Origin: Rhizobium tropici CIAT 899
GTDB lineage: Bacteria > Pseudomonadota > Alphaproteobacteria > Rhizobiales > Rhizobiaceae
Length of the DNA: 64,000 nucleotides
Reading direction: 5' to 3'
Assembly (NCBI RefSeq): GCF_000330885.1
Contig: NC_020062.1
Coordinates: 2,019,198 to 2,083,197 of the forward strand
A model generated the notes under the pieces. The model had not been told where the DNA came from. It did no database searches and saw nothing but the letters and a program-made list of their open reading frames with translations. Position numbers and translations under genes: made by a program. Numbering within the stretch: position 1 is the stretch's first letter; the number at the start of each line of letters is the position of its first letter. Positions 1 to 64,000 of the stretch are shown one piece after another.

Positions 1-266
1 TCGAACAGGCGCTCGAAAATCATGGCGATCTGATCGCGCGGCTGCAGGGTGGCGTTGGATATGACCTCTCTCAACTGGAGAAGGACGCGTTCGTGACGTT
101 CGGTCAGATAGGCCGCGACAAGATGATCCTTGGATGGAAAGTGCCGGTAGAGCGTGGCTTTTGCAACATCGGCTTCATCGATGATGCGATCGATGCCGAC
201 GGCGCGAATACCCTCCCTATAAAAAAGAGTGCCGGCGGTGGTCAGGATATGGTCTGCTATTTTCAT
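1..266 (-). CDS. TetR-family transcriptional regulator (partial, C-terminus beyond window)
   Basis: Reading the minus strand from an ATG at 264-266 gives an N-terminal TetR helix-turn-helix of about 88 residues that runs off the window start. It shows the family pattern: a first helix with a Phe-Tyr-Arg-Glu-Gly turn, then Gly-Ile-Asp, then Val-Ala-Lys-Ala-Thr-Leu-Tyr-Arg-His-Phe-Pro-Ser-Lys. The ligand-binding domain lies outside the window. It follows the ketopantoate-reductase-like gene by 38 bp on the same strand, so it is probably the last gene of the 1-2.6 kb operon and may be its local repressor (inference). Confidence 0.85.
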   Translation of the reverse strand, partial: MKIADHILTTAGTLFYREGIRAVGIDRIIDEADVAKATLYRHFPSKDHLVAAYLTERHERVLLQLREVISNATLQPRDQIAMIFERLF

Positions 267-304
267 TATGTCGGTCCGGATGCCGTGACTGCACTATCTC
301 GGAA

Positions 305-1348
305 CTAGCCCGTCAGTTGTGCTTTCGGCCTCGAATGGGTGGGGGTGGAGAAAGACAGGTGGTTCTTGGCAAGCTCGCGCAGACTAGCGAAAGGAAGCAG
401 CGCCGTGAAGCCACCCTGTCGCGCCGCCGATCCGGCAATTTCCTGGGCGGCACGATTATAGGGCGTCGCTATCCCATGCAGACGCCCGAGAAGCACGATT
501 TCTCCGTTCAGATAGTCGACTTCGCTCGAGGCGCCGCGCGTGAAGCTCTGCCACGTCGATTGCTGACCGGGGCGAATACCGGCATTCTCGGCGATCTTCC
601 AGTGCGCTATGCTGACCGTACGTTCCGAGGGAGATGCAAATGTATAGCCCACGGCCTTGAGAACGGTCTCGGCCTCATCGACAAGGGCCGCGCTGAACGT
701 TGCTCTTTCGTCGTCCGCGCCGTCGAAAAGCTCCAGCACATTGCGCACATTGTGAAGAAGCTTCGCCGCCTTCCATCGCTTGATATCGCTTGTTGCCTCG
801 GCAATGTAATCCGACCGGCTAAGATCCGCGACGATCCTGGCCGCGGTCTCGTCCGAGCCTTGCGGATAGCGACCGATGGTGACGATCGCCACTTGCGGAT
901 CGCCCCCGACCACGACGTGGCCGACTTCCGTAAAACGAGCTGGTGTCAGGATGCTGGCGCCGTAGACATTCGGAAATAGCCGAAGAGCCGCCGCTTCCGT
1001 CGCCAGGCCATTCTGAAACGTGACGATCGGCAAGGCGGAGGCGGTCAGTCCCTCGGTATGCTCGACGGGCCGCCAGGCCCAAAAGGCGAGGGCTTCGGCA
1101 GCATCCTGCGATTTTACAGTCAGCAGGAGGATGTCTCCCTGCCTCAATGATGGCGGTTCAGTCGTGTCGAAGGCTTTGAGCCGGATTTGCCGGGTGCCGG
1201 CGGGCCGCTGGTAGACGAGGCCATGATCGACGATATGCCTGATCTGGGCGCCGCGTCCGACAAGGGCGTAGTCTGTCCCCGAAAGCTCAAACTGCGCGGC
1301 AAGGCTCGCACCGACGGCGCCCGCTCCGATGATGATGTAACGTGTCAT
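305..1348 (-). CDS. Ketopantoate reductase (PanE/ApbA)-like oxidoreductase
   Basis: This 347-residue protein begins with a Rossmann nucleotide-binding motif, Ile-Ile-Gly-Ala-Gly-Ala-Val-Gly, at about residues 5-12, as in the 2-dehydropantoate 2-reductase family. The C-terminal half is helical, as in that family. Family members reduce 2-keto acids with NADPH. This copy sits in an operon with an acyl-CoA-dehydrogenase-like gene, not with pantothenate genes, so a catabolic keto-acid or related substrate is more likely than pantothenate synthesis (inference). Its ATG overlaps the stop of the upstream gene by 4 bp (ATGA), which indicates translational coupling. Confidence 0.8.
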   Translation of the reverse strand: MTRYIIIGAGAVGASLAAQFELSGTDYALVGRGAQIRHIVDHGLVYQRPAGTRQIRLKAFDTTEPPSLRQGDILLLTVKSQDAAEALAFWAWRPVEHTEGLTASALPIVTFQNGLATEAAALRLFPNVYGASILTPARFTEVGHVVVGGDPQVAIVTIGRYPQGSDETAARIVADLSRSDYIAEATSDIKRWKAAKLLHNVRNVLELFDGADDERATFSAALVDEAETVLKAVGYTFASPSERTVSIAHWKIAENAGIRPGQQSTWQSFTRGASSEVDYLNGEIVLLGRLHGIATPYNRAAQEIAGSAARQGGFTALLPFASLRELAKNHLSFSTPTHSRPKAQLTG

Positions 1349-2589
1349 GCTCGCCGCCCGGAAACTGCATTCAGGAGCTCCCGCGCGTCTTCTGCCTGCC
1401 GGGAACTGGGGGAGACAGCTGACGTCTTTTCAACCGCGAAAAGATGAGGCGATTCCTCTGCCTTTCGGCTCCATCTGTCACATGCCGAGCGCCCTAGAAT
1501 GGAAACAGACGTGTCTTCCTGCGGCGCGTGGACGAGAACCGATTGGATGTCGCGGAAATGCCGCTCGATCCCGAGATCGCCATTGAGACCGGGATTGCCG
1601 AGCGTGCGAACGGCAAGCTGAACTGCGGCGCGTATGTTGCGGGCTGCAAGAAGGCGCGCCCTGATGAGCGCTTCAGGTTCATCCAGCGAATGGTCGAGCG
1701 CGTTGAATAGGATCTGTCTCGCACCACCCACGAGCAAGTCGATTTCACCGGCTGCGGAAATGAACCTTTCCGTTTTTGCGATCGGAACACCGAGATTGGC
1801 GGGGATGCGTTCATGACCGAAACGGATGAAAGCCTCCTGGGCAGCTTCTGCAGCTCCGAGGTATATGGCGGTCAGCGCGACGTTAGCGGCGGCATGGGCA
1901 CGATTGTCCTGCGTGCCGATGGAAACGTCGACAAGGTCGAGGACGTCTTCAAGCGGCACCTCGACATCCTTGAACTCGACGTCGTGCGAGCCGCTGGCCC
2001 GCATTCCGAGGCTCTTCCAGTTCTCGATCACCTTGATGCCGCGAAGGGTCGACGGAACGACGAAAGTGCCGACGCGCTGCGGTGTCTCATCGGTGCGCGC
2101 CCAGACGAGGAAATGGGTCAGGCCAAGCGCACCCGTCACGAAACGCTTGCGCCCTGTGATCACCCATCCACTGGCGGTGCGGCGCGCCAATGTGTCGGGA
2201 AGGCCGCCTCGGGCGGGGGAACCGAGCTCGGGCTCGACGCGGGCCGCGTTCAGCAGGATCGGGCGATCGCGCGCGTCGTCGAGCAAACGTCGATAAAGCG
2301 GCTCCGGCCATTTGCTGCCCGCCGCCTGTCCGAGATGGGTGAATATGGTCATAGCGCTAATCAGGGCGACCGAAGGATCGCCGCGACCAAGCGCGGCCAG
2401 AATGCGCCCGACATCGGCAAGACCAGCACCTTTTCCACCGAACCTTGGCGCCACGGTGCTTTCGAGCAGCCCAGCCGCATGAACGGCCTCGATGCCGGCC
2501 CAGGGGAAGGCGCCGGATTCGTCTGCCGCCGCAGCTGCGGCGGCAAGCTTGCGGGTCACATCCGTCAGATCAATGGTGTTAAAGGACAC
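1345..2589 (-). CDS. Acyl-CoA dehydrogenase-like flavoprotein
   Basis: The 414-residue protein has the acyl-CoA dehydrogenase fold: a helical N-terminus (about 1-120), a central beta domain with Trp-Val-Ile-Thr-Gly-Arg-Lys-Arg-Phe-Val-Thr-Gly near residue 145, and a C-terminal helical bundle. The central motif resembles SfnB/DszC/NtaA-partner relatives, which act as FMN/FAD oxygenases or dehydrogenases on sulfur or nitrogen compounds. An LLM monooxygenase lies 127 bp upstream on the same strand, which supports a catabolic, possibly organosulfur, role. A true fatty-acyl-CoA dehydrogenase cannot be excluded. Confidence 0.75.
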   Translation of the reverse strand: MSFNTIDLTDVTRKLAAAAAAADESGAFPWAGIEAVHAAGLLESTVAPRFGGKGAGLADVGRILAALGRGDPSVALISAMTIFTHLGQAAGSKWPEPLYRRLLDDARDRPILLNAARVEPELGSPARGGLPDTLARRTASGWVITGRKRFVTGALGLTHFLVWARTDETPQRVGTFVVPSTLRGIKVIENWKSLGMRASGSHDVEFKDVEVPLEDVLDLVDVSIGTQDNRAHAAANVALTAIYLGAAEAAQEAFIRFGHERIPANLGVPIAKTERFISAAGEIDLLVGGARQILFNALDHSLDEPEALIRARLLAARNIRAAVQLAVRTLGNPGLNGDLGIERHFRDIQSVLVHAPQEDTSVSILGRSACDRWSRKAEESPHLFAVEKTSAVSPSSRQAEDARELLNAVSGRRA

Positions 2590-2716
2590 TTTGCATCAGC
2601 CTCTTTGAAGCAGCGAGGAGCGCCATGCGCGGCGTTTGCCGCGCGATGGCCTGTCTTTGCGAACACAACCCGAATGGCGTTCGCCAATCTGTTTGTCGGT
2701 GCGTGACAATGTGGGA

Positions 2717-3817
2717 TCAGGCGACGGCTTGCTGCGGCGCCTCTCTTGCCGCCAGATCCGCCCTGACGAGCGGCAGAATATAGCGGCCATAATCGACGGC
2801 ATCGTTCAGGTTGTCATAGCCTCGGATCGAGATCAGATCTGCGCCGAGATCGACGTAATCGATAATGGAGTCCGCAATGGTTCTTGGAGAGCCGACCAGG
2901 GCCGTGGAGGCGCCACGCGCATTCGTCGCCGTCACCGTCGGATACCAGAGAGCACGATCGTGGACATCGCCGCGCGAGGCGATCTCAAGCAGGCGCTGCG
3001 AGCCGATATTCTGCGGAGAAGGCGCTGCGGGTGGCACCTTGCCAAGGCCCTTTGCGCGATTTTCCTTCAAAAGGTCGAGGGTGTGATGCGCCTTGGCCCA
3101 GGCAAGCTCGTCGGTCTCCGCAACGATCGGACGGAACGTCACCCAGATCCGCGGGCGATCCTTGCGCCCGGCGCGTGCCGCTTCGGCATGGATCCGATCG
3201 ATTTGCTGCTTGGTTTCGGCCAGCGGCTCACCCCATAGGCCGAAGATGTCGGCAAGCGCGCCGCCGATGCGATAGGCATCGTCCGACGATCCGCCGACCG
3301 ACACCGGGATGGTGCCGTTTACTGGACGCACGCGGCTGTGGAACTGCTTGAACTGATAGTAGCGGCCATCGAAGTCAAAGGGTTCACTCGACTGCCAGAC
3401 GCGCCGCAGAATGCGGATATACTCCTCCTGCCGTTCGTAGCGCTGGCGCTTGTCAAGGAAGTCACCTTCCTTGGCCTGCTCCTCATCGCTTCCGCCGGCA
3501 ATGAAGTGAACCACCACGCGCCCGCCGCTCAGCTGATCGAGCGTCGCGAGCGATTTTGCCGCGACTGTCGGATAGATCGTGTTCGGACGAAGGGCGATGA
3601 TGATCTTGATATTCTTCGTATGCGCCGCAACCGTTGCGCCGATGGTAAAGGGGTCGAAGGAGGCGCTGTCGTAGGGAATAAGGGTATAGTTGAAGCCATA
3701 ATCATCGAGCGAACGTGCATAGCGCTCTAGGAATTGCGGGTCGAGCGCGGGGTTTTCCAGAGGATTGAGCTCGGTCGAGGCATTCGGAAAGGTGACGCTG
3801 ATGAATTCGGTCGGCAT
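2717..3817 (-). CDS. LLM-class flavin-dependent monooxygenase (SsuD-like)
   Basis: This 366-residue protein belongs to the luciferase-like monooxygenase class. Visible marks are an early Asp-Tyr-Gly-Phe-Asn segment, a strand with Ile-Ile-Ala-Leu-Arg-Pro and the Leu-Asp-Gln-Leu-Ser-Gly-Gly-Arg motif near residue 97. An Arg-Tyr-Glu-Arg-Gln-Glu-Glu-Tyr helix follows at about 125. SsuD relatives use FMNH2 and oxygen to cleave alkanesulfonates to aldehyde and sulfite. The length matches SsuD (about 380). No flavin reductase or ABC transporter gene is adjacent, so the substrate is open. It heads the minus-strand block LLM, acyl-CoA-dehydrogenase-like, KPR-like, TetR. Confidence 0.8.
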   Translation of the reverse strand: MPTEFISVTFPNASTELNPLENPALDPQFLERYARSLDDYGFNYTLIPYDSASFDPFTIGATVAAHTKNIKIIIALRPNTIYPTVAAKSLATLDQLSGGRVVVHFIAGGSDEEQAKEGDFLDKRQRYERQEEYIRILRRVWQSSEPFDFDGRYYQFKQFHSRVRPVNGTIPVSVGGSSDDAYRIGGALADIFGLWGEPLAETKQQIDRIHAEAARAGRKDRPRIWVTFRPIVAETDELAWAKAHHTLDLLKENRAKGLGKVPPAAPSPQNIGSQRLLEIASRGDVHDRALWYPTVTATNARGASTALVGSPRTIADSIIDYVDLGADLISIRGYDNLNDAVDYGRYILPLVRADLAAREAPQQAVA

Positions 3818-3959
3818 ATCGATGTCCTATGGTTTCCTTCATCGGATTTGGACAGAATGCTAGCGTGACCCCCCGGCCTCAGAAAGACAGGTCGTTCTTT
3901 TTCTACTAAATTTATAGAATATTCGTGCTTAGGATGTCTTCAATCCTGAAGGCACAGTT

Positions 3960-4964
3960 CTATTCGACCCAATTCGTCATCCAATAGGTGAGTGCGGAGA
4001 TAGCAGCCGCAGCCGGAAGCGTTATTACCCATGCGATGACAATATTGCCCGCCAATCCCCAGCGAACTGCGGAGACGCGCCGGGCGGCACCGACGCCGAT
4101 GATAGCGCCCGTGATCGTATGGGTCGTCGAGACCGGGATGCCGAGCCATGTGGCGGCAAACAGTGTCAAAGCACCGCCGGTCTCGGCACAGAAACCCTGC
4201 ATTGGATTGAGCCTAGTAATCTTCGAACCCATCGTATGCACGATCCGCCAGCCGCCAAACAGTGTCCCGAGCGCCATCGCGGACTGGCAGGACAATACAA
4301 CCCAGAGGGGGACATGGAATTCCGCTCCGGTATGGCCCTGGGAATAGAGCAGAACGGCGATGATCCCCATCGTCTTCTGAGCGTCGTTTCCGCCATGACC
4401 AAGGGAATAGAGGGAGGCAGAGACAAATTGCAGTACACGGAAGGTGCTGTCGACGGCGAAGGGCGTCTGGCGAATGAATATCCAAGTCACGCACAGCACG
4501 AGGAAAAGCGCGAGAACGAAGCCCAGTAGCGGAGACATGACGATGGCGCCGGCCGTCTTCAGCAAGCCCGACCAGACAATGGCACCGATGCCGATTTTAG
4601 CCAGGCCGGCGCCGACGAGACCACCGACCAGTGCATGCGACGAACTTGATGGAATGCCGAACACCCAGGTCACGATGTTCCAGACGATCGCCCCCATCAG
4701 GGCAGCGAAGATGACCTGTGGCGTGACGATATTGGGATCGATGATGCCGGTGCCGAGGGTTTCGGCAACGTGGAGCCCGAAGAACAGGAAGGCGATAAAA
4801 TTGAAGAATGCAGCCCATAGCACGGCATATTGCGGTCGCAGGACCCGGGTCGAGACGATGGTCGCAATGGAATTGGCGGCATCGTGCAGCCCGTTCAAAA
4901 AGTCGAAGAACAAGGCCACCGCGATGAGACCCGCCAGCAGCGGAAAAGCGAGGGTGGCCTCCAT
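3960..4964 (-). CDS. pit: Low-affinity inorganic phosphate transporter, Pit family
   Basis: The 334-residue integral membrane protein carries both Pit signature regions: Asp-Phe-Leu-Asn-Gly-Leu-His-Asp-Ala-Ala-Asn near the N-terminus, and Gly-His-Gly-Gly-Asn-Asp-Ala-Gln-Lys-Thr-Met-Gly around residue 190. Hydrophobic segments alternate through the whole chain. Pit imports metal-phosphate by proton symport. Its ATG overlaps the stop of the DUF47 gene (ATGA), the orfA-pit arrangement known from Sinorhizobium meliloti. Confidence 0.93.
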   Translation of the reverse strand: MEATLAFPLLAGLIAVALFFDFLNGLHDAANSIATIVSTRVLRPQYAVLWAAFFNFIAFLFFGLHVAETLGTGIIDPNIVTPQVIFAALMGAIVWNIVTWVFGIPSSSSHALVGGLVGAGLAKIGIGAIVWSGLLKTAGAIVMSPLLGFVLALFLVLCVTWIFIRQTPFAVDSTFRVLQFVSASLYSLGHGGNDAQKTMGIIAVLLYSQGHTGAEFHVPLWVVLSCQSAMALGTLFGGWRIVHTMGSKITRLNPMQGFCAETGGALTLFAATWLGIPVSTTHTITGAIIGVGAARRVSAVRWGLAGNIVIAWVITLPAAAAISALTYWMTNWVE

Positions 4965-5602
4965 CAGACGTTCTCGATCACAATGCCGCTGATTTCATTG
5001 GCGACATCTTCGAACCGGTCGACGACCTTCTCCAGCTCGCCATAAATCTCGCTGCCGATGATGTAGGCCATCGGGTTCGTTGCGCCATGGCGGCGAAAGA
5101 GATCCTTCAGCCCTTGCTCATGGAGTTCATCGGAACGCTCTTCGACACCAACGATTTCTTCCGTGAGCGCGCTGAGGCGGGAGGAATTGGCACTCATACG
5201 ATCGAGAAGAGGAATCGCATCAGCCACCAGTTTTGCCGCCTGAACGATCGCGCCGCCCATTTCCTGCATGCCGGGATCGAAGCTATCCTGCTCGAACAGG
5301 CGGATTGTCTTGACCGTCTTGTGCATCATGTCGATCGCATCGTCCATCGACATGATGAGATCCTTGATATCGCCACGGTCAAAAGGCGTGATGAAGCTGC
5401 GCCGTACCGCAAGCAAAACTTCGCGCGTGATGTCATCGGCCTCGTTCTCAAGTTCGACGATGCGTTTGCAGTGCCGCTCGGTGTCTTTGCCGCTCAGCAG
5501 TTCGTTCAGGGCTTCTGCGGCGCTGACGATTGTACGGGAATGCCGGCCGAACAGATCGAAAAAGCGATCTTCACGAGGCATCAATTTACGGAACCAATTC
5601 AC
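4964..5602 (-). CDS. DUF47/PhoU-like Pit accessory protein
   Basis: A 212-residue helical protein of the DUF47 family, the partner of Pit transporters. It has the characteristic Leu-Glu-Asn-Glu-Ala-Asp-Asp-Ile and Met-Asp-Asp-Ala-Ile-Asp-Met-Met acidic helices, which resemble the metal-binding helices of PhoU. It is thought to modulate transport by Pit. The start is a GTG at 5600-5602 with a GGAG ribosome-binding site about 8 nt upstream. It is the first gene of a two-gene operon with pit, with a Pho box 22 bp before the start codon. Confidence 0.88.
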   Translation of the reverse strand: MNWFRKLMPREDRFFDLFGRHSRTIVSAAEALNELLSGKDTERHCKRIVELENEADDITREVLLAVRRSFITPFDRGDIKDLIMSMDDAIDMMHKTVKTIRLFEQDSFDPGMQEMGGAIVQAAKLVADAIPLLDRMSANSSRLSALTEEIVGVEERSDELHEQGLKDLFRRHGATNPMAYIIGSEIYGELEKVVDRFEDVANEISGIVIENV

Positions 5603-5623
5603 TCTCGGCGCTCCGAACGTGTG

Positions 5624-5641
5624 TTGTCATAAATCCGTCAT
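5624..5641. promoter_or_regulatory. Pho box (PhoB binding site) before DUF47-pit
   Basis: Two direct 7-mers, TTGTCAT and CCGTCAT, are separated by AAAT, which matches the 18-bp PhoB box pattern. The box ends only 22 bp from the GTG of the DUF47 gene and reads toward the ku side. Such a downstream position fits repression better than activation. In S. meliloti PhoB represses orfA-pit when phosphate is low (established knowledge, from memory). Confidence 0.7.
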
Positions 5642-5802
5642 AAATGATGGAGGCCACCATGAAAAGCCAAAGTGCCCGCGAAACCACGGTCTTCGACAGT
5701 CTCGCAAGAGTTGGGATGCCGATAGAGGTGCTACACCGTATAGAGCGGGTCAAAAATCGCCATCCGCTTCTGTCGGCTTCTCCAACAAAACAAGGACAAC
5801 AG

Positions 5803-5827
5803 GGAACAATGACCGCCAGGCCCCGTT
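5803..5827 (+). promoter_or_regulatory. EcfG/RpoE2-type general stress promoter of ku-ligD
   Basis: GGAAC at 5803-5807, a 17-nt spacer and GTT at 5825-5827 match the alphaproteobacterial general-stress sigma consensus. The -10 lies 30 bp before the ku start codon. Confidence 0.65.
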
Positions 5828-5857
5828 TGTTTCCTGTCGTCGACATGGAGTCCGCTG

Positions 5858-6745
5858 ATGAGTGCGCGTGCGCAATGGAAAGGATATCTGAAGTTCGGGG
5901 AGGTCGGCTGCGCTGTTGCGCTCTATACGGCAGTTTCCACGTCCGAGCGGATTTCCTTTCACACGCTGAACCGCGCAACCGGCAATCGCGTCCGACGGGA
6001 ATTCATAGATGCCGCGAGCGGAAAACCGGTGTCGCGCGAGGATCAGGTCAAAGGCTACGAACTCAACAAGGACGATTACATCGTTCTTGAGCCTGAGGAA
6101 ATCGCTGCGGCGGTGCCGGAAAGCGACAAGGTCTTGCAGATAAAGGCCTTCATGGCATGCGACGACATTGATGACGTCTATTTCGACCGTCCGTATTATC
6201 TTGCCCCTTCCACTCCGGCGAGCGAAGAGGCATTCGCATTGATCCGCGACGGAATGCGCAAGAAGCAGGTCGCTGCCATTGCCCAAACCGTTCTGTTTCG
6301 CCGCCTGCGAACCGTCATGATCCGTGCCCACGGCAAAGGGCTGATCGCGACGGTATTGAATTTCGACTACGAGGTTCGCTCGGCAAAAGAAGCGTTCGAG
6401 GATGTGCCCGATATGAAAATCAAGGGCGAAATGCTCGATCTCGCCAAGCACATCATCGCCACCAAGAAAGGCAAATTCGACCCGAGCGAATTCGACGATC
6501 GCTATGAGGCAGCGCTTGGGGAGCTCGTAAAGGCCAAGATCGAGGGCAAGAAGATTCCGCAACGCAAGCCGGCAAAGGTCGCCAAGGTGACCGATCTCAT
6601 GGAGGCTCTACGCCAGAGTGCCGGCATGAGTGGCCAAGGTAAGGCAAGCGCAAAGGAACCCGCCAGGAAATCGGGCGCCGCCGCCGGCAAAGCGGCAAAA
6701 TCGCGAACGAAGTCTTCTTCGCGGCCGCAACGCAAGGCGAGCTGA
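5858..6745 (+). CDS. ku: Non-homologous end-joining protein Ku
   Basis: This 295-residue bacterial Ku starts with the conserved Trp-Lys-Gly-Tyr-Leu-Lys-Phe-Gly segment. It continues with the core beta-barrel motifs Phe-His-Thr-Leu-Asn-Arg, Val-Lys-Gly-Tyr-Glu and Tyr-Tyr-Leu-Ala-Pro. The C-terminal 50 residues are a Lys/Ala/Ser-rich basic tail, as in Ku proteins that bind DNA and recruit LigD. Ku binds double-strand ends as a ring-shaped homodimer. A GGAG site precedes the ATG by 6 nt. ligD follows after 2 bp, so the two are co-transcribed from the stress promoter at 5803-5827. Confidence 0.95.
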   Translation: MSARAQWKGYLKFGEVGCAVALYTAVSTSERISFHTLNRATGNRVRREFIDAASGKPVSREDQVKGYELNKDDYIVLEPEEIAAAVPESDKVLQIKAFMACDDIDDVYFDRPYYLAPSTPASEEAFALIRDGMRKKQVAAIAQTVLFRRLRTVMIRAHGKGLIATVLNFDYEVRSAKEAFEDVPDMKIKGEMLDLAKHIIATKKGKFDPSEFDDRYEAALGELVKAKIEGKKIPQRKPAKVAKVTDLMEALRQSAGMSGQGKASAKEPARKSGAAAGKAAKSRTKSSSRPQRKAS

Positions 6746-6747
6746 CG

Positions 6748-9324
6748 ATGGCATTGGAGACCTACAACCGCAAACGCGACTTCAGCAGGACAACCGAGCC
6801 GAGAGGACGAGCCGGCAAGAAAAAGATCGCAATATCCGGCAACAGCTACGTCATCCAGAAGCATGACGCGCGCCGGCTCCACTATGATTTTCGCCTCGAA
6901 TTGGACGGAGTTTTGAAGAGCTGGGCCGTGACCAAAGGGCCGAGCCTGATAGTCGGAGAAAAACGGCTCGCGGTGCAGACCGAAGATCACCCACTGGAGT
7001 ATGGTGATTTCGAAGGCACGATCCCCAAGGGCGAATATGGCGGCGGGACCGTCATCGTCTGGGACAAGGGCTCTTGGACGCCGCTTGGCGACCCCCATAA
7101 GGGCCTTGCAAAGGGACATCTCGAATTCGAGCTCCACGGAAAGAAACTCGGCGGCCGGTGGCATCTGATCCGCATGGCGGGAAAGCCACGCGAGAAGCGG
7201 GAAAACTGGCTGCTGATCAAAGGCGAAGACGAGGCGGCCCGCCCGGAAGGCGCTGCCGATATTCTCGAGGAACGACCGGAATCGGCAAAAACGGGGCGTA
7301 TTATAGACGAAGTCGAGAACGAAAAGCCGGGCTGGTCTTCGAAGAGCGGGAAGATCCGTCGCAGGACCAGCCGAAAGAAGGATGATGACGCCAAGGAGGA
7401 AGCCGACAAAGCCGAAACGCAAACGGATGCAACGCCCGTTGATCCCTCATCTTTGAAGGGTGCCCTCAAGGCTCCTCTGCCGTCCTTCGTCGAACCTGCT
7501 TTGGCGACATTGGTATCCAAACCACCTTCGGGCTCCCGGTGGCTTCACGAAATCAAATTCGATGGCTATCGGCTCGAGGTCCGCATCGAGGCAGGCCGCA
7601 TCAAGCTGCTGACACGCAGCGGCCTCGACTGGAGCCAGAAATTCGGCAAGGAGATTGTCAGCGCCTTCCGGGATCTCCCCGTCGGCACCGCAATCATCGA
7701 CGGCGAGCTGGTCGTTGAGCCGGCGGCCGGCGCTTCCGATTTCTCTGCCCTGCAGGCGGATCTCAGCGAAGGCCGTAGCGACCGCTTCGTCTTCTATGCT
7801 TTCGATCTCCTCTATCTGGACGGATACGACCTGAAGGCCTCGCCTCTGATCGGCCGCAAGGAATTGCTGCGGAAGATCATCCCATCCGAAACCGGGATCC
7901 TTCGCTTCAGCAGTCATTTCGATGAAAATGGCGACCTGCTGTTGTCGCATGCCTGCAGGTTGAGCCTGGAAGGGATCGTATCGAAGATTGCCAACGATCC
8001 ATATCGCCCCGGCCGCGGCAAGTCATGGGTGAAATCAAAATGTTCGTCTCGGCAGGAATTCGTGATCGGCGGCTGGGTCCCATCGACAACGTCACGAAAG
8101 GCGATCGGCTCGCTGGTGCTCGGCGTCTATCAAGACGGCAAGCTCGAACATGTCGGCCGCGTCGGTACGGGATACACGCACACTGTCGCCGAGCAGCTCT
8201 TCAAAAGGCTAACCCGCCTGCAAGTGAAGGAAAATCCTTTCGCAACCAAGCTCACCGCGGAAGAGCATCGCGGTGTCCGCTTCGTGCAGCCCGAACTGGT
8301 TGCGGAAGTCGAATTTCGCGCCTGGACGGCGGACGGCCATTTGCGCCACGCCTCCTTCCGCGGATTGCGAGAAGACAAGAACCCGCTCGAAATCGTTCGC
8401 GAAACACCGAAATCCACGAGGGAGTCCTCAGCTGAGAAGCCGGCGCGCAGCAGCGTATCCTTGACCCACGGCGATCGCCTCTATTGGCCTGACGAAGGTG
8501 TTACGAAGGCGGGGCTTGCGGATTATTATGCCGAGGTCTGGCGTTATATGGGGCCTTTCGTCGTCGGCCGGCCGCTCGCGCTGGTACGCTGTCCCAACGG
8601 GATTGCCGGTCAGCATTTTTTCCAGAAGCATGCCTGGAAGGGCATGAACCGGAACATCGCCTTGGCGAAAGATCCGCAAGACGAAGAGCCCTATGTCAGC
8701 ATCGACGACCTGAATGGCCTGATCGGCCTCGTGCAGGCAGCAGTCCTCGAAATCCATCCCTGGGGATCGATGATCGGCAACTGGGAAAAGCCCGACATGA
8801 TCATCATGGACCTCGATCCGGGCCCAGACGTCGCCTGGAGCAAAGTCATCGCCGCCGCGGAAGAAACGGCAGAACGGCTGAGGCAAACAGGGCTCGTTCC
8901 TTTCGTGAAAACTTCGGGCGGAAAAGGGCTGCACATTGTCTGCCCGCTGGTTGCCAGGGCCGAATGGCCAGCGGTCAAGGCCTTTACCAAGGGTATCGCC
9001 GACGCCATGGCCGCCGACAGCCCCGATCGTTATGTTTCCACCATCACCAAGTCGAAACGCCGCGGCAAGATCCTGATCGATTATCTGAGAAATCAACGCG
9101 GCTCGACTGCCGTCGCGCCCTACTCCACCCGCGCCCGGCCGGGCGCCGCCGTCTCGATGCCTTTATTATGGGAGGAGCTGAGCCCGGCAATAGGGCCGGA
9201 CTATTTTACCGTGCTCAATGTGCCGACGCGGCTTGCCGCGCTCCATTCGGATCCCTGGGCCGACTTCCGGAAAGCCGCCGAACCGTTGCCCCAGCCCGCC
9301 GCGAAGGCCAAGCGTAAGTTATAA
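6748..9324 (+). CDS. ligD: ATP-dependent DNA ligase D (PE-ligase-polymerase)
   Basis: The 858-residue protein has the three LigD modules in the order phosphoesterase, ligase, polymerase, as in Pseudomonas and unlike mycobacteria. The 3'-phosphoesterase motif His-Asp-Ala-Arg-Arg-Leu-His-Tyr-Asp-Phe-Arg is near residue 40. The ligase nucleotidyl motif Lys-Phe-Asp-Gly-Tyr-Arg has its Lys at about residue 270. The primase-type polymerase shows Asp-Leu-Asp at about 688-690 and Ser-Gly-Gly-Lys-Gly-Leu-His after it. It processes and seals Ku-bound ends. A Lys/Asp/Glu-rich linker (about 190-225) joins the first two modules. Confidence 0.96.
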   Translation: MALETYNRKRDFSRTTEPRGRAGKKKIAISGNSYVIQKHDARRLHYDFRLELDGVLKSWAVTKGPSLIVGEKRLAVQTEDHPLEYGDFEGTIPKGEYGGGTVIVWDKGSWTPLGDPHKGLAKGHLEFELHGKKLGGRWHLIRMAGKPREKRENWLLIKGEDEAARPEGAADILEERPESAKTGRIIDEVENEKPGWSSKSGKIRRRTSRKKDDDAKEEADKAETQTDATPVDPSSLKGALKAPLPSFVEPALATLVSKPPSGSRWLHEIKFDGYRLEVRIEAGRIKLLTRSGLDWSQKFGKEIVSAFRDLPVGTAIIDGELVVEPAAGASDFSALQADLSEGRSDRFVFYAFDLLYLDGYDLKASPLIGRKELLRKIIPSETGILRFSSHFDENGDLLLSHACRLSLEGIVSKIANDPYRPGRGKSWVKSKCSSRQEFVIGGWVPSTTSRKAIGSLVLGVYQDGKLEHVGRVGTGYTHTVAEQLFKRLTRLQVKENPFATKLTAEEHRGVRFVQPELVAEVEFRAWTADGHLRHASFRGLREDKNPLEIVRETPKSTRESSAEKPARSSVSLTHGDRLYWPDEGVTKAGLADYYAEVWRYMGPFVVGRPLALVRCPNGIAGQHFFQKHAWKGMNRNIALAKDPQDEEPYVSIDDLNGLIGLVQAAVLEIHPWGSMIGNWEKPDMIIMDLDPGPDVAWSKVIAAAEETAERLRQTGLVPFVKTSGGKGLHIVCPLVARAEWPAVKAFTKGIADAMAADSPDRYVSTITKSKRRGKILIDYLRNQRGSTAVAPYSTRARPGAAVSMPLLWEELSPAIGPDYFTVLNVPTRLAALHSDPWADFRKAAEPLPQPAAKAKRKL

Positions 9325-9363
9325 CTAACAAATCTCTTCCTGGCAGCGAAAGCCCGCAGGTGA

Positions 9364-10170
9364 CTAGCGTTTCCTTGCGCCCTTTTCCTGCGAAAGGCTC
9401 TTGCGAAGGGCATCCATAATGCTGATGACATTGCTGGGTGCTGCGGCTTCTTCCACCTTTGCTTTGGCGGGCCGCTTGCGCCCTTTCTTCTTGGCAGCGA
9501 TGATATCGAGCAGCTTTTCCTGAACTGGGTCCGAAACCATCGCCGGATCCCACGGTTTCGTTCGTTCATCTATCAGCTCGCCGACCAGCGTCATCAGCTT
9601 GCCGTCCACCGACTCTGATCCGATATTTCCAAAATAGTTCCGTTCATCGCGCACCTCGTCGCCGAAGCGCAGGGTCCAAAGGACGATCCCCCTGTCTCTA
9701 GGCTCGAGCATGACGGCACGTTCGCGGCGATACATGACGAGCCGGGATATGCCGACCATGCGGCTTGCGGCCATCGCATCGCGGATCACACAGTAGGCCT
9801 CTTCGCCAACAGCATCGTCTGGTGCCAGATAATGCGGCGTATCGAACCAGATCCATTCGATGCTGTCGCGCGGTACGAACATCTCGATATCGATCGTCCG
9901 GGTGCTTTCAAGGCCAACCGCATCGAGTTCCTCATCCTCAAGCATGACATAGTCATTTTCCCCGCGCTCATAGCCCTTCACTTCATCGTCCTCATCCACC
10001 GCCTTGCCTGTGACGGAATCGACGTATTGGCTGACGATGCGATTGCCTGTCTTTCTATTGAGTGTGTGGAAACGAACCTTTTCATTATCACTTGTCGCCG
10101 GCGCCATGGCGACAGGGCAAGTCACCAGCGACAGTTTGAGATAGCCTTTCCAGAAAGAACGCGGAGCCAT
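9364..10170 (-). CDS. ku: Second Ku protein, convergent to ligD
   Basis: A 268-residue Ku paralogue with Trp-Lys-Gly-Tyr-Leu-Lys-Leu-Ser at the N-terminus, Phe-His-Thr-Leu-Asn-Arg-Lys-Thr-Gly, Val-Lys-Gly-Tyr-Glu and His-Tyr-Leu-Ala-Pro-Asp. It ends in a basic tail rich in Lys and Arg. It is clearly diverged from the Ku at 5858, so this is not a recent duplication. It lies 39 bp from ligD, tail to tail, and has its own stress-type promoter at 10194-10219. Paired Ku genes around ligD are known in Rhizobiaceae, where Ku proteins may form heterodimers. Confidence 0.94.
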   Translation of the reverse strand: MAPRSFWKGYLKLSLVTCPVAMAPATSDNEKVRFHTLNRKTGNRIVSQYVDSVTGKAVDEDDEVKGYERGENDYVMLEDEELDAVGLESTRTIDIEMFVPRDSIEWIWFDTPHYLAPDDAVGEEAYCVIRDAMAASRMVGISRLVMYRRERAVMLEPRDRGIVLWTLRFGDEVRDERNYFGNIGSESVDGKLMTLVGELIDERTKPWDPAMVSDPVQEKLLDIIAAKKKGRKRPAKAKVEEAAAPSNVISIMDALRKSLSQEKGARKR

Positions 10171-10193
10171 GTTTTTCTCTCCAATAGGAAGGG

Positions 10194-10219
10194 AACGATC
10201 TCCGGCATTTCCTGGTTCC
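10194..10219 (-). promoter_or_regulatory. EcfG-type promoter of the second ku
   Basis: On the minus strand GGAAC (10219-10215), an 18-nt spacer and GTT (10196-10194) lie 24 bp before the ku start. The plus strand also reads GGAAC-N18-GTTCC, so the site is symmetric at its ends. Confidence 0.6.
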
Positions 10220-10246
10220 CTGGCAAGATGCTATTGCGGCCGAGAC

Positions 10247-11854
10247 TCAATGCATACCACCACCGCCGCCCTCCTTGAGATCGACATTGCTGAGGATCAA
10301 GGCGAGTGGAATGGCGCAGAGCACGATCAGCATCAACACATGGAATACATCGATATAGGCCAGGAAGCTCGCCTGGGTCTGCACTTGCTGCCCGACCCAG
10401 GCGGTCGCCTGCGCCTTCGCATCCGCCATGGTCGCTCCCTTCTCGGCAAAATAGCGTGTCATGGTTTGCAGCGCGTCGTGATAGGCGGGTGAAGATGGCG
10501 TGATATGCTCGACGAGCCGACTCTGGTGCCACCGCTCGCGATGAGCCAGCACGTTCGACGCAATGCAGACGCCGATCGAACCGCCAATATTTCGGGCGGC
10601 ATTGATCATGGCGGATGCCTGGTTGGTCTGCTCCGGTCTCAGACCGTAATAGGAAGCCGAGGTGATCGGAATGAAGATCAGCGGTAGGCCAAGTCCTATA
10701 TAGAGGCGCGACCAGACGAAGAAACTGAAGTTCAATCCCGGATAAAGCCTGGTCAATTGCCACATGGATACCGCAATGATCGCCGCACCGATCGCAATCA
10801 GATATTTCGGTTGAATCACGGAATTGACGCGTCCGGCAACGAACATCATGACCATGGTAACAAGACCGCCCGGCGATAAGGCCAGCCCCGCCCATGTTGC
10901 GGTATATCCGTAGTTCTGCTGCACGACTTCAGGAATGAACTGCGTCGTTGCGATCAGGATCGCGCCAACCGCCATCATGACGATGAAGCAGGAGCCGAAT
11001 TGCCGTGTGCCGAGCAGCCAGCCATCGATGATCGGATTGGCTTTCGTCAAAACCCATGGAATGGCAAGAAGAAGCGATAGCAGGCAGATCGACGCTGTCA
11101 GGATGATGAAGTTGGAACCGAACCAATCATCGGTTTGCCCTCGATCGAGCGTAAGCTCCAGCGAACCAAGAAATGTCGCAACCAGCAGAAAACCGACGAT
11201 GTCGAAGCGCACGCCCTTGCGCCGAAACTCCTCGCGCATCTGCTTCGTCTTCGTCGTTTCCTTGAGCAGGGCATAAACGAGGATGAAGGCGAAGACGCCG
11301 ACCGGACCGTTGATGAGAAAACACCAGTGCCAGGAAAGATTATCCGAGAGATAGCCGCCCAGGGTCGGGCCGATGACCGGCGCGACGACCACGGCGACGC
11401 CGAAAAGCGCAAAAGCCTGCCCGCGCTTTGCCGGCGGGAAGGCATCCGCCAGGATCGCCTGCGAGGTCGGCACCATGCCGCCGCCGGCAAAGCCCTGGAT
11501 CATCCGAAAGATCAGCAACGTCTCGAGATTCCAGGACAACCCGCACAGGATGGAAGCGATGGTAAAGGTTGCGAGGCACAGAAGATAAAAACGTCGGCGG
11601 CCGAACCGTTCAGCAAAGTAACTGCTGGCAACGAGCACAATGGCATTCGAGACGAGATACGTCGTCACCACCCAGGAAGCTTCATCGGAACTGACGGCAA
11701 GGCCGCCGGAAATGTAGCGCAACGCCACGTTGGCGATCGTGGTATCCAGCACCTCCATGAAGGTCGCAAGCGACACGACGATGGCGATGAGCCAGGGATT
11801 CGTCGCGCGCTCGGATGAGGTCGCACCTCCGTTTGCCGTGGCCGCGCCGCTCAT
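10247..11854 (-). CDS. emrB: EmrB/QacA-type MFS efflux pump (DHA2, 14 TM)
   Basis: About 535 residues from the ATG at 11852-11854, chosen because it lies 1 bp after the stop of the adaptor gene. Motif C-type sequence Asp-Thr-Thr-Ile-Ala-Asn-Val-Ala near TM1 and Trp-Val-Val-Thr-Thr-Tyr-Leu in TM2 are typical of DHA2 drug:proton antiporters, and about 14 hydrophobic segments fit. It would form a tripartite pump with the adjacent EmrA-like adaptor and an outer-membrane channel encoded elsewhere. The N-terminal 20 residues are Ala/Gly/Thr-rich and cytosolic. Confidence 0.9.
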   Translation of the reverse strand: MSGAATANGGATSSERATNPWLIAIVVSLATFMEVLDTTIANVALRYISGGLAVSSDEASWVVTTYLVSNAIVLVASSYFAERFGRRRFYLLCLATFTIASILCGLSWNLETLLIFRMIQGFAGGGMVPTSQAILADAFPPAKRGQAFALFGVAVVVAPVIGPTLGGYLSDNLSWHWCFLINGPVGVFAFILVYALLKETTKTKQMREEFRRKGVRFDIVGFLLVATFLGSLELTLDRGQTDDWFGSNFIILTASICLLSLLLAIPWVLTKANPIIDGWLLGTRQFGSCFIVMMAVGAILIATTQFIPEVVQQNYGYTATWAGLALSPGGLVTMVMMFVAGRVNSVIQPKYLIAIGAAIIAVSMWQLTRLYPGLNFSFFVWSRLYIGLGLPLIFIPITSASYYGLRPEQTNQASAMINAARNIGGSIGVCIASNVLAHRERWHQSRLVEHITPSSPAYHDALQTMTRYFAEKGATMADAKAQATAWVGQQVQTQASFLAYIDVFHVLMLIVLCAIPLALILSNVDLKEGGGGGMH

Positions 11855-11855
11855 C

Positions 11856-13001
11856 TCAGTTCCTCGGCCGGACCGTGACCGTCGGCACGACGGACATGCC
11901 GGGGCCGATGGGGAGATCGGCGGGCCATTGGTCAACGACGATCTTGACGGGTACACGCTGCGTGACCTTCACATAGTTGCCGGTCGCGTTTTCCGCCGGC
12001 AGGAGTGAAAAGGCGGTGCCGGAGCCTGGCTGGACGGAGGCCACCTTGCCATGCAGCGTATGATCCGGATAGGCGTCGATCGTCACATCCACCGGCTGAT
12101 CCGGACGCATGTCGGTCAGCTGCGTTTCCTTGAAATTCGCAGTAATCCAGATCTCATCCGGGACGAAAGTTGCGATCGCCTGGCCGGCGTCGATGAACTG
12201 GCCCTTTGCGCCGGTGAGACGGACGACGCGGCCGGGCTGCGCAGCGGTTATCGTCGTATAGCTGAGATTTTGCTGGGCTTCTTCGGCCTGCGCTTGCGCC
12301 TGCTTGAGGCTTGCCAGCGCGCTCGATTTCTGCGCCTCAGCCGCGGCCTTGTTCTTCAAGGCGGAAGTCACGTTTGCCTGCATCTGGGCAAGGCTTGCCT
12401 GATCCTGCTGCAAGGTGGACGCCGCCTGCTGTACCGCCTGCACGCTGCCCGATCCGGATTTGACCAGCTGCTGCTGGCGACTGGCCTCCTGCTGCGCATA
12501 TTGCAGGGCCGCGTTGGCCGAGTTCAGCTGCGCCTTTGCCACATCGACGGAGGCGACAGCCGCCTCGATCTGCGCACTCGCGCTCTCGACAGAGGCCTCA
12601 GCGGCCTCTATCTGCGCGTTTGCCTGGTCAAGCGCGATCTGGTAATCCCGCGGCTCGATCCGCAGGATGACATCGCCGGCCTTGACATGCTGGTTGTCGG
12701 TCACCGGCACGTCGGAAACATAGCCGGAGACCTTGGCGGCAACGGAGAAATTGCGAGCACCGACGAAGGCATCGTCCGTCGTCTCGTAGGGATAGAAATA
12801 CACCTTCCATGCGAACCATCCGGCGGCGATGAGAACCACCAGAGCCACAACACCGAGCAGGATCCAGAAGGGATGACGGCGAAGGAAGGAAGGCCGCTTT
12901 GCTTCCTGCCGGGCCTCTTTCTGACGTTCGATTTCATCTGAAACCTGCTGTGTCGGCCGGTCCGGCCTGGTTTCCATGTTTGTAGATTGATTGTCAGCCA
13001 T
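11856..13001 (-). CDS. emrA: EmrA/HlyD-family membrane fusion adaptor
   Basis: About 381 residues from the ATG at 12999-13001, preceded by AAAGG; a longer TTG start at 13049 lacks a good ribosome-binding site. A basic cytosolic N-terminus and one TM segment (about 35-60) come first. Next are the first half of a lipoyl domain (Thr-Asp-Asp-Ala-Phe-Val-Gly-Ala), a long Ala/Gln-rich coiled coil (about 110-230) and a beta-barrel with Thr-Ala-Asn-Phe-Lys-Glu-Thr-Gln. It bridges the EmrB-like pump to the outer membrane. UdgX ends 65 bp upstream on the same strand, so read-through from udgX is possible. Confidence 0.9.
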   Translation of the reverse strand: MADNQSTNMETRPDRPTQQVSDEIERQKEARQEAKRPSFLRRHPFWILLGVVALVVLIAAGWFAWKVYFYPYETTDDAFVGARNFSVAAKVSGYVSDVPVTDNQHVKAGDVILRIEPRDYQIALDQANAQIEAAEASVESASAQIEAAVASVDVAKAQLNSANAALQYAQQEASRQQQLVKSGSGSVQAVQQAASTLQQDQASLAQMQANVTSALKNKAAAEAQKSSALASLKQAQAQAEEAQQNLSYTTITAAQPGRVVRLTGAKGQFIDAGQAIATFVPDEIWITANFKETQLTDMRPDQPVDVTIDAYPDHTLHGKVASVQPGSGTAFSLLPAENATGNYVKVTQRVPVKIVVDQWPADLPIGPGMSVVPTVTVRPRN

Positions 13002-13066
13002 GACATGACCTTTGCTTTTGTCCTGCTCAATCTGACGTCGGCGGTTCAATGAAGAGGTGGTCAGCG

Positions 13067-13711
13067 CTATAGAAAGCGCGCGATCTCTTTCAGATCCTGG
13101 ATGAAGGCGGCCCGGTTTCTTTCTCTCTCGTCAGCCTCCCTGATCCGCAACAGCGCCGAGGGATGGATGGTCACGAGAACATCGAGCTTTGCGGACGAAT
13201 GCAGGATATGTCCGCGATCGCGCATGACCTTCACCTTCGTCCCCAGCAGGGAGGATACGGCAGTAGCGCCGAGGGCGACGACCAGTTTTGGCTGCAGCAG
13301 CTCAAGTTCCGCGCCTAGCCACCAGGCGCAACGTTGTATCTCTCCGGCATTCGGCCGAGCGTGCAGACGCTTCTTGCCGCGCATCTGATATTTGAAATGC
13401 TTGACGGCGTTGGTGACATAGCAGCGATCGCGATCGACGCCTGCCTCATCAAGGCATTGATCCAGCAGCCGGCCTGCAGGCCCCACGAAAGGTCGAGCGG
13501 CCTGATCCTCCTTATCGCCGGGTTGCTCACCGACGAGAACGATTTCAGCGCTGCGAGGCCCCTCGCCGAATACAAGATGAGTGGCGTTGCGATAGAGGTC
13601 GCAGCGTTGGCATGATTGCGCATCGTCGTGCAGCTCGTCGAGTGTCTCTGCGTCTGCATGTTCATACGCTAAGGAAGGGCCTGCGCCGGCCGAAGCAAAT
13701 CTCTCGAGCAT
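13067..13711 (-). CDS. udgX: UdgX-type uracil-DNA glycosylase (family 4-like, Fe-S)
   Basis: The 214-residue protein has Gly-Glu-Gln-Pro-Gly-Asp-Lys-Glu-Asp-Gln at 61-70, the UDG motif 1 in its UdgX form. It has Asn-Ala-Val-Lys-His-Phe-Lys near 101-107 and the inserted loop Lys-Lys-Arg-Leu-His at 113-117. That loop matches the Lys-Arg-Arg-Ile-His loop by which Mycobacterium UdgX links its His covalently to the abasic site (established knowledge). Cysteines at 34, 37, 97 and 128 can hold the 4Fe-4S cluster. The C-terminal His-Pro-Ser-Ala motif is present. No strong Shine-Dalgarno sequence precedes the ATG. Confidence 0.87.
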   Translation of the reverse strand: MLERFASAGAGPSLAYEHADAETLDELHDDAQSCQRCDLYRNATHLVFGEGPRSAEIVLVGEQPGDKEDQAARPFVGPAGRLLDQCLDEAGVDRDRCYVTNAVKHFKYQMRGKKRLHARPNAGEIQRCAWWLGAELELLQPKLVVALGATAVSSLLGTKVKVMRDRGHILHSSAKLDVLVTIHPSALLRIREADERERNRAAFIQDLKEIARFL

Positions 13712-13796
13712 TGGGGGCTCGCAATGGTTCCAGATTCTTCAACGATCAACTAATCGCCCTTCTGTTTGTTCCATCGCTGCGACCCTGACCCTGCGG

Positions 13797-13821
13797 GGAA
13801 CCCACGCAACCGGCATTCGTT
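13797..13821 (+). promoter_or_regulatory. EcfG-type promoter of the YflT-like stress gene
   Basis: GGAAC at 13797-13801, a 17-nt spacer and GTT at 13819-13821, 34 bp before the ATG of the next gene. Confidence 0.65.
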
Positions 13822-13855
13822 ACATCGATAGGAACATCCAAAAGGAGAAATCCTC

Positions 13856-14209
13856 ATGAGCAGTCAAAGCAAACCCGAGTCCCTCACACTCAGTGCATTC
13901 TTCGCTGACGAATATGATGCGGAAGCTGCGGCTCAGGAACTGATGGATGCCGGCATTCCGAAGGATGCAATTACCATGACGCCCGGCAATCGGCCTGACA
14001 CAACGCCAATCGATCATATGGGCTTTCTCGACGCGTTGACGGGTATCTTCTTTCATGAAGAACAGCGCACAGCCTATGCGGCGGCGCTGGAACAGGGAGG
14101 AATGCTGGTCACTGTCCAGGAGTTGGACGAGGCGCAACACAATATCGCCCTGCCCATCCTGGCGGAGAAGGGCCAGATCGAGATCAACGAACGGGAAGGC
14201 GGGCGCTGA
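13856..14209 (+). CDS. YflT/GSP17M-like general stress protein
   Basis: A 117-residue soluble acidic protein. It starts with a beta strand followed by Asp-Ala-Glu-Ala-Ala-Ala-Gln-Glu-Leu-Met-Asp-Ala-Gly-Ile and then Ala-Ile-Thr-Met-Thr. This is the strand-helix-strand pattern of the heat-induced stress protein YflT / general stress 17M domain. The molecular function of the family is unknown. A strong AAAGGAG site precedes the ATG. The stress promoter 34 bp upstream agrees with the family name. Family assignment rests on the pattern only. Confidence 0.65.
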   Translation: MSSQSKPESLTLSAFFADEYDAEAAAQELMDAGIPKDAITMTPGNRPDTTPIDHMGFLDALTGIFFHEEQRTAYAAALEQGGMLVTVQELDEAQHNIALPILAEKGQIEINEREGGR

Positions 14210-14241
14210 GGCAGGTCTCCGCTCTTGGCAATCACGTGCAA

Positions 14242-14438
14242 TCAGTTTGGCGGGTGGCCCGACCTATGCTGATCACTGCGAATCTTCTGCGCATCCGTGA
14301 AGCCATGCGCCCATTCATCGCGCCGTTGATCGCCCTGTGGAAACGGATTGTTGTCGCTGCACGCCCGTTCGCAAAGGCCCTTCTGCCGAGCTCATAGGCA
14401 TCGTCTTCGGAGTTCCTATCGTCGCTCCCGGTTTTCAT
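14242..14438 (-). pseudogene. Ribosome modulation factor (Rmf/CrpP)-like gene, frameshifted
   Basis: From the ATG at 14436-14438 the first half reads Asp-Asp-Ala-Tyr-Glu-Leu-Gly-Arg-Arg-Ala-Phe-Ala-Asn-Gly-Arg-Ala-Ala-Thr. In another frame the second half reads Asn-Pro-Phe-Pro-Gln-Gly-Asp-Gln-Arg-Arg-Asp-Glu-Trp-Ala-His-Gly-Phe and stops at 14242-14244. Together they match the Rmf-like pattern of small stationary-phase ribosome-binding proteins (GxxA...NPF...RxxWxxGF). The frame changes inside a short CAACAA run near 14345-14352, so the span is not a multiple of three. It starts 2 bp after the DUF982 stop. This is a real frameshift, a slippage site or a sequencing error. Confidence 0.65.
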
Positions 14439-14440
14439 GG

Positions 14441-14710
14441 CTATACCTGCTCCAACACAAGGCGTGCATCGAGGCAGGCGGTCACGAAAGCAGCTCTTGA
14501 TGCCTCGATGGGAACCCTGTGCAAAACGGCTGCTGCGCATTTTGCCTTCGCATTGATGTAAGCTGAGCTTCTTTCACAGGGCCATCCTCGTGACAGGAAA
14601 TGAATTGCCTCTTCGGGCCCCCGGATCATCTGATCGTCTCGACCACGGGCTGCAAGGCGGACCGGCTTGGTCCAAAGCGTCGTGAATTCCACGTCAATGA
14701 CATCGTACAT
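14441..14710 (-). CDS. DUF982 family protein
   Basis: An 89-residue protein from the ATG at 14708-14710, preceded by GGGAGGA at suitable spacing. It has the DUF982 pattern common in rhizobia: Trp-x-x-Pro-Val near the N-terminus, a Gly-Pro-Glu-Glu-Ala-Ile-His-Phe-Leu helix, Trp-Pro, and Ala-Lys-Cys-Ala-Ala-Ala-Val. Ala-Phe-Val-Thr-Ala-Cys-x-Asp-Ala closes it. The function is unknown. It is followed within 2 bp by the Rmf-like gene and preceded by a stress-type promoter, which suggests a role in growth arrest (inference). Confidence 0.8.
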   Translation of the reverse strand: MYDVIDVEFTTLWTKPVRLAARGRDDQMIRGPEEAIHFLSRGWPCERSSAYINAKAKCAAAVLHRVPIEASRAAFVTACLDARLVLEQV

Positions 14711-14768
14711 CCCATCCTCCCATCTCCTGCCTCTCATTCATCTGGATGGCCGCCTCCCCTTTCGATCG

Positions 14769-14793
14769 AACACTGGATATTGGCATTTGTTCC
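14769..14793 (-). promoter_or_regulatory. EcfG-type promoter of DUF982-rmf-like
   Basis: Minus strand: GGAAC (14793-14789), a 17-nt spacer, GTT (14771-14769), 58 bp before the DUF982 start codon. Confidence 0.6.
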
Positions 14794-14940
14794 TCAAATC
14801 CTCCGATACAGAGCGGCCTTGCAGAGGTCTCCACATCGGGTCAGGAACCTCCGTCTGACGGGCATATGCGGGGACAGATGGAAACCCACACAAAGCCCGA
14901 GGTCTCGTGGTGGAGGCAGGATTGGGGGATAATAAGATCG

Positions 14941-15444
14941 TCAATGACCCTCTTCGCCGAGGCGCGCCGCCAATTGCTGGCGAGCACGGTTGATCCGGCT
15001 TTTCACCGTGCCGATCGCACAACCGAATCTTTCCGCGGCAGCATCATAGGACCGCCCTTCGATGACAACGTATTGAAGCACCGAGCGATAATGTTCCGGC
15101 AACAGATTGCATGCCTCCTCAAGCTCTTTCGCCCGAATGGTCCATTCCTGTGATGGCTGCGCTACTCCATCGCCGGAAACGCATTTGTTGGCGCCGGGAG
15201 CTTCGCGCCTGTTGATACGAAATTTGGTGCAGAAGGTATTGCGCATGATCGTGAACAGCCAAGATTTCAGCCTGGTGCCGCGATCGAATTGGTCGAGATT
15301 GGCCAGCGCTTTCGTCAAGGTTTCCTGGACCAGATCATCCGCGTCGTTGGCATTTCTGTGAAAGCTACGCGCAAAGGCGCGAAGAGCCGGAATAAGCTCA
15401 ACGATTTCATTTTGCAGACCGGCCGTTCGGTACATATCGCTCAC
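14941..15444 (-). CDS. ECF RNA polymerase sigma factor (ECF15/EcfG-like)
   Basis: About 167 residues from a GTG at 15442-15444, chosen because GAGGAG lies 7 nt upstream; an ATG at 15435 is too far from it. Region 2 shows Leu-Arg-Ala-Phe-Ala-Arg-Ser-Phe, Ala-Asp-Asp-Leu-Val-Gln-Glu-Thr-Leu and Leu-Lys-Ser-Trp-Leu-Phe-Thr-Ile-Met-Arg-Asn. Region 4 has Leu-Pro-Glu-His-Tyr-Arg and Ala-Ile-Gly-Thr-Val-Lys-Ser-Arg. These match ECF15, the general-stress sigma group of alphaproteobacteria. No nepR or phyR gene lies beside it, so it is likely a paralogue controlled from elsewhere. A two-way GGAAC promoter lies 225 bp upstream. Confidence 0.85.
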   Translation of the reverse strand: MSDMYRTAGLQNEIVELIPALRAFARSFHRNANDADDLVQETLTKALANLDQFDRGTRLKSWLFTIMRNTFCTKFRINRREAPGANKCVSGDGVAQPSQEWTIRAKELEEACNLLPEHYRSVLQYVVIEGRSYDAAAERFGCAIGTVKSRINRARQQLAARLGEEGH

Positions 15445-15911
15445 AAGCCTTCTCCTCGGGAAGTAGCGCAAGCGGTATCCGGCGGCATTGGATCGCAATG
15501 CCGGGACTCGGCTTCTGCCGAGGCGCAACGCGCGTCAGCACACCCAGGAGTCGTTAGAACAAACGACCTGATGAGTTGTGCAGATTTGCTGCTCGCTATG
15601 CGCGGTGATGCATATCAGGATGCTTCGGAGCGTTCTTCCTACTCGGGATGCTCCTGGCATCTTTCAAGGGAACGGTTGCATCCGGAGCTTGTTCCAAGAG
15701 AATCCAAATAATTGCAGTCTATCGAAACAGGACGACAGGAAGGAAGCGAAATCGCTCTATTCCGACTATCGCTCGATCGGTCCTACGGCTTGTCTCCGGC
15801 ATTCGAGTAGGTACACCCGATCCGCTCCCAACGGACGAAAAATCCAAAAATCCGGAAACAATGGTGCGGTTTCCGAGTTTGAAGGCAGCAAAGCCAAAAG
15901 AGGAAATACCA
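15445..15911. other. 467-bp region between sigma factor and secreted-protein gene
   Basis: No convincing gene. It holds a perfect 6-bp stem with a TTCT loop at 15507-15522 in the sigma leader, and the symmetric GGAAC/GTTCC promoter at 15669-15693. The 220-nt stretch between that promoter and the secreted-protein ATG is an untranslated leader if the promoter is used. Confidence 0.5.
15669..15693 (+). promoter_or_regulatory. Two-way EcfG-type promoter
   Basis: GGAAC at 15669-15673, a 17-nt spacer and GTT at 15691-15693. The next two bases make GTTCC, so the minus strand also reads GGAAC-N17-GTT, toward the sigma gene. It could drive both the secreted-protein gene and sigma autoregulation. Confidence 0.55.
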
Positions 15912-16238
15912 ATGTTGACAAGAATGATCGCGGTATGTGCCCTTTCGATCGGCATGGCCACGGCAGCCATGGCGCAGCAATCGGGCTCCGGCGCAGCCGG
16001 CACCGGTAGTTCAGGCAGCGGTAACGGTGCCGGAACCAATTCGCAGAACGGAGCTACTCCCAGCGGAAATGGAGGTACCGGCAACAATACGACGGGAACC
16101 AATGGCACCCCAAATTCCAATGGTCAATCACAGGATTGCAATGCCATGAAGACTGGTAAGAATACTACGCGAGGTACGGATACTCAAAGCAGCGGCCAGT
16201 CGAGCGACAGCACATCACGCAGCAATTGCCCGCAGTGA
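15912..16238 (+). CDS. Small secreted Gly/Ser/Asn/Thr-rich protein
   Basis: A 108-residue protein from the ATG at 15912, with AGGAAA upstream. A signal peptide of about 21 residues ends in Ala-Met-Ala-Gln. The mature part is almost wholly Gly, Ser, Asn and Thr, with short Gly-Ser-Gly and Gly-Asn-Gly units, and has two Cys (about residues 76 and 106) that could pair. It is probably periplasmic or extracellular and unstructured. No family is recognised. The upstream stress promoter suggests induction in stress. Confidence 0.65.
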   Translation: MLTRMIAVCALSIGMATAAMAQQSGSGAAGTGSSGSGNGAGTNSQNGATPSGNGGTGNNTTGTNGTPNSNGQSQDCNAMKTGKNTTRGTDTQSSGQSSDSTSRSNCPQ

Positions 16239-16292
16239 CAGCAGCTGATGGATACGACAATGCCATCTGAATTTCACGCCCCCCCTTCGTTG

Positions 16293-16318
16293 CCGGTATC
16301 CACAATGTGGATTGCCGG
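16293..16318. repeat. Inverted repeat between two small genes
   Basis: ATCCAC/GTGGAT arms with an AAT loop (16298-16312), flanked on both sides by CCGG. There is no T-tract after it. It could be a terminator for the secreted-protein gene, an operator or an RNA processing site. Confidence 0.45.
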
Positions 16319-16348
16319 CGACAGGCGACTCATTCGAGGAGCAGAATC

Positions 16349-16558
16349 ATGATGAACAGTGCTCAGGAGCTGGCCGAAGAATATCTGAGGCTTGGCGGCA
16401 GAAGACTGCTTGTAATGGATGACAATATCCTATCAACAAATAGTTGGGAGGCCGATCCTCTCGAAGCGGAAACCTTCTGGAATAGGGAAATAGAGAGTCT
16501 GCCGCCTAAGCGGCGCAGCGAAGTCATGTCATTCCTGCCTTCCATCAACGTCACCTGA
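16349..16558 (+). CDS. Small hypothetical protein
   Basis: A 69-residue protein from the ATG at 16349 (a second ATG follows at once), with GAGGAG 7 nt upstream. It is acidic and helical, with Ala-Glu-Glu-Tyr-Leu-Arg and two Trp residues spaced about 15 apart. No domain is recognised. It lies between the secreted-protein gene and the DUF72 gene on the same strand, 68 bp before the latter, so it may share their transcript. Confidence 0.6.
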   Translation: MMNSAQELAEEYLRLGGRRLLVMDDNILSTNSWEADPLEAETFWNREIESLPPKRRSEVMSFLPSINVT

Positions 16559-16626
16559 GACGACAGGACGTTGGACGTCGGCAACGTCCCGCATGAACGC
16601 AATCCGATGCAAGCGCAATAGATAAC

Positions 16627-17592
16627 ATGAAAAGAACTGGAACCATCCGTATCGGTATTTCAGGTTGGACTTACGCTCCGTGGCGCGGTGTTTTCTATCC
16701 GAAGAACGTGCCGCAGAAAAGGGAGCTCGCCTACGCGTCCTCACAGTTTCCATCCATCGAAATCAATGGCACTTTCTATAGCCTTCAAACCCCCGAGACT
16801 TTTGCCAGGTGGCGGGATGCGACACCGGATGATTTCGTCTTCGCAGTCAAGGGATCCCGCTACATAACCCATCTACGCAGGCTCCGGGAGGTCGAGGTGC
16901 CGCTTGCCAACTTCATGGCGTCCGGCGTGCTGCGGCTGGGAGCAAAACTCGGCCCGATCCTCTGGCAATTCCCTCCGCGACTGCGCTTTGACCCGGTACT
17001 ATTCTCCACCTTCATGGAGATGCTGCCGAAAGATACCGATGACGCTGCTCATCTGGCCAGGCGGCACGACGAGCGAGTGAACGGCCGCGAATGGCTGCGG
17101 GCAGAAGAAAAAAGACCGCTCCGCCATGCCTTCGAAATCCGCAACGAGAGCTTCGTGGACCCCGACTTCATCGAACTCTTACGGAAACATAAGATCGGGC
17201 TCGTCTGCGCAGATACCGTGGAATGGCCTTTGCTCATGGATGTCACCGCAGACTTCGTCTATTGCCGCCTGCATGGCTCGGAGGAGCTATATGTCAGCGG
17301 ATATGACGACGAGGCTCTGAAGGTCTGGGCGGAACGGATCGACGATTGGGCGCACGGGCGCGAGCCGACCAAGGCCAACCGCGTCCTGGAGCCGCTGAAA
17401 CAACCACAGCGTGGCCGCGACGTCTATGTCTATTTCGACAATGATGTGAAGGTACGGGCGCCGGCCGACGCACAACGACTGAGCCAGCGTCTTGGACTAA
17501 CCCCGCAAAAGGAGAGTGTAGCCCGTACGAAGCACCTGCGGCGGCATCGGCGGGAAATCCCAAAGTCTCGACCGCAACATCGGCCAGCATAA
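16627..17592 (+). CDS. DUF72 (YecE-like) TIM-barrel protein
   Basis: A 321-residue protein with DUF72 hallmarks: Gly-Ile-Ser-Gly-Trp-Thr-Tyr at the N-terminus, Phe-x-Ser-Ile-Glu-Ile-Asn-Gly-Thr-Phe-Tyr near residue 45, Phe-Ala-Val-Lys-Gly-Ser-Arg near 78 and Leu-Trp-Gln-Phe-Pro-Pro near 118. His-Ala-Phe-Glu-Ile-Arg-Asn and Tyr-Cys-Arg-Leu-His-Gly follow. The fold is a TIM barrel; the activity is unknown. The basic C-terminal tail (last 25 residues, Arg/His-rich) is longer than in most members. Confidence 0.85.
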   Translation: MKRTGTIRIGISGWTYAPWRGVFYPKNVPQKRELAYASSQFPSIEINGTFYSLQTPETFARWRDATPDDFVFAVKGSRYITHLRRLREVEVPLANFMASGVLRLGAKLGPILWQFPPRLRFDPVLFSTFMEMLPKDTDDAAHLARRHDERVNGREWLRAEEKRPLRHAFEIRNESFVDPDFIELLRKHKIGLVCADTVEWPLLMDVTADFVYCRLHGSEELYVSGYDDEALKVWAERIDDWAHGREPTKANRVLEPLKQPQRGRDVYVYFDNDVKVRAPADAQRLSQRLGLTPQKESVARTKHLRRHRREIPKSRPQHRPA

Positions 17593-17602
17593 TCAACTCA
17601 GC

Positions 17603-17872
17603 TCATTCGAGCTGACCCCATGCCGGGTTCCAATTCACGCCTTCCGACAATTCGACGTAAATGGGCCGCATGATTTCACCGGACATTTTGTTGCGGGCTG
17701 CCCGGAAAGCATCATCGGGCTCCATCTCCTCACCTGGAAAGATGGTGTCATCCTCTCCGGGCGGCGTGACCTTGCGCAGGAATCCGCGGATCTGATCGCC
17801 AGAATGGTAGAACTTGACGACGATAGAACCCGGCGGCACCGCGTTCTCGCGATATCGATGATAGATTTCCAT
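17603..17872 (-). CDS. Hypothetical 89-residue protein
   Basis: Starts at the ATG 17870-17872 with GGGAGG 6 nt upstream, a strong site. The sequence is soluble and acidic, with Pro-Pro-Gly-Ser-Ile-Val-Val-Lys-Phe-Tyr and a Trp-Asn-Pro-Ala-Trp end. No family is recognised. A stress-type promoter lies about 106 bp upstream (17978-18002), so it belongs to the putative stress regulon. It converges with the DUF72 gene 10 bp away. Confidence 0.65.
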   Translation of the reverse strand: MEIYHRYRENAVPPGSIVVKFYHSGDQIRGFLRKVTPPGEDDTIFPGEEMEPDDAFRAARNKMSGEIMRPIYVELSEGVNWNPAWGQLE

Positions 17873-18201
17873 CTTACACCTCCCAACCTCGGGGGCCTCT
17901 CAGGCGGGGTGCGCCTTGCCGTTACAAGAGGACCATGCATTTCGTCCGGCCGCGGCCGGCCGAATCGTACCAATCCAAACCGCCCTCCTCCGCTTTGGTT
18001 CCCACATGGGAATTAAGCCGCGGGCCAAGGTGGCCGAGCGGGGCAATTGGGCGCAAAGAAATCGTCAGCGCAATTCAGCGTACGGCGCGTTCAGTGGTCT
18101 GATCATAGGCATTTTTAGGTAGCAGCAGCAGATATGCTTGATCTGACAGCGGTTGCCCGCTAGGTTGCCGCCGCAATCAAACGCAAAGATATGGGGATAT
18201 C
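17873..18201. other. 329-bp divergent region between hypothetical gene and csp
   Basis: It holds the stress-type promoter at 17978-18002 and a 14-bp GC palindrome (CCGGCCGCGGCCGG, 17946-17959) in the leader of the minus-strand gene. The remaining 200 bp are the csp upstream region; no gene was seen. Confidence 0.5.
17978..18002 (-). promoter_or_regulatory. EcfG-type promoter of the 89-residue protein gene
   Basis: Minus strand: GGAAC (18002-17998), a 17-nt spacer, GTT (17980-17978). Confidence 0.55.
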
Positions 18202-18405
18202 ATGCCAACTGGCACGGTTAAGTTTTTCAATACAGACAAGGGCTTCGGCTTCATTACGCCGGAAAGTGGAGGACCTGACGTTTTCGTTCATGTCTCCGCC
18301 CTGCAATACGGCAACGTGCTTCGGGAGGGACAGTCCGTTTCCTACGATCTCGGTCAGGATCGGAAGACAGGCAAGACAAAGGCGGAAAACGTCAGACCGC
18401 TCTGA
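18202..18405 (+). CDS. Cold-shock-domain protein, CspA family
   Basis: A 67-residue single cold-shock domain. RNP1 (Lys-Gly-Phe-Gly-Phe-Ile) is at residues 13-18 and RNP2 (Val-Phe-Val-His-Val-Ser) at about 27-32. It binds single-stranded RNA/DNA and melts RNA structure. The length is typical. GGGGATATC precedes the ATG. No GGAAC promoter was seen before it. Confidence 0.95.
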
Positions 18406-18527
18406 CGGTTATAAATATGTCACTACCCGACATTTCGGGTAGTGCACTCGGCCGCTATGGGGCGCCTGCCGACGTTTCGCCTGAACCATCGTCAGCCGAA
18501 ACGGCCATTTGCGTCGTCCGATGGTTC

Positions 18528-19826
18528 CTACATAAATGCGGTCACGGCCATGCCGATCACGGCGACGAACATGATTGCGCAGGCGATCCAGCCAAGCGCT
18601 TTCAACCCGCCGCGGATGACGAACTGTTTCATGACGTCGCGATTGGTGGCGATCAGCATCAGAATCACCATAACTGGAACCGCGACGACACCATTGATGA
18701 CGGCACTCCAGAACAGGGCCTTCATCGGCGGGATGGGCGTAAAGTTCAACAGCATGCCCACCACCGTCGCCAAGCCCACCGTCGTATAGAAAGCCTTCGC
18801 TTCGCCCGGCTCGCGCGACAGCCCGACCTTCCACCGAGCCGCCTCCCCGACAGCATATGCAGCCGAGCCTGCGAGAACAGGAACAGCCAGAAGGCCTGTT
18901 CCGATAATCCCTGTGGCAAAAATGACCTTGGCAAATTGTCCGGCCAGCGGCTCGATCGCCTTCGCTGCATCGACGGAACTCTCGATGCTTGTCGCACCGG
19001 CCTTGTTAAGCGTAGCCGCCGTCGTCATGATGATCGCGAGCGCGACGATGTTGGATGCCGCCATGCCGATGAGGGTGTCCAGCGTGATGCGAGTGTCCGC
19101 CCTTTTTGCTTCCTGAGGGTGTTTGACAAGCGGTTCCTGCCGCGGCTTCTCCTTCAGATCTTCGGCCTCCTGGGACGCCTGCCAGAAAAACAGATAGGGG
19201 CTGATCGTCGTTCCGAAAATTGCGACGATCATCGACCAATAGTTCGGATCGGTCTTGAAGGTCGGCAGCAGCAGTCCGCGGGTGAAAGCCGACCAATCGA
19301 TATGCACCACGAACAGGGTCGCGATGTAGGATAAAAGCGCCAGGCTCAGCCATTTCAGGACTGCAACGTAACGCTTGTATTTGAGAAGGACCTGCAGAAG
19401 AATGCAAATGATGCCGAAGGCGGCGACGTAAATCAGCGAATTGCCGCTCAGCAGCAAATGTGCGGCATCTCCCATCGCACCGAGATCGGCGCCGAGATTG
19501 ATGACATTGGCGATCAGGAGCGGAAAAGTGATGCTTATCCCCACCCAGCGAGGATAACACTTCGCCATGCTGCCCGCCAAACCTCGTCCCGTGGTCCGGC
19601 CGATGTGCGCGCTGATCATCTGCACGGCAGCCATCAGCGGATAGGTCAGGAGCAGGGTCCAACTCGCGATATACCCGAATTGCGCTCCGGCCTGCGAATA
19701 GGTCGCGATCCCGCTCGGGTCGTCGTCCGAGGCGCCGGTGACCAGGCCCGGCCCCAGGATTTCAAAAATTCTCGGCTTTGACGGCTCGACGACCTCACTT
19801 TTGTCATCCATCTGATAGTCGCTCAT
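18528..19826 (-). CDS. Nramp-related divalent metal transporter with non-canonical metal site
   Basis: About 432 residues from the ATG at 19824-19826, with GGGAGG upstream. Eleven or so hydrophobic segments and the TM1 Asp36-Pro-Ser-Gly39 identify the Nramp superfamily. Canonical Nramp has Asp-Pro-Gly-Asn in TM1 and Met-Pro-His in TM6. Here the TM6 segment is Thr206-Thr-Ile-Ser-Pro-Tyr211, so the Met ligand and the His are absent. This resembles Nramp-related Mg transporters or a separate clade, so Mn/Fe should not be assumed. A stress-type promoter lies 57 bp upstream. The 5' end is repeated twice more at 19996-20348 and 21184-21536. Confidence 0.85.
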   Translation of the reverse strand: MSDYQMDDKSEVVEPSKPRIFEILGPGLVTGASDDDPSGIATYSQAGAQFGYIASWTLLLTYPLMAAVQMISAHIGRTTGRGLAGSMAKCYPRWVGISITFPLLIANVINLGADLGAMGDAAHLLLSGNSLIYVAAFGIICILLQVLLKYKRYVAVLKWLSLALLSYIATLFVVHIDWSAFTRGLLLPTFKTDPNYWSMIVAIFGTTISPYLFFWQASQEAEDLKEKPRQEPLVKHPQEAKRADTRITLDTLIGMAASNIVALAIIMTTAATLNKAGATSIESSVDAAKAIEPLAGQFAKVIFATGIIGTGLLAVPVLAGSAAYAVGEAARWKVGLSREPGEAKAFYTTVGLATVVGMLLNFTPIPPMKALFWSAVINGVVAVPVMVILMLIATNRDVMKQFVIRGGLKALGWIACAIMFVAVIGMAVTAFM

Positions 19827-19995
19827 GACTGCCTCCCAGCAGAAACCGGCACAGCGCATCATCGTGCCTTCCGGTGCGAGTGAACCGCACTTGCAGGCGT
19901 TTTGTTCCCGAGAAGCAGATTGTCGGAATGGAACCCGCCCGAGCTTAGGGCGTGGCTGGCAAGGAGTAAAAACGCTTTCACTTCAGAGCGATGAC
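19643..19995. repeat. 353-bp repeat, copy 1 (native nramp 5' end and leader)
   Basis: It starts at AGGTCAGGAGCAGG inside nramp and ends at GATGAC. It is followed directly by copy 2 and appears again as copy 3. It covers the first 61 codons of nramp, its promoter and the leader toward the phosphatase gene. Confidence 0.95.
19883..19908 (-). promoter_or_regulatory. EcfG-type promoter of nramp
   Basis: Minus strand: GGAAC (19908-19904), an 18-nt spacer, GTT (19885-19883). It is also present in the repeat copies, at 20236-20261 and 21424-21449. Confidence 0.55.
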
Positions 19996-20179
19996 AGGTC
20001 AGGAGCAGGGTCCAACTCGCGATATACCCGAATTGCGCTCCGGCCTGCGAATAGGTCGCGATCCCGCTCGGGTCGTCGTCCGAGGCGCCGGTGACCAGGC
20101 CCGGCCCCAGGATTTCAAAAATTCTCGGCTTTGACGGCTCGACGACCTCACTTTTGTCATCCATCTGATAGTCGCTCAT
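19996..20179 (-). pseudogene. nramp 5' fragment (61 codons), copy 2
   Basis: Carries the nramp start, promoter and first 61 codons. The frame then runs into the leader of copy 1 and stops at 19859, giving a 106-residue chimera counted from the nramp start. It would make no functional transporter. Confidence 0.9.
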
Positions 20180-20348
20180 GACTGCCTCCCAGCAGAAACC
20201 GGCACAGCGCATCATCGTGCCTTCCGGTGCGAGTGAACCGCACTTGCAGGCGTTTTGTTCCCGAGAAGCAGATTGTCGGAATGGAACCCGCCCGAGCTTA
20301 GGGCGTGGCTGGCAAGGAGTAAAAACGCTTTCACTTCAGAGCGATGAC
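19996..20348. repeat. 353-bp repeat, copy 2
   Basis: Tandem copy of 19643-19995 with no difference seen. Its right end continues into the phosphatase gene, so this end is the native junction. Confidence 0.95.
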
Positions 20349-20400
20349 ACTTATCGTATCGGGCACGACGGAATCGCCAGCTGATTTGAGGGATATGACA

Positions 20401-20985
20401 ATGAGCGTGCTTCTTTCTCCTGAACTCACGGTTTGCGGCATTGAGGAGTTGCCCGATCAGCGCTTGCGAAACGTCACCCACGTGCTTTCCCTCCTCGATC
20501 CGGAATATCCCGAGCTCGACGTCTTCCATTCCTACGCGGAGCACCATCGCACGACGTTGCGTTTTCACGACATCATAGCGTCAGCGCTGGGTCGCGTGAT
20601 GCCGCAGCCGGAACATGTCGAAGCGATCCTGAAATTCGGCTCCGAGTTTCAGGCTCGGCAAGACGCTGAGGCGCCGAGCCATCTGCTGGTGCATTGCCAT
20701 ATGGGCGTATCGCGCTCGACCGCAGCCATGCTCTCATTGATGGCGCAATCAAACCCCGAAGAATCGGGGGAGAGCCTCTTTGCTCGCCTGATTGCCATCC
20801 GCCCGCAGGCTTGGCCGAACTCTCAAATGATCGGCTTTGCCGACGAACAACTCGGCAGGAACGGCGACTTGAAGGCGGCACTTGCCCGCCACTATGGCCG
20901 GCAGATCAAGGGACGGCCCGACTTTGTCGAATGGATGACCCGCCTCGGACGCCAGGCGGAACTCGATATGGCAATCCCGGCGTAA
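20401..20985 (+). CDS. Tyrosine/dual-specificity phosphatase family protein, copy 1
   Basis: A 194-residue protein from the ATG at 20401, with GAGGGAT 9 nt upstream; an in-frame ATG at 20395 is too close to it. The P-loop His-Cys-His-Met-Gly-Val-Ser-Arg-Ser-Thr, near residue 100, gives the Cys-x5-Arg catalytic signature. The N-terminus reads as a short beta domain with His-Val-Leu-Ser-Leu-Leu. Substrate unknown. It lies divergent from nramp and convergent to the RND gene. An identical second copy follows at 21589. Confidence 0.88.
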   Translation: MSVLLSPELTVCGIEELPDQRLRNVTHVLSLLDPEYPELDVFHSYAEHHRTTLRFHDIIASALGRVMPQPEHVEAILKFGSEFQARQDAEAPSHLLVHCHMGVSRSTAAMLSLMAQSNPEESGESLFARLIAIRPQAWPNSQMIGFADEQLGRNGDLKAALARHYGRQIKGRPDFVEWMTRLGRQAELDMAIPA

Positions 20986-21086
20986 AGAGTATGCCTCCGG
21001 CCTGACGAGGGCCGTCTGCACGAAGCTTTTAGCCGCTCGAGCAGACAGCCGGATCATCGCAACGGCCGTCTCCGCGGCCGGCACAC

Positions 21087-21183
21087 TTAATGTGCAGGAG
21101 CCGGCTCTGCCTCGGGCGCATCCTTCTTGTGATGGTCGGCCGCAAGCAGCATATAGACCGCAGGCACGACGAAGAGCGTGAAC
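21087..21183 (-). pseudogene. RND pump C-terminal fragment (duplicate)
   Basis: The last 31 codons and stop of the RND gene (native stop at 22275), duplicated with the 1188-bp unit. It is cut at the junction with the third nramp copy. Confidence 0.9.
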
Positions 21184-21367
21184 AGGTCAGGAGCAGGGTC
21201 CAACTCGCGATATACCCGAATTGCGCTCCGGCCTGCGAATAGGTCGCGATCCCGCTCGGGTCGTCGTCCGAGGCGCCGGTGACCAGGCCCGGCCCCAGGA
21301 TTTCAAAAATTCTCGGCTTTGACGGCTCGACGACCTCACTTTTGTCATCCATCTGATAGTCGCTCAT
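21184..21367 (-). pseudogene. nramp 5' fragment (61 codons), copy 3
   Basis: Same fragment as at 19996-20179. Its frame runs on into the RND 3' copy and stops at 21029. Confidence 0.9.
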
Positions 21368-21536
21368 GACTGCCTCCCAGCAGAAACCGGCACAGCGCAT
21401 CATCGTGCCTTCCGGTGCGAGTGAACCGCACTTGCAGGCGTTTTGTTCCCGAGAAGCAGATTGTCGGAATGGAACCCGCCCGAGCTTAGGGCGTGGCTGG
21501 CAAGGAGTAAAAACGCTTTCACTTCAGAGCGATGAC
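21184..21536. repeat. 353-bp repeat, copy 3
   Basis: The left end again begins exactly at AGGTCAGGAGCAGG, here fused to RND sequence. The two bases AG are shared with the native RND sequence at 22372-22373. Confidence 0.95.
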
Positions 21537-22371
21537 ACTTATCGTATCGGGCACGACGGAATCGCCAGCTGATTTGAGGGATATGACAATGAGCGTGCTT
21601 CTTTCTCCTGAACTCACGGTTTGCGGCATTGAGGAGTTGCCCGATCAGCGCTTGCGAAACGTCACCCACGTGCTTTCCCTCCTCGATCCGGAATATCCCG
21701 AGCTCGACGTCTTCCATTCCTACGCGGAGCACCATCGCACGACGTTGCGTTTTCACGACATCATAGCGTCAGCGCTGGGTCGCGTGATGCCGCAGCCGGA
21801 ACATGTCGAAGCGATCCTGAAATTCGGCTCCGAGTTTCAGGCTCGGCAAGACGCTGAGGCGCCGAGCCATCTGCTGGTGCATTGCCATATGGGCGTATCG
21901 CGCTCGACCGCAGCCATGCTCTCATTGATGGCGCAATCAAACCCCGAAGAATCGGGGGAGAGCCTCTTTGCTCGCCTGATTGCCATCCGCCCGCAGGCTT
22001 GGCCGAACTCTCAAATGATCGGCTTTGCCGACGAACAACTCGGCAGGAACGGCGACTTGAAGGCGGCACTTGCCCGCCACTATGGCCGGCAGATCAAGGG
22101 ACGGCCCGACTTTGTCGAATGGATGACCCGCCTCGGACGCCAGGCGGAACTCGATATGGCAATCCCGGCGTAAAGAGTATGCCTCCGGCCTGACGAGGGC
22201 CGTCTGCACGAAGCTTTTAGCCGCTCGAGCAGACAGCCGGATCATCGCAACGGCCGTCTCCGCGGCCGGCACACTTAATGTGCAGGAGCCGGCTCTGCCT
22301 CGGGCGCATCCTTCTTGTGATGGTCGGCCGCAAGCAGCATATAGACCGCAGGCACGACGAAGAGCGTGAAC
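21537..22371. repeat. 835-bp repeat, copy 2
   Basis: The second copy of 20349-21183; it continues into the complete RND gene, so its right end is native. Confidence 0.95.
21589..22173 (+). CDS. Tyrosine/dual-specificity phosphatase family protein, copy 2
   Basis: Identical in protein sequence to the gene at 20401-20985 (offset 1188 bp), with the same ribosome-binding site and the same Cys-x5-Arg P-loop. If the duplication is real, the cell carries two intact copies; if it is an assembly artefact, only one exists. Confidence 0.85.
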   Translation: MSVLLSPELTVCGIEELPDQRLRNVTHVLSLLDPEYPELDVFHSYAEHHRTTLRFHDIIASALGRVMPQPEHVEAILKFGSEFQARQDAEAPSHLLVHCHMGVSRSTAAMLSLMAQSNPEESGESLFARLIAIRPQAWPNSQMIGFADEQLGRNGDLKAALARHYGRQIKGRPDFVEWMTRLGRQAELDMAIPA

Positions 22372-25349
22372 AGCGTTCCGATGGCAAGACCGGCGGCGAT
22401 CACGAGGCCCATGTTGAAGCGGGCGACAGCCCCTGCTCCGGTCGCCAGGATCAGCGGCGCGACGCCGAGAACCATGGCGCCAGTCGTCATCAGGATCGGC
22501 CGCAAGCGGATGGCGCAAGCGCCTTCGATGGCTTCGCGCTTGGTCTTTCCTTCGGCCTGCAGCGTGTTTGCCACCTCGACGATCAGAATGCCGTGCTTGC
22601 TGATCAGCCCCATCAGCGTCACCAACCCGACCTGCGTATAGATGTTCATCGACGCGCCGCCGATGCCGAGGCTGATGAAGGCGAGTGCGCCTGCGATCGA
22701 CATTGGCACAGATACGAGGATGATGAACGGGTCTCGGAAGCTGTTGAACTGTGCCGAAAGCGCCAGGAAGACGATGATCAGAGCGAGCGCGAACGTCGTC
22801 GCCATGCCGCTCGATTCCTGCACATATTGGCGCGACTGCCCGCCGTAATCGACGGAATAGCCCTGCGGCAATGTCCGCGCCGCAATCGACTTCAGCGTAT
22901 TGAGCGCATCGCCGACGGCAACGCCGGGCGCCGGCACGCCGGAGATCGTGGCCGAGTTCAATTGCTGGAAGTGCGCAACCGAGCGCGGCGTGGCCTGAAG
23001 TTTCGCCGTCGCGATCGCCGAAAGGGGGATCTTGTTACCGTTCACGTTTGCGATCGGATAGTTCATGATCTGATCGATGGTCTGGCGTGACCGCTGCTCC
23101 ACCTGCGGAATGACCTGATAGGAACGGTTGTCGATACTGAAATAATTGACATAGCCGCCGCCTAGCATGGAGGCCAACGCCGAACCGACATTGTTCATGG
23201 ACAGACCGAGGGCCGAGGCCTTGCTGCGATCGATCTGGATCGAATATTGCGGATTATCGACGTAGAGATCCTTTGTGATGAAGATAAACTGGCCGGATTT
23301 CTGCGCTTCCTGCAGGAACGCGGTAGAGACCTCGTTGAGCTGTTCGAAGCCGCTGGTGCTGCCGATGGCGAACTGCACGGGCAAACCGCTGGCGCCAGGC
23401 AGCGGCGGTATCTGGAAGACGACGGACTGTCCGCCGGCGATCTTCGCCAGGTCTGCCTGTACCAGCGGCTGCAGCTGATCCGCCGTTCTCGTGCGCTGGT
23501 CCCAGGGTTTCAGCACCATGCCCTGGAAGGACGTGCCCGGCACCTCGACCTGCAGGGTCTTGTCGGTTTCGGGAAAACTGCGGAAGATCTTGCTGACCTG
23601 GTCGGAATTCAGCAGCTTTTGCTGAAGCGTTGCATTGGGAGGGTTCGTCACCTGCGCAGCCAGGAAGCCCTGGTCTTCGTTGGGCGCCAGCTCGGTCTTG
23701 GCGCTGGTATACAGGAAATAAATGCTGCCAAGCACGATGACCGCAAACACCAGTGCCACCGGCACAGTGTTCAGGCTGCCGTGCAGCATCCGCACATAGG
23801 GCCGATGGATCTCCGAAAAACGGCGGTCGATGAAATCGGAGATACGCTCTTCCCAGCCGCTGCGATCGGTCAGGTGCGGCTTCAGGATGCGCGAGCACAT
23901 CATCGGCGTCAGCGTCAGCGCAATGATCATGGATACGGTGACGGCGCCGACCAGCGTGAAGGCGAATTCCGTAAACAATGCGCCGGTCAGGCCGCCCTGG
24001 AAACCGATCGGCACGTAGACGGCAATCAGCACCACCGTCATGGCGAGGATCGGCCCGACGAGTTCGTGCGCCGCGTCCAGCGCCGCCCTCATGGGTGTCG
24101 ATCCCTCTTCGATGTGGCGGTTGACGTTCTCCACCACGATGATGGCGTCATCGACGACGAGGCCGATCGCCAGAACCAGGGCGAGCAACGTCAAAAGATT
24201 GATCGAGAAGCCAAAGATCAGCATCATCGCGAAAGTGCCGACCAGCGATAGCGGTATGGCGACGACGGGAATGGCAACCGATCGCGGCGAGCCCAGAAAG
24301 GCGAAGACCACGAAAATGACGATTACCAGAGCTTCGACAAGGCTCTTCACCACCTCATCGATCGACGTGGTGACGAAGGTGCTGGAATCGTAAACGATGT
24401 AACCTTCGAGCCCCTGCGGCAATTGTTCCTGGATACTCGGAAACACCGCGCGCACGCCGGCAATCACGTCGAGCAGGTTGGCGGTCGGGGCGATCTGGAT
24501 ACCCATGAACACACCGTCCTGCCCATCGAAACCGATCTGGACGTCGGGGTTCTGGGATCCGAGCGCGACGGTCGCGACATCCTTCAGCCGCACGATCGTA
24601 CTGCCGATCTGCTTGACCACCATTTCCTTGAATTCATCCGTCGAATGCAGGTCGGTCCTGGCCGTCAGCACCGTCTGCGTCATCTGGCCGCGCGTGGTGC
24701 CGATACCGGAGATATAATTGTTGGCGCTGAGCGCGGTCCAGACATCGCCGGCCGACAGGCCATAGGCGGCAAGCTTGTCCGGCTGCAGCCAGGCTCTCAA
24801 GGCGAACGTTCGCGCGCCGAGGATTTCGGCCGTCTGAACGCCGTTGACCGCCTGCAATTTCGGCTGGACCACGCGCGTCAGATAATCGGTGATCTGGTTG
24901 CTGGCCAGAACGTCGCTTCGGAAGCCGATATACATGGCGTCGATCGACTGGCCGATGGAAACCGTCATGATCGGCTGTTGCGTTCCCGTGGGCAGTTGAT
25001 TGAGAACGGAGGACACCTTGGCGTTGATTTCGGTCATCGCCGCATCGGCGCTGTAATTGAGCCGCAGGTTGACGGTGATGGTCGATGTGCCGCTGGTGCT
25101 CGTCGAGGTCATGTAATCGATGCCGTTGGCCTGCGCGATGGCGTTTTCGAGCGGCGTCGTGATGAAGCCGGCGATAACGTCAGGTGCAGCACCGGGATAG
25201 GTGGTCGTCACCGTGACGACGGCGTTCTGGGTCTGCGGATATTGTCGCACGGTAAGCGAGCGGAACGACTGGTAGCCGATCACGATAATCAACGCGCTGA
25301 CCACGAGAGCGAGAACGGGGCGCTTGATGAAGATATCGGTGATATTCAT
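22275..25349 (-). CDS. RND multidrug efflux transporter (AcrB/MexF-like, HAE1)
   Basis: About 1024 residues, full length for the family. The start is the ATG at 25347-25349, with GAGG 7 nt upstream; a GTG two codons earlier is less likely. The N-terminus Phe-Ile-Lys-Arg-Pro-Val is the family hallmark. TM4 carries Gly-Leu-Val-Val-Asp-Asp-Ala-Ile with the proton-relay Asp pair. Two periplasmic loops (about 40-330 and 560-870) are present. It pumps hydrophobic drugs with the adaptor gene 9 bp upstream; no outer-membrane channel gene is adjacent. The 3' end is duplicated at 21087-21183. Confidence 0.95.
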   Translation of the reverse strand: MNITDIFIKRPVLALVVSALIIVIGYQSFRSLTVRQYPQTQNAVVTVTTTYPGAAPDVIAGFITTPLENAIAQANGIDYMTSTSTSGTSTITVNLRLNYSADAAMTEINAKVSSVLNQLPTGTQQPIMTVSIGQSIDAMYIGFRSDVLASNQITDYLTRVVQPKLQAVNGVQTAEILGARTFALRAWLQPDKLAAYGLSAGDVWTALSANNYISGIGTTRGQMTQTVLTARTDLHSTDEFKEMVVKQIGSTIVRLKDVATVALGSQNPDVQIGFDGQDGVFMGIQIAPTANLLDVIAGVRAVFPSIQEQLPQGLEGYIVYDSSTFVTTSIDEVVKSLVEALVIVIFVVFAFLGSPRSVAIPVVAIPLSLVGTFAMMLIFGFSINLLTLLALVLAIGLVVDDAIIVVENVNRHIEEGSTPMRAALDAAHELVGPILAMTVVLIAVYVPIGFQGGLTGALFTEFAFTLVGAVTVSMIIALTLTPMMCSRILKPHLTDRSGWEERISDFIDRRFSEIHRPYVRMLHGSLNTVPVALVFAVIVLGSIYFLYTSAKTELAPNEDQGFLAAQVTNPPNATLQQKLLNSDQVSKIFRSFPETDKTLQVEVPGTSFQGMVLKPWDQRTRTADQLQPLVQADLAKIAGGQSVVFQIPPLPGASGLPVQFAIGSTSGFEQLNEVSTAFLQEAQKSGQFIFITKDLYVDNPQYSIQIDRSKASALGLSMNNVGSALASMLGGGYVNYFSIDNRSYQVIPQVEQRSRQTIDQIMNYPIANVNGNKIPLSAIATAKLQATPRSVAHFQQLNSATISGVPAPGVAVGDALNTLKSIAARTLPQGYSVDYGGQSRQYVQESSGMATTFALALIIVFLALSAQFNSFRDPFIILVSVPMSIAGALAFISLGIGGASMNIYTQVGLVTLMGLISKHGILIVEVANTLQAEGKTKREAIEGACAIRLRPILMTTGAMVLGVAPLILATGAGAVARFNMGLVIAAGLAIGTLFTLFVVPAVYMLLAADHHKKDAPEAEPAPAH

Positions 25350-25358
25350 CGCCACACC

Positions 25359-26492
25359 TCAGTTGGGGTTCGCCGGGTTCGCATTGGGATCGTTCGACGG
25401 CTGCACGTCGTTGTTGATGATGACAGGCGAGCCGTTGTTGAGTTTCAGCTGGCCTGACGTGACCACCACTTCGCCGGCATTCAAGCCCTTGGTCACCGAG
25501 ATCTGATCACCCCGCGCCTGCCCGGTGCTGACGAACTTCTGATTGGCGACAAGCTGCGGCTTTCCATCCGCCCCGTTGCCCTTGTCGGTCACCACGTAGA
25601 CAACGTTGCCATAAGGATTGATGGTGACGGCGGTCTGCGGCAGGGAGATGTATTCCTTCGGCTCCCCGACCACTACCGTTATGTTGCCGAACATGCCCGG
25701 CAGCAGCTTGCGATCGGCATTGGGGAAGGTTGCCCGGATGGTGATGTTGCGGCTCTGCGTATCGACGAGCGGGCTGATCGCCGTGATCTTGCCTTCGAAA
25801 GTCTGGTTCCCGTAGGCATCGACCGTCGCCGTTACCGCTTGGCCGACCTTCAGCTGTGACAGAGCCTGCTGCGGCATGGAAAAATCGAACTGGATCGGAT
25901 CGAGCGACTGCAAGGTGACGACTGCGGTCCCAGCCGATAGATACTGACCGAGGCTGACCAGCCTGATGCCGAGATGGCCATCGAAGGGAGCGCGGATCGA
26001 ATATTGATCGATCAACGCCTGCTGTGACGCGACCTGCGCCTGCGCCGCCTTCCATGTCGCCAGATCACTGTCGACCTGGCTTTGCGCGATGGTATTCGCC
26101 TTGATCAGCTTGGAATCGCGATCATAGGCGATCTGCGCATTGGCCATCGTCGCCTTGTATTGTTCAAGCGTCGCGATCTGCTGATCGGCAAGCAGCTGCA
26201 CGATGAGATCGCCCTTCTTGACGTCCTGGCCGTCTTCGAAGCCGATCTTCTGGACGATGCCCTGGACCTGTGCCGAAAGATTGGCGCCTTCGACAGCATT
26301 GAAGCTGCCGATCGATTGCAGCGTCGTCTGCCATGGGCTCGCTGCCGCGGTGATTGTCGAGACGGTCTGCGGTGGCGCCTTGAGATTAGCCAGATAGGCC
26401 GCAATCATCCGGTTCTTGAATGCCTGGAAGCCGAAGATCCCGCCAAGGATCAGGCCTATGACGATCAGCATGATGATCATGCGTTTTATCAT
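25359..26492 (-). CDS. RND periplasmic adaptor (MexE/AcrA family)
   Basis: A 377-residue protein with an N-terminal TM anchor (about 5-25), not a lipobox. It has a lipoyl half with Ile-Gly-Phe-Glu-Asp-Gly-Gln-Asp-Val-Lys-Lys-Gly, a short coiled coil (about 100-160) and Ile-Arg-Ala-Pro-Phe-Asp-Gly at its end. A beta-barrel and a membrane-proximal domain follow. The C-terminus is Asn/Pro-rich. It couples the downstream RND pump to an outer-membrane channel. No regulator gene sits next to the pair. Confidence 0.93.
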   Translation of the reverse strand: MIKRMIIMLIVIGLILGGIFGFQAFKNRMIAAYLANLKAPPQTVSTITAAASPWQTTLQSIGSFNAVEGANLSAQVQGIVQKIGFEDGQDVKKGDLIVQLLADQQIATLEQYKATMANAQIAYDRDSKLIKANTIAQSQVDSDLATWKAAQAQVASQQALIDQYSIRAPFDGHLGIRLVSLGQYLSAGTAVVTLQSLDPIQFDFSMPQQALSQLKVGQAVTATVDAYGNQTFEGKITAISPLVDTQSRNITIRATFPNADRKLLPGMFGNITVVVGEPKEYISLPQTAVTINPYGNVVYVVTDKGNGADGKPQLVANQKFVSTGQARGDQISVTKGLNAGEVVVTSGQLKLNNGSPVIINNDVQPSNDPNANPANPN

Positions 26493-26983
26493 GAGTGTCA
26501 GCTCTACTCTTCGGAAACAGGTCGGGAGAAATTCTATTGGTGTCGTCGCAACGGGATTTCACGGCAATTCTATCATTAACCCGCCGGCGCCGAGGCAGTC
26601 GCAAGCACATGGCAGCCTGCGGCCAATCTCTGTATGGAAAGTAGCCTTTATCAAGGCTGACAGGTTCGATCAGCCAAATTCCTTGGCTGCTGCGCCTGTC
26701 ACGCGGATTTCGCCCGCTGAAGACGACACTGACCCTGCAATGATTCCAGCTGGCGGCGTTTCGTGCGGCCATCCTCTGCAAACCTCACCAGTCAAACGCC
26801 AACGGCCGCCGCTTCACTTGATCAAGGATAAGTTGCCGATATCCGATCTACAACAGCCGGCTGCATATTCCTGAAACCATATTTAATGGAGTCTTGAATA
26901 AAAGCAATCATGGCGTCGACGCCGCCGCCTTCCCAAATTGCCGCGGCATCGGCGATCTAGGCATTGAGGAAAGGGTTCGCGCG
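26493..26983. other. 491-bp region without a recognised gene
   Basis: Open frames here on both strands have no family motif and no ribosome-binding site. The first 100-200 bp should hold the promoter of the RND operon. Nothing else was seen. Confidence 0.5.
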
Positions 26984-27457
26984 TCAGCCTCGGCGTGCCG
27001 CTTCGATCGCGGCCACATCGATCTTCTTCATGGTCATCATCGCGTCGAAAGCCCGCTTTGCCTGATCGCCGCCCTCGCGCAGCGCTTCCATCAGAACACG
27101 CGGCGTGATCTGCCAGGATACGCCCCATCTGTCCTTGCACCAGCCGCATTCGCTTTCCTGGCCGCCATTGCCGACAATGGCGTTCCAATAACGATCCGTC
27201 TCTTCCTGGTCCTCGGTGTAGATCTGAAACGAAAAGGCTTCATTGTGCTTGAACACCGGACCGCCGTTCAAGCCGACGCAGGAAACCCCCGCGACCGTGA
27301 ACTCGACGACCAGCACATCACCCTCCTTGCCCTCCGGATAGTTTCCCGGTGCGCGAATAACGGCACCCATGGCGCTATCTGGAAAAGTCTCGACATAAAA
27401 ATTGGCGGCGGCCTCTGCGTCCTTGTCGTACCATAGGCAAATTGTGTTCTTTGCCAT
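26984..27457 (-). CDS. VOC-superfamily (PhnB/glyoxalase-like) protein
   Basis: About 157 residues from the ATG at 27455-27457, with AGGAGG 9 nt upstream; an ATG three codons earlier abuts the Shine-Dalgarno sequence. Early motifs Cys-Leu-Trp-Tyr-Asp, Ala-Ala-Asn-Phe-Tyr-Val-Glu-Thr-Phe-Pro and Gly-Leu-Asn-Gly-Gly-Pro, and late Cys-Gly-Trp-Cys-Lys-Asp-Arg-Trp-Gly-Val-Ser-Trp-Gln, match the PhnB / 3-demethylubiquinone methyltransferase-named VOC group. The substrate is unknown. Confidence 0.85.
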   Translation of the reverse strand: MAKNTICLWYDKDAEAAANFYVETFPDSAMGAVIRAPGNYPEGKEGDVLVVEFTVAGVSCVGLNGGPVFKHNEAFSFQIYTEDQEETDRYWNAIVGNGGQESECGWCKDRWGVSWQITPRVLMEALREGGDQAKRAFDAMMTMKKIDVAAIEAARRG

Positions 27458-27815
27458 TGTTCTCATCCTCCTGTTCTCCATTTCCCGATTGTTGAAATAG
27501 GCGCGAGATTGGATTTCGCCACCCTCATCGATGCCATTTCGGCTGGGCAATGACCGTTTTCCTGTCTTGACCTCGCTACCTTCTAAGACCGAAATAATTT
27601 GCGGGCGGCGCGGTTGTAATGACGCCATATTGGCAGATGCCGCAACCTTGAGTAAATGATGGGGAACGGGGCCGTCGCCGTCGATCAATTCACGATCGGT
27701 CGCCGGGTCGGAAACGTGCAGGAAATCGAAAAGCGGTTGCGCCGGCATTCTGGTCGCAACTACTTTTGGATATTTCTGTTCGCGCCAATCTGGTTGAAGA
27801 GTGAGAACAATAGAA
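27458..27815. other. 358-bp divergent intergenic region
   Basis: It separates the VOC gene and the Sel1-repeat gene and must hold both promoters. No repeat, operator or small gene was recognised. Confidence 0.4.
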
Positions 27816-29591
27816 ATGAACAGCTTGCAAAAGAGCCTGCTTTTACTCCTCTCACCATGCCTTTTGATTTGCACGGAGACTGCTCGCGCTGCCGATAGCG
27901 TGACGATTCCAGGATACGCTCCCAAAACGGGCGTCGAATACGTCTATCGCTCTCGCAAGACCACCTCCACCGACATGTCGTTATGGTTCGATAAGCCGGC
28001 CGCGATCATACGTGGAGATTTCCGTCAGCGTATGACGGTCGTCTCGCGGAATACGAATAGTATGCAGGTTCTCTGGTCGCTCAGCGCGGATCTGCCGCAA
28101 GGTGCCGAAGGCGCCGCCGATTCCTACGCAATGAACGCCCTCTACGGAAATTCATTGTCGGTCTATGGTATCCGTCAACTGGAATATGAAGCGGGGTTGA
28201 ACGGCTTCCCGAGTAAACTCGTCGGATTCGACGCGATCTTCCGTAACGTACAGAATGCGGCCGCAGTTGGACCAGATGGCCTTGCTGTCGCACCACAAAG
28301 CAGCCTCACAAATATTATTGACGGTATAAAAAGCAATCCGCTGCTGGTTATTCATAATCTCGCACCGGAAGCGGAGCTACTCGCCACCATACAGCAGGAG
28401 GACGGGGCGACATACGACGTCGGCCAAACGGGAACGGTGGCGACGGTGGAATATTCGCGGGGCATGCCTGTTCCTGCCACCATCGAATGGAAGCTCGACA
28501 CCGCAGATTTGGACAATCAAACCGCTACCTTCAGCCTAAAAAAAGCCTATGACAAAGTGGCGTTCCAACAATCGCAGGCATCAGCTGTCGAGGGAGTGAT
28601 CGCAAGCTTTGGTGAAAAGGCCAAGCAGCTCACTGGCGAGCAATTGGCGGCGGCCAGAATTGTCAGCAAAAACGCGACGATGACATTCATCGTGTCCCTG
28701 CGCGACGGCTCGACGCTTGAAGCGACAGAAACAGTTACTGCGGAAAGCGGCGGCATAAAGATTACCGCAATGAGCCATGTCTGGCGCGAGGACCTGCCGG
28801 CGAGTCTGCCCGAGCTGTCGAACTGGAACAGCCAGGCCATGTCTGCATCCGCTGTTGCTCTGCAGCCAGAGCCTGGTACCAATTCCGCGACAGCCAAGTC
28901 GCCGCTTTTCGACAGATCGGCGATCGAGGAAGGACAGGCCGCCTATGATAGTGGCAACTACGCCGCCGCGCTGAGCTACTGGAAGCCGCTCGCCGATCAA
29001 GGGGCAGCGGCCGCGCAATATAAGCTCGCCGGGCTTTATCTGTCCGGTTTAGGTGTCGATCGAGATTCCGCCCTCGCTGTCACCTATATCCGCAAGGCAG
29101 CGGAGCAAGATTGGGCGGAAGCGCAAAGCAGCCTTAGCGATCTCTATGCCGTCGGCCAAGGTGTTCCGCAAGATTATGCGCAAGCTGTGATTTGGGGCCG
29201 TAAAGCGGCTGAGCAGGGGCTCGCTGTTGCTCAGTATAATCTGGGATACAGCTACGAAAGCGGCCAAGGCGTTCCCCAGGACTATGCGCAAGCGTTGATT
29301 TGGTATCGCCGTGCCGCCGATCAGGATTTTGCCACGGCCCAGTACGCCCTCGGTCTCTTATACGACCAAGGTCTGGGCGTTCCCCAAGATTACGGTCAAG
29401 CGATCGTCTGGTATAAAAAAGCCGCCGACAAGGGCCTGGATGTGGCCCAGGGCAATCTCGGCAACATGTATGCAATGGGCCATGGAGTTGTGCGGGATCG
29501 GGACGAGGCAATCAAATGGTTCCGTAAGGCGTCCGACCAGGGACTTACAACTGCGCAAGAATCCCTGAAAAGGCTAGAGAAGCAGGAATAG
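27816..29591 (+). CDS. Secreted Sel1-repeat protein
   Basis: About 591 residues from the ATG at 27816; a GTG at 27801 would add five residues before the signal peptide. The signal peptide ends in Ala-Arg-Ala-Ala near residue 26. Residues about 27-350 form a beta-rich region of unknown family. Residues about 375-585 hold six Sel1-like TPR repeats, with repeated Ala-Glu-Gln-Gly, Ala-Gln-Tyr-x-Leu-Gly and Gly-Val-Pro-Gln-Asp-Tyr-x-Gln-Ala units. Sel1 proteins are usually scaffolds for protein contacts in the periplasm or at the surface. The ribosome-binding site is weak. Confidence 0.85.
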   Translation: MNSLQKSLLLLLSPCLLICTETARAADSVTIPGYAPKTGVEYVYRSRKTTSTDMSLWFDKPAAIIRGDFRQRMTVVSRNTNSMQVLWSLSADLPQGAEGAADSYAMNALYGNSLSVYGIRQLEYEAGLNGFPSKLVGFDAIFRNVQNAAAVGPDGLAVAPQSSLTNIIDGIKSNPLLVIHNLAPEAELLATIQQEDGATYDVGQTGTVATVEYSRGMPVPATIEWKLDTADLDNQTATFSLKKAYDKVAFQQSQASAVEGVIASFGEKAKQLTGEQLAAARIVSKNATMTFIVSLRDGSTLEATETVTAESGGIKITAMSHVWREDLPASLPELSNWNSQAMSASAVALQPEPGTNSATAKSPLFDRSAIEEGQAAYDSGNYAAALSYWKPLADQGAAAAQYKLAGLYLSGLGVDRDSALAVTYIRKAAEQDWAEAQSSLSDLYAVGQGVPQDYAQAVIWGRKAAEQGLAVAQYNLGYSYESGQGVPQDYAQALIWYRRAADQDFATAQYALGLLYDQGLGVPQDYGQAIVWYKKAADKGLDVAQGNLGNMYAMGHGVVRDRDEAIKWFRKASDQGLTTAQESLKRLEKQE

Positions 29592-29707
29592 GCGCGTCTT
29601 TTCTTCTTTCGGTGGTCCTGAGTTATTCTCCCTAGCGCGCTCTGCAACAAAGTCGGTGCGCTGCCCGGTCCTTTCATGAAGTACGCGAATATGAAAGACG
29701 AGGTCAT

Positions 29708-30244
29708 ATGAGAAACATCGGATCGCAGATCGAAACGCCACGGCTGCTGCTCCGTCCTTCGCGTCTATCCGATACTCCTGCTCTGTTCGAATTTCTGGGC
29801 GACAAGGAAGCCATGAAGCATACGCATGCGGACGTGACGCCTGGCGAATGCCGTCGCAGGATCGCGGTTCACGAATGGCGCCGGCGGCGCGATGGATATG
29901 CACCCTGGACCGCTGTCAGAAAGAAAGATGCAAGAATCATCGGCTGGGGCGGCTTGTACAACGATCCGTTTGACCCAGGCTGGGGCTGCGAAATCGGATA
30001 CTTTTTCCGCCGGGACGCCTGGGGATATGGCTACGCATCGGAATTGGTCGCCGCGGCGCTGCATTTTGCCGACAGGGAGCTGCGGCTTGGCGAAGTCCGC
30101 GCCTTTGCCCACCCTGAAAACACAGCTTCCAGGAAGATCCTGGAAATGGCAGGTTTCGGGATCGTTCGCTTCGTTCCTGAGATGAATCGCCTGCTCCTTT
30201 CCAGAGCCCGGCGTGGGGACAACATAGTAGATCGAGACGGATGA
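29708..30244 (+). CDS. GNAT-family N-acetyltransferase (RimJ/RimL-like)
   Basis: A 178-residue protein that starts Ile-Glu-Thr-Pro-Arg-Leu-Leu-Leu-Arg, the RimJ/RimL opening. It has Gly-Cys-Glu-Ile-Gly-Tyr-Phe, then the acetyl-CoA loop Arg-Arg-Asp-Ala-Trp-Gly-Tyr-Gly-Tyr-Ala near residue 105. It ends with Asn-Thr-Ala-Ser-Arg-Lys-Ile-Leu-Glu. The acceptor substrate is unknown. It stands alone between two unrelated units. Confidence 0.9.
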   Translation: MRNIGSQIETPRLLLRPSRLSDTPALFEFLGDKEAMKHTHADVTPGECRRRIAVHEWRRRRDGYAPWTAVRKKDARIIGWGGLYNDPFDPGWGCEIGYFFRRDAWGYGYASELVAAALHFADRELRLGEVRAFAHPENTASRKILEMAGFGIVRFVPEMNRLLLSRARRGDNIVDRDG

Positions 30245-30405
30245 GAATTACGTCTTCTCTCGAGAATGCATGACGGGCAAAGTTTAAAAACAAGCGTCGC
30301 ATTAAATAATATGACTTTTTTTATCTTGTTTTGACCCGGTGACACGGCTATATCGCGCACGCGCCTTCGTTCGATCTCGTCGACAACAGTCATCAGGATA
30401 TTTTC

Positions 30406-31434
30406 GTGACCATATTGAAATCAGTTTTGGCCGTTTCAGCTCTTTGTGCGACCCTTGGCTTTGCCGCGTCAACAGCCTTTGCCGCTTCGACCAGCTATCC
30501 GTTGACCATCGATAATTGCGGCGTCAAGGTCACGTTTCAGAAGGCTCCGGAGCGCGCGATCGGGCTCGGCCAGAATAGCGCCGAAATTCTTCTCCTGCTC
30601 GGCCTCGAAAACAAAATGGTCGGCACCGCTTTCTGGCCCAACAAGGTTCTGCCGCAGCTTGCGGAAGCCAATTCCAAGGTCAAGCTGCTGACGGTCGAGT
30701 TCCCGACCTTTGAATCGATCCTCTCGGAAAATCCTGACTTCGTTACAGCCGCCCTGCCGACCCTGATGGGACCAAGCAGCAAAGTGGCAAAGCGCGAGGA
30801 CTTCGAAAAGCTCAATATTCCGACCTATGTTTCCCCCAGTATGTGCCCGGCCCAGGGAGCCTCTCAGGACAAATACGGCTATGCCGCCCGTAGCCAGATC
30901 TGGAACATGAGCACTCTTTACCAGGAAATCGACGAGCTCTCGCAGATTTTCGACGTCCGCGACAAGGGCCAGGCGCTGATCACGGATCTGAAAAAGCGGG
31001 AAGAGGCACTGCGCGTGGATGCGCCGAAGGATGGCAAGAAGCTCTCCTATGTCTTCTGGTTCTCCAGCCCATCCCCATCTGCAGATGCCTATGTCGGCGG
31101 AAAAAACAGCCCGTCAGGCTATATCGCCGACCTTCTTGGCGGAACCAATGCCATCAAAACCGATGCGGAATCGCCGCAGCTCGGTTGGGAAAGCATCATC
31201 GCTAGCAATCCCGACGTCATCGTGGTCACCCAGGTCGACCGCAATCGCTGGGAACTCGACAAAGTCCAGGCAAAGATCAAGTTCCTGACGACCGATCCGG
31301 CGACCAGCCAGATGACGGCGGTGAAGAACAAGGCCATGGTGATCATGCCCGCGCAGGCGATGAATCCGAGCGTGCAGACAATTTTCGGCGCCGAACAGGT
31401 GGCTGAGCAGCTGAAGGCACTCGGCCTCAGGTGA
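30406..31434 (+). CDS. Iron-siderophore/cobalamin-type ABC substrate-binding protein
   Basis: A 342-residue protein from a GTG at 30406, preceded by AGGAT. The signal peptide is about 27 residues, ending Ala-Phe-Ala-Ala. The FecB/BtuF fold shows in Pro-Glu-Arg-Ala-Ile-Gly-Leu and Pro-Asp-Phe-Val early, and Trp-Glu-Ser-Ile-Ile-Ala-Ser-Asn-Pro-Asp-Val-Ile-Val late. It delivers ferric siderophore, haem or a similar ligand to the permease encoded next, with which it overlaps by 4 bp. No TonB receptor gene lies nearby and no clear RirA or Irr site was seen upstream. Confidence 0.9.
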   Translation: MTILKSVLAVSALCATLGFAASTAFAASTSYPLTIDNCGVKVTFQKAPERAIGLGQNSAEILLLLGLENKMVGTAFWPNKVLPQLAEANSKVKLLTVEFPTFESILSENPDFVTAALPTLMGPSSKVAKREDFEKLNIPTYVSPSMCPAQGASQDKYGYAARSQIWNMSTLYQEIDELSQIFDVRDKGQALITDLKKREEALRVDAPKDGKKLSYVFWFSSPSPSADAYVGGKNSPSGYIADLLGGTNAIKTDAESPQLGWESIIASNPDVIVVTQVDRNRWELDKVQAKIKFLTTDPATSQMTAVKNKAMVIMPAQAMNPSVQTIFGAEQVAEQLKALGLR

Positions 31435-32489
31435 GCATAGTGGTGGAAACCAGTAAGTCCGGTCGCCTTTTGTCGCGGGTCGCCGCCCCTGCCGGACTTT
31501 TTCTGGCGTGCCTTGCAGCGATCGCGCTGGTGGTCGGCATCAGTGTGGGGATCGGCGACATGCCGATCCCGCTTTCCACCACCTATTTCGCCATCACGAA
31601 CAAGTTGGGCTGGACCTCGGTCGAGCTCAACCGCATCCATGAAACCGTCATCTGGGAATATCGGCTGAGCCGCGCTTTGGTCGCCGTATTCTGCGGCGCG
31701 GGTCTCGCGCTTTGCGGTGCGATCATGCAGTCCATGCTGCGCAATCCCTTGGCCGAGCCTTACGTGCTCGGCATCTCCGCCGGCGCCTCCACCGGCGCGG
31801 TTGCTGTCGTTATTCTCGGGATCGGAGCTGGCGCCGTTTCGCTCTCCGCCGGTGCCTTCGCCGGTGCTTTTGCGGCCTTTATCCTCGTCGCCGTGCTTTC
31901 GAACGGAGCACGCGGTGGCCCGGACAGAACGATTTTGGCGGGTGTTGCCACGTCGCAGCTATTCAACGCAGCGACATCCTACGTCGTCACCACCTCCGGC
32001 AATGCCCAGCAGGCGCGCGACGTTATGTTCTGGCTGCTCGGAAGCTTCAGTGGTGTGCGCTGGCCGGAATTTGCACTGGTGTCGATTGTCGTCGGATTGG
32101 GTCTGATCGTCTGCCTGTTCTATTCGCGTCTGCTTGACGCTTTCGCTTTTGGCGACGAGGCGGCCGCCTCGCTCGGCGTAAATGTCGGCCGCACCCGTAT
32201 CATTCTGTTTGCACTGACCGCGGTCATCACGGCAACCATCGTCAGCATGGTCGGCACGATCGGCTTCGTCGGTCTGGTCGTCCCGCATGCGGCGCGCTTC
32301 GTCGTCGGGCCGCTTCACATCCGGTTGCTGCCTGCCTGTGCCATTACCGGCGCCATCTTCATGGTTCTCGCCGATATTGCCTCCCGCATCCTCATTCCGC
32401 AGCAGGTTCTGCCGATCGGCGTGGTCACGGCGCTGGTCGGCGTTCCCTTCTTCTCCATCATTCTCTACCGGCTCCAGCGGGCATCATGA
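31431..32489 (+). CDS. FecCD-family ABC transporter permease
   Basis: A 352-residue membrane protein from a GTG that overlaps the previous stop. It has the FecCD motif Gly-Ala-Ile-Met-Gln-Ser-Met-Leu-Arg-Asn-Pro-Leu-Ala-Glu-Pro near residue 100 and Gly-Ile-Ser-Ala-Gly-Ala. Ten or so TM segments are present, with Gly-Phe-Val-Gly-Leu-Val-Val-Pro-His near 280. It forms the membrane channel, probably as a homodimer, for the substrate of the preceding binding protein. Confidence 0.93.
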   Translation: MSIVVETSKSGRLLSRVAAPAGLFLACLAAIALVVGISVGIGDMPIPLSTTYFAITNKLGWTSVELNRIHETVIWEYRLSRALVAVFCGAGLALCGAIMQSMLRNPLAEPYVLGISAGASTGAVAVVILGIGAGAVSLSAGAFAGAFAAFILVAVLSNGARGGPDRTILAGVATSQLFNAATSYVVTTSGNAQQARDVMFWLLGSFSGVRWPEFALVSIVVGLGLIVCLFYSRLLDAFAFGDEAAASLGVNVGRTRIILFALTAVITATIVSMVGTIGFVGLVVPHAARFVVGPLHIRLLPACAITGAIFMVLADIASRILIPQQVLPIGVVTALVGVPFFSIILYRLQRAS

Positions 32490-33247
32490 GCATAAAGGCC
32501 GACAATATCACCTGGAAAATCGGCGCGAAGACCGTTCTCAACGGCGTCTCTTTCGAGGCGCCTGCAGGCAAGATGCTTGGTCTCCTCGGGCCGAACGGCT
32601 CCGGCAAGACCTCGCTTCTGCGTCTACTTGCGGGGCTGAAACGGCCGAACTCCGGCCGCATCACTCTCGAAGAGAAGAATTTACAGCAGATGTCCCGCCG
32701 TTCGATCGCAAGGCGTGTCGCCTTCGTCGAGCAACACAGCACAACCAATGCCAATCTCAGGGTCATCGATGTCGTAAAGCTCGGCCGCTTTCCGCATCGC
32801 TCGATGTTCTCAGGCTGGACATCGGCAGATGACGAGGCCGTGGAAGACGCTCTCGAGCGCGCCGGCATGAAGGAGAAACGGGAGGACCGATGGCAGAGCC
32901 TGTCGGGCGGCGAAAAGCAGCGCACTCACATTGCGCGGGCTTTGGCACAGTCGCCGAAGGAACTGATCCTTGATGAGCCGACCAACCATCTCGACATCCA
33001 GCATCAAATCGGTCTGATGCGCTTGGTTGCCGGCCTGCCCGTCACCAGCATCATCGCTCTCCACGATCTCAACCACGCCGCGATGTTCTGCGATCAGCTG
33101 ATCATCATGCAGCAAGGCGGGGTCGTGGCCTCCGGAGCCCCGGAAGACGTGCTGACGGAAGATTTGCTGAGAAATGTCTTTGCCGTTGAGGCAAGGATCG
33201 AGACCTCTCCTCACCACGACCGGCCGCACATTCACTATCTGCGCTGA
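32486..33247 (+). CDS. ABC transporter ATP-binding protein (FecE-like)
   Basis: A 253-residue ATPase that overlaps the permease gene by 4 bp. Walker A is Gly-Pro-Asn-Gly-Ser-Gly-Lys-Thr near residue 36. The signature Leu-Ser-Gly-Gly-Glu-Lys-Gln-Arg is near 139 and Walker B Leu-Ile-Leu-Asp-Glu-Pro near 157, with the switch His at about 193. It completes a three-gene binding protein-permease-ATPase operon for metal-chelate import. Confidence 0.95.
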   Translation: MSIKADNITWKIGAKTVLNGVSFEAPAGKMLGLLGPNGSGKTSLLRLLAGLKRPNSGRITLEEKNLQQMSRRSIARRVAFVEQHSTTNANLRVIDVVKLGRFPHRSMFSGWTSADDEAVEDALERAGMKEKREDRWQSLSGGEKQRTHIARALAQSPKELILDEPTNHLDIQHQIGLMRLVAGLPVTSIIALHDLNHAAMFCDQLIIMQQGGVVASGAPEDVLTEDLLRNVFAVEARIETSPHHDRPHIHYLR

Positions 33248-33271
33248 GGGGAAATTCGGAATCTGTCCCCT
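33247..33271 (+). terminator. Possible stem-loop after the ABC operon
   Basis: AGGGGA (33247-33252) pairs with TCCCCT (33266-33271) across a 13-nt loop just past the stop. There is no T-tract, so the terminator role is weakly supported. Confidence 0.35.
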
Positions 33272-33404
33272 GATCATCCTTGCCTCGAACTGCAACCAAG
33301 CGCATCTTTCGCAATGACCCTCGGCATCTCCGAGAGTTTTGATTGGCATCGGCAAAGGGCCGCAGCGGCATCGATTTTGCGCGTGCGGCGGATGGGGGAA
33401 ATGC

Positions 33405-34172
33405 GTGACGGATAGGCTCAAGGGCAAGATTGCCATCATTTCAGGCGGCGCCACCGGCATGGGCGGTGCGGCGTCGCGCCTGTTTGCGGCCGAAGGCGCC
33501 AAGGTGGCGATCATCGACAGAAACGGCGACGCAGCGACTGCGACCGTGCGCGAAATCCGAGACGCCGGTGGCGTTGCCGACCATTGGGTTGCCGATGTTT
33601 CGAATGAGGCGGCGGTCAATGCGGCAGTCAAAGGCATCGAAGACCGCTTTGGCGCGGTAACCGTGCTCTTCAATCATGCAGGCACCATCGTCATCAAGCC
33701 GTTCCTCGACACGACGCTTGAGGAATGGGAATGGCTGCACGGCGTCAACGTCCGCTCGATGTTCCTGATGACCAAGGCCGTGCTGCCGGGCATGATTGCT
33801 GCCGGCGGCGGTTCCATCGTCTGCACCTCGTCGATCTCGGCTGTTGCCGCAACCCCGATGGAGGTGCTCTACGACACGACGAAGGGGGCGGTGCACATGT
33901 TTGCCCGCGCCATCGCAGTCGAGTTCCGCGATCGCAATATCCGCTGCAATGCCGTCTGCCCCGGCTTCATCCGCACGCCGCATGGGCTGCGCGAAGTGGC
34001 TGAGTTGCAGGCTCTGGGTGTCGATGTCTCGGATGCGGCAATCGCCGCGCAACAAGGCCGGATCGGCGAACCCGAGGATGTGGCGCGTGCCGCCCTCTAT
34101 CTTGCTTCCGACGAGTCCAACTTCGTCAACGGCATCCACCTTTTCGTCGACAACGGCTTTACCGCCATCTGA
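33405..34172 (+). CDS. Short-chain dehydrogenase/reductase (SDR)
   Basis: About 255 residues from a GTG at 33405, with GGGGGAAA upstream; a start at 33339 would add 22 residues unlike the family. The nucleotide motif Ser-Gly-Gly-Ala-Thr-Gly-Met-Gly is at about 12-19, followed by Asn-His-Ala-Gly and a catalytic Ser-Ser-Ile-Ser. The Tyr-x-x-x-Lys catalytic pair appears as Tyr-Asp-Thr-Thr-Lys near 155. The Asp in Ile-Ile-Asp-Arg after beta-2 suggests NAD(H). Substrate unknown. Only 157 bp separate it from the ABC operon. Confidence 0.9.
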   Translation: MTDRLKGKIAIISGGATGMGGAASRLFAAEGAKVAIIDRNGDAATATVREIRDAGGVADHWVADVSNEAAVNAAVKGIEDRFGAVTVLFNHAGTIVIKPFLDTTLEEWEWLHGVNVRSMFLMTKAVLPGMIAAGGGSIVCTSSISAVAATPMEVLYDTTKGAVHMFARAIAVEFRDRNIRCNAVCPGFIRTPHGLREVAELQALGVDVSDAAIAAQQGRIGEPEDVARAALYLASDESNFVNGIHLFVDNGFTAI

Positions 34173-34188
34173 TCACTGACGCAGTGAT
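34172..34188. terminator. Stem-loop between convergent SDR and vapC genes
   Basis: ATCACTG and CAGTGAT form a perfect 7-bp stem with an ACG loop, starting at the last base of the SDR stop codon. It may end transcription from one or both sides. No long T-tract is present. Confidence 0.45.
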
Positions 34189-34218
34189 AAAGCCGCCAAA
34201 CATTCCGTCGAGGCGGCG

Positions 34219-34662
34219 TCATCGCCCCACCTGATCCGGTGACTTGACGGCTACGCCGAAGGGCAGGAAGTGTTTGAGATTGGCGGTGATCACGGTCAGC
34301 TTGTGAATGCTTGCCGTTCCCGCGATGATCGCATCCGCCGTGCCGGGACTATGCCCGGCGATGACTGCTTTCGCCTCGAGCCTCCCGGATTCAAGAGCGA
34401 TGTCCTTGTCGACGGGCAGGATGTGATCACCATAGCCGACAATCAATCCTTGCAGCCAGGTATGAATTCCCGCAGCCTTTGCTTTGGCGCCTTTTGCTTC
34501 CAACAATCGCACGCCCTTTTCGATCTCGTGGATCGTCAGGGCTGACAGGTAGACTGCATCTTGCCGATCCTGTTCATCCACCCATTCGGCAAAAGTATTC
34601 GATGCGCTGGCTTTGGACGGAGCGAACATGGAGATCGCGTTGGTGTCGAGAAGAAAGCTCAC
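34219..34662 (-). CDS. vapC: PIN-domain toxin (VapC/FitB type)
   Basis: A 147-residue PIN domain. The first acidic residue is in Leu-Leu-Asp-Thr-Asn (about residue 6), a Glu in Ile-His-Glu-Ile-Glu-Lys-Gly near 46, and later acidic residues in Thr-Ala-Asp-Ala-Ile-Ile-Ala. Such toxins cleave RNA with Mg2+. Its start overlaps the stop of the antitoxin gene by 4 bp, the usual toxin-antitoxin arrangement. On a plasmid, the pair may add to stable inheritance (inference). Confidence 0.9.
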   Translation of the reverse strand: MSFLLDTNAISMFAPSKASASNTFAEWVDEQDRQDAVYLSALTIHEIEKGVRLLEAKGAKAKAAGIHTWLQGLIVGYGDHILPVDKDIALESGRLEAKAVIAGHSPGTADAIIAGTASIHKLTVITANLKHFLPFGVAVKSPDQVGR

Positions 34663-34925
34663 AAATCGACCTCGCGAGATGGAGCAGGATTTCTGGAGAA
34701 AACATCCTCGGTGGGATCGAAATCAGCCGGAAAGGTCTTCAGGTATTGAACCAGGCTCGGTCGGCCCTTCCGGATCGCTTTTTTTGCCTCTTCGGCTGCC
34801 TTCACGCTGACAACGACGGCTGCGGCACGCCCATGACGGGTAATTGTTACAAACTCACCGGCCGCAGCCTGATCGATGACATAGGAAAACGACGCCTTGG
34901 CATCCTTTAAGCTGATCATTGTCAT
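34659..34925 (-). CDS. Phd/YefM-type antitoxin
   Basis: An 88-residue protein from the ATG at 34923-34925, with AGGAG 6 nt upstream. The N-terminal DNA-binding part reads Ile-Ser-Leu-Lys-Asp-Ala-Lys-Ala-Ser-Phe. It then has Val-Thr-Ile-Thr-Arg-His-Gly-Arg-Ala-Ala-Ala-Val-Val-Val, the Phd hallmark. The C-terminal tail should wrap the toxin. It probably represses its own promoter with the toxin. Confidence 0.9.
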   Translation of the reverse strand: MTMISLKDAKASFSYVIDQAAAGEFVTITRHGRAAAVVVSVKAAEEAKKAIRKGRPSLVQYLKTFPADFDPTEDVFSRNPAPSREVDL

Positions 34926-34993
34926 GGAAGGCTCCTAAAAGGGGTCACTTATGACCTCTTTTAAGCGCACGTTCGTGCAAAATCAAGGCGCGT

Positions 34994-35896
34994 TCAGGTC
35001 ATCCACTTGCGGTGCTCAACGAAACGCTCTGCCAAAAGGTCGATGAACAAACGCACTTTCGTCGGCAGATGACTGCGGTTGGGATAGATCGCGCTGATGG
35101 TGAATTCCATGGCGCGGTAGTCGGGCATGGCACGCACGAGACGGCCGGCGGCGACCTCTTCGAAGACGATGAAGCTCGGGGCCAGAAAAATGCCCTGTCC
35201 GTTTGCCAAGAGAAAGCGCAGCGTCTCGGCATTGTTCGAGACGACATTGCCTGATATCTTGACCCTCACTTGCTTCCCGTCAGCATCTTCGAAACGCCAT
35301 TCGTCGCCGTAGGGATAATAGGTATATTGCAGGCAATTATGCTCCGCGAGGTCGGCCGGCACTTTCGGCATGGGATGCGTTTCACGATATTCGGGCGAGC
35401 AGACGAGCATATGGCGCCAGGGCGCTAGCTTGCGCGCGACGAGCGTCGAATCCGGCGCCGGCAGGGTTCGGATCATCAGATCGTAACCCTCCTCAATCAT
35501 GTCGACCGACCGTTCACCAACGTTGAAATCAAGCGAGATTGCCGGATATAGCGTCATGAACTCGTTGACGACGGGAAGCAGGAAACGGACGATGGCGCCG
35601 CTGGTATAGAGCTTCAACGTGCCGCGCGGCATGGTGCTAAGCGCGCCCGCCGTCCGGTCGGCCTCCTCGAGATCGGCAATGATCTGCGAGGATCGCTCGT
35701 AATAATATTTGCCGGTTTCCGTCAGGCTGACCCGGCGTGTCGTGCGGTTCAGAAGCCGCACACCGAGATGATCTTCCAATGACTGCACATGGTTGCCCAC
35801 CATGGTGACCGACATGTTGAGGCGGCGGGCGGCGGCGGAAAAACCGCCACATTCCACCACCCGGCCAAAGACTGCGAGGCTGGTCAACCGATCCAT
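34994..35896 (-). CDS. LysR-family regulator, divergent from emrAB
   Basis: A 300-residue LysR protein. The N-terminal winged helix holds Phe-Ser-Ala-Ala-Ala-Arg-Arg-Leu-Asn-Met-Ser and Arg-Leu-Leu-Asn-Arg-Thr-Thr-Arg, and an effector domain follows. It is transcribed away from an EmrAB-type pump with 137 bp between starts, so it most likely controls that pump. A 31-bp motif in this gap (35925-35955) is repeated before emrB and could be its site. Confidence 0.92.
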   Translation of the reverse strand: MDRLTSLAVFGRVVECGGFSAAARRLNMSVTMVGNHVQSLEDHLGVRLLNRTTRRVSLTETGKYYYERSSQIIADLEEADRTAGALSTMPRGTLKLYTSGAIVRFLLPVVNEFMTLYPAISLDFNVGERSVDMIEEGYDLMIRTLPAPDSTLVARKLAPWRHMLVCSPEYRETHPMPKVPADLAEHNCLQYTYYPYGDEWRFEDADGKQVRVKISGNVVSNNAETLRFLLANGQGIFLAPSFIVFEEVAAGRLVRAMPDYRAMEFTISAIYPNRSHLPTKVRLFIDLLAERFVEHRKWMT

Positions 35897-35924
35897 ATTG
35901 TCCTCGGATTATCCACTGTGACTT

Positions 35925-35955
35925 GATGATCCTTCCCGATTTGAGGAGATTATCA
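35925..35955 (+). promoter_or_regulatory. 31-bp motif, copy 1, lysR-emrA intergenic
   Basis: It starts GATGATCCTTCCCGATTT and ends GATTATCA, with five variable bases between. The same 31-bp pattern recurs at 37256-37286. A further GATTATC lies at 35907-35913. It is a candidate LysR operator. Confidence 0.5.
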
Positions 35956-36033
35956 GAAGGATCGTTCGGACGCATCTTCATCGCATCAAAAATGACCCCG
36001 AACAAAGGGGTAGCGCACTGAAGGAAACGGACG

Positions 36034-37260
36034 ATGGTCGAACTACCGCGCAACGAGGCGTTCAAGAACGCAAGCCAGGCCGATGCTGCTCCAGTCAACG
36101 AGGTTGCGAAATCTCCCGCCGCCGACGTTCCGCAAGGAAGAGTTGCCGAAGCGCCTATCGGTGACGCCAGACCAAAGGCGGATAGGAAGCTCATCAAGCG
36201 CGGCTTGCTGATCGCCGCGCTGCTGGCCGGCGTCGCGGCCGCAGCGGATTTCGGCTATCGCTACTGGACGGTCGGACGCTTCATCGAATCCACCGACGAT
36301 GCCTATGTGAAGGCCGATTACACCACGATTGCCCCAAAGGTCGCCGGCTACATCAAGGAGGTGCTTGTCAACGACAATGACCATGTCAAGGCCGGCCAGC
36401 TTCTTGCCCGCATCGATGACCGCGATTTCCAGGCGGCGCTTTCCCAAGCAAAAGCCGATTTAAAGGCTGCGGATGCAGCGATCGCCAATATCGATGCGCA
36501 GATCCAGCTGCAGCAATCGCTGATCGGGCAAGCCAAGGCAACGGTCGACGCGTCGCAAGCCTCTCTGGATTATGCTGTATCGGATGCCGCCCGTTCGGCT
36601 CGTCTGATTACCAACGGCGTCGGCACACAGTCGCGCGCTGAAGAGACAGAATCGGCCAGAAGGCAGGCAGCGGCCGCTGTCGAGCGCGACCAGGCCGCGC
36701 TCGTCGCAGCTCAAACCAAAGTTCCCGTGCTGCAGACCCAGCGAGACCAGGCAGCTGCCCAGCGCGATCGCGCCGCTGCGGCCGTCCAGCAGGCCGAGCT
36801 CAATCTTTCCTATACCAACATCGTCGCAGCCGTCGGCGGCACGGTCGGTGCCCGCTCTATCCGCGTGGGACAATATGTGACGGCAGGTACGCAGCTGATG
36901 GCGGTGGTTCCGCTGCATTCGGTCTATGTCGTTGCGAATTTCAAAGAAACGCAGCTGACCTATGTACGCCCCGGCCAATCCGTCGAGATCAAGGTCGACA
37001 GCTTCCCTGACGTCACCATCAAGGGCCATGTCGACAGCCTCTCGCCGGCAAGCGGGCTCGAATTCTCGCTGTTGCCGCCTGACAACGCCACCGGCAACTT
37101 CACCAAGATCGTCCAGCGCATACCGGTTAAGATCGTCATCGACGACGATAATCTCGCCGGATTGCTGCGCTCGGGCATGTCGGTGGAGCCGGAAATCGAT
37201 ACCAAGGCTGCCCAGACATCGGCAGCCGGCGCACAGGGATCATCCAGCCACGCTGGATGA
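36034..37260 (+). CDS. emrA: EmrA/HlyD-family membrane fusion adaptor
   Basis: A 408-residue adaptor. It has a cytosolic N-terminus of about 55 residues, one TM (about 58-76), Ser-Thr-Asp-Asp-Ala-Tyr-Val near 88 and a lipoyl half. An Ala/Gln-rich coiled coil (about 130-260) with Leu-Ser-Tyr-Thr-Asn-Ile follows, then Val-Ala-Asn-Phe-Lys-Glu-Thr-Gln in the barrel. The coiled coil is longer than in the adaptor at 11856. It works with the EmrB-like pump encoded 77 bp downstream. Confidence 0.93.
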   Translation: MVELPRNEAFKNASQADAAPVNEVAKSPAADVPQGRVAEAPIGDARPKADRKLIKRGLLIAALLAGVAAAADFGYRYWTVGRFIESTDDAYVKADYTTIAPKVAGYIKEVLVNDNDHVKAGQLLARIDDRDFQAALSQAKADLKAADAAIANIDAQIQLQQSLIGQAKATVDASQASLDYAVSDAARSARLITNGVGTQSRAEETESARRQAAAAVERDQAALVAAQTKVPVLQTQRDQAAAQRDRAAAAVQQAELNLSYTNIVAAVGGTVGARSIRVGQYVTAGTQLMAVVPLHSVYVVANFKETQLTYVRPGQSVEIKVDSFPDVTIKGHVDSLSPASGLEFSLLPPDNATGNFTKIVQRIPVKIVIDDDNLAGLLRSGMSVEPEIDTKAAQTSAAGAQGSSSHAG

Positions 37261-37286
37261 TCCTTCCCGATTTTCGCCGATTATCA
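37256..37286 (+). promoter_or_regulatory. 31-bp motif, copy 2, emrA-emrB junction
   Basis: 26 of 31 bases equal those at 35925-35955. This copy overlaps the emrA stop codon and precedes the emrB GTG by 52 bp. Confidence 0.5.
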
Positions 37287-37337
37287 CCTCAGCATCGTCA
37301 TGAGATTGTTCCGGCATGAGCCGAAAGGAGACACGCC

Positions 37338-38960
37338 GTGGCCACTCTTCAGATCGCCGCAGACAACAATTCAGCCGCATCGCCGGGTGCTTCAACCGCC
37401 GCCGTCGCCCGACCGGCCATGAGCCCGCTGCGTATGTGGACCGCCGTGGTCGGCTCCACGCTCGGCGCCTTCATGGCTGTCCTTAATATCCAGATCGTCA
37501 ATGCCTCGCTTGCTGACATCCAGGGCGCGATCGGCGCGGGCACGGACGACGGAGGCTGGATTTCGACCTCCTACCTGATCGCAGAGATCGTCGTCATTCC
37601 GCTTAGCGCATGGCTCGCTCGCGTCTTTTCGGTCCGCAACTATCTGCTGACCAATGCTGTCCTTTTCCTGCTCTTTTCAGTCGCCTGCGCCTTTGCCGCA
37701 AACCTGCAGCAGATGATCGTGCTGCGCGCCATCCAGGGCTTTTCCGGCGGCGTGCTGATTCCGATGGCCTTCACGATCATCATCACGCTGCTGCCGAAAC
37801 CCAAGCAGCCGATGGGTCTTGCCCTCTTTGCCCTTTCTGCCACCTTCGCGCCGGCCATCGGCCCGACCATCGGCGGCTATCTCACCGAAAACTGGGGCTG
37901 GGAATATATCTTCTACGTCAATCTCGTGCCGGGCGTCCTGATGGTCGGCATGCTCTGGATCTCGCTCGACCCCGCGCCGATGAATCTTTCGCTGCTCGCC
38001 AAGGGCGACTGGCCCGGCATCATCACCATGGCGGTCGGCCTTGCAGCACTGCAGACCGTGCTTGAGGAAGGCAACAAGGACGACTGGTTCGGCTCGCCCT
38101 TCATCGTCCGTCTCTCCATCATCGCCGCGGTTTCATTGACGCTCTTCCTCATCATCGAGCTTCGCGCTTCTCATCCGCTCCTCAATCTGCGTCTGCTGGC
38201 GCGCCGCAATTTCGGCTTCGGCATCGTCGCCAATTTCCTGATGGGCGTCGCCCTCTACGGCTCGGTCTTCATCCTGCCGATCTATCTGACGCGCATCCAG
38301 GGCTACAATTCCGAGCAGATCGGCATGGTGCTGGCCTGGACCGGCATTCCGCAGCTGATCTTGATTCCGCTGGTCCCACGGCTGATGAAGCGCATCGACG
38401 CTCGCCTGCTGATCATCGTCGGCTTCGCGCTCTTCGCCGCCTCGAACTTCATGAACATCTACATGACGAGCAACTATGCCAGCGATCAGCTCTTCTGGCC
38501 AAATATCGTGCGTGCGGTCGGCCAGGCACTCGCCTTCACGCCGCTGACGGCGATCGCGACCGCCGGCATCGAGCAGGAAAATGCCGGATCCGCTTCGGCG
38601 CTGTTCAACATGATGCGCAATCTCGGCGGCGCTGTCGGCATTGCCGCGCTGCAGACCTTTCTTACCAAGCGCGAGCAGTTCCATTCCAATATTCTCACGA
38701 ATTCCGTCTCGGTATTTGAAGAGGCCACCCGTGCTCGCGTCGCCAATCTCACCAACTATTTCATGAACCACGGGGTCAGCGACCAGGCGCTCGCCACGCA
38801 CAAGGCGATCGTCGCCATCGCCGCCAGCCTTCGCAAGCAGGCCAATATCATGGCTTTCAGCGACACCTTCTATCTGCTTGGCGTCGCACTGGTCGTTGCC
38901 CTGATTGCCAGCCTGCTTCTGAAAAAAGCCGGTCAACTTTCCGGCGGCGGCGCGCACTGA
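37338..38960 (+). CDS. emrB: EmrB-type MFS efflux pump (DHA2)
   Basis: A 540-residue, 14-TM protein from a GTG at 37338, with AAAGGAG upstream. It carries Leu-Asn-Ile-Gln-Ile-Val-Asn-Ala-Ser-Leu in TM1 and Trp-Ile-Ser-Thr-Ser-Tyr-Leu-Ile-Ala in TM2. Gln-Gly-Phe-Ser-Gly-Gly and Pro-Ala-Ile-Gly-Pro-Thr-Ile-Gly-Gly (motif C) follow. It exports drugs by proton antiport through the partner adaptor. It is the second EmrAB set in the window and differs clearly from the one at 10-13 kb. Confidence 0.94.
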   Translation: MATLQIAADNNSAASPGASTAAVARPAMSPLRMWTAVVGSTLGAFMAVLNIQIVNASLADIQGAIGAGTDDGGWISTSYLIAEIVVIPLSAWLARVFSVRNYLLTNAVLFLLFSVACAFAANLQQMIVLRAIQGFSGGVLIPMAFTIIITLLPKPKQPMGLALFALSATFAPAIGPTIGGYLTENWGWEYIFYVNLVPGVLMVGMLWISLDPAPMNLSLLAKGDWPGIITMAVGLAALQTVLEEGNKDDWFGSPFIVRLSIIAAVSLTLFLIIELRASHPLLNLRLLARRNFGFGIVANFLMGVALYGSVFILPIYLTRIQGYNSEQIGMVLAWTGIPQLILIPLVPRLMKRIDARLLIIVGFALFAASNFMNIYMTSNYASDQLFWPNIVRAVGQALAFTPLTAIATAGIEQENAGSASALFNMMRNLGGAVGIAALQTFLTKREQFHSNILTNSVSVFEEATRARVANLTNYFMNHGVSDQALATHKAIVAIAASLRKQANIMAFSDTFYLLGVALVVALIASLLLKKAGQLSGGGAH

Positions 38961-38990
38961 GCGCCGCACCTCGAAGAGGAGGAAATAACC

Positions 38991-40196
38991 ATGACCTTGC
39001 TGCACGACATGCCAAAAGCCGCAACAGCCGATCCCAAGACGCTCAGCGGCGGCATCAGTAACAGAGCAACACTGAGCCTCATCGAATGGCTGACGGGCGA
39101 CGAATGCCATGCTCTCGATGAGGCTAGCCTCGTTGCCGGGCTTGGCCGCCGCCTGCAGGCGCTCGGCCTTCCTGTCGATCGATTGACGCTGCACTTGACG
39201 ACGCTGCATCCCGAATTCATCGGCCGCACCTTCGCCTGGGCGCCCGGCGAACCGGTCGAGATCCATGATCGCGAACATGGCTCACGCCTCGCGCTTGCCA
39301 ATACACCGCTCATGAAGGCACAGGAGATGCGCGAGCCGCTCGTCGTCGGTCCGGGCGAGAGCCCCTATGGGCGCTGGCAGCATATCGACATATTTTCCGG
39401 CCGGGGGCTGGTGCAGTTGATCGTGGCGCCGCTTTGCAACGCCGACGGACCGATCAGCTGCGCCGTCTTCGCCACGCGGCGGCCAGGCGGCTTCACATCC
39501 GGCGAGAAAGACCTGATCGAGCGCATGCTGCCGGCATTGCGCAACACCTGCGAACTCCGCGTCCTCAGACAATGCGAACTCAGCCTTCTCGATACCTATA
39601 TCGGCCCGATGACGGCGAGCCGCATCCTTGCCGGACACATTCGTCGCGGCGAAATCGAATCGATGGAGGCAGCCCTTTTGCTGTGCGATCTGCGCGGTTT
39701 CACCGAGCTTTCCAATCGCCAGCCCGGCAGCACCGTCCTCGAACTGCTGAACGCCTATTTCGACAAGGTGATACCGGCGATTGCCCATGAAGGGGGTGAA
39801 GTACTGAAATTCATGGGCGATGCGGTTCTGGCATTCTTTCCAGGCGCCGATACGTCCGGAGCTTGCGATGCAGCGCTGACCGCAGCAAGGACAATCCTCT
39901 CCGAGCTAAGCGGTTTTGAATACAGCGGCATACCAGTCAAGGTTGGCATCGCGTTGCACTATGGCGAGGTGAGCTACGGCAATGTCGGCTCCGGCAATCG
40001 GCTGGATTTCACCTTGATCGGCCCTGATGTCAATATCGTTAGCCGCATACAGAACGTCTGCAGCGAAAGGAGCGAAGCACTCCTGATGTCCGACGCGTTT
40101 CGAGATAAGGCCGGAATCAACGATGCAATCTCCGTCGGCCGGCAGAGGCTGAAGGGCTTTGCCGAGGCGATGGAGCTGTTCACGATCGCTCATTGA
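38991..40196 (+). CDS. Class III adenylate/guanylate cyclase
   Basis: A 401-residue protein from the ATG at 38991, with GAGGAGG upstream. Residues about 1-215 form a sensor-like region common in rhizobial cyclases. The catalytic domain (about 222-400) has Leu-Cys-Asp-Leu-Arg-Gly-Phe-Thr, with the metal-binding Asp, and Leu-Lys-Phe-Met-Gly-Asp-Ala-Val-Leu-Ala-Phe, with the second Asp. It ends with an Arg-Leu-Lys-Gly-Phe segment. It makes cAMP or cGMP. It starts 30 bp after emrB, so it is probably in the emrAB transcript, an unusual pairing. Confidence 0.9.
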   Translation: MTLLHDMPKAATADPKTLSGGISNRATLSLIEWLTGDECHALDEASLVAGLGRRLQALGLPVDRLTLHLTTLHPEFIGRTFAWAPGEPVEIHDREHGSRLALANTPLMKAQEMREPLVVGPGESPYGRWQHIDIFSGRGLVQLIVAPLCNADGPISCAVFATRRPGGFTSGEKDLIERMLPALRNTCELRVLRQCELSLLDTYIGPMTASRILAGHIRRGEIESMEAALLLCDLRGFTELSNRQPGSTVLELLNAYFDKVIPAIAHEGGEVLKFMGDAVLAFFPGADTSGACDAALTAARTILSELSGFEYSGIPVKVGIALHYGEVSYGNVGSGNRLDFTLIGPDVNIVSRIQNVCSERSEALLMSDAFRDKAGINDAISVGRQRLKGFAEAMELFTIAH

Positions 40197-40557
40197 AGCT
40201 GCGGACAGGGATGCAGCGCAGGGCATTATAGGGAGGCGGCTCCTCTCCCGCCGAATTTTCGCGCTTGGCATGTGTTGCATGAAATCAACAACCCTTTTTT
40301 CCGTTTCCGGATACTTCCGGAGCTGATTTACAAACAATCCGAATGTATATAGCTGTGTTGCCGGGAGCTAATTAGCTTGCGATCTGGTGGGGTGTTATTT
40401 CAGCCGCCAGCTAACGAGGTTCCAAAGGGGTGGGGATAATACCCGCGGTCTCTCGCAGATGCCTGGTGTTTGCTTCTTGTTGAAGCAATGTCGCCGGGAT
40501 GGTCCGTTGTGCTCGCTCCTTGGAATATGTACGATCCGTTACAATCAGGAGTTTAAA
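40197..40557. other. 361-bp leader of the porin gene
   Basis: No gene. A short stem (CCGGA/TCCGG with a TACT loop) lies near 40306-40319. The region holds the porin promoter and probably a long 5' untranslated leader, as is usual for highly expressed porins. Confidence 0.5.
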
Positions 40558-41649
40558 ATGAACATCAAGAGCCTTCTTCTCGGCTCCGCTGCTGCATTGG
40601 CAGCAGTTTCTGGCGCCCATGCGGCTGACGCGATCGTCGCTGCTGAGCCCGAGCCGCTGGAATACGTTCGCATCTGCGATGCCTACGGCGCAGGCTACTT
40701 CTTCATTCCGGGCACGGAAACCTGCCTCAAGGTCGGCGGCATGGTCCGTACCGAAGGCAAGTGGTACGACGCCTACAATGCCAACAGCCATAACGGCACT
40801 CTCTGGCATACCCGCGCTCAGCTGAGCCTCGATACCGCGACCGACACCGAATACGGCCCGCTGAAGACCAACACGGTCATCCGCTGGGACTGGCAGGAAG
40901 GCAACTCTACTTCCTCCAAGCTGCTGTTCGCCAACATCAGCCTCGGCGGTTTCCTCGTCGGTAAGGCTGACTCGCAGTTCAACTCCTACATCGGTTATGC
41001 CGGCGACGTCATCAACGACGACGTGATCTATGACGGTCCGTACGAACTCAACCAGTTGACCTACAACTACGACGCCGGCAACGGCTTCACGGCTGTGGTT
41101 TCGGTTGAAGACTCGAACTCCAGCGGCTCGGGCGCTGGCTACGGCGCAAGCTGGGCATCGGACGACAAGGCTAACCACTACGCTCCCGACGTCGTTGCCG
41201 GTGCTGGCTTCAAGTCCGGCGCATGGGGCTTCAAGGTCATTGGTGGTTACGACTCGATCAAGTCGGAAGGCGCCATCAAGGCTCGCGTCGATGCTGACTT
41301 CGGCGTCTTCTCGGCCTTCTTGATGGGCGGCTGGAACACCGATGGCGACAACCTGAACAAGTATGCCGGCACCAACCTGGCTCGTTCTTCTTGCCCGGCT
41401 AACGATGCATCGAAGTGCGGCTGGGGTGACTGGGCTGTTTGGGGCGGCGTTGGCGTTCCGATCAACGAAAAGCTGAAGTGGAACCTGCAGCTCGCCTACA
41501 CCGACTCGAAGATCTTTGCCGCAACCACCAACGTCAAGTGGAACCCGGTCAAGAACCTGCTCATCGAGCCGGAAGTCTCCTACACCAACTTCGATTCTGT
41601 AAACCAGGATCAGTGGGCTGGTATCCTGCGCTTCCAGCGTAGCTTCTAA
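40558..41649 (+). CDS. ropA: Outer-membrane porin, RopA/Omp2 family
   Basis: A 363-residue protein from the ATG at 40558, with CAGGAG upstream. The signal peptide of about 22 residues ends Ala-His-Ala-Ala. Next comes the alphaproteobacterial porin opening Glu-Pro-Leu-Glu-Tyr-Val-Arg-Ile-Cys-Asp-Ala-Tyr-Gly. Two Cys flank Thr-Glu-Thr, alternating aromatic beta strands run to the end, and the C-terminal residue is Phe, as needed for BAM insertion. Codon use is strongly biased, as in a highly expressed gene. It forms trimeric pores for small solutes. Confidence 0.93.
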   Translation: MNIKSLLLGSAAALAAVSGAHAADAIVAAEPEPLEYVRICDAYGAGYFFIPGTETCLKVGGMVRTEGKWYDAYNANSHNGTLWHTRAQLSLDTATDTEYGPLKTNTVIRWDWQEGNSTSSKLLFANISLGGFLVGKADSQFNSYIGYAGDVINDDVIYDGPYELNQLTYNYDAGNGFTAVVSVEDSNSSGSGAGYGASWASDDKANHYAPDVVAGAGFKSGAWGFKVIGGYDSIKSEGAIKARVDADFGVFSAFLMGGWNTDGDNLNKYAGTNLARSSCPANDASKCGWGDWAVWGGVGVPINEKLKWNLQLAYTDSKIFAATTNVKWNPVKNLLIEPEVSYTNFDSVNQDQWAGILRFQRSF

Positions 41650-41685
41650 TAGCGACCTACCTAGTCTCCTAGGGCCCAGGTACGG

Positions 41686-41716
41686 GAAGCCTGATGTACC
41701 CGATCCATCAGGCTTC
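41686..41716 (+). terminator. Stem-loop downstream of porin
   Basis: GAAGCCTGATG and CATCAGGCTTC form a perfect 11-bp stem with a 9-nt loop, 36 bp after the porin stop. No T-tract follows; it may still end transcription or protect the abundant mRNA. Confidence 0.7.
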
Positions 41717-41823
41717 TCATAGCAATCGGTTGACCTCCGATCAAAGCCGGAAGGATCCGGTTTCCCTCCGCCTCTTCCTTACTGCCCAGCGAACCTACGC
41801 CCTTCCCGTCGTCAGAAACGACA

Positions 41824-43158
41824 TCAGTCCGGCGCGTAGTAGCCCGCCTGATGAGCGGCACGATCCAGCGGCTCCCGGAAATCGGGATGAGCAAGCCGGA
41901 TCATCGCCTTTGCCCGCTCTGCCACCGATTTGCCCTTGAGGTTCACCCAGCCATATTCGGTAACAACGATATGGATATCGTTGCGCGACGTCGTTACAGG
42001 ACCTGTGAGGGTCGGAACAATACGCGAAAGCGTTCCCTTCGCCGCCGTCGCATGACAGGCGATGATCGAGCGGCCGCCGCGTGAGCCGTAGGCGCCGCGA
42101 ACGAAATCCACCTGCCCGCCCGAGCCGCTGAACTGCCTTCCGTTGACGAATTCGGAATTACACGCACCGTTGAGATCGATCTGCAGCGTCGCATTCACCG
42201 ACACCATGCGGTCATTCTGAGCGATGACGAACGGATTGTTCACATAATCAACGGGATGCGCTTCGACATCGGGATTATCGTTCAGGAAGTCGTAAAGCGG
42301 CTTGTCTCCCAGCGCAAAGGTGAAGATGGTTCGCCCTAAATGTATCTGCTTGCGGCTATTGTCGACCACGCCGGCCCTGACCAGAGCGGCAAGTCCCGAT
42401 GTCATCATTTCTGTATGGATGCCGAGGTGACGGTGGTGTGAAAGACCGGCGCAAACTGCGTCAGGAAGCGCACCGATGCCCATCTGCAGGCAATCACCAT
42501 CATCCACAAGCCCGGCGATGATAGCACCGATCGCATCATCGACCTCCGAGCGAGGCGCGGCAGCAAGCGCCGGCAGGCTTGCGTCATTCTCGACAAGTGC
42601 CGTGACGCGCGAGACCGGGATCATGCAATTGCCCCGCAGATAGGGCATGCTGGGATTGACTTCGAGGATCAGCCGAGCGCCGGGCTTGCGGGCGACTGCC
42701 AGGGCATAATCCGTACTGGCGCCAAGGCTGAAATTCCCGTCCGCATCCATGGGCGAGACGGTAGCGATCAATGTATCCACGCCGACATGCTCGACAAGAG
42801 AGCGCGGCACCTGGCTGAAATGGCATGGTACGATTTCGGCGGCAGGCAGCATCTCCGCCATTCGCCGCTTATCCAAGGCACGATCTACCGCGCCATGAAA
42901 ATAACTCATGGGAATGATGCGGTCGCGTAGGTCGAAATCGAGCACGCTGGAACCGGCGACACCCGTGCAAAGCAGGTAATAAAGCCGGACATTGTCCACC
43001 ACGCCGGCCCGCGCACGCTCAGCCAATGCCGCAAGGATGGCGGGTGGCTGGCCGGCGGCGATCGGCATGGCGATCTTCGCACCGGACGGTATCAAGGCAA
43101 CGGCCTCATGGGCAGAGCGCACGCGTTCGCGATATTGCATCTGATGATTAGCGGCCAT
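41824..43158 (-). CDS. Acetyl-CoA hydrolase/CoA-transferase family protein
   Basis: About 444 residues from the ATG at 43156-43158, with GGGGAGG upstream. The family marks are Pro-Ser-Gly-Ala-Lys-Ile near the N-terminus, Gln-Met-Gly-Ile-Gly-Ala-Leu-Pro-Asp-Ala-Val near 215, and Leu-Gly-Ile-His-Thr-Glu-Met, which holds the catalytic Glu. Gly-Gly-Gln-Val-Asp-Phe-Val-Arg-Gly-Ala and Thr-Glu-Tyr-Gly-Trp-Val-Asn come later. It fits the 4-hydroxybutyrate/succinate/acetate CoA-transferase group better than a true hydrolase. It stands alone. Confidence 0.88.
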   Translation of the reverse strand: MAANHQMQYRERVRSAHEAVALIPSGAKIAMPIAAGQPPAILAALAERARAGVVDNVRLYYLLCTGVAGSSVLDFDLRDRIIPMSYFHGAVDRALDKRRMAEMLPAAEIVPCHFSQVPRSLVEHVGVDTLIATVSPMDADGNFSLGASTDYALAVARKPGARLILEVNPSMPYLRGNCMIPVSRVTALVENDASLPALAAAPRSEVDDAIGAIIAGLVDDGDCLQMGIGALPDAVCAGLSHHRHLGIHTEMMTSGLAALVRAGVVDNSRKQIHLGRTIFTFALGDKPLYDFLNDNPDVEAHPVDYVNNPFVIAQNDRMVSVNATLQIDLNGACNSEFVNGRQFSGSGGQVDFVRGAYGSRGGRSIIACHATAAKGTLSRIVPTLTGPVTTSRNDIHIVVTEYGWVNLKGKSVAERAKAMIRLAHPDFREPLDRAAHQAGYYAPD

Positions 43159-43419
43159 CGAGTCCTCCCCTTGAATGCCACCGTCAGCACAATTTGACAT
43201 CCACTGCGGGATCGTGGCCAGCCCTCCTCCGAGGCCGCCGCGAGCGCTTGCTGCAGTAGAACGCGCTTACATAAAAGCGCCGAACTCGCTGTTTGCGCAA
43301 GGCCCGAACATCGCATTCACACCGGCAAAAGTGAAACCGGCCGCAGCCTCATCGAACATAAGTTCCGAGGTGAAGGGAAGGACTATTTTCCCTCCACGCT
43401 TCGATGGATGATGGAGGTG

Positions 43420-44895
43420 TCAGGCCCTGACGTCGACTGTGCCCATCATGCCGAGATCTTCATGCTCGAGGATGTGGCAGTGATACATGCGTCGCCCCGG
43501 CAAATCCTGCCGCAACAGGATGCGTACCGTCTCGCCGGCGGCAACGTTCACGGTGTCTTTCCAGGCGCGGTAGGATGGCTGGGTGACTGCGCCATCCTTT
43601 TCGCGTTCGACAAGCTGGAACTGCGTCCCATGCACATGAAACGGATGGTCCATATCCGCCTGATTGACGATCTCCCATAACTCGACCTGTCCGACCTTCG
43701 AGATCTCGTCAATGCGGTTCATATCGAAACTCGCGCCGTTGATGAGGAACTTCATCTCCATGCCTTCCATGGATTCCGTCAACACAAAACGACGCGTGAC
43801 TGCCGGTTCCGCGAGGCGGTCAATTGTGCGCAGCGTCGCTGGAAGCAGCGGCACGTTGGGTGCAGCCTCCTCTGAAACATTGGCGGTCAGCAGGGTGATG
43901 CCGGCCGCTTCGGGCTTGCCGGGTCCCATCCACCCGCGATCATAGTCAAGCGTGACAAGCTTTGCCGCTCCGGGCCTATCGAAGGAGATGATGAGTTCGA
44001 CGCGCTCGGCAGGTGCAAGCAGCAACTCGTCGATGCCGACGGGAGCCTCAATAAGGCCGCCATCCGTTCCGATAAGCACCATGGCGGCATTCTCGAAGGC
44101 CAGCCGCAGGAAGCGCGCATTTGTCGCGTTGAAGAGACGCAGGCGACGCTTCTCCCCTTTCCTCGCGGTCAATACCGGATTTTTCTGGCCATTGACGAGT
44201 ACATGATCGCCGACGCGCCCGTTCATCACATCGATCATGTTGCTTGCCGGCATGCTTCCATCTTCGGCGATCCGAAGATCGGTGAACATCAGGACCGTAT
44301 CGCCATATTCGGCAGGGATCGGGTCATCCTTGGGTTTCACCAGAAAGATGCCGGCGAGACCCCGATAGACCTGCGCGGCGGTGAAGCCATGCGGATGGGG
44401 ATGGAACCAATAGGATGCGGCGCTGCCTTGCGGCAGATCGAAAGCATAGAGGCGCTCGCTACCCGAGGCGATGGATTCCATGGGATTGCCATCCTGATCG
44501 GCCGGCACCGGCATTCCATGCCAATGAACCGTCGTCGGTTCATCGGGAATGCCGTTCCTGAATCTGATCTCGACCCTGTCGCCCTCACGCGCCTCGATCA
44601 CCGGATTTCCGCCATTATAGAGAAGGGCCGGCGTGTCGAGCCTGTCTGCGAAGCGAACCAACCCCGGTTCGGCGGCAAGCCTTGCCTTGAATAGACCCGC
44701 TTCGCCGGCCTCGTTCATCAAACGCGGCAGCTCCCGCAAAGGCTGTCCTTCCGGCAAGACAGGCTTACCGCGGGTCATCGGCATGTCATGAGCGCCGCTT
44801 GCTCCCATATGTCCCATGTCATGCATCATCTGGGCTGCGGCCGGCCCGGAAATCGCAAGGCCCGCCAGCCCCGTCAGAAAATTACGTCGATGCAT
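43420..44895 (-). CDS. cueO: Multicopper oxidase (CueO/CopA-like, Tat-exported)
   Basis: About 491 residues from the ATG at 44893-44895, with AGAGGAA upstream. It starts with a twin-arginine signal (Arg-Arg-Asn-Phe-Leu-Thr-Gly), then a Met/His-rich stretch (Met-His-Asp-Met-Gly-His-Met). Copper motifs are His-Trp-His-Gly-Met, His-Pro-His-Pro-His-Gly, His-Pro-Phe-His-Val-His-Gly and His-Cys-His-Ile-Leu-Glu-His. It oxidises Cu(I) in the periplasm. A CueR-type operator faces it at 45091-45118, and cueR lies divergent. Confidence 0.92.
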   Translation of the reverse strand: MHRRNFLTGLAGLAISGPAAAQMMHDMGHMGASGAHDMPMTRGKPVLPEGQPLRELPRLMNEAGEAGLFKARLAAEPGLVRFADRLDTPALLYNGGNPVIEAREGDRVEIRFRNGIPDEPTTVHWHGMPVPADQDGNPMESIASGSERLYAFDLPQGSAASYWFHPHPHGFTAAQVYRGLAGIFLVKPKDDPIPAEYGDTVLMFTDLRIAEDGSMPASNMIDVMNGRVGDHVLVNGQKNPVLTARKGEKRRLRLFNATNARFLRLAFENAAMVLIGTDGGLIEAPVGIDELLLAPAERVELIISFDRPGAAKLVTLDYDRGWMGPGKPEAAGITLLTANVSEEAAPNVPLLPATLRTIDRLAEPAVTRRFVLTESMEGMEMKFLINGASFDMNRIDEISKVGQVELWEIVNQADMDHPFHVHGTQFQLVEREKDGAVTQPSYRAWKDTVNVAAGETVRILLRQDLPGRRMYHCHILEHEDLGMMGTVDVRA

Positions 44896-45090
44896 CGATT
44901 GCTTCCTCTTACTCAACGATATCCTTATAAGCGCGCTCACCACCGTGAACGCATCCGGACTGGTATCGATCCTGGCGTCCGGAGCGACAGACTGATTGCC
45001 TTGGTGGCGGATCTGGCGCAGCCGCAGGTCATGTTTTCAAGTCGCAGCACCATGAGAATTCTCATCTGTTTCGATCTGGTGGTGCTCAAA

Positions 45091-45118
45091 GTGGAGGTTC
45101 CAACCATGGTAAGGTCAA
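45091..45118 (-). promoter_or_regulatory. CueR-type operator/promoter for the multicopper oxidase
   Basis: Read on the minus strand: TTGACC as -35, then the CCTTACC/GGAACC dyad and a 19-nt spacer to CACTTT. The long spacer is typical of MerR-family promoters. It mirrors the site at 45144-45171. Confidence 0.75.
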
Positions 45119-45143
45119 GTGTCCTGCAGCGGAAAATATGCTA

Positions 45144-45171
45144 TTGACCTTCCCATGGTTGGAAGCTCCAC
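45144..45171 (+). promoter_or_regulatory. CueR-type operator/promoter for cueR
   Basis: TTGACC as -35 at 45144, the CCTTCCC/GGAAGC dyad and a 19-nt spacer to CACCTT. It matches the E. coli copA/cueO operator type. Confidence 0.75.
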
Positions 45172-45215
45172 CTTCCATCGGCAATATCAGGCAGTGCCTG
45201 TCAGGGAGAACATTC

Positions 45216-45665
45216 ATGAATATCGGACAGGCGGCGAAAGCATCGGGCGTATCGGCCAAGATGATCCGCTATTACGAAGAAACCGGCCTTATCCCCGCGG
45301 CCGGCAGAACGGCGTCGGGCTATCGCGACTATTCGGACACCGACGTCCACATGCTGCGTTTCATCCGCCGTGCGCGCGATCTCGGCTTTGCCGTTGCCGA
45401 AATCAGCGAGCTTTTGGAACTCTGGCGCGACGAAAGCCGCCAGAGCGCCGAGGTCAAGCGCCTCGCTCAGGGTCATATCGCGGCACTGAAGAAAAAGATC
45501 GCGGACCTGCAGGATATGGAGCACACACTCACCATGCTCGTTAGCTCCTGCCAGGGCGACCATCGTCCGCATTGCCCGATCCTGCAGCGGCTCGAGACCG
45601 ATCGGGAGGACGAAAATCTGTCAATCAAGCCTCGAACCGGCGCCATACCGCGGCCGCTGCAGTGA
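45216..45665 (+). CDS. cueR: Cu(I)-responsive MerR-family regulator CueR
   Basis: A 149-residue protein from the ATG at 45216, with AGGGAGA upstream. The N-terminal MerR HTH reads Ile-Gly-Gln-Ala-Ala-Lys-Ala-Ser-Gly-Val-Ser, then Met-Ile-Arg-Tyr-Tyr-Glu-Glu. The dimer helix follows. Cys112 and Cys120 (Cys-x7-Cys) stand at the same numbers as the Cu(I) ligands of E. coli CueR. The C-terminal tail is about 14 residues longer than E. coli CueR. It should activate the divergent oxidase gene and its own promoter. Confidence 0.93.
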   Translation: MNIGQAAKASGVSAKMIRYYEETGLIPAAGRTASGYRDYSDTDVHMLRFIRRARDLGFAVAEISELLELWRDESRQSAEVKRLAQGHIAALKKKIADLQDMEHTLTMLVSSCQGDHRPHCPILQRLETDREDENLSIKPRTGAIPRPLQ

Positions 45666-45740
45666 TCCCTGCTCGCTGACGTCTTGGTGGCGGGTTGCCA
45701 GCGTAAAGCTTGGTGAGGATAAATTCCCCGCAGCGGCCGC

Positions 45741-46649
45741 TCAGGCGCCCCCGTCCAGAAATTGCCGGAGACGCGGCACGACGAAATCGAGGAAGACGCG
45801 CACGCGCTGCGGCATGCGCGCGCCGCCGAGAAAGACCGCATGGATTTGCTCCTCGTCCGGCTCGACGACATCGGCAAGCACCTCGATAAGACGGCCGGCC
45901 GCAATGTCGGCCCGTACGTGATAATCGCCCATGCGGGCAAGCCCCACACCCGCCAGCGCCATGCGCCGGACGGTTTCGCCATTATTGGCAAGCAGCGAGC
46001 TCGTCATGGCGCGATCGACGATGCGGCCACTTTCCCTGATCGGCCAGACGGGTGCAAGACGGCGGAAATTGAAGCCCAGGCAATTGTGCCGCGAGAGATC
46101 ATCGACACCCAGCGGTATTCCATGGCGATCGAGGTAGCTGGGTGCCGCCACGATCTTGCGGCGGGCAATACCGATGCGGCGGGCAATCATGCCTGAAGCC
46201 GGCAAAGCCCCAACCCGAAAAGCAACGTCGGTGCGGTCGAGATAAAGATCGACGATTTCATCGGACAGCGACAGATCGACGACAACATTGGGATAGGTCC
46301 GCCAAAATTCCGGCAGGAGGGGCTCGAGGCCGAGCACCCCCAGGGCAACGGCAATATTGACCCGCACCGTGCCGCCGGTCGTCGTCGCACCCTGCGCCAG
46401 CTCCTGTTCGACCTCGTCGAGATCGTGCAGCAGGGCCTGGCTGCGCTCATAATAGATCTGGCCCTCCGGGGTCAGCGACAGCCGCCGGGTGGAACGCTCG
46501 ACGAGCCGCACGCCGAGCCTGGCTTCGATGCGGGAGATCAGCTTGCTGACGGTCGAAGGCGTCATGCGCAGCAGGCGCGCCGCTTCCGAAAAGCTGCCGG
46601 CTTCCACCACACGAAGAAATACCTGCATTTCGCCTGCGCGATTGTCCAT
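45741..46649 (-). CDS. LysR-family regulator
   Basis: A 302-residue LysR protein with the HTH Phe-Ser-Glu-Ala-Ala-Arg-Leu-Leu-Arg-Met-Thr-Pro-Ser-Thr-Val-Ser-Lys and Leu-Val-Glu-Arg-Ser-Thr-Arg. It diverges from the aldo/keto reductase and MFS genes (168 bp between starts) and is likely their regulator. The starting TTG/ATG context is not decisive; the ATG at 46647-46649 is used. Confidence 0.9.
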   Translation of the reverse strand: MDNRAGEMQVFLRVVEAGSFSEAARLLRMTPSTVSKLISRIEARLGVRLVERSTRRLSLTPEGQIYYERSQALLHDLDEVEQELAQGATTTGGTVRVNIAVALGVLGLEPLLPEFWRTYPNVVVDLSLSDEIVDLYLDRTDVAFRVGALPASGMIARRIGIARRKIVAAPSYLDRHGIPLGVDDLSRHNCLGFNFRRLAPVWPIRESGRIVDRAMTSSLLANNGETVRRMALAGVGLARMGDYHVRADIAAGRLIEVLADVVEPDEEQIHAVFLGGARMPQRVRVFLDFVVPRLRQFLDGGA

Positions 46650-46816
46650 GGAGCACCAATCTTTGATTTGGTTTCACAAATAATGTGAAAACTCAGCCAA
46701 TTCTCAAGCGAGAACGCGCTCTCTATTTCATAGGCGGAAGAGATTGCGCCATCAAGTCCGGTGCTCGATCCATTCACGGCGGCCAAAGCCGCCGAGGCTT
46801 TCAAAAGGAGTTTTCG

Positions 46817-47641
46817 ATGCTTACCGTTACCGCCCATGGCGCTGCAATTCCGGCGCTCGGCTTCGGCGTCTTCCGCATGTCGGACGCAGAAGTGGAGCGC
46901 GTCATCCCGGCCGCGCTGGAGGCCGGCTTCCGTCATTTCGATACCGCACAGATCTATCAGAACGAGGCGGCACTCGGCCGGGCTCTTGCAGCCGCCGGCG
47001 CCAAGCGCGACGATCTATTCCTGACGACGAAGGTCTGGGTCGACAATTATAGTCAGGATAGGTTCGCCGCCTCGGTGGACGAGAGTCTCGACAAGCTGAA
47101 GATCGACCGCGTCGATCTTCTCCTTCTGCATTGGCCGGGCGACAAGGTGCCGGTCGCGGAGCAGATCGAAATGCTGAACGCTGTTAAGGCCGCCGGCAAA
47201 ACCCGCTTCGTTGGCGTCAGCAACCAGAACATCGCTCACATGCGGGAATCGGTCAGACTTTCCAGCGCGCCGATCGTGACCAATCAGGTCGAGATCCATC
47301 CCTATCTGCCCCAGCGCGCGCTCGTTGCCGCCGCAAAGGCAAGCGGCCTTGCGATCACCGCCTACTATGGCATGGCCGACGGTGCGGTGCCGAAGAACCC
47401 GGTGCTGCAGCGGATCGGCGCCAGATATGGCAAGAGCGCCGCGCAGGTCGGTCTTCGCTGGCTGATCCAGCAAGGCCACATCGCTTTGTCCAAGACGGCC
47501 AATCCGGAGCGTGTCAAGGAAAACATCGCAATCTTCGACTTCAATCTCGACGAGGCGGATATGGCCGCCATCGCCGACCTCGCACGCCCGGATGGCCGGA
47601 TCGTCAGCCCGCCCGGCCTCGCGCCCGAATGGGACGCCTAA
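46817..47641 (+). CDS. Aldo/keto reductase (2,5-diketogluconate reductase-like)
   Basis: About 274 residues from the ATG at 46817, with AAGGAG upstream. It shows the catalytic Asp-Thr-Ala-x-x-Tyr-Gln-Asn-Glu, Lys in Thr-Thr-Lys-Val-Trp and His in Leu-Leu-Leu-His-Trp-Pro. Asn-Gln-Val-Glu-Ile-His-Pro-Tyr-Leu is present. It reduces carbonyl compounds with NADPH. A sugar-efflux-like MFS gene starts 12 bp later, so the two are an operon. Confidence 0.92.
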   Translation: MLTVTAHGAAIPALGFGVFRMSDAEVERVIPAALEAGFRHFDTAQIYQNEAALGRALAAAGAKRDDLFLTTKVWVDNYSQDRFAASVDESLDKLKIDRVDLLLLHWPGDKVPVAEQIEMLNAVKAAGKTRFVGVSNQNIAHMRESVRLSSAPIVTNQVEIHPYLPQRALVAAAKASGLAITAYYGMADGAVPKNPVLQRIGARYGKSAAQVGLRWLIQQGHIALSKTANPERVKENIAIFDFNLDEADMAAIADLARPDGRIVSPPGLAPEWDA

Positions 47642-47653
47642 GGAGCTTTCAAC

Positions 47654-48865
47654 ATGGACACCAAGATTTCGACGGCCCAAAAGGCCCAAACATCCTCTCA
47701 CGCCCGATGGGCGCTTCTCGCTCTTGCGATCGGCGCCTTCGGCATCGGCACGACCGAGTTTTCGCCGATGGGACTTCTCCCGGTCATCGCCAAGGGGGTC
47801 GACGTCTCGATCCCGACAGCCGGCCTCCTCATCAGCGCCTATGCGATCGGCGTGATGGTCGGCGCCCCCTTCATGACGCTCGCCTTCAGCCGCTTCGGCA
47901 AGCGCACGGCGCTGATGCTGCTGATGAGTATCTTTACGATCGGAAATCTCATGTCGGCGATGGCGCCGGGCTATTTCACGCTGCTGCTCGCCCGGCTCGT
48001 CACCAGCCTTAACCATGGCGCCTTCTTCGGCCTGGGCGCGGTGGTGGCGGCAAGCGTCGTGCCGAAGGAAAAGCAGGCGAGCGCCGTTGCCGCCATGTTC
48101 ATGGGGCTGACGATCGCCAATATCGGCGGCGTGCCGGCCGCAACCTGGGTCGGTCAGGCGATCGGCTGGCGCATGGCTTTTGCAGGAACGGCGCTGATCG
48201 GCATTGCCGCCATTGCAGCGCTATGGTTCGCCCTGCCGAAAGGCGAGCGCGGCGCGATGCCTGATATCAGGCGCGAACTTGCCGTACTTACTCACCCCAC
48301 CGTGCTGCTCGCGATGGCGACTACCGTGATGGGCGCAGGCGCGATGTTTTCGCTATATACCTATGTCGCTCCGGCTCTCACCGAACTTACCGGCACATCC
48401 AATAGCTTCGTGACCCTCGGGTTGGTCCTCATCGGCATCGGCTTCACGATCGGCAACTGGCTTGGCGGACGGCTCGCCGACTGGTCGCTCGACGGTGCGA
48501 CCAAGATCTTCCTGGCTCTGCTCGCAGCCATCATGTTCGCGTTGCCGCTGGCGATGGTCACCCACATAGGCGCCGCTATCGGTCTGCTTCTCTGGGGCGG
48601 AGCGGCATTTGCCATCGTCCCGCCCGTGCAGATGCGCGTCATGGAAGCAGCGGCAGAGGCGCCGGGTCTTGCCTCCTCCATCAATGTCGGGGCCTTCAAT
48701 CTCGGCAATGCTCTGGGCGCGGCCACCGGTGCAGCCGTTATCAGCCTCGGCTTTGGCTATGCGGCGGTCGCGATTGCCGGAGGCCTGCTGGCCGCCGCTG
48801 GCTTGGTACTGGTGTTGATCGGCACGCGCAAGCCGTCGTCATTGCCGGCGAATTGCAACGCTTGA
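47654..48865 (+). CDS. MFS transporter (DHA1, AraJ/YdhP-like)
   Basis: A 403-residue, 12-TM protein. Gly-Thr-Thr-Glu-Phe-Ser-Pro-Met-Gly-Leu-Leu-Pro in TM1 and Gly-Ala-Pro-Phe-Met-Thr-Leu-Ala in TM2 are the marks of the AraJ/SotB/YdhP sugar-or-drug efflux group. It follows the aldo/keto reductase gene by 12 bp, with GGAGC before its ATG, so export of a reductase substrate or product is possible (inference). Confidence 0.9.
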   Translation: MDTKISTAQKAQTSSHARWALLALAIGAFGIGTTEFSPMGLLPVIAKGVDVSIPTAGLLISAYAIGVMVGAPFMTLAFSRFGKRTALMLLMSIFTIGNLMSAMAPGYFTLLLARLVTSLNHGAFFGLGAVVAASVVPKEKQASAVAAMFMGLTIANIGGVPAATWVGQAIGWRMAFAGTALIGIAAIAALWFALPKGERGAMPDIRRELAVLTHPTVLLAMATTVMGAGAMFSLYTYVAPALTELTGTSNSFVTLGLVLIGIGFTIGNWLGGRLADWSLDGATKIFLALLAAIMFALPLAMVTHIGAAIGLLLWGGAAFAIVPPVQMRVMEAAAEAPGLASSINVGAFNLGNALGAATGAAVISLGFGYAAVAIAGGLLAAAGLVLVLIGTRKPSSLPANCNA

Positions 48866-49146
48866 TAAGCTCCAAGCGTCCAAGTCCTCGATGATGAGAC
48901 CCGACCATACCGTCTGCAGGTTGATGCTATCGCCTGCAGGCGGTTTTGCGCCATCCCGGGGAATGCTTCTAGCTTTGTCCTGTCGAAGGCGCCCGTGGTC
49001 GTATAGCGCTGGCCGGTGCCGCACTTGCCGAATTAGCCGGCAGTCCTAATTTGTCTGATGAATTGAGAGCCATTGTATTGCCAGCGCAGGTTGCTTTCGG
49101 ATAGACCCTTTCTATTTCTCGCGTTCAAATTCTCCGGAGCATCGAA

Positions 49147-50298
49147 ATGCGTCTTGAACCGCAGCAGCGAATTTACGTCTGCTTTTTCCTCTTTGCGGTC
49201 TCGATGGGCGCAATGCTTTCGCGCCTTCCCGATCTGCAGGACGCCTTGCAGATCGACAAATCCGAGCTCGGCTTGACACTGATCGGCGCCGCTATCGGGG
49301 CGCTGATATCGCTCACCTTCGCCTCTCCGATCGTCGCACGTCTCGGCGCGCGCAAGACGGCATTCATCACCGTGCTCGGAACCTCCGCATCCCTGGCGCT
49401 CGTGCCCTGGATGGGCGTTGCTCCGCTTGTCTTTGCCATCCTGCTTTGCGAGGGACTGCTCGCCGGAGCGCTCGAAATCAATCTCAATGTCGAGATCGAT
49501 CGCATCGAGGCGCAGCTTGGCCGGGGCGTGATGAACCGCGCCCATGGCTTCTGGAGCCTCGGCTTTTTCGTCACCGCCCTCGTATCATCGGCAATACGCC
49601 AGGCCGGCATTTCGATGCAGTTGCACCTTGCCCTGACATTCACCTTCGTCCTGATCGTGGGTTCGCTTGTCATTGCCGGCATGCGCAATGCCCCGGCCCG
49701 CCCGATGCAGGATCACCCGGAGGCCGGGCATATCGCGCTGCCGACGTTCGGCCTTCTGCCTCTCTGCGTGATCGGCATTGCCGCCTTCCTGGTCGAGGGC
49801 GCGGGCATCGACTGGTCGGCGATCTATATGCGCGACGTCTTTCATGTCGAGCCGTTCGTCGGCGGCCTCGGGCTGACGCTCTTTACCTTCTTCATGGCGC
49901 TGGCAAGGCTGTTTGCGGACCGGTTCGTCGATCACTTCGGCTCCCGCACGGTTGCACTCTCGCTGCTGCTTCTTTCAACTGCCGGTCTCTGCTCCGTCTG
50001 GGTCGCACCTCACCCCAATGTGGCGCTGCTCGGCTTTGCCCTCATGGGCGCCGGTTGCAGCGCTGTTTATCCGCTGGCGGTTTCGGCGGCCGCCCAGCGC
50101 ACCGATCGTCCGGCCCATGTCAATGTTGCAGCACTTGGACAAATGTCCTTCGTCGTCTTCTTCCTGGCTCCGCCACTGCTTGGATTCGTTGCTGAGCATG
50201 CCGGTATCCGTACCGCCTACCTCGTATGCATCCCGGTCATCCTCGCCGCCCTGATGGGCATTGGGTCGCTCTCCGCACGCCGCAGCGCTTTTGCGTAA
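49147..50298 (+). CDS. MFS transporter (YbjJ-like)
   Basis: A 383-residue, 12-TM protein with Gly-Ala-Met-Leu-Ser-Arg-Leu-Pro-Asp-Leu in the first loop and Glu-Gly-Ala-Gly-Ile-Asp-Trp-Ser-Ala-Ile-Tyr in the middle. The latter is the signature of YbjJ/fucose-permease-like MFS proteins. It is separated from the previous MFS gene by 281 bp without a gene and seems to be its own unit. Substrate unknown. Confidence 0.88.
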   Translation: MRLEPQQRIYVCFFLFAVSMGAMLSRLPDLQDALQIDKSELGLTLIGAAIGALISLTFASPIVARLGARKTAFITVLGTSASLALVPWMGVAPLVFAILLCEGLLAGALEINLNVEIDRIEAQLGRGVMNRAHGFWSLGFFVTALVSSAIRQAGISMQLHLALTFTFVLIVGSLVIAGMRNAPARPMQDHPEAGHIALPTFGLLPLCVIGIAAFLVEGAGIDWSAIYMRDVFHVEPFVGGLGLTLFTFFMALARLFADRFVDHFGSRTVALSLLLLSTAGLCSVWVAPHPNVALLGFALMGAGCSAVYPLAVSAAAQRTDRPAHVNVAALGQMSFVVFFLAPPLLGFVAEHAGIRTAYLVCIPVILAALMGIGSLSARRSAFA

Positions 50299-50450
50299 GG
50301 ACACTGCTATCCCTAAAGTCGCCTGGGTCAAATCCGCCAGGATCCGTTATTCGCTGTGAGGGGGAACGCTATACGCTTCCCCCTCTTCCGCAGTCGAACG
50401 TGGGGTATCGCTCGCCTGCGTGCTTTCACCATGTCAGAAGCCTCGCCCGC

Positions 50451-51737
50451 TTATCGCAGCGAGCGGAATGCCGCCCTGACCTCGTTGGTGAAAATCGCCG
50501 GCTGTTCCCAGGCGGCAAAGTGGCCGCCATTCTCGGTCTTGTTGAAGTAGATCAGATTGCCGAAGGCACGCTCCGTCCACGACTTGGGTGCTTGATAGAT
50601 TTCTCCCGGAAAAACACTAACCGCGACCGGCACGGAAGGGATCCTTTCAAGAGCGTTGAAATTGTTGGTATGGTCTTCCCAATAGATCTGGGCCGCCGAG
50701 GTACCCGTCTCCGTGAACCAATAGAGAGAAATGTCATCCAACATCTCGTCGCGAGTGAGAACCTTTTCCGGCTGCTTGTTGCTATAGGTCCACTCGGCGA
50801 ACTTGTCGTACATCCACGCGGCCATTCCGATCGGTGAATCGACGAGCGAGTAACCGATCGTCTGCGGACGCGTAACCATCATTTGCGCGTAGGCAGCGCT
50901 GTCCCGGTAGAAAATCGCGAGCTTGTCGAAGCAAGCGCGTTCGTCCGCAGTGAGACCTGCGGGCGCCGGGGCACCTGCAGCCAAGATCGGCACGATTTCT
51001 TTTGGAACGATCGCAGGCATGTTGAGATGAATGCCCAGCAATCCCGGCACCTTTTGATGCGCCATGCGCTCGGAGATGACCGAGCCGCAATCACCGCCTT
51101 GCGAGACGAACTTCTCATATCCGAGCCGATTCATCAACGTGCCCCAGGCACGGCCGATGTGATCGGAGCCCCATCCACGGACGCTGGGTTTGCCGGAAAA
51201 ACCGAAACCGGGAATCGATGGCACTACGAGATGAAAGGCGTCTTCGGCCTTGCCGCCATGGGCGGTTGGGTTTGTCAAGGGATCGATGACCTTGAGCATT
51301 TCCAGAACCGAGCCCGGCCAACCGTGGGTCATGATCAGCGGCATTGCGTTTTCGTGTGGGGAGCGCACGTGAATGAAGTGAATATCCAACCCATCGATTT
51401 CGGTCATGAACATCGGCAGAGAATTGAGCTTCTGTTCCACCTTTCGCCAATCATAGCCGTCGGCCCAATATCCAACGAGATCGCGCAGGCGTTCGAGTTG
51501 CACGCCCTGGGAGTCGTCAGCGACATTTTCCTTGAGCGGCCAGCGTGCCGTCGCAAGCCTCTGCTTCAACTCGGCAATCGCGCTGTCGGGAATATGGACC
51601 TTGAACGGCTTTACACCGTCGGGCAAGGCGTCCGATGCGGCAAAGGACAGGGCAGGCTTCAGGAGCGAGGCCGCTCCAGCGACAGCGGCTGCAGTCACAA
51701 AGGCACGTCTATTCATTGAGAAGGATAAGGGCGACAT
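50451..51737 (-). CDS. Epoxide hydrolase-family alpha/beta hydrolase (Tat-exported)
   Basis: About 428 residues from the ATG at 51735-51737, with GGAG upstream. A twin-arginine signal (Asn-Arg-Arg-Ala-Phe-Val-Thr) leads into the epoxide-hydrolase N-terminal domain (about 45-150). The hydrolase core has the oxyanion motif His-Gly-Trp-Pro-Gly-Ser near 170 and the nucleophile in Gly-Gly-Asp-Cys-Gly near 245. The Asp nucleophile supports a true epoxide hydrolase. It would act in the periplasm, which is uncommon but known for such homologues. Confidence 0.9.
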   Translation of the reverse strand: MSPLSFSMNRRAFVTAAAVAGAASLLKPALSFAASDALPDGVKPFKVHIPDSAIAELKQRLATARWPLKENVADDSQGVQLERLRDLVGYWADGYDWRKVEQKLNSLPMFMTEIDGLDIHFIHVRSPHENAMPLIMTHGWPGSVLEMLKVIDPLTNPTAHGGKAEDAFHLVVPSIPGFGFSGKPSVRGWGSDHIGRAWGTLMNRLGYEKFVSQGGDCGSVISERMAHQKVPGLLGIHLNMPAIVPKEIVPILAAGAPAPAGLTADERACFDKLAIFYRDSAAYAQMMVTRPQTIGYSLVDSPIGMAAWMYDKFAEWTYSNKQPEKVLTRDEMLDDISLYWFTETGTSAAQIYWEDHTNNFNALERIPSVPVAVSVFPGEIYQAPKSWTERAFGNLIYFNKTENGGHFAAWEQPAIFTNEVRAAFRSLR

Positions 51738-52194
51738 CAGAATCTCCAAATGTTTGGGAGGTTTATTGAATGCCGCGAAGTTTTGCTTTCGGCGTGTATC
51801 CCGGTTGTGTTCTCAACCCAGCCAAATTGTATCCCTCTGTGTCCAGATCGACCGAGGCTACAATGGAACACAGAATTCTGCGTTTTGGTTTTGCCAGCGG
51901 CAAAATGCACCCGAAAAATATGGAACTTGGCCGAGTAGCCAGTGAAGAGGAATTTTTGGAACGTCTTGGAGTGGGAGATGAGGCAATGCGGGCTGCCAAG
52001 CCCTGCGGCGACCCCATAGAGATGGCGCGGGCTTGCGAAGTTCCTCGGCTCGATGGCTACCTGCTCGAAGCGGCGCTCGCCTATGGGTAAAATAGGGGCG
52101 GCTATCCTGGCGGGAGGAGAAACCATGGATAGCCGGCCGGCCGCGATACGATGAGATCAGGCCGGCAAATTTCACTTAATCGCGTTGCAGCGCC
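51738..52194. other. 457-bp region without a recognised gene
   Basis: The longest frames on either strand (51770-52090 plus, 51737-52126 minus) show no family motif and lack a ribosome-binding site. GGCTATCC (52100-52107) and GGATAGCC (52127-52134) form an 8-bp inverted repeat with a 19-nt loop, placed after the cytochrome gene end. The region is richer in AT than its neighbours. Confidence 0.45.
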
Positions 52195-52704
52195 TTACGG
52201 CGCATAGCGCGTAAAGACGTAATCGTGATCCCTGACGTTGCCGACATGGCAGCTGAGACAGGTTTCATGTTGCGCAACGTCGACCGGCTTGCCGTCAACG
52301 AACCGCCCGAAGCCCCAGCCGTGACTATCGGGATATTTCTTGGAATCCTTCACCATGACCTGCACCGTGGTCGGCGCTCCCGGCACCGTTGCCGGCGCGA
52401 ACTCCGTCGATTGCTTGCGTTTGTAGGCCAATTTGACGAGGATCGAGCCATCGGGAAAAGGCAGGGTGCCCTTCTTATAGGCGTCGACGGCGATATCGTT
52501 GCCGAGCACGGCGCGAAGCTCGTCGAGCGGCGGAGCCTCCTGCGCCGGCGCAATGAATCTCCAGTCCCGATAGCCTTCCGGTATGGTCACGCCGTAGATC
52601 GGCGATGCATTTTCCGGCGGCGTTGCAGAACCTGCCGATTGAGACGCGGCGATGCCGACGGCAAGGCTTGAGACGGCAAATGCGCCAAGGAATGCGAGTT
52701 TCAT
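52195..52704 (-). CDS. Cytochrome P460-family c-type haem protein
   Basis: About 169 residues from the ATG at 52702-52704, with AGGAG upstream. The signal peptide is about 24 residues. The middle reads Pro-Glu-Gly-Tyr-Arg-Asp-Trp-Arg-Phe-Ile and Leu-Arg-Ala-Val-Leu-Gly-Asn. The haem motif Cys-Leu-Ser-Cys-His sits near the C-terminus (about 152-156), as in the cytochrome P460 family. It is periplasmic. P460 relatives oxidise hydroxylamine or detoxify; this member's reaction is unknown. Confidence 0.85.
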   Translation of the reverse strand: MKLAFLGAFAVSSLAVGIAASQSAGSATPPENASPIYGVTIPEGYRDWRFIAPAQEAPPLDELRAVLGNDIAVDAYKKGTLPFPDGSILVKLAYKRKQSTEFAPATVPGAPTTVQVMVKDSKKYPDSHGWGFGRFVDGKPVDVAQHETCLSCHVGNVRDHDYVFTRYAP

Positions 52705-52900
52705 TTTAGACTCCTGCCTGACGGATAATCCCGCAGAAGATCGCCGCGAATTGTATCCGCTAAATTTCAGGAAACGGCTCGATTGTATCGCAATGTAGCC
52801 AGGGAAACCCATTCGTGTGAGCTGCTCATCGGAAATCGGGTGGCTACCGCTCCGGTTCGGACGCTAGGCTTCAGCTTATCACGGCTTCCGAGGACCCGAC

Positions 52901-53650
52901 ATGAACACATCGATCTCCACTTCCGCACCGGCTTTCACGGAAAACTCTATAGAGGCTCGGATCGACGCCTATGATTGGCCGTCGCTCGCAAGAGAGCTTG
53001 ACGGCTTCGGCTGCGCCGTCCTTCCGAAGCTTCTGGCACCCGATGAATGCGCTGCGGTCTCCGGGCTCTACTGCGAGGAACGTCATTTCCGCAGCCACAT
53101 CATCATGGCACGCCACGGTTTTGGAAGAGGCGAATATCGCTATTTCAACTATCCGCTGCCGGGACTTCTCGGTGGATTGCGCACCGCGCTCTATCCTCAT
53201 CTCGCCGATATCGCAAACCGGTGGAATGAACGCATGGGCATCGAGGAACGCTATCCCGATGAGCATGCCGCCTTCCTCAAGCAATGCCACGAGGCCGGTC
53301 AGAGGCGCTCGACGCCGCTGCTGCTGCAATATGTGTCGGGAGACTACAATTGCCTGCATCAGGACCTCTACGGCGAACTCGCCTTTCCGATCCAGGTGGC
53401 CATTCTGCTGTCCGAGCCTAGCCGGGATTTTATCGGCGGCGAGTTTGTCCTGACCGAGCAGCGGCCGCGCATGCAAAGCCGCGTGGAAGTCGTGCCGCTT
53501 CGACAGGGCGATGCCGTCGCCTTTGCGGTCCACAATCGGCCCGTGCGCGGAACGAAGGGAAGCTACCGCGTCAATCTCAGACACGGGGTAAGCCGCGTCC
53601 GCTCAGGCATGCGCCACACTGTCGGCATCATCTTTCACGACGCCCGCTAA
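52901..53650 (+). CDS. 2OG-Fe(II) oxygenase of the Oxygenase-NA family
   Basis: A 249-residue protein from the ATG at 52901, with CGAGGA upstream. The iron site is His-Gln-Asp in Cys-Leu-His-Gln-Asp-Leu-Tyr-Gly near 150 and a distal His in Phe-Ala-Val-His-Asn near 210. An Arg for 2-oxoglutarate lies in Tyr-Arg-Val-Asn-Leu-Arg-His. It fits the family annotated as oxygenase acting on damaged nucleic acid (PF09859), an annotation not tested for this protein. It converges with an XRE gene 8 bp away. Confidence 0.83.
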   Translation: MNTSISTSAPAFTENSIEARIDAYDWPSLARELDGFGCAVLPKLLAPDECAAVSGLYCEERHFRSHIIMARHGFGRGEYRYFNYPLPGLLGGLRTALYPHLADIANRWNERMGIEERYPDEHAAFLKQCHEAGQRRSTPLLLQYVSGDYNCLHQDLYGELAFPIQVAILLSEPSRDFIGGEFVLTEQRPRMQSRVEVVPLRQGDAVAFAVHNRPVRGTKGSYRVNLRHGVSRVRSGMRHTVGIIFHDAR

Positions 53651-53658
53651 GGGTGCCG

Positions 53659-54420
53659 TTACCCGACGAAGCCGGCGTAATTTTCTCCGGTAATTCTGTG
53701 CATGATGGCCGAGTATGCCTCGTGATTGTGATCGCCCGCCAAGACGCGCCCGAGCGACGGCTGCGCGAAAGCCGACATAGGCAGGAGGGCGAGCGGCGTC
53801 GAGACAGGTGTGAGGTGCGAACCCTGCCCGGCGCGCAATGTCGTCAGCAAGCCGAACATCTCGCCGGTAATACTGGGCCTCGACAATATCGCCATGCGAT
53901 ACTGCCCGGACGAATTCGTCACCAGGTAAATATGCCCCGACAGGTGCGGCACCGACACCGAACCCTGCTGTGAAAACGAGGCATCGCTGCGCTCGCGCTC
54001 CCGGAAGCTCAGGCAGGTCCGTTCTCCATCCCAGGCGATCTCGGTGCAATAGGCAAAAATCGCCTTCGCATCACCGAAGGACGGACGAAGCGTCAGGTAA
54101 GTGCCCTCCAACCAGGAAACCGAGGCGCGGGAATAGGCACCAAGCTCCTCGGGGGCATGGCCGGGCTTGTCATTGACAACGGTCGCTTGCGTTCCAGCCG
54201 GCTCCCGCAGGACGACACCCATCGCCTGCTCCAGCCGAATGAGGGTCGCGAGCGTGAAGGGCCGGTGGCCGGAAAGGGCCTTCTCCAAGGTCGAAAGGCT
54301 GATGCGGGCATCATTGGCAAGGCGTTGCCGGGAAATGCGCCGTCTGGCGATCTCCTCGCGAACTCGCGCTGCCACGGCGCTGTTCTGGCTGTCGGACAAA
54401 TAGGGGTCGCCCTGGACCAT
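53659..54420 (-). CDS. XRE-type HTH regulator, divergent from the sortase operon
   Basis: About 253 residues from the ATG at 54418-54420, with AGGAA 8 nt upstream. The N-terminal HTH (about 15-75) has Arg-Gln-Arg-Leu-Ala-Asn-Asp-Ala-Arg-Ile-Ser-Leu-Ser-Thr-Leu-Glu-Lys. The C-terminal 160 residues look like a ligand-sensing domain without a recognised name. It diverges from the VIT/vWA sortase-substrate gene (170 bp between starts) and probably regulates it (inference). Confidence 0.8.
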   Translation of the reverse strand: MVQGDPYLSDSQNSAVAARVREEIARRRISRQRLANDARISLSTLEKALSGHRPFTLATLIRLEQAMGVVLREPAGTQATVVNDKPGHAPEELGAYSRASVSWLEGTYLTLRPSFGDAKAIFAYCTEIAWDGERTCLSFRERERSDASFSQQGSVSVPHLSGHIYLVTNSSGQYRMAILSRPSITGEMFGLLTTLRAGQGSHLTPVSTPLALLPMSAFAQPSLGRVLAGDHNHEAYSAIMHRITGENYAGFVG

Positions 54421-54590
54421 TCCTTCGTTTCCTGTTTGCGTAATTTTCTTCACAATTCCACACATGGCCGTAACCGGCAAGACCGTTTGCGGCAAGATGC
54501 GGACGAAACAGGGCAAAGCTTACGCTGGCGAGAAAATAGCCTTTGTTCACAATGGCTTCAGTCATTCCACCAGCGAATAAGGAGCCTGTC

Positions 54591-56849
54591 ATGTCAGCCT
54601 CGCCAAACTTCTCGCGCTACCAGAAGCGGCAAAACTTCCTCATCCGATTCGGCTTGTTGCTCTGGTTCAGCAATGCCATTCTGCTGCCGGTGCTTGCCGT
54701 CATTTTCGCACTGCTGCATCCCCTGGAATCGCACGCGCAACCGGCAGCCTTCGTCACGCCGAACGAAATGGGCACCGGCAGCCTTCTTCTTCAGACCAAG
54801 GACGAAGGAAAATATATCGAGGCGCCCCGCCTTGCGACCGATGTCGATCTCGACGTCAATGGGCCTACGGCACGCGCAGTCCTGACGCAAGCCTTCGAGA
54901 ACACGACCGACAAGTGGGTCGAAGCCCTCTACGTATTTCCTCTTCCGGAAGACAGCGCCGTCTATTCCCTGAAGATGATCGTCGGCAACCGGGTCGTTGT
55001 CGCTGATATCAAGGAGAAGCAGGCAGCGCGCGCCATATACGAGAAAGCGCGCAGGGAAGGAAAGAAGGCCTCCCTCGTCGAACAGCAGCGCCCGAACATC
55101 TTCACCAATACGGTCGCAAACATTGGCCCGCATGAAAAGATCGTCGTTCAGATCGAATATCAGCAGTCGGTCCGCCTGGCGGACGGCCGCTTCTCCCTGC
55201 GGGTGCCGCTGGTCGTCGCGCCGCGCCACAACCCGCAGGACGCATCGCCCATCACCCAGCAAGCCGATCTTAAGGCTGGCTGGGGTCATTTCAAACAGAG
55301 CTCATCGCGTGAGGTCAGCAACCAGCCCATCTCGACGCCCCTGATGGTACCCGGCGGCGACCGCGCCAACCCTGTCACCCTCAAGGTCAATCTCAATGCC
55401 GGCTTTCCGCTCGATGACGTCAAAAGCCTCTATCACGCGGTCAAGATCGACAAAGTCAACGACGCCGGGCGCCGGATCACCCTCGACGGCGATGCGACAG
55501 CAGACCGCGACTTCGTGCTCGAATGGAGCGCCATCGCAAGCAATATGCCGAGCGTCGGTCTCTTCCGCGAGCATGTCGGTAAGGATGACTATATGCTTGC
55601 CTATGTGATGCCGCCGGCGGTGGCGACGCCGCAGAAGGCTGGTCGCGAAGTCGTCTTCGTCATTGACAATTCCGGGTCGATGGGCGGCACGTCGATCGAA
55701 CAGGCAAGGGCGAGCCTCGATTACGCCCTGTCCCGGCTCGAGCCGAACGATCGCTTCAACGTCATCCGCTTCGACAACACGATGACCAAATTCTTTCCCG
55801 ATTCGGTCATGGCTACGGCCGAGAATATCGCCTCGGCCCGCCGCTTCGTCACCGGCCTGGAAGCTGCCGGCGGAACGGAAATGCTGCCGCCGCTTCAAGC
55901 AGCACTCGACGACAGCCACCAGGCCAACGGATTGCGTCAGGTCGTGTTCCTGACCGACGGCGAAGTCAGCAACGAGCAGCAGCTTCTCGATGCGATCGCA
56001 AAGTCGCGTGGACGCTCCCGCATCTTCATGGTCGGCATCGGCTCGGCGCCGAACACGTACCTGATGAGCCGCGCCGCCGAACTTGCCCGTGGCAGCTTCA
56101 CCCACATCGGTTCGGTCGCCGAGGTGAACGAGCGCATGCGCGCCCTCTTCGACAAGCTGGAAAATCCGGCCGTCACCGATGTCGCCGCTGCCTTTTCGGA
56201 GAAGAATGTCAGCCTGTCACCGAACCTCCTGCCCGACATCTACCATGGCGAACCGCTCGTTCTGGCGGCCCGGATGGGAAAAGCAGCCGGAACCCTGACC
56301 GTCAGCGGCAAGATCGGTGACCGTCCGTGGACGATTTCCCTGCCGCTGGATCAGGCAAGCAATGCCAAGGGTATCTCCAAGATCTGGGCACGGCGCCAGA
56401 TCGACGATGCCGAGGTCAATCTCACGCTCGGCAAGATCACACAGGCCGATGCCGACAAGCGTATCCTGCAATTGGCTCTCGACCATCATCTGGTCACGCG
56501 TCTGACCAGTCTCGTCGCCGTCGATACCAAGCGTCTGCGGCCGACAAACGCGCCGCTGACACAGGCCGACATTCCATTGCAGCTTCCCGCGGGCTGGGAT
56601 TACAACAAGCTCCTCGGCATCGATGCAACGCGGGATGCGAAAGCCGACACCAGGCATCTGCAGGCGGCCGACAAGTCGCGGGGTGTCGATGACGATGCTG
56701 AGCTCGAGCCAATCTCCGCACCGGCTCAGGCCAGCGTTCCGCTGCCGCAGACGGCAACACCGGGAATGCTTCTCATTCTCCAGGGATTGCTTGCTCTTCT
56801 GTGTGGGGCTTCGCTGCTGTTCCTGGCATCGCGAAGGAGCCGGGCATGA
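54591..56849 (+). CDS. VIT/vWA sortase-target protein (marine proteobacterial type)
   Basis: About 752 residues from the ATG at 54591, with AAGGAG upstream. An N-terminal signal/TM segment (about 17-45) is followed by a VIT domain (about 60-185) and a vWA domain (about 350-520). The vWA domain has the MIDAS motif Asp-Asn-Ser-Gly-Ser. The C-terminus has a sorting signal: Leu-Pro-Gln-Thr-Ala near residue 720, then a hydrophobic stretch, then Arg-Arg-Ser-Arg-Ala. It matches the family known as the sole target of a dedicated Gram-negative sortase. Its stop overlaps the sortase start. Confidence 0.92.
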   Translation: MSASPNFSRYQKRQNFLIRFGLLLWFSNAILLPVLAVIFALLHPLESHAQPAAFVTPNEMGTGSLLLQTKDEGKYIEAPRLATDVDLDVNGPTARAVLTQAFENTTDKWVEALYVFPLPEDSAVYSLKMIVGNRVVVADIKEKQAARAIYEKARREGKKASLVEQQRPNIFTNTVANIGPHEKIVVQIEYQQSVRLADGRFSLRVPLVVAPRHNPQDASPITQQADLKAGWGHFKQSSSREVSNQPISTPLMVPGGDRANPVTLKVNLNAGFPLDDVKSLYHAVKIDKVNDAGRRITLDGDATADRDFVLEWSAIASNMPSVGLFREHVGKDDYMLAYVMPPAVATPQKAGREVVFVIDNSGSMGGTSIEQARASLDYALSRLEPNDRFNVIRFDNTMTKFFPDSVMATAENIASARRFVTGLEAAGGTEMLPPLQAALDDSHQANGLRQVVFLTDGEVSNEQQLLDAIAKSRGRSRIFMVGIGSAPNTYLMSRAAELARGSFTHIGSVAEVNERMRALFDKLENPAVTDVAAAFSEKNVSLSPNLLPDIYHGEPLVLAARMGKAAGTLTVSGKIGDRPWTISLPLDQASNAKGISKIWARRQIDDAEVNLTLGKITQADADKRILQLALDHHLVTRLTSLVAVDTKRLRPTNAPLTQADIPLQLPAGWDYNKLLGIDATRDAKADTRHLQAADKSRGVDDDAELEPISAPAQASVPLPQTATPGMLLILQGLLALLCGASLLFLASRRSRA

Positions 56850-57466
56850 TCGCCGCCACTCGCCTCCAAACCATGGGGAGCGCGCCAGCGCGCTCCCTTC
56901 TGACTTTTGCGGCCGGCATTCTCATCGCCGCCGGTCTCTTCCTCGCCGCACAAGGAGGATGGATCTACGCCAAGGCGGCTTTGGCGCAAGTCCTGCTGGA
57001 ACGTGCCTTTGCCGACAGCGTGATATCAGGCGCACCGGTCAAGCCATGGAGCTGGGCCGACACATGGCCGGTGGCGCGTATTGAAGTTCCACGCCTTGGC
57101 GTTTCCGCTATCGCTCTGAAGGGTGCAAGCGGCCAGGCGCTTGCCTTCGGCCCCGGCCATCTCGACAACACCCCGCAGGCAGGCGAAGAGGGTACAGCGG
57201 TCTATGCGGCACACCGGGATACCCATTTTACTTTCCTGAAAGATATTCATGTGAACGACCGTATCCGCATCACACGTCGCGACGGCCGGACTTTCATTTT
57301 CCGCGTGAGCCGCATGGCCGTTGCCCGCTGGGACGAGGCTGAAATCGACCCCGATGCGCGCGGCGTCCATCTCGTGCTGGCGACATGCTTTCCCTTCGAC
57401 GCCGTTACCTCTGGGCCGCTTCGCTATCTGGTCTATGCCGATCTCGAAGAAACGATGGCGAAATAG
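56846..57466 (+). CDS. Class GN (Gram-negative) sortase
   Basis: A 206-residue protein whose ATG overlaps the stop of the substrate gene (ATGA). An N-terminal TM anchor (about 18-36) precedes the sortase barrel. The catalytic His123 is in Ala-Ala-His-Arg-Asp, Cys181 in Ala-Thr-Cys-Phe-Pro and Arg193 in Pro-Leu-Arg-Tyr. All three catalytic residues are present. It should cleave the Leu-Pro-x-Thr-type signal of the neighbour and transfer it to an unknown acceptor in the envelope. Confidence 0.93.
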   Translation: MIAATRLQTMGSAPARSLLTFAAGILIAAGLFLAAQGGWIYAKAALAQVLLERAFADSVISGAPVKPWSWADTWPVARIEVPRLGVSAIALKGASGQALAFGPGHLDNTPQAGEEGTAVYAAHRDTHFTFLKDIHVNDRIRITRRDGRTFIFRVSRMAVARWDEAEIDPDARGVHLVLATCFPFDAVTSGPLRYLVYADLEETMAK

Positions 57467-57495
57467 ACCACGGCCAGCCATATGGAAATCCACCC

Positions 57496-58467
<972 letters not shown>

Positions 58468-58557
58468 GTCGATTGCTCCTTTCGTCATGAGCCCATTTGA
58501 CCACGCGCCATCTCTTTCGTAAAATGACTTTATCGATTAAAATTATTCCTGGACAGA

Positions 58558-59463
58558 ATGGAAATAAAGCTCCTCCGATCCTTCATTCAATTGATCGACA
58601 GCGGCCACTACGGCAAGGCTTCGGCAAAATTGTTCGTCACCCAGTCGACCCTGACCAAGCAGATTCAGGCTTTGGAAGCTGCAATGGGCGGAGCGCTGTT
58701 CGAGCGCGGCCGCCATGGCGCCAAACTGACGCCTCTCGGAGAACTTCTGCAGCGCGAAGCACGCCCGCTTCTTCAATTGAACGACGATGTCGACCGGAAG
58801 ATGCATCGCGCCATGGCCGGCCTTACCGGATATCTCGACATCGGATTTGGAATATCGACACTTGCCGTCGCACCACGGCTGATCGCCGGTTTTCGTGCGG
58901 CGACGCCGGATTGCAGTATCACGCTCAACGACTTGCCATCGCGGGAACAGCATCAGCGCCTGGTCGACGGCCGGCTCGATATCGGTTTCTGCCGGGCACC
59001 GGAGGACGATAGCGGCTTGGCTTTCATGCCCGTCGTCGAAGAGTATCTAGCCTTGGCGCTTCCAAGTGGGGTGACCATGCCGGCCCAAGATCGACTGTCG
59101 GAGCTGAATGAACTCGGATTTGTCGCACTTTCGCCGTCGCGCGGACCTGGATTGGACGACCAGATCAGGCGCTGGTGCTCGCTTGCCGGTTTCGAGCCTC
59201 GCATTGCCCAATATGCCGACGACATACTGACCGTGCACGCCATCGTTTCTGCCGGCCTGGGCGCGGCATTCCTGCCTTGGCGTGGCGTGCGGGCATTGGC
59301 GGGGTCCATCCGCACGCAATCTCTCTCAGGACCGGAATCAAAATGGCCGGTAGGAATCTGCTGGCATCGCAAACATACGAGCCCCCTGTTAGCCGGCTTT
59401 GTAGATCATGTAACGAAGAATCTGGAATTCGACCACCCGGCCTCCGAGTGGCAATCGAGATAA
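58558..59463 (+). CDS. LysR-family regulator (divergent from nitrilase)
   Basis: A 301-residue LysR protein. The HTH reads Tyr-Gly-Lys-Ala-Ser-Ala-Lys-Leu-Phe-Val-Thr-Gln-Ser-Thr-Leu-Thr-Lys-Gln and then Leu-Phe-Glu-Arg-Gly-Arg, followed by the effector domain. It is likely the regulator of the divergent carbon-nitrogen hydrolase. Confidence 0.92.
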   Translation: MEIKLLRSFIQLIDSGHYGKASAKLFVTQSTLTKQIQALEAAMGGALFERGRHGAKLTPLGELLQREARPLLQLNDDVDRKMHRAMAGLTGYLDIGFGISTLAVAPRLIAGFRAATPDCSITLNDLPSREQHQRLVDGRLDIGFCRAPEDDSGLAFMPVVEEYLALALPSGVTMPAQDRLSELNELGFVALSPSRGPGLDDQIRRWCSLAGFEPRIAQYADDILTVHAIVSAGLGAAFLPWRGVRALAGSIRTQSLSGPESKWPVGICWHRKHTSPLLAGFVDHVTKNLEFDHPASEWQSR

Positions 59464-59607
59464 AGGCCTGGCTTGCATCGGCATTCTGCGATGCAAGCGA
59501 TCACTCTCGTTGCGGCAATGGGGTTATGCATCCAACCCCTTTGTCCGAAAGACGCTAAACGTGAGACTGCCCGACCTCGTCGTCGGACGGTTCAAGCGCC
59601 CTGATGC

Positions 59608-59733
59608 TCAAAACGAACCATGCAGCCAAAGCATTGTCGGCATACCCAGCACCGCCACTGCAATCATCGCCGAAACTGCCATCTTGATCGCTTTGATGCG
59701 CCGTGTCCTGACGCCGCTCCAATCATAGCTCAA
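59608..59733 (-). CDS. Possible small membrane peptide (41 residues)
   Basis: From a TTG at 59731-59733 the frame reads Tyr-Asp-Trp-Ser-Gly, an Arg/Lys-rich stretch, then one hydrophobic helix (Ala-Val-Ser-Ala-Met-Ile-Ala-Val-Ala-Val-Leu) and ends at TGA 59608-59610. GAGGG lies about 12 nt upstream. The basic-then-hydrophobic layout fits a single-pass peptide. No homologue is known to me; it may be chance. Confidence 0.25.
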   Translation of the reverse strand: MSYDWSGVRTRRIKAIKMAVSAMIAVAVLGMPTMLWLHGSF

Positions 59734-60124
59734 AATTACTAACCCTCACAAATCATTAATGATTCGCAAACTAGGGCCGATCCAACTTTCGACAAGGGAA
59801 GGCGGTGATTCGTCCACAGCGGATATTTTCAATGTCCGTTACGTGAAACTTGTCCAGCCTTTATCCATGGCAGGCGGACAACTGCCGGGGGTAACAAAAG
59901 ACGGCAGAGCCTGATCCGCTCAACGCTCCAGGCATGCCGAACGGCTATATGCTCGCTGCCTGCACTTGTGCCATGATCACTGAAAGGGAAAGCTGGAGAT
60001 CCCGCGTGAGAGCATCCGCACGAAGCCGACTCACACAGCCCCATTCGGTGATTCCCGTCGTCGAAATCGTTACAATCTTAGCCGGATAGAGATCGGCAGA
60101 TCGGCGGCAACGACATTATGCAAT

Positions 60125-60179
60125 CGAAAGTGTAAGCCTTCACCCGCAGCTATTTTCAGCGGGTGGCTACAGAAAGTGT
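60125..60179. repeat. Stem-loop flanked by direct repeats before repA
   Basis: CACCCGC (60141-60147) pairs with GCGGGTG (60159-60165) around an 11-nt loop. GAAAGTGTA occurs just before (60125-60133) and after (60171-60179). It is about 160 bp upstream of repA and could be an operator or a structured leader. Confidence 0.5.
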
Positions 60180-60335
60180 AGGAAAGACAGCGCGTTAAAC
60201 GGCCCGGCCAAAGTCCTAGCTGTCACACGCTGACCGTTCATTATCCGTTAATCTCTGGACGGCCTGACAGAATCGTGTTCTACCTTCTGGCGGGCAAATG
60301 TCGGCAAACCGGCGACAGGCCGCCAAGAGGGATAA

Positions 60336-61559
60336 ATGGCGATAGCGAACCGCACGGAGACAATAGCTCCTTCAAAGGAAAATGCAGCCAGCAAAATCGC
60401 GCGGCACGCAACTGTACTGTCTGGTCAGCTCCAGCAGCTCAGAACGCGTATGTATCCGCCGAAATCCGAGAAGATGCTACGCCAGTTCCTGACCAATGAA
60501 GTGTCAAAGCTCACGTCCATCCCGGATTCGACATTGAAGCTGATGTCGAGCGAAGGCCGCGGTCCCGTTCCCAGCCGGTTGGAGAACAATCACCGGGTCT
60601 ATACGCTTGCCCAGATCAACGAATTGCGGGAACTGTTTGCCAAGCAGAAGCCTGCAGAAGCGCTTCGCTTCCTGCCTCGGCGCCGACCGGGCGAACATCT
60701 GCAGGTCATGGCGATTGCCAACTTCAAGGGTGGCAGCGCCAAGACGACGACTTGCGTTCATCTTGCACATTATCTCGCGCTGCATGGCTATCGCGTGCTT
60801 GCCCTCGATCTAGATCCGCAGGCATCGCTTTCGGCCATGTTTGGCGCGCAGCCGGAAATCGATGTCGGCGCCAACGAAACCATCTACGCGGCGCTTCGAT
60901 ATGAGGCGGCCGAAAGGCGTCCCATCCGCGAGATCATTCGCAAAACCTATTTCGACGGCATTGACCTTATTCCAGGCAACCTGGAGGTCATGGAGTATGA
61001 GCACGAGACCCCTCGCGTCCTGGCTCAAAAATCCGGCTCCGGCGTGATCTTTTTCGAGCGCCTCAAGCTAGCGCTGGCCGAAGTCGAAAACGATTACGAC
61101 ATCGTCATCCTCGACACGCCGCCGTCGCTCGGATTTCTGACCCTCAGCGCTATTTATGCCGCAACGAGCATGATCATCACGGTACATCCGGCCATGCTGG
61201 ACGTGGCATCGATGAGCCAATTCCTGCTCATGATGGGCGACCTGATCAGCGTGCTCAACGAAAGCGGCGCGCAGCTCGATCATGATTTCATCCGCTATCT
61301 GGTAACGCGTCACGATCCGAACGATGCGCCGCAGTCCCAGGTCGTTGCGATGTTGCGCCATCTCTTTGGCACCGATGTCTTGTTGCCCACGGCGATTGAG
61401 AGCACCGCGGTTGAGGCTGCCGGACTTGCAAAGCGCTCCCTCTACGAGTTGGAAATGGGGCAGATCGGCCGAGATACGCACAAGCGCGCGCGTGAGGCGG
61501 TCGATGCCGTCAACGAAGCGATCGTGCAACTCATCGATGGAAGTTGGGGACGTGGATGA
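60336..61559 (+). CDS. repA: Plasmid partitioning protein RepA (ParA-type ATPase)
   Basis: A 407-residue protein with AGAGGGA before the ATG. Residues about 1-115 form the DNA-binding N-terminus typical of repABC RepA. The deviant Walker A is Lys-Gly-Gly-Ser-Ala-Lys-Thr-Thr-Thr near 130, and Walker A' Asp-Leu-Asp-Pro-Gln-Ala follows. Walker B is Val-Ile-Leu-Asp-Thr-Pro-Pro near 252. With RepB it segregates the plasmid and represses the operon. Its stop overlaps the repB start. Confidence 0.97.
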   Translation: MAIANRTETIAPSKENAASKIARHATVLSGQLQQLRTRMYPPKSEKMLRQFLTNEVSKLTSIPDSTLKLMSSEGRGPVPSRLENNHRVYTLAQINELRELFAKQKPAEALRFLPRRRPGEHLQVMAIANFKGGSAKTTTCVHLAHYLALHGYRVLALDLDPQASLSAMFGAQPEIDVGANETIYAALRYEAAERRPIREIIRKTYFDGIDLIPGNLEVMEYEHETPRVLAQKSGSGVIFFERLKLALAEVENDYDIVILDTPPSLGFLTLSAIYAATSMIITVHPAMLDVASMSQFLLMMGDLISVLNESGAQLDHDFIRYLVTRHDPNDAPQSQVVAMLRHLFGTDVLLPTAIESTAVEAAGLAKRSLYELEMGQIGRDTHKRAREAVDAVNEAIVQLIDGSWGRG

Positions 61560-62590
61560 GCAAAAGCCCGAGAAAATCCATCGTCGCCAGCTTCGGTCTG
61601 CTCTCAGCGGAGTTGGAAAGTAGCGAAAACAAAACGGATTCATCGCCGCCGGCCCCTGCCCCCGTGCAAACCGGCCGTGTCGGTGCCGGCGTGATCGGAG
61701 CCGCGCATCGGGCGATCGGCGACATACGCGCCGAGCGTGACCGATTGCGTGCCATTGTCGAATCCGGCGAAGGCTGGATACAGGACCTCGATCCCCAAGT
61801 GATCGATGCTTCTCCTTATCCGGATCGCCTGCCTGACGATGATCCTCAGGATTTCGAGAGGTTCAAGCGCTCCATCGAGGAGGAAGGCCAAAAGGTTCCG
61901 ATCCAGGTTCGACGGCACCCCTCTTCAGGCGATCGGTATCAGGTTGTCTATGGTCATCGCAGGTGGCGGGCCGCCCTGGAGCTCGGCCGCACCGTCCGAG
62001 CTATAGAAGTCGAGATTTCCGATCTCGATCTGGTTCTGGCCCAAGGTATTGAAAATGCCAGCCGTCAGGACCTGACATGGATCGAACGCGCCTTGTTTGC
62101 CTCGCGCATGGATGATGCGGGCATCAAGGCGCGCCACATCTATGCGGCCCTCTCGATCGAGGATGCGGAACTTGCACGAATGCGGAGCGTCTATCGCGCA
62201 ATTCCAGCGGATATCATTGAGGCAATTGGTAGGGCTCCGAAGATTGGTCGGCCGCGCTGGCTGGATTTGGCGAAGGCGATATCCGCAGCCCCGAATGCTC
62301 TTGATGTGGTGCGCGCCGCTCTCTTGGATGCAAATAAGGACAACGAAACCTCGGACCAGCGCTTTCAGGTGGCGCTGAAGGCAATCAAGCCTCCGTCTGA
62401 GCCGCGCAACACGCAAATTGCGATTTCCGATACATCCGGAACCAAGTTGGGTGTGTTCGTGACCTCCCCTCGGGAGGTTCGAATCTCTGCCGAGGGCAAA
62501 CTGGGTACGGAATTCGTGAGATTTATCGAGGAAGAGCTGCCCGATCTTGTTGAGCGCTTCACTCGTTTCAGAGACAACCGCAACCCCTGA
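61556..62590 (+). CDS. repB: Plasmid partitioning protein RepB (ParB-type)
   Basis: About 344 residues from the ATG at 61556, coupled to the repA stop (ATGA). The N-terminal Lys-Ser-Pro-Arg-Lys-Ser-Ile-Val motif is usual for RepB. The ParB-type core shows Asp-Arg-Leu-Pro-Asp-Asp, Ile-Gln-Val-Arg-Arg-His-Pro and Tyr-Gly-His-Arg-Arg-Trp-Arg-Ala near 145. Gly-Ile-Glu-Asn-Ala-Ser-Arg-Gln-Asp-Leu and an HTH follow. It binds parS sites; one candidate overlaps its own stop codon. Confidence 0.97.
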   Translation: MSKSPRKSIVASFGLLSAELESSENKTDSSPPAPAPVQTGRVGAGVIGAAHRAIGDIRAERDRLRAIVESGEGWIQDLDPQVIDASPYPDRLPDDDPQDFERFKRSIEEEGQKVPIQVRRHPSSGDRYQVVYGHRRWRAALELGRTVRAIEVEISDLDLVLAQGIENASRQDLTWIERALFASRMDDAGIKARHIYAALSIEDAELARMRSVYRAIPADIIEAIGRAPKIGRPRWLDLAKAISAAPNALDVVRAALLDANKDNETSDQRFQVALKAIKPPSEPRNTQIAISDTSGTKLGVFVTSPREVRISAEGKLGTEFVRFIEEELPDLVERFTRFRDNRNP

Positions 62591-62602
62591 CAGCTGTCAG
62601 GG
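62585..62602. promoter_or_regulatory. parS-like 18-bp palindrome overlapping the repB stop
   Basis: CCCTGACAG/CTGTCAGGG is a perfect palindrome. Its core T-N2-C-N-GC-N-G-N2-A matches the repABC parS consensus GTTNNCNGCNGNNAAC as I recall it, but the outer two bases at each end differ. Alternatively it is a terminator hairpin for repAB. Confidence 0.55.
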
Positions 62603-62631
62603 TTTTCTGATTGGAAAGGAAACTCGCAAAA

Positions 62632-62684
62632 GAAAAAAGGCCCCCAAACGTTGCCGTCGTGGAAGCCTTCTCTTCAATGTAGCA
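62632..62684 (-). ncRNA. Antisense ctRNA (incA/RepE type) in the repB-repC gap
   Basis: On the minus strand a promoter at 62719-62691 is followed by about 50 nt. These end in an AAGGC...GCCTT stem with Gly-Cys-rich inner pairs and a run of six T (plus-strand A-run at 62633-62638). Size, position and orientation match the counter-transcribed RNA that limits RepC synthesis in repABC plasmids. The ends are inferred from promoter and terminator. Confidence 0.75.
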
Positions 62685-62690
62685 ACTGAA

Positions 62691-62719
62691 GAATCGCATT
62701 TCCCCGAATCACAGTCAAG
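62691..62719 (-). promoter_or_regulatory. ctRNA promoter
   Basis: Minus strand: TTGACT (62719-62714), a 17-nt spacer, GATTCT (62696-62691). The strong -35 and correct spacing fit a constitutive promoter. Confidence 0.65.
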
Positions 62720-62729
62720 AGTCTTTGGC

Positions 62730-62743
62730 ACCGTTTTTGGTGA
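62730..62743 (+). promoter_or_regulatory. Hairpin in the repC leader
   Basis: CACC/GGTG with a six-base GTTTTT loop, followed by a T-rich stretch before the repC ribosome-binding site. It may be the leader structure whose formation, helped by the ctRNA, blocks repC expression. Confidence 0.4.
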
Positions 62744-62776
62744 TCGTATTTCTTTTGCCTCTTGAAGGTGAAGAAA

Positions 62777-64000
62777 ATGCAGAACGGAAGTGTGACGACG
62801 CCCTTTGGGCGGCGGCCGATGACGCTTGCCTTAGTGAGACGGCAGGTCGCCACGTCCGCTATCGAACCCAACAAGACGGCCGATAAATGGAAAGTCTTTC
62901 GAGACATATCCGAAGCACGGGAAAAGCTCGGTCTGCAGGATCGCAGCTTGGCGGTGCTCGACGCCTTGCTGAGTTTTTACCCCGACAATGAGCTTCGTCA
63001 GGACGCCAAGCTCATCGTCTTTCCCTCCAATACGCAATTGACCTTGCGAGCCCATGGCATTGCAGGCGCCACGCTTCGCAGGCATCTGGCATTTCTCGTC
63101 GAGGCTGGCCTAATCGTCCGCAAGGATAGCGCCAACGGCAAGCGCTATGCGAGAAAAGGCCGAACGGGCGAGATCGAAAACGCATTCGGCTTCGATATCT
63201 CACCGTTGTTATTGCGCGCCGAAGAACTTGCAATCATGGCTCAACAGGTCGTGGCAGATCGGATCGCTTTTCGGCGGGCCAAGGAGAGCCTGACAATTTG
63301 CCGGCGCGACGTCCGTAAACTGATTGCGGCGGCTATCACGGAAGGCGTCGAGGGCGACTGGCCTCGGATCGAAGAAACCTATAGCGCCCTCCTCGCCCGC
63401 ATTCCTCGCTCCCCGACCATGTCTGAGGTCACCTCTACTCTCAGTGATATGGAGCTACTGCGTGGCGAAATCATCAACCTGCTGGAAAAACAGCAGAAAA
63501 TTGAAAATTATAGCACCAATGATGCCCATAGTGAGCGCCACATAAAGAATTCGAATCCCGAATCCTTCAATGAACTTGAACCGGACTTTCGAACAAAGTT
63601 GGAAGCAATATCTCGGAAGACGGACGAGCGACAAAAAGAGCCGATGCGCATCTTCCCGCTAGCTCTCGTGCTGAAGGCATGCCCCGAAATTAGCTCTTAT
63701 GGCCCTGCAGGCGTGATCAGCAATTGGCGAGATCTCATGTCTGCAGCCATCGTGGTACGATCGATGCTCGGTGTCACGCCCTCGGCCTATCAACAGGCTT
63801 GCGAGACAATGGGGCCGGAAAATGCCGCCGTGACGATGGCCTGCATTCTCGAGCGATCAGGGCATATCAACTCAGCCGGTGCTTATCTACGCGATCTTGC
63901 AGGCAAGGCGAAACGCGGCGAATTTTCACTTGGTCCGATACTTATGGCATTGCTTCGCACAAACGCGGAGTACGGCGATATCGTGTTAGAAGTTTCATGA
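62777..64000 (+). CDS. repC: Replication initiator RepC
   Basis: About 407 residues from the ATG at 62777 (AAGGTG upstream), chosen because RepC proteins begin Met-Gln-x-Gly-Ser-Val-Thr-Thr-Pro-Phe-Gly-Arg-Arg. It has Asn-Thr-Gln-Leu-Thr-Leu-Arg-Ala-His-Gly-Ile-Ala, then a winged-helix segment (Leu-Arg-Arg-His-Leu-Ala). A variable hinge (about 235-280) and a conserved C-terminal domain follow. The stop codon is the last three bases of the window, so it is complete. It initiates replication at an origin inside its own gene in this family. Confidence 0.97.
   Translation: MQNGSVTTPFGRRPMTLALVRRQVATSAIEPNKTADKWKVFRDISEAREKLGLQDRSLAVLDALLSFYPDNELRQDAKLIVFPSNTQLTLRAHGIAGATLRRHLAFLVEAGLIVRKDSANGKRYARKGRTGEIENAFGFDISPLLLRAEELAIMAQQVVADRIAFRRAKESLTICRRDVRKLIAAAITEGVEGDWPRIEETYSALLARIPRSPTMSEVTSTLSDMELLRGEIINLLEKQQKIENYSTNDAHSERHIKNSNPESFNELEPDFRTKLEAISRKTDERQKEPMRIFPLALVLKACPEISSYGPAGVISNWRDLMSAAIVVRSMLGVTPSAYQQACETMGPENAAVTMACILERSGHINSAGAYLRDLAGKAKRGEFSLGPILMALLRTNAEYGDIVLEVS
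63480..63600. other. Probable oriV region inside repC
   Basis: This stretch in the RepC hinge is markedly richer in AT than the rest of the gene and encodes a poorly conserved segment. In repABC plasmids the origin lies within repC in an AT-rich part (established for related plasmids). The exact limits are not visible. Confidence 0.4.

Follow-up and report, generated by a model that had tools for sequence, protein, structure and literature searches.

A plasmid-borne accessory EcfG-type sigma gene of Rhizobium tropici CIAT 899 lies in a likely local general-stress regulon

The DNA analyzed here is a 64,000-nucleotide stretch of Rhizobium tropici CIAT 899 (C4:2019198-2083197; hereafter the window), located on a megaplasmid, the 2,083,197-bp contig C4, which is distinct from the 3.84-Mb contig C1. 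An island at 5.8-19.9 kb of the window begins with ku1 (5858-6745, + strand; TIGR02772, 286 bits against a cut-off of 150) and ligD (6748-9324, +; phosphoesterase, ligase and primase-polymerase), followed by ku2 on the opposite strand (9364-10170, -; TIGR02772, 295 bits). Both Ku genes of the genome are found in the island. Further to the right are a gene for a udgX-family uracil-DNA binding protein (13067-13711, -; TIGR03914, 288.7 bits, cut-off 189.95), a gene for a DUF982 protein (14441-14737, -; PF06169, 49.8 bits) and, at the far end, an Nramp-type metal transporter gene (18528-19862, -; PF01566, 276 bits). These profile matches agree with the non-homologous end joining (NHEJ), uracil-binding and Nramp assignments of the initial annotation.

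The remaining genes are small. The 117-aa protein encoded at 13856-14209 (+) was first described as YflT-like, a label not borne out by Pfam, where no family scores above cut-off. Neither the small, secreted-looking Gly/Ser/Asn-rich protein (15912-16238, +; identified from its sequence) nor an 89-aa protein (17603-17872, -), conserved in locus L142 of strain CCGE531, has a Pfam match. An rmf-like sequence (14232-14440, -; limits approximate) is split over two frames as judged by eye, while its equivalent in CCGE531 is intact and matches PF04957; with the frame broken here, the proposed link to ribosome hibernation is not supported. The right edge of the island carries a 300-bp repeat that occurs three times. 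The island had also been called mobile, which finds no support in its GC content (0.578 versus 0.594, z -1.09) or in related plasmid records, 11 of which are typed as non-mobilizable among 12 loci picked by hand from the best 60 of 1279 records; the other, BG4 pRPC2, is conjugative.

The sigma gene is located at 14941-15447 (-) and encodes 168 residues from a conserved start, within a frame that is open to 15528. The protein scores above cut-off for Sigma70_r2 (PF04542, 57.1 bits), PhyR_sigma2 (PF22029, 49.9 bits) and Sigma70_r4_2 (PF08281, 48.9 bits), and its top sequence match in the PDB is 5uxx. It does not reach the NCBIfam equivalog cut-offs (PRK12546: 151.7 of 270). A phylogenetic tree sets the 59 ECF15-type rows apart, at a support of 99, from five other ECFs that the genome encodes. 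Pfam, the PDB match and the tree therefore agree on the ECF15/EcfG-like character first proposed for this gene. Canonical rows group together at 99 with one row labelled accessory (L225); the window sigma falls with R. etli EcfG2 in a 20-row group that has an SH-aLRT support of only 88 and is nested in a group at 80. Canonical ecfG genes adjoin nepR/phyR; a search of the genome for NepR gave a single match (C1:2754326-2754427), beside C1:2753807, and none near the window sigma. Judged by these sequence comparisons, the window sigma is an accessory EcfG/ECF15 factor, probably related to the plasmid-borne EcfG2 of R. etli. Plasmid location is not universal for the non-canonical EcfG2 subgroup of Jans et al. 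(2013), since the other accessory member of the genome is on C1.

A scan of both strands of the window for GGAAC-N16-18-GTT gave 15 matches, compared with a mean of 3.51 in shuffled sequences (0 of 100 shuffles reached 15), in keeping with the earlier estimate of about four by chance. Eight distinct sites lie in the island, each oriented towards its gene. All seven sites that had been named are present and face the genes stated; an eighth, ahead of udgX, had been overlooked. Four sites have a C before GTT: those of ku1-ligD (5803-5827, +; 31 bp before ku1, with equivalents in L142, L143 and L144), ku2 (10194-10219, -; N18, 24 bp before the gene), the 13856 gene (13797-13821, +) and the sigma gene (15671-15695, -; GGAAC-N17-GTT). 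The other four have a different base: AGTT before udgX (13748-13772, -; 37 bp upstream, AGTT also in CCGE531), TGTT before the DUF982 gene (14769-14793, -; GGTT in L142, L143 and L144), GGTT 106 bp upstream of the 89-aa gene (17978-18002, -) and GGTT before the Nramp gene (19883-19908, -; N18). The sites of ku2 and the sigma gene are palindromic and can be read from either strand, as 10192-10217 (+) and 15669-15693 (+), the latter pointing towards the gene for the secreted Gly/Ser protein. Placed ahead of genes, the eight sites correspond to the GGAAC-N16-17-CGTT pattern expected of an EcfG regulon, four with the full CGTT and four with a different base in front of GTT. A further match at 19189 is inside the Nramp gene and was treated as a chance occurrence. 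The statement that intergenic sites are absent after 20 kb is contradicted by two copies of the Nramp promoter in direct repeats (20236-20261 and 21424-21449, both -) and by a match at 51865 between called genes; another at 55926 is inside a called gene.

The excess extends to the whole contig and depends on the spacer. On C4, spacer 17 gave 67 matches (37 intergenic) and spacer 18 gave 36 (15 intergenic), compared with 32-48 matches (1-11 intergenic) for each of ten control spacers in the range 12-23, where "intergenic" is defined by a home-made gene caller that misses some small genes. Merging palindromes leaves 48 intergenic sites, eight of them inside one 14.2-kb stretch, a density that was matched in 1 of 5000 random placements; two of these eight are the Nramp repeat copies, and the original Nramp site is absent from the 48 because the caller covered it with a gene. 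A second cluster at C4:1921068-1924154 contains eight matches at six distinct sites in 3 kb and has no sigma gene, so the island is the larger of two on the replicon. Genome-wide, N17 gave 66 matches with CGTT and 112 with DGTT, close to the N14 control (54 and 94), and the overall excess is therefore small; 11 of the N17 matches are a run next to C1:2412844.

That the sites are chance matches, or operators of another factor, is very improbable: two of the eight island sites are palindromic, as are 37 of 298 forward N17 matches in accessory loci (against 10 of 207 with nine control spacers), but the excess on the replicon is spacer-specific, the sites recur ahead of orthologous genes, and around ecfG2 on R. 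etli p42f they lie within 250 bp before a same-strand annotated start in 10 of 12 cases; sites also face annotated starts in 14 of 21 cases in BG4, less often in Mesorhizobium B2-1-8 (4 of 9).

Recurrence of most of the sites in relatives is established, as are the sites themselves, their placement and the gene families. The sigma gene, ku and others retain theirs, with ku1, ku2, udgX, the DUF982 gene and the 117-aa gene each having sites in one to three relatives; the CCGE531 copy of the 89-aa gene has no exact equivalent within 300 bp. In an alignment of the sigma promoter from the window and nine relatives, CGTT is present in all ten sequences and, like the -35 box, stands out as one of few blocks that are conserved. 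Little is kept besides the promoter and the start region, and the idea of a conserved leader or small ORF ahead of the sigma gene was dropped.

We also examined loci around ecfG genes more broadly, defining accessory loci as those with no NepR tblastn match at E<=0.01 within the locus. In 19 ku-holding accessory-sigma loci, the window included, every one of the 37 ku matches is preceded, within 300 bp, by an N17/N18 site on its own strand; the same test with seven control spacer pairs gave 0, 0, 0, 0, 1, 0 and 0. Sites were also found at 8 of 11 udgX, 4 of 8 DUF982 and 5 of 8 nramp matches in accessory-sigma loci, where three of the five nramp positives come from the window itself: the Nramp gene and the two truncated copies of it in the repeats, which tblastn with the window Nramp also matches. 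Ku is present in 18 of 92 accessory loci (18 of 89 without the near-duplicates of the pairs L147/L148, L169/L235 and L174/L176) and in none of 25 canonical loci. Among 61 genomes sampled from the family, Ku occurs within 20 kb at 4 of 16 accessory loci, the window island being one of the four, against 0.12 expected. Ku/LigD is thus a recurrent cargo of accessory loci. A site can also occur at Ku genes that lack a sigma gene of this kind in the surrounding 10 kb or so, as it does at five of eight plasmid Ku loci examined.

Site clusters flank both kinds of ecfG gene. The 78 of 92 loci that lack a NepR match have N17 sites at 3.25 per 10 kb, compared with 0.27 for control spacers. The value of 0.40 per 10 kb in NepR-bearing loci initially suggested that clustering is special to accessory ecfG genes, but that set is mostly Bradyrhizobium, and the contrast disappears within the same bacterial family (2.85 per 10 kb at 10 canonical loci, 2.15 at 14 accessory loci). 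Canonical loci are just as site-rich, and clustering is therefore no sign of control by the accessory sigma.

The two kinds of loci differ in the base before GTT. The published EcfG consensus is GGAAC-N16-CGTT (PMC3892343). Of 60 sites at canonical ecfG loci, 82% have C in front of GTT, compared with 26% of 593 at accessory loci (26% of 572 without near-duplicates), and the contrast holds when related loci are collapsed; it is slightly diluted, since the accessory-labelled L225 groups with the canonical rows and L232 may do so too. The contrast suggests that a GTT site without C is a candidate non-canonical EcfG promoter, which is new from this analysis. We tentatively propose that accessory EcfG factors of Rhizobiales may read a distinct -10 element, a GTT lacking the preceding C preferred by canonical EcfG. 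A single residue does not fully account for the difference. Window residue 59 is placed in loop L3; all 26 canonical rows have Asn there (the genome's own canonical locus is counted twice among them), while accessory rows are mixed; the fraction of C at accessory loci is 36% for N, 47% for K, 25% for R, 21% for S, 22% for A, 7% for P and 3% for Q, and 78% at canonical loci with N, a trend with no clean switch. A literature search covering the listed titles and the beginnings of abstracts returned no account of the island or of a non-C EcfG2 motif.

The island is likely a local general-stress regulon centred on the accessory EcfG-type (ECF15) sigma gene with eight EcfG-type promoters. The sigma would be of the same broad kind as the plasmid-borne EcfG2 of R. 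etli, without a NepR of its own. Under stress, an EcfG-type holoenzyme would initiate at the eight GGAAC-N17/18-GTT sites, inducing the two Ku proteins, LigD, the uracil-DNA binding protein, the Nramp transporter, several small proteins and the sigma gene itself. The sites are presumably active and read by both the chromosomal canonical EcfG and the accessory sigma; with less assurance, accessory factors of this group may be able to do without the C of the canonical -10 CGTT. Of the original proposal of a stress regulon with its own sigma factor, the sites, their clustering, the ECF15 identity and the recurrence are supported; mobility, ribosome hibernation and the YflT label find no support. 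Counting against the local regulon are the equally site-rich canonical loci, the cluster that has no sigma gene, the ku sites distant from such sigma genes, the 89-aa gene of CCGE531 without an exact site and the single putative target raised by S. meliloti RpoE5.

Alternatively, the island may simply fall under the core general stress response. The chromosomal canonical EcfG, encoded next to the single NepR, would then read all eight sites, and the local sigma gene would be one of its targets and add little. This is possible but less than probable. The canonical CGTT at four of the eight promoters is consistent with it, and no base stands out before GTT at those intergenic sites of C4 that belong to neither cluster (C in 12 of 33; 22 of 62 for control spacers). 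In the available part of PMC6180224, overexpression of RpoE5, the second ECF15 factor of S. meliloti, raised only one putative target, and the available text of PMC4814048 proposes only a mild amplifier role for Caulobacter SigU. On the other hand, sites at accessory loci as a group lack the canonical C, and R. etli EcfG1 and EcfG2 favour their own promoters, with only 11 regulated genes in common (PMC3892343).

A two-tier switch, in which canonical EcfG activates the sigma gene through CGTT and the accessory sigma then activates cargo with other -10 bases, is doubtful for the island. C is found in 30 of 55 promoters of accessory sigma genes themselves, compared with 198 of 755 other sites at the same loci (Fisher p 3e-5), but the difference is not significant when related sigmas are collapsed (sign test p 0.82 at 75% identity and 0.23 at 85%). 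The CGTT kept throughout the R. tropici group is consistent with such a switch, as are nine Neorhizobium-type loci (L156, L158-L162, L164, L184 and L234), where the N18 sigma promoter has CGTT in 9 of 9 cases and 13 of 14 ku promoters, from seven ku-holding loci, lack C. In the island, however, ku1, ku2 and the 13856 gene also have CGTT, and expression of ecfG2 is merely halved in an R. etli ecfG1 mutant (Jans et al., PMC3892343). The two-tier arrangement fits two lineages and is not general.

The local regulon centred on an accessory sigma has several counterparts. Like the window sigma, EcfG2 of R. etli CFN42 (PF00052; 52.6% identity over 93%) is an ECF15-type factor encoded on a plasmid, p42f, without adjoining nepR/phyR (PMC3892343). 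GGAAC-N17-GTT is frequent in its neighbourhood too, with 12 sites over 30 kb, but C precedes GTT in only one of the 12, compared with four of eight in the island, and its cargo consists of ferritin-like, P450 and DUF4142 genes with no Ku annotated within 15 kb. Of 19 units with lowered expression in the ecfG2 mutant, only one had the EcfG1 motif (PMC3892343), which counts against the preferred reading of the island. If a -10 without C were indeed used, it would explain this value, the missing motif for R. etli EcfG2 targets and the preference of EcfG1 and EcfG2 for their own promoters. An accessory gene and its cargo would then form a second circuit for stress, in part insulated from the core response and loadable with, for example, NHEJ genes. 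About half of the completed alphaproteobacterial genomes have at least two ecfG genes, and the role of the extra copies is unclear (PMC3892343); a 2021 review (PMC8103513, available part) describes the non-canonical EcfG promoter pattern as "yet to be determined". A candidate motif is GGAAC-N17-GTT lacking the canonical C and lying near the accessory gene itself, and the ten well-placed sites around R. etli ecfG2 are places to test it.

Control of Ku by the EcfG pathway is already known. The S. meliloti RpoE2 regulon likewise has EcfG-type promoters and NHEJ induced by RpoE2 (cited in the available part of PMC12844678), and an N18 site is also present at the pair of Ku genes on pSymB. In contrast to the window sigma, RpoE2 is canonical, with NepR/PhyR homologues (PMC6180224, available part), and the pSymB pair has no relative of the window sigma within 10 kb. 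Sphingopyxis granuli TFA also has a hierarchy of two EcfG paralogues, with ku-ligD as a target of the general stress response (PMC7083833, available part); unlike the window sigma, both are encoded at the nepR-phyR locus and apparently have common targets (PMC7083833 and PMC8103513, available parts). A further counterpart is in R. tropici itself, where a second accessory ECF15 island (C1:2412829-2425187) encodes a sigma 55% identical to that of the window beside a run of 11 N17 matches at 10 places, 10 of the 11 without C. This island is chromosomal and has no Ku; its neighbours, identified by eye, are short-chain dehydrogenase, trehalose-synthase-like and ferritin-like genes. The window island is a case of an already known class of accessory stress regulators.

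Scanning the window for GGAAC-N16-18-GTT returned 15 matches, compared with 3.51 in shuffled sequences, and eight distinct sites lie within the 5.8–19.9 kb island, each facing a gene start. The distance to the start is 21–37 bp in six of them, upstream of ku1-ligD (5803, + strand; 31 bp to ku1), ku2 (10194, −; 24 bp), udgX (13748, −; 37 bp), the gene for a 117-aa protein (13797, +; 35 bp), the DUF982 gene (14769, −; 32 bp) and the Nramp gene (19883, −; 21 bp). The site of the 89-aa protein gene (17978, −) is 106 bp from its start, and that of the sigma gene (15671, −) about 220 bp, with a divergent partner (15669, +) facing the Gly/Ser protein gene. The sequences at 10192–10219 and 15669–15695 are palindromic and can be read both ways; the palindrome at the sigma gene is also found in several relatives (loci L143, L144, L145 and L149). 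Another match, at 19189, falls within the Nramp gene and is regarded as chance. The initial annotation had listed seven sites, all of which are present and face genes, but overlooked the one before udgX; its finding of an enriched island is right, and beyond chance.

The window (C4:2019198–2083197) forms the end of the 2,083,197-bp contig C4 (genome 6,686,334 bp, four contigs), which was scanned as a whole across spacer lengths of 12 to 23. When intergenic and total counts are compared, spacer 17 (N17) stands out with 67 matches, 37 of them intergenic; spacer 18 is weakly raised (36; 15 intergenic), and the remaining ten spacers gave 32–48 matches, 1–11 of them intergenic. Eight intergenic sites within 14.2 kb, counted with palindromes merged and including two repeat copies of the Nramp promoter, were matched by 1 in 5000 random placements on C4. 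The other C4 cluster is a dense group of GGAAC-N17-GTT sites, with 8 matches (6 distinct sites) in ~3 kb (1,921,068–1,924,154), and a search of the same genome found no relative of the window sigma factor near it. The genes around it resemble, by eye, those for PEBP, MgtC and BON proteins (L118).

The island encodes two Ku proteins and a LigD with all three domains (profile search), a UdgX-family uracil-DNA binding protein (288.7 bits; cut-off 189.95), an Nramp transporter (276 bits) and a DUF982 protein (profile match) next to an rmf-like sequence; no Pfam family scored over cut-off for the 117-aa and 89-aa proteins. The rmf-like sequence, initially taken as a gene, runs on in another frame by eye and is therefore broken in the window; Rhizobium sp. 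CCGE531 has an intact rmf-like gene (PF04957, 30.4 bits; cut-off 27.9). A 300-bp direct repeat bearing the Nramp start and promoter occurs in three copies at 19632–21472 (97–100% identical; spacing 353 and 1188), and a 213-aa phosphatase-like frame in two identical copies (20344–20985 and 21532–22173).

In Pfam, the product of the sigma gene (14941–15447, −) hits PhyR_sigma2 as well as regions 2 and 4 of Sigma70, in agreement with its earlier description as ECF15-like, and its best PDB match by sequence is 5uxx, a Bartonella sigma-NepR complex. The genome contains three such factors: the canonical EcfG (chromosome, C1:2753807), which adjoins the only NepR match, the window factor, and a factor at C1:2412844 that is 55% identical to it. 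A 64-row tree groups the canonical factors with a support of 99, a group that also takes in row L225, labelled accessory. The window factor sits with R. etli EcfG2 and other accessory factors, a placement that is weakly supported (80 and 88). The window locus belongs to the accessory EcfG class, whose loci contain no NepR match (tblastn, E≤0.01). The second accessory ECF15 gene is chromosomal (C1:2412829–2425187; L124 and L127) and lies beside 11 N17 matches; its neighbours resemble dehydrogenase, trehalose-synthase-like and ferritin-like genes.

Island synteny is largely retained in CCGE531 and partly in 11515TR and AB2/73, where most of the same genes are preceded by sites; an exact site was sought near the 89-aa gene of CCGE531 and not found. 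Upstream of the sigma gene, the −35 box and CGTT are among the few blocks conserved between the window and nine aligned relatives. A site is present at all 37 Ku matches in 19 accessory-sigma loci (window included), against 0 or 1 of 37 for seven control-spacer pairs. None of 20 ligD genes at such loci is preceded by a site, which fits a second position in the operon. Among eight plasmid Ku loci drawn from a spread listing and without a window-sigma relative within about 10 kb, the site directly precedes Ku in four (S. meliloti, R. phaseoli, R. ruizarguesonis and M. ciceri), precedes a small gene upstream of Ku in Paracoccus, and was not found before Ku in Bradyrhizobium 41S5, Cupriavidus and Streptomyces. 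Since Ku sites also occur without a sigma relative, EcfG control of Ku is general, as already known, and the recurrent feature here is the linkage. Ku is present in 18 of 92 accessory loci versus 0 of 25 canonical loci, and within 20 kb in 4 of 16 accessory loci of a 61-genome sample, the window's own island included, versus 0.12 expected.

Around relatives of the window sigma factor (the best 80 of 558 genome relatives, plus twelve plasmid loci), the 78 loci without a NepR match carry 3.25 N17 sites per 10 kb versus 0.27 for control spacers, and the 14 NepR-bearing loci, mostly Bradyrhizobium, 0.40 versus 0.21. Clustering as an accessory-only feature is ruled out by comparison within the same family, where canonical loci carry 2.85 sites per 10 kb (10 loci) and accessory loci 2.15 (14 loci). 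Canonical loci being equally site-rich, clustering therefore belongs to both kinds of ecfG gene. Dense sites also surround plasmid accessory ecfG genes in Rhizobium sp. BG4 pRPC2 (L150; many response regulators, ferritin-like and PRC-barrel genes) and Mesorhizobium sp. B2-1-8 (L153; divalent metal transporter, CsbD and ferritin-like genes), which are further stress islands of this kind.

The two kinds of loci differ in the base before GTT. At the family's 11 canonical loci, 82% of the 60 N17 sites have a C there, compared with 26% of 593 N17 sites at the 92 accessory loci, whose most frequent base is G (38%); removal of three near-duplicate accessory loci leaves 26%, of 572. The 14 other NepR-bearing loci have just 11 N17 sites, with C in 55%. 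With related sigma factors clustered and each cluster counted once, the mean C fraction is 0.72–0.76 for the canonical set (8 or 13 clusters) and 0.23–0.25 for the accessory set (43 or 53 clusters; p = 2e-5 and 9e-8). All three N17 sites at the genome's own canonical locus read CGTT (C1:2754672, 2755577 and 2756881), 10 of the 11 beside C1:2412844 lack the C, and the island has four of each. Three non-C N17 matches, two of them a palindromic pair, lie close together at C1:3659620–3660307, distant from the genome's ecfG-like genes. C is not favoured at intergenic C4 sites outside clusters (12 of 33, versus 22 of 62 for control spacers), which gives the contrast a second possible source: it may reflect high-quality promoters at canonical loci as much as a shift by accessory factors. 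At residue 59 of the window factor, which presumably lies in loop L3, 26 of 26 canonical rows have Asn and accessory rows vary; as a determinant of the −10 base this residue gave no clean prediction. Loop L3 of ECF factors reads one flipped −10 base, according to the available part of PMC8103513.

In the most likely mechanism, canonical EcfG would be released from NepR under stress, as in the established general stress response (GSR) pathway, and could start the accessory sigma gene through its CGTT promoter; the island would be transcribed by both factors, and the cell may acquire the capacity for end joining and metal uptake along with a uracil-DNA binding protein. The sigma gene's part in the GSR and the assignment of factors to sites are proposed from sequence. 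The two-tier version is backed in two lineages only, and this support is gone once relatives are collapsed. Comparison of promoters with and without C before GTT makes the promoter pattern of accessory EcfG factors testable.

A close parallel is R. etli EcfG2. Jans et al. 2013 report a regulon different from that of EcfG1 and found no motif for its targets, as far as the accessible part of that report goes (PMC3892343). Its surroundings (L151, p42f 39721–70182) contain 12 GGAAC-N17-GTT sites, 10 before annotated starts, with C before GTT in 1 of 12. EcfG2, which is 52.6% identical to the window factor and like it plasmid-borne (p42f), is described in the same part of that report as having no NepR/PhyR neighbours.
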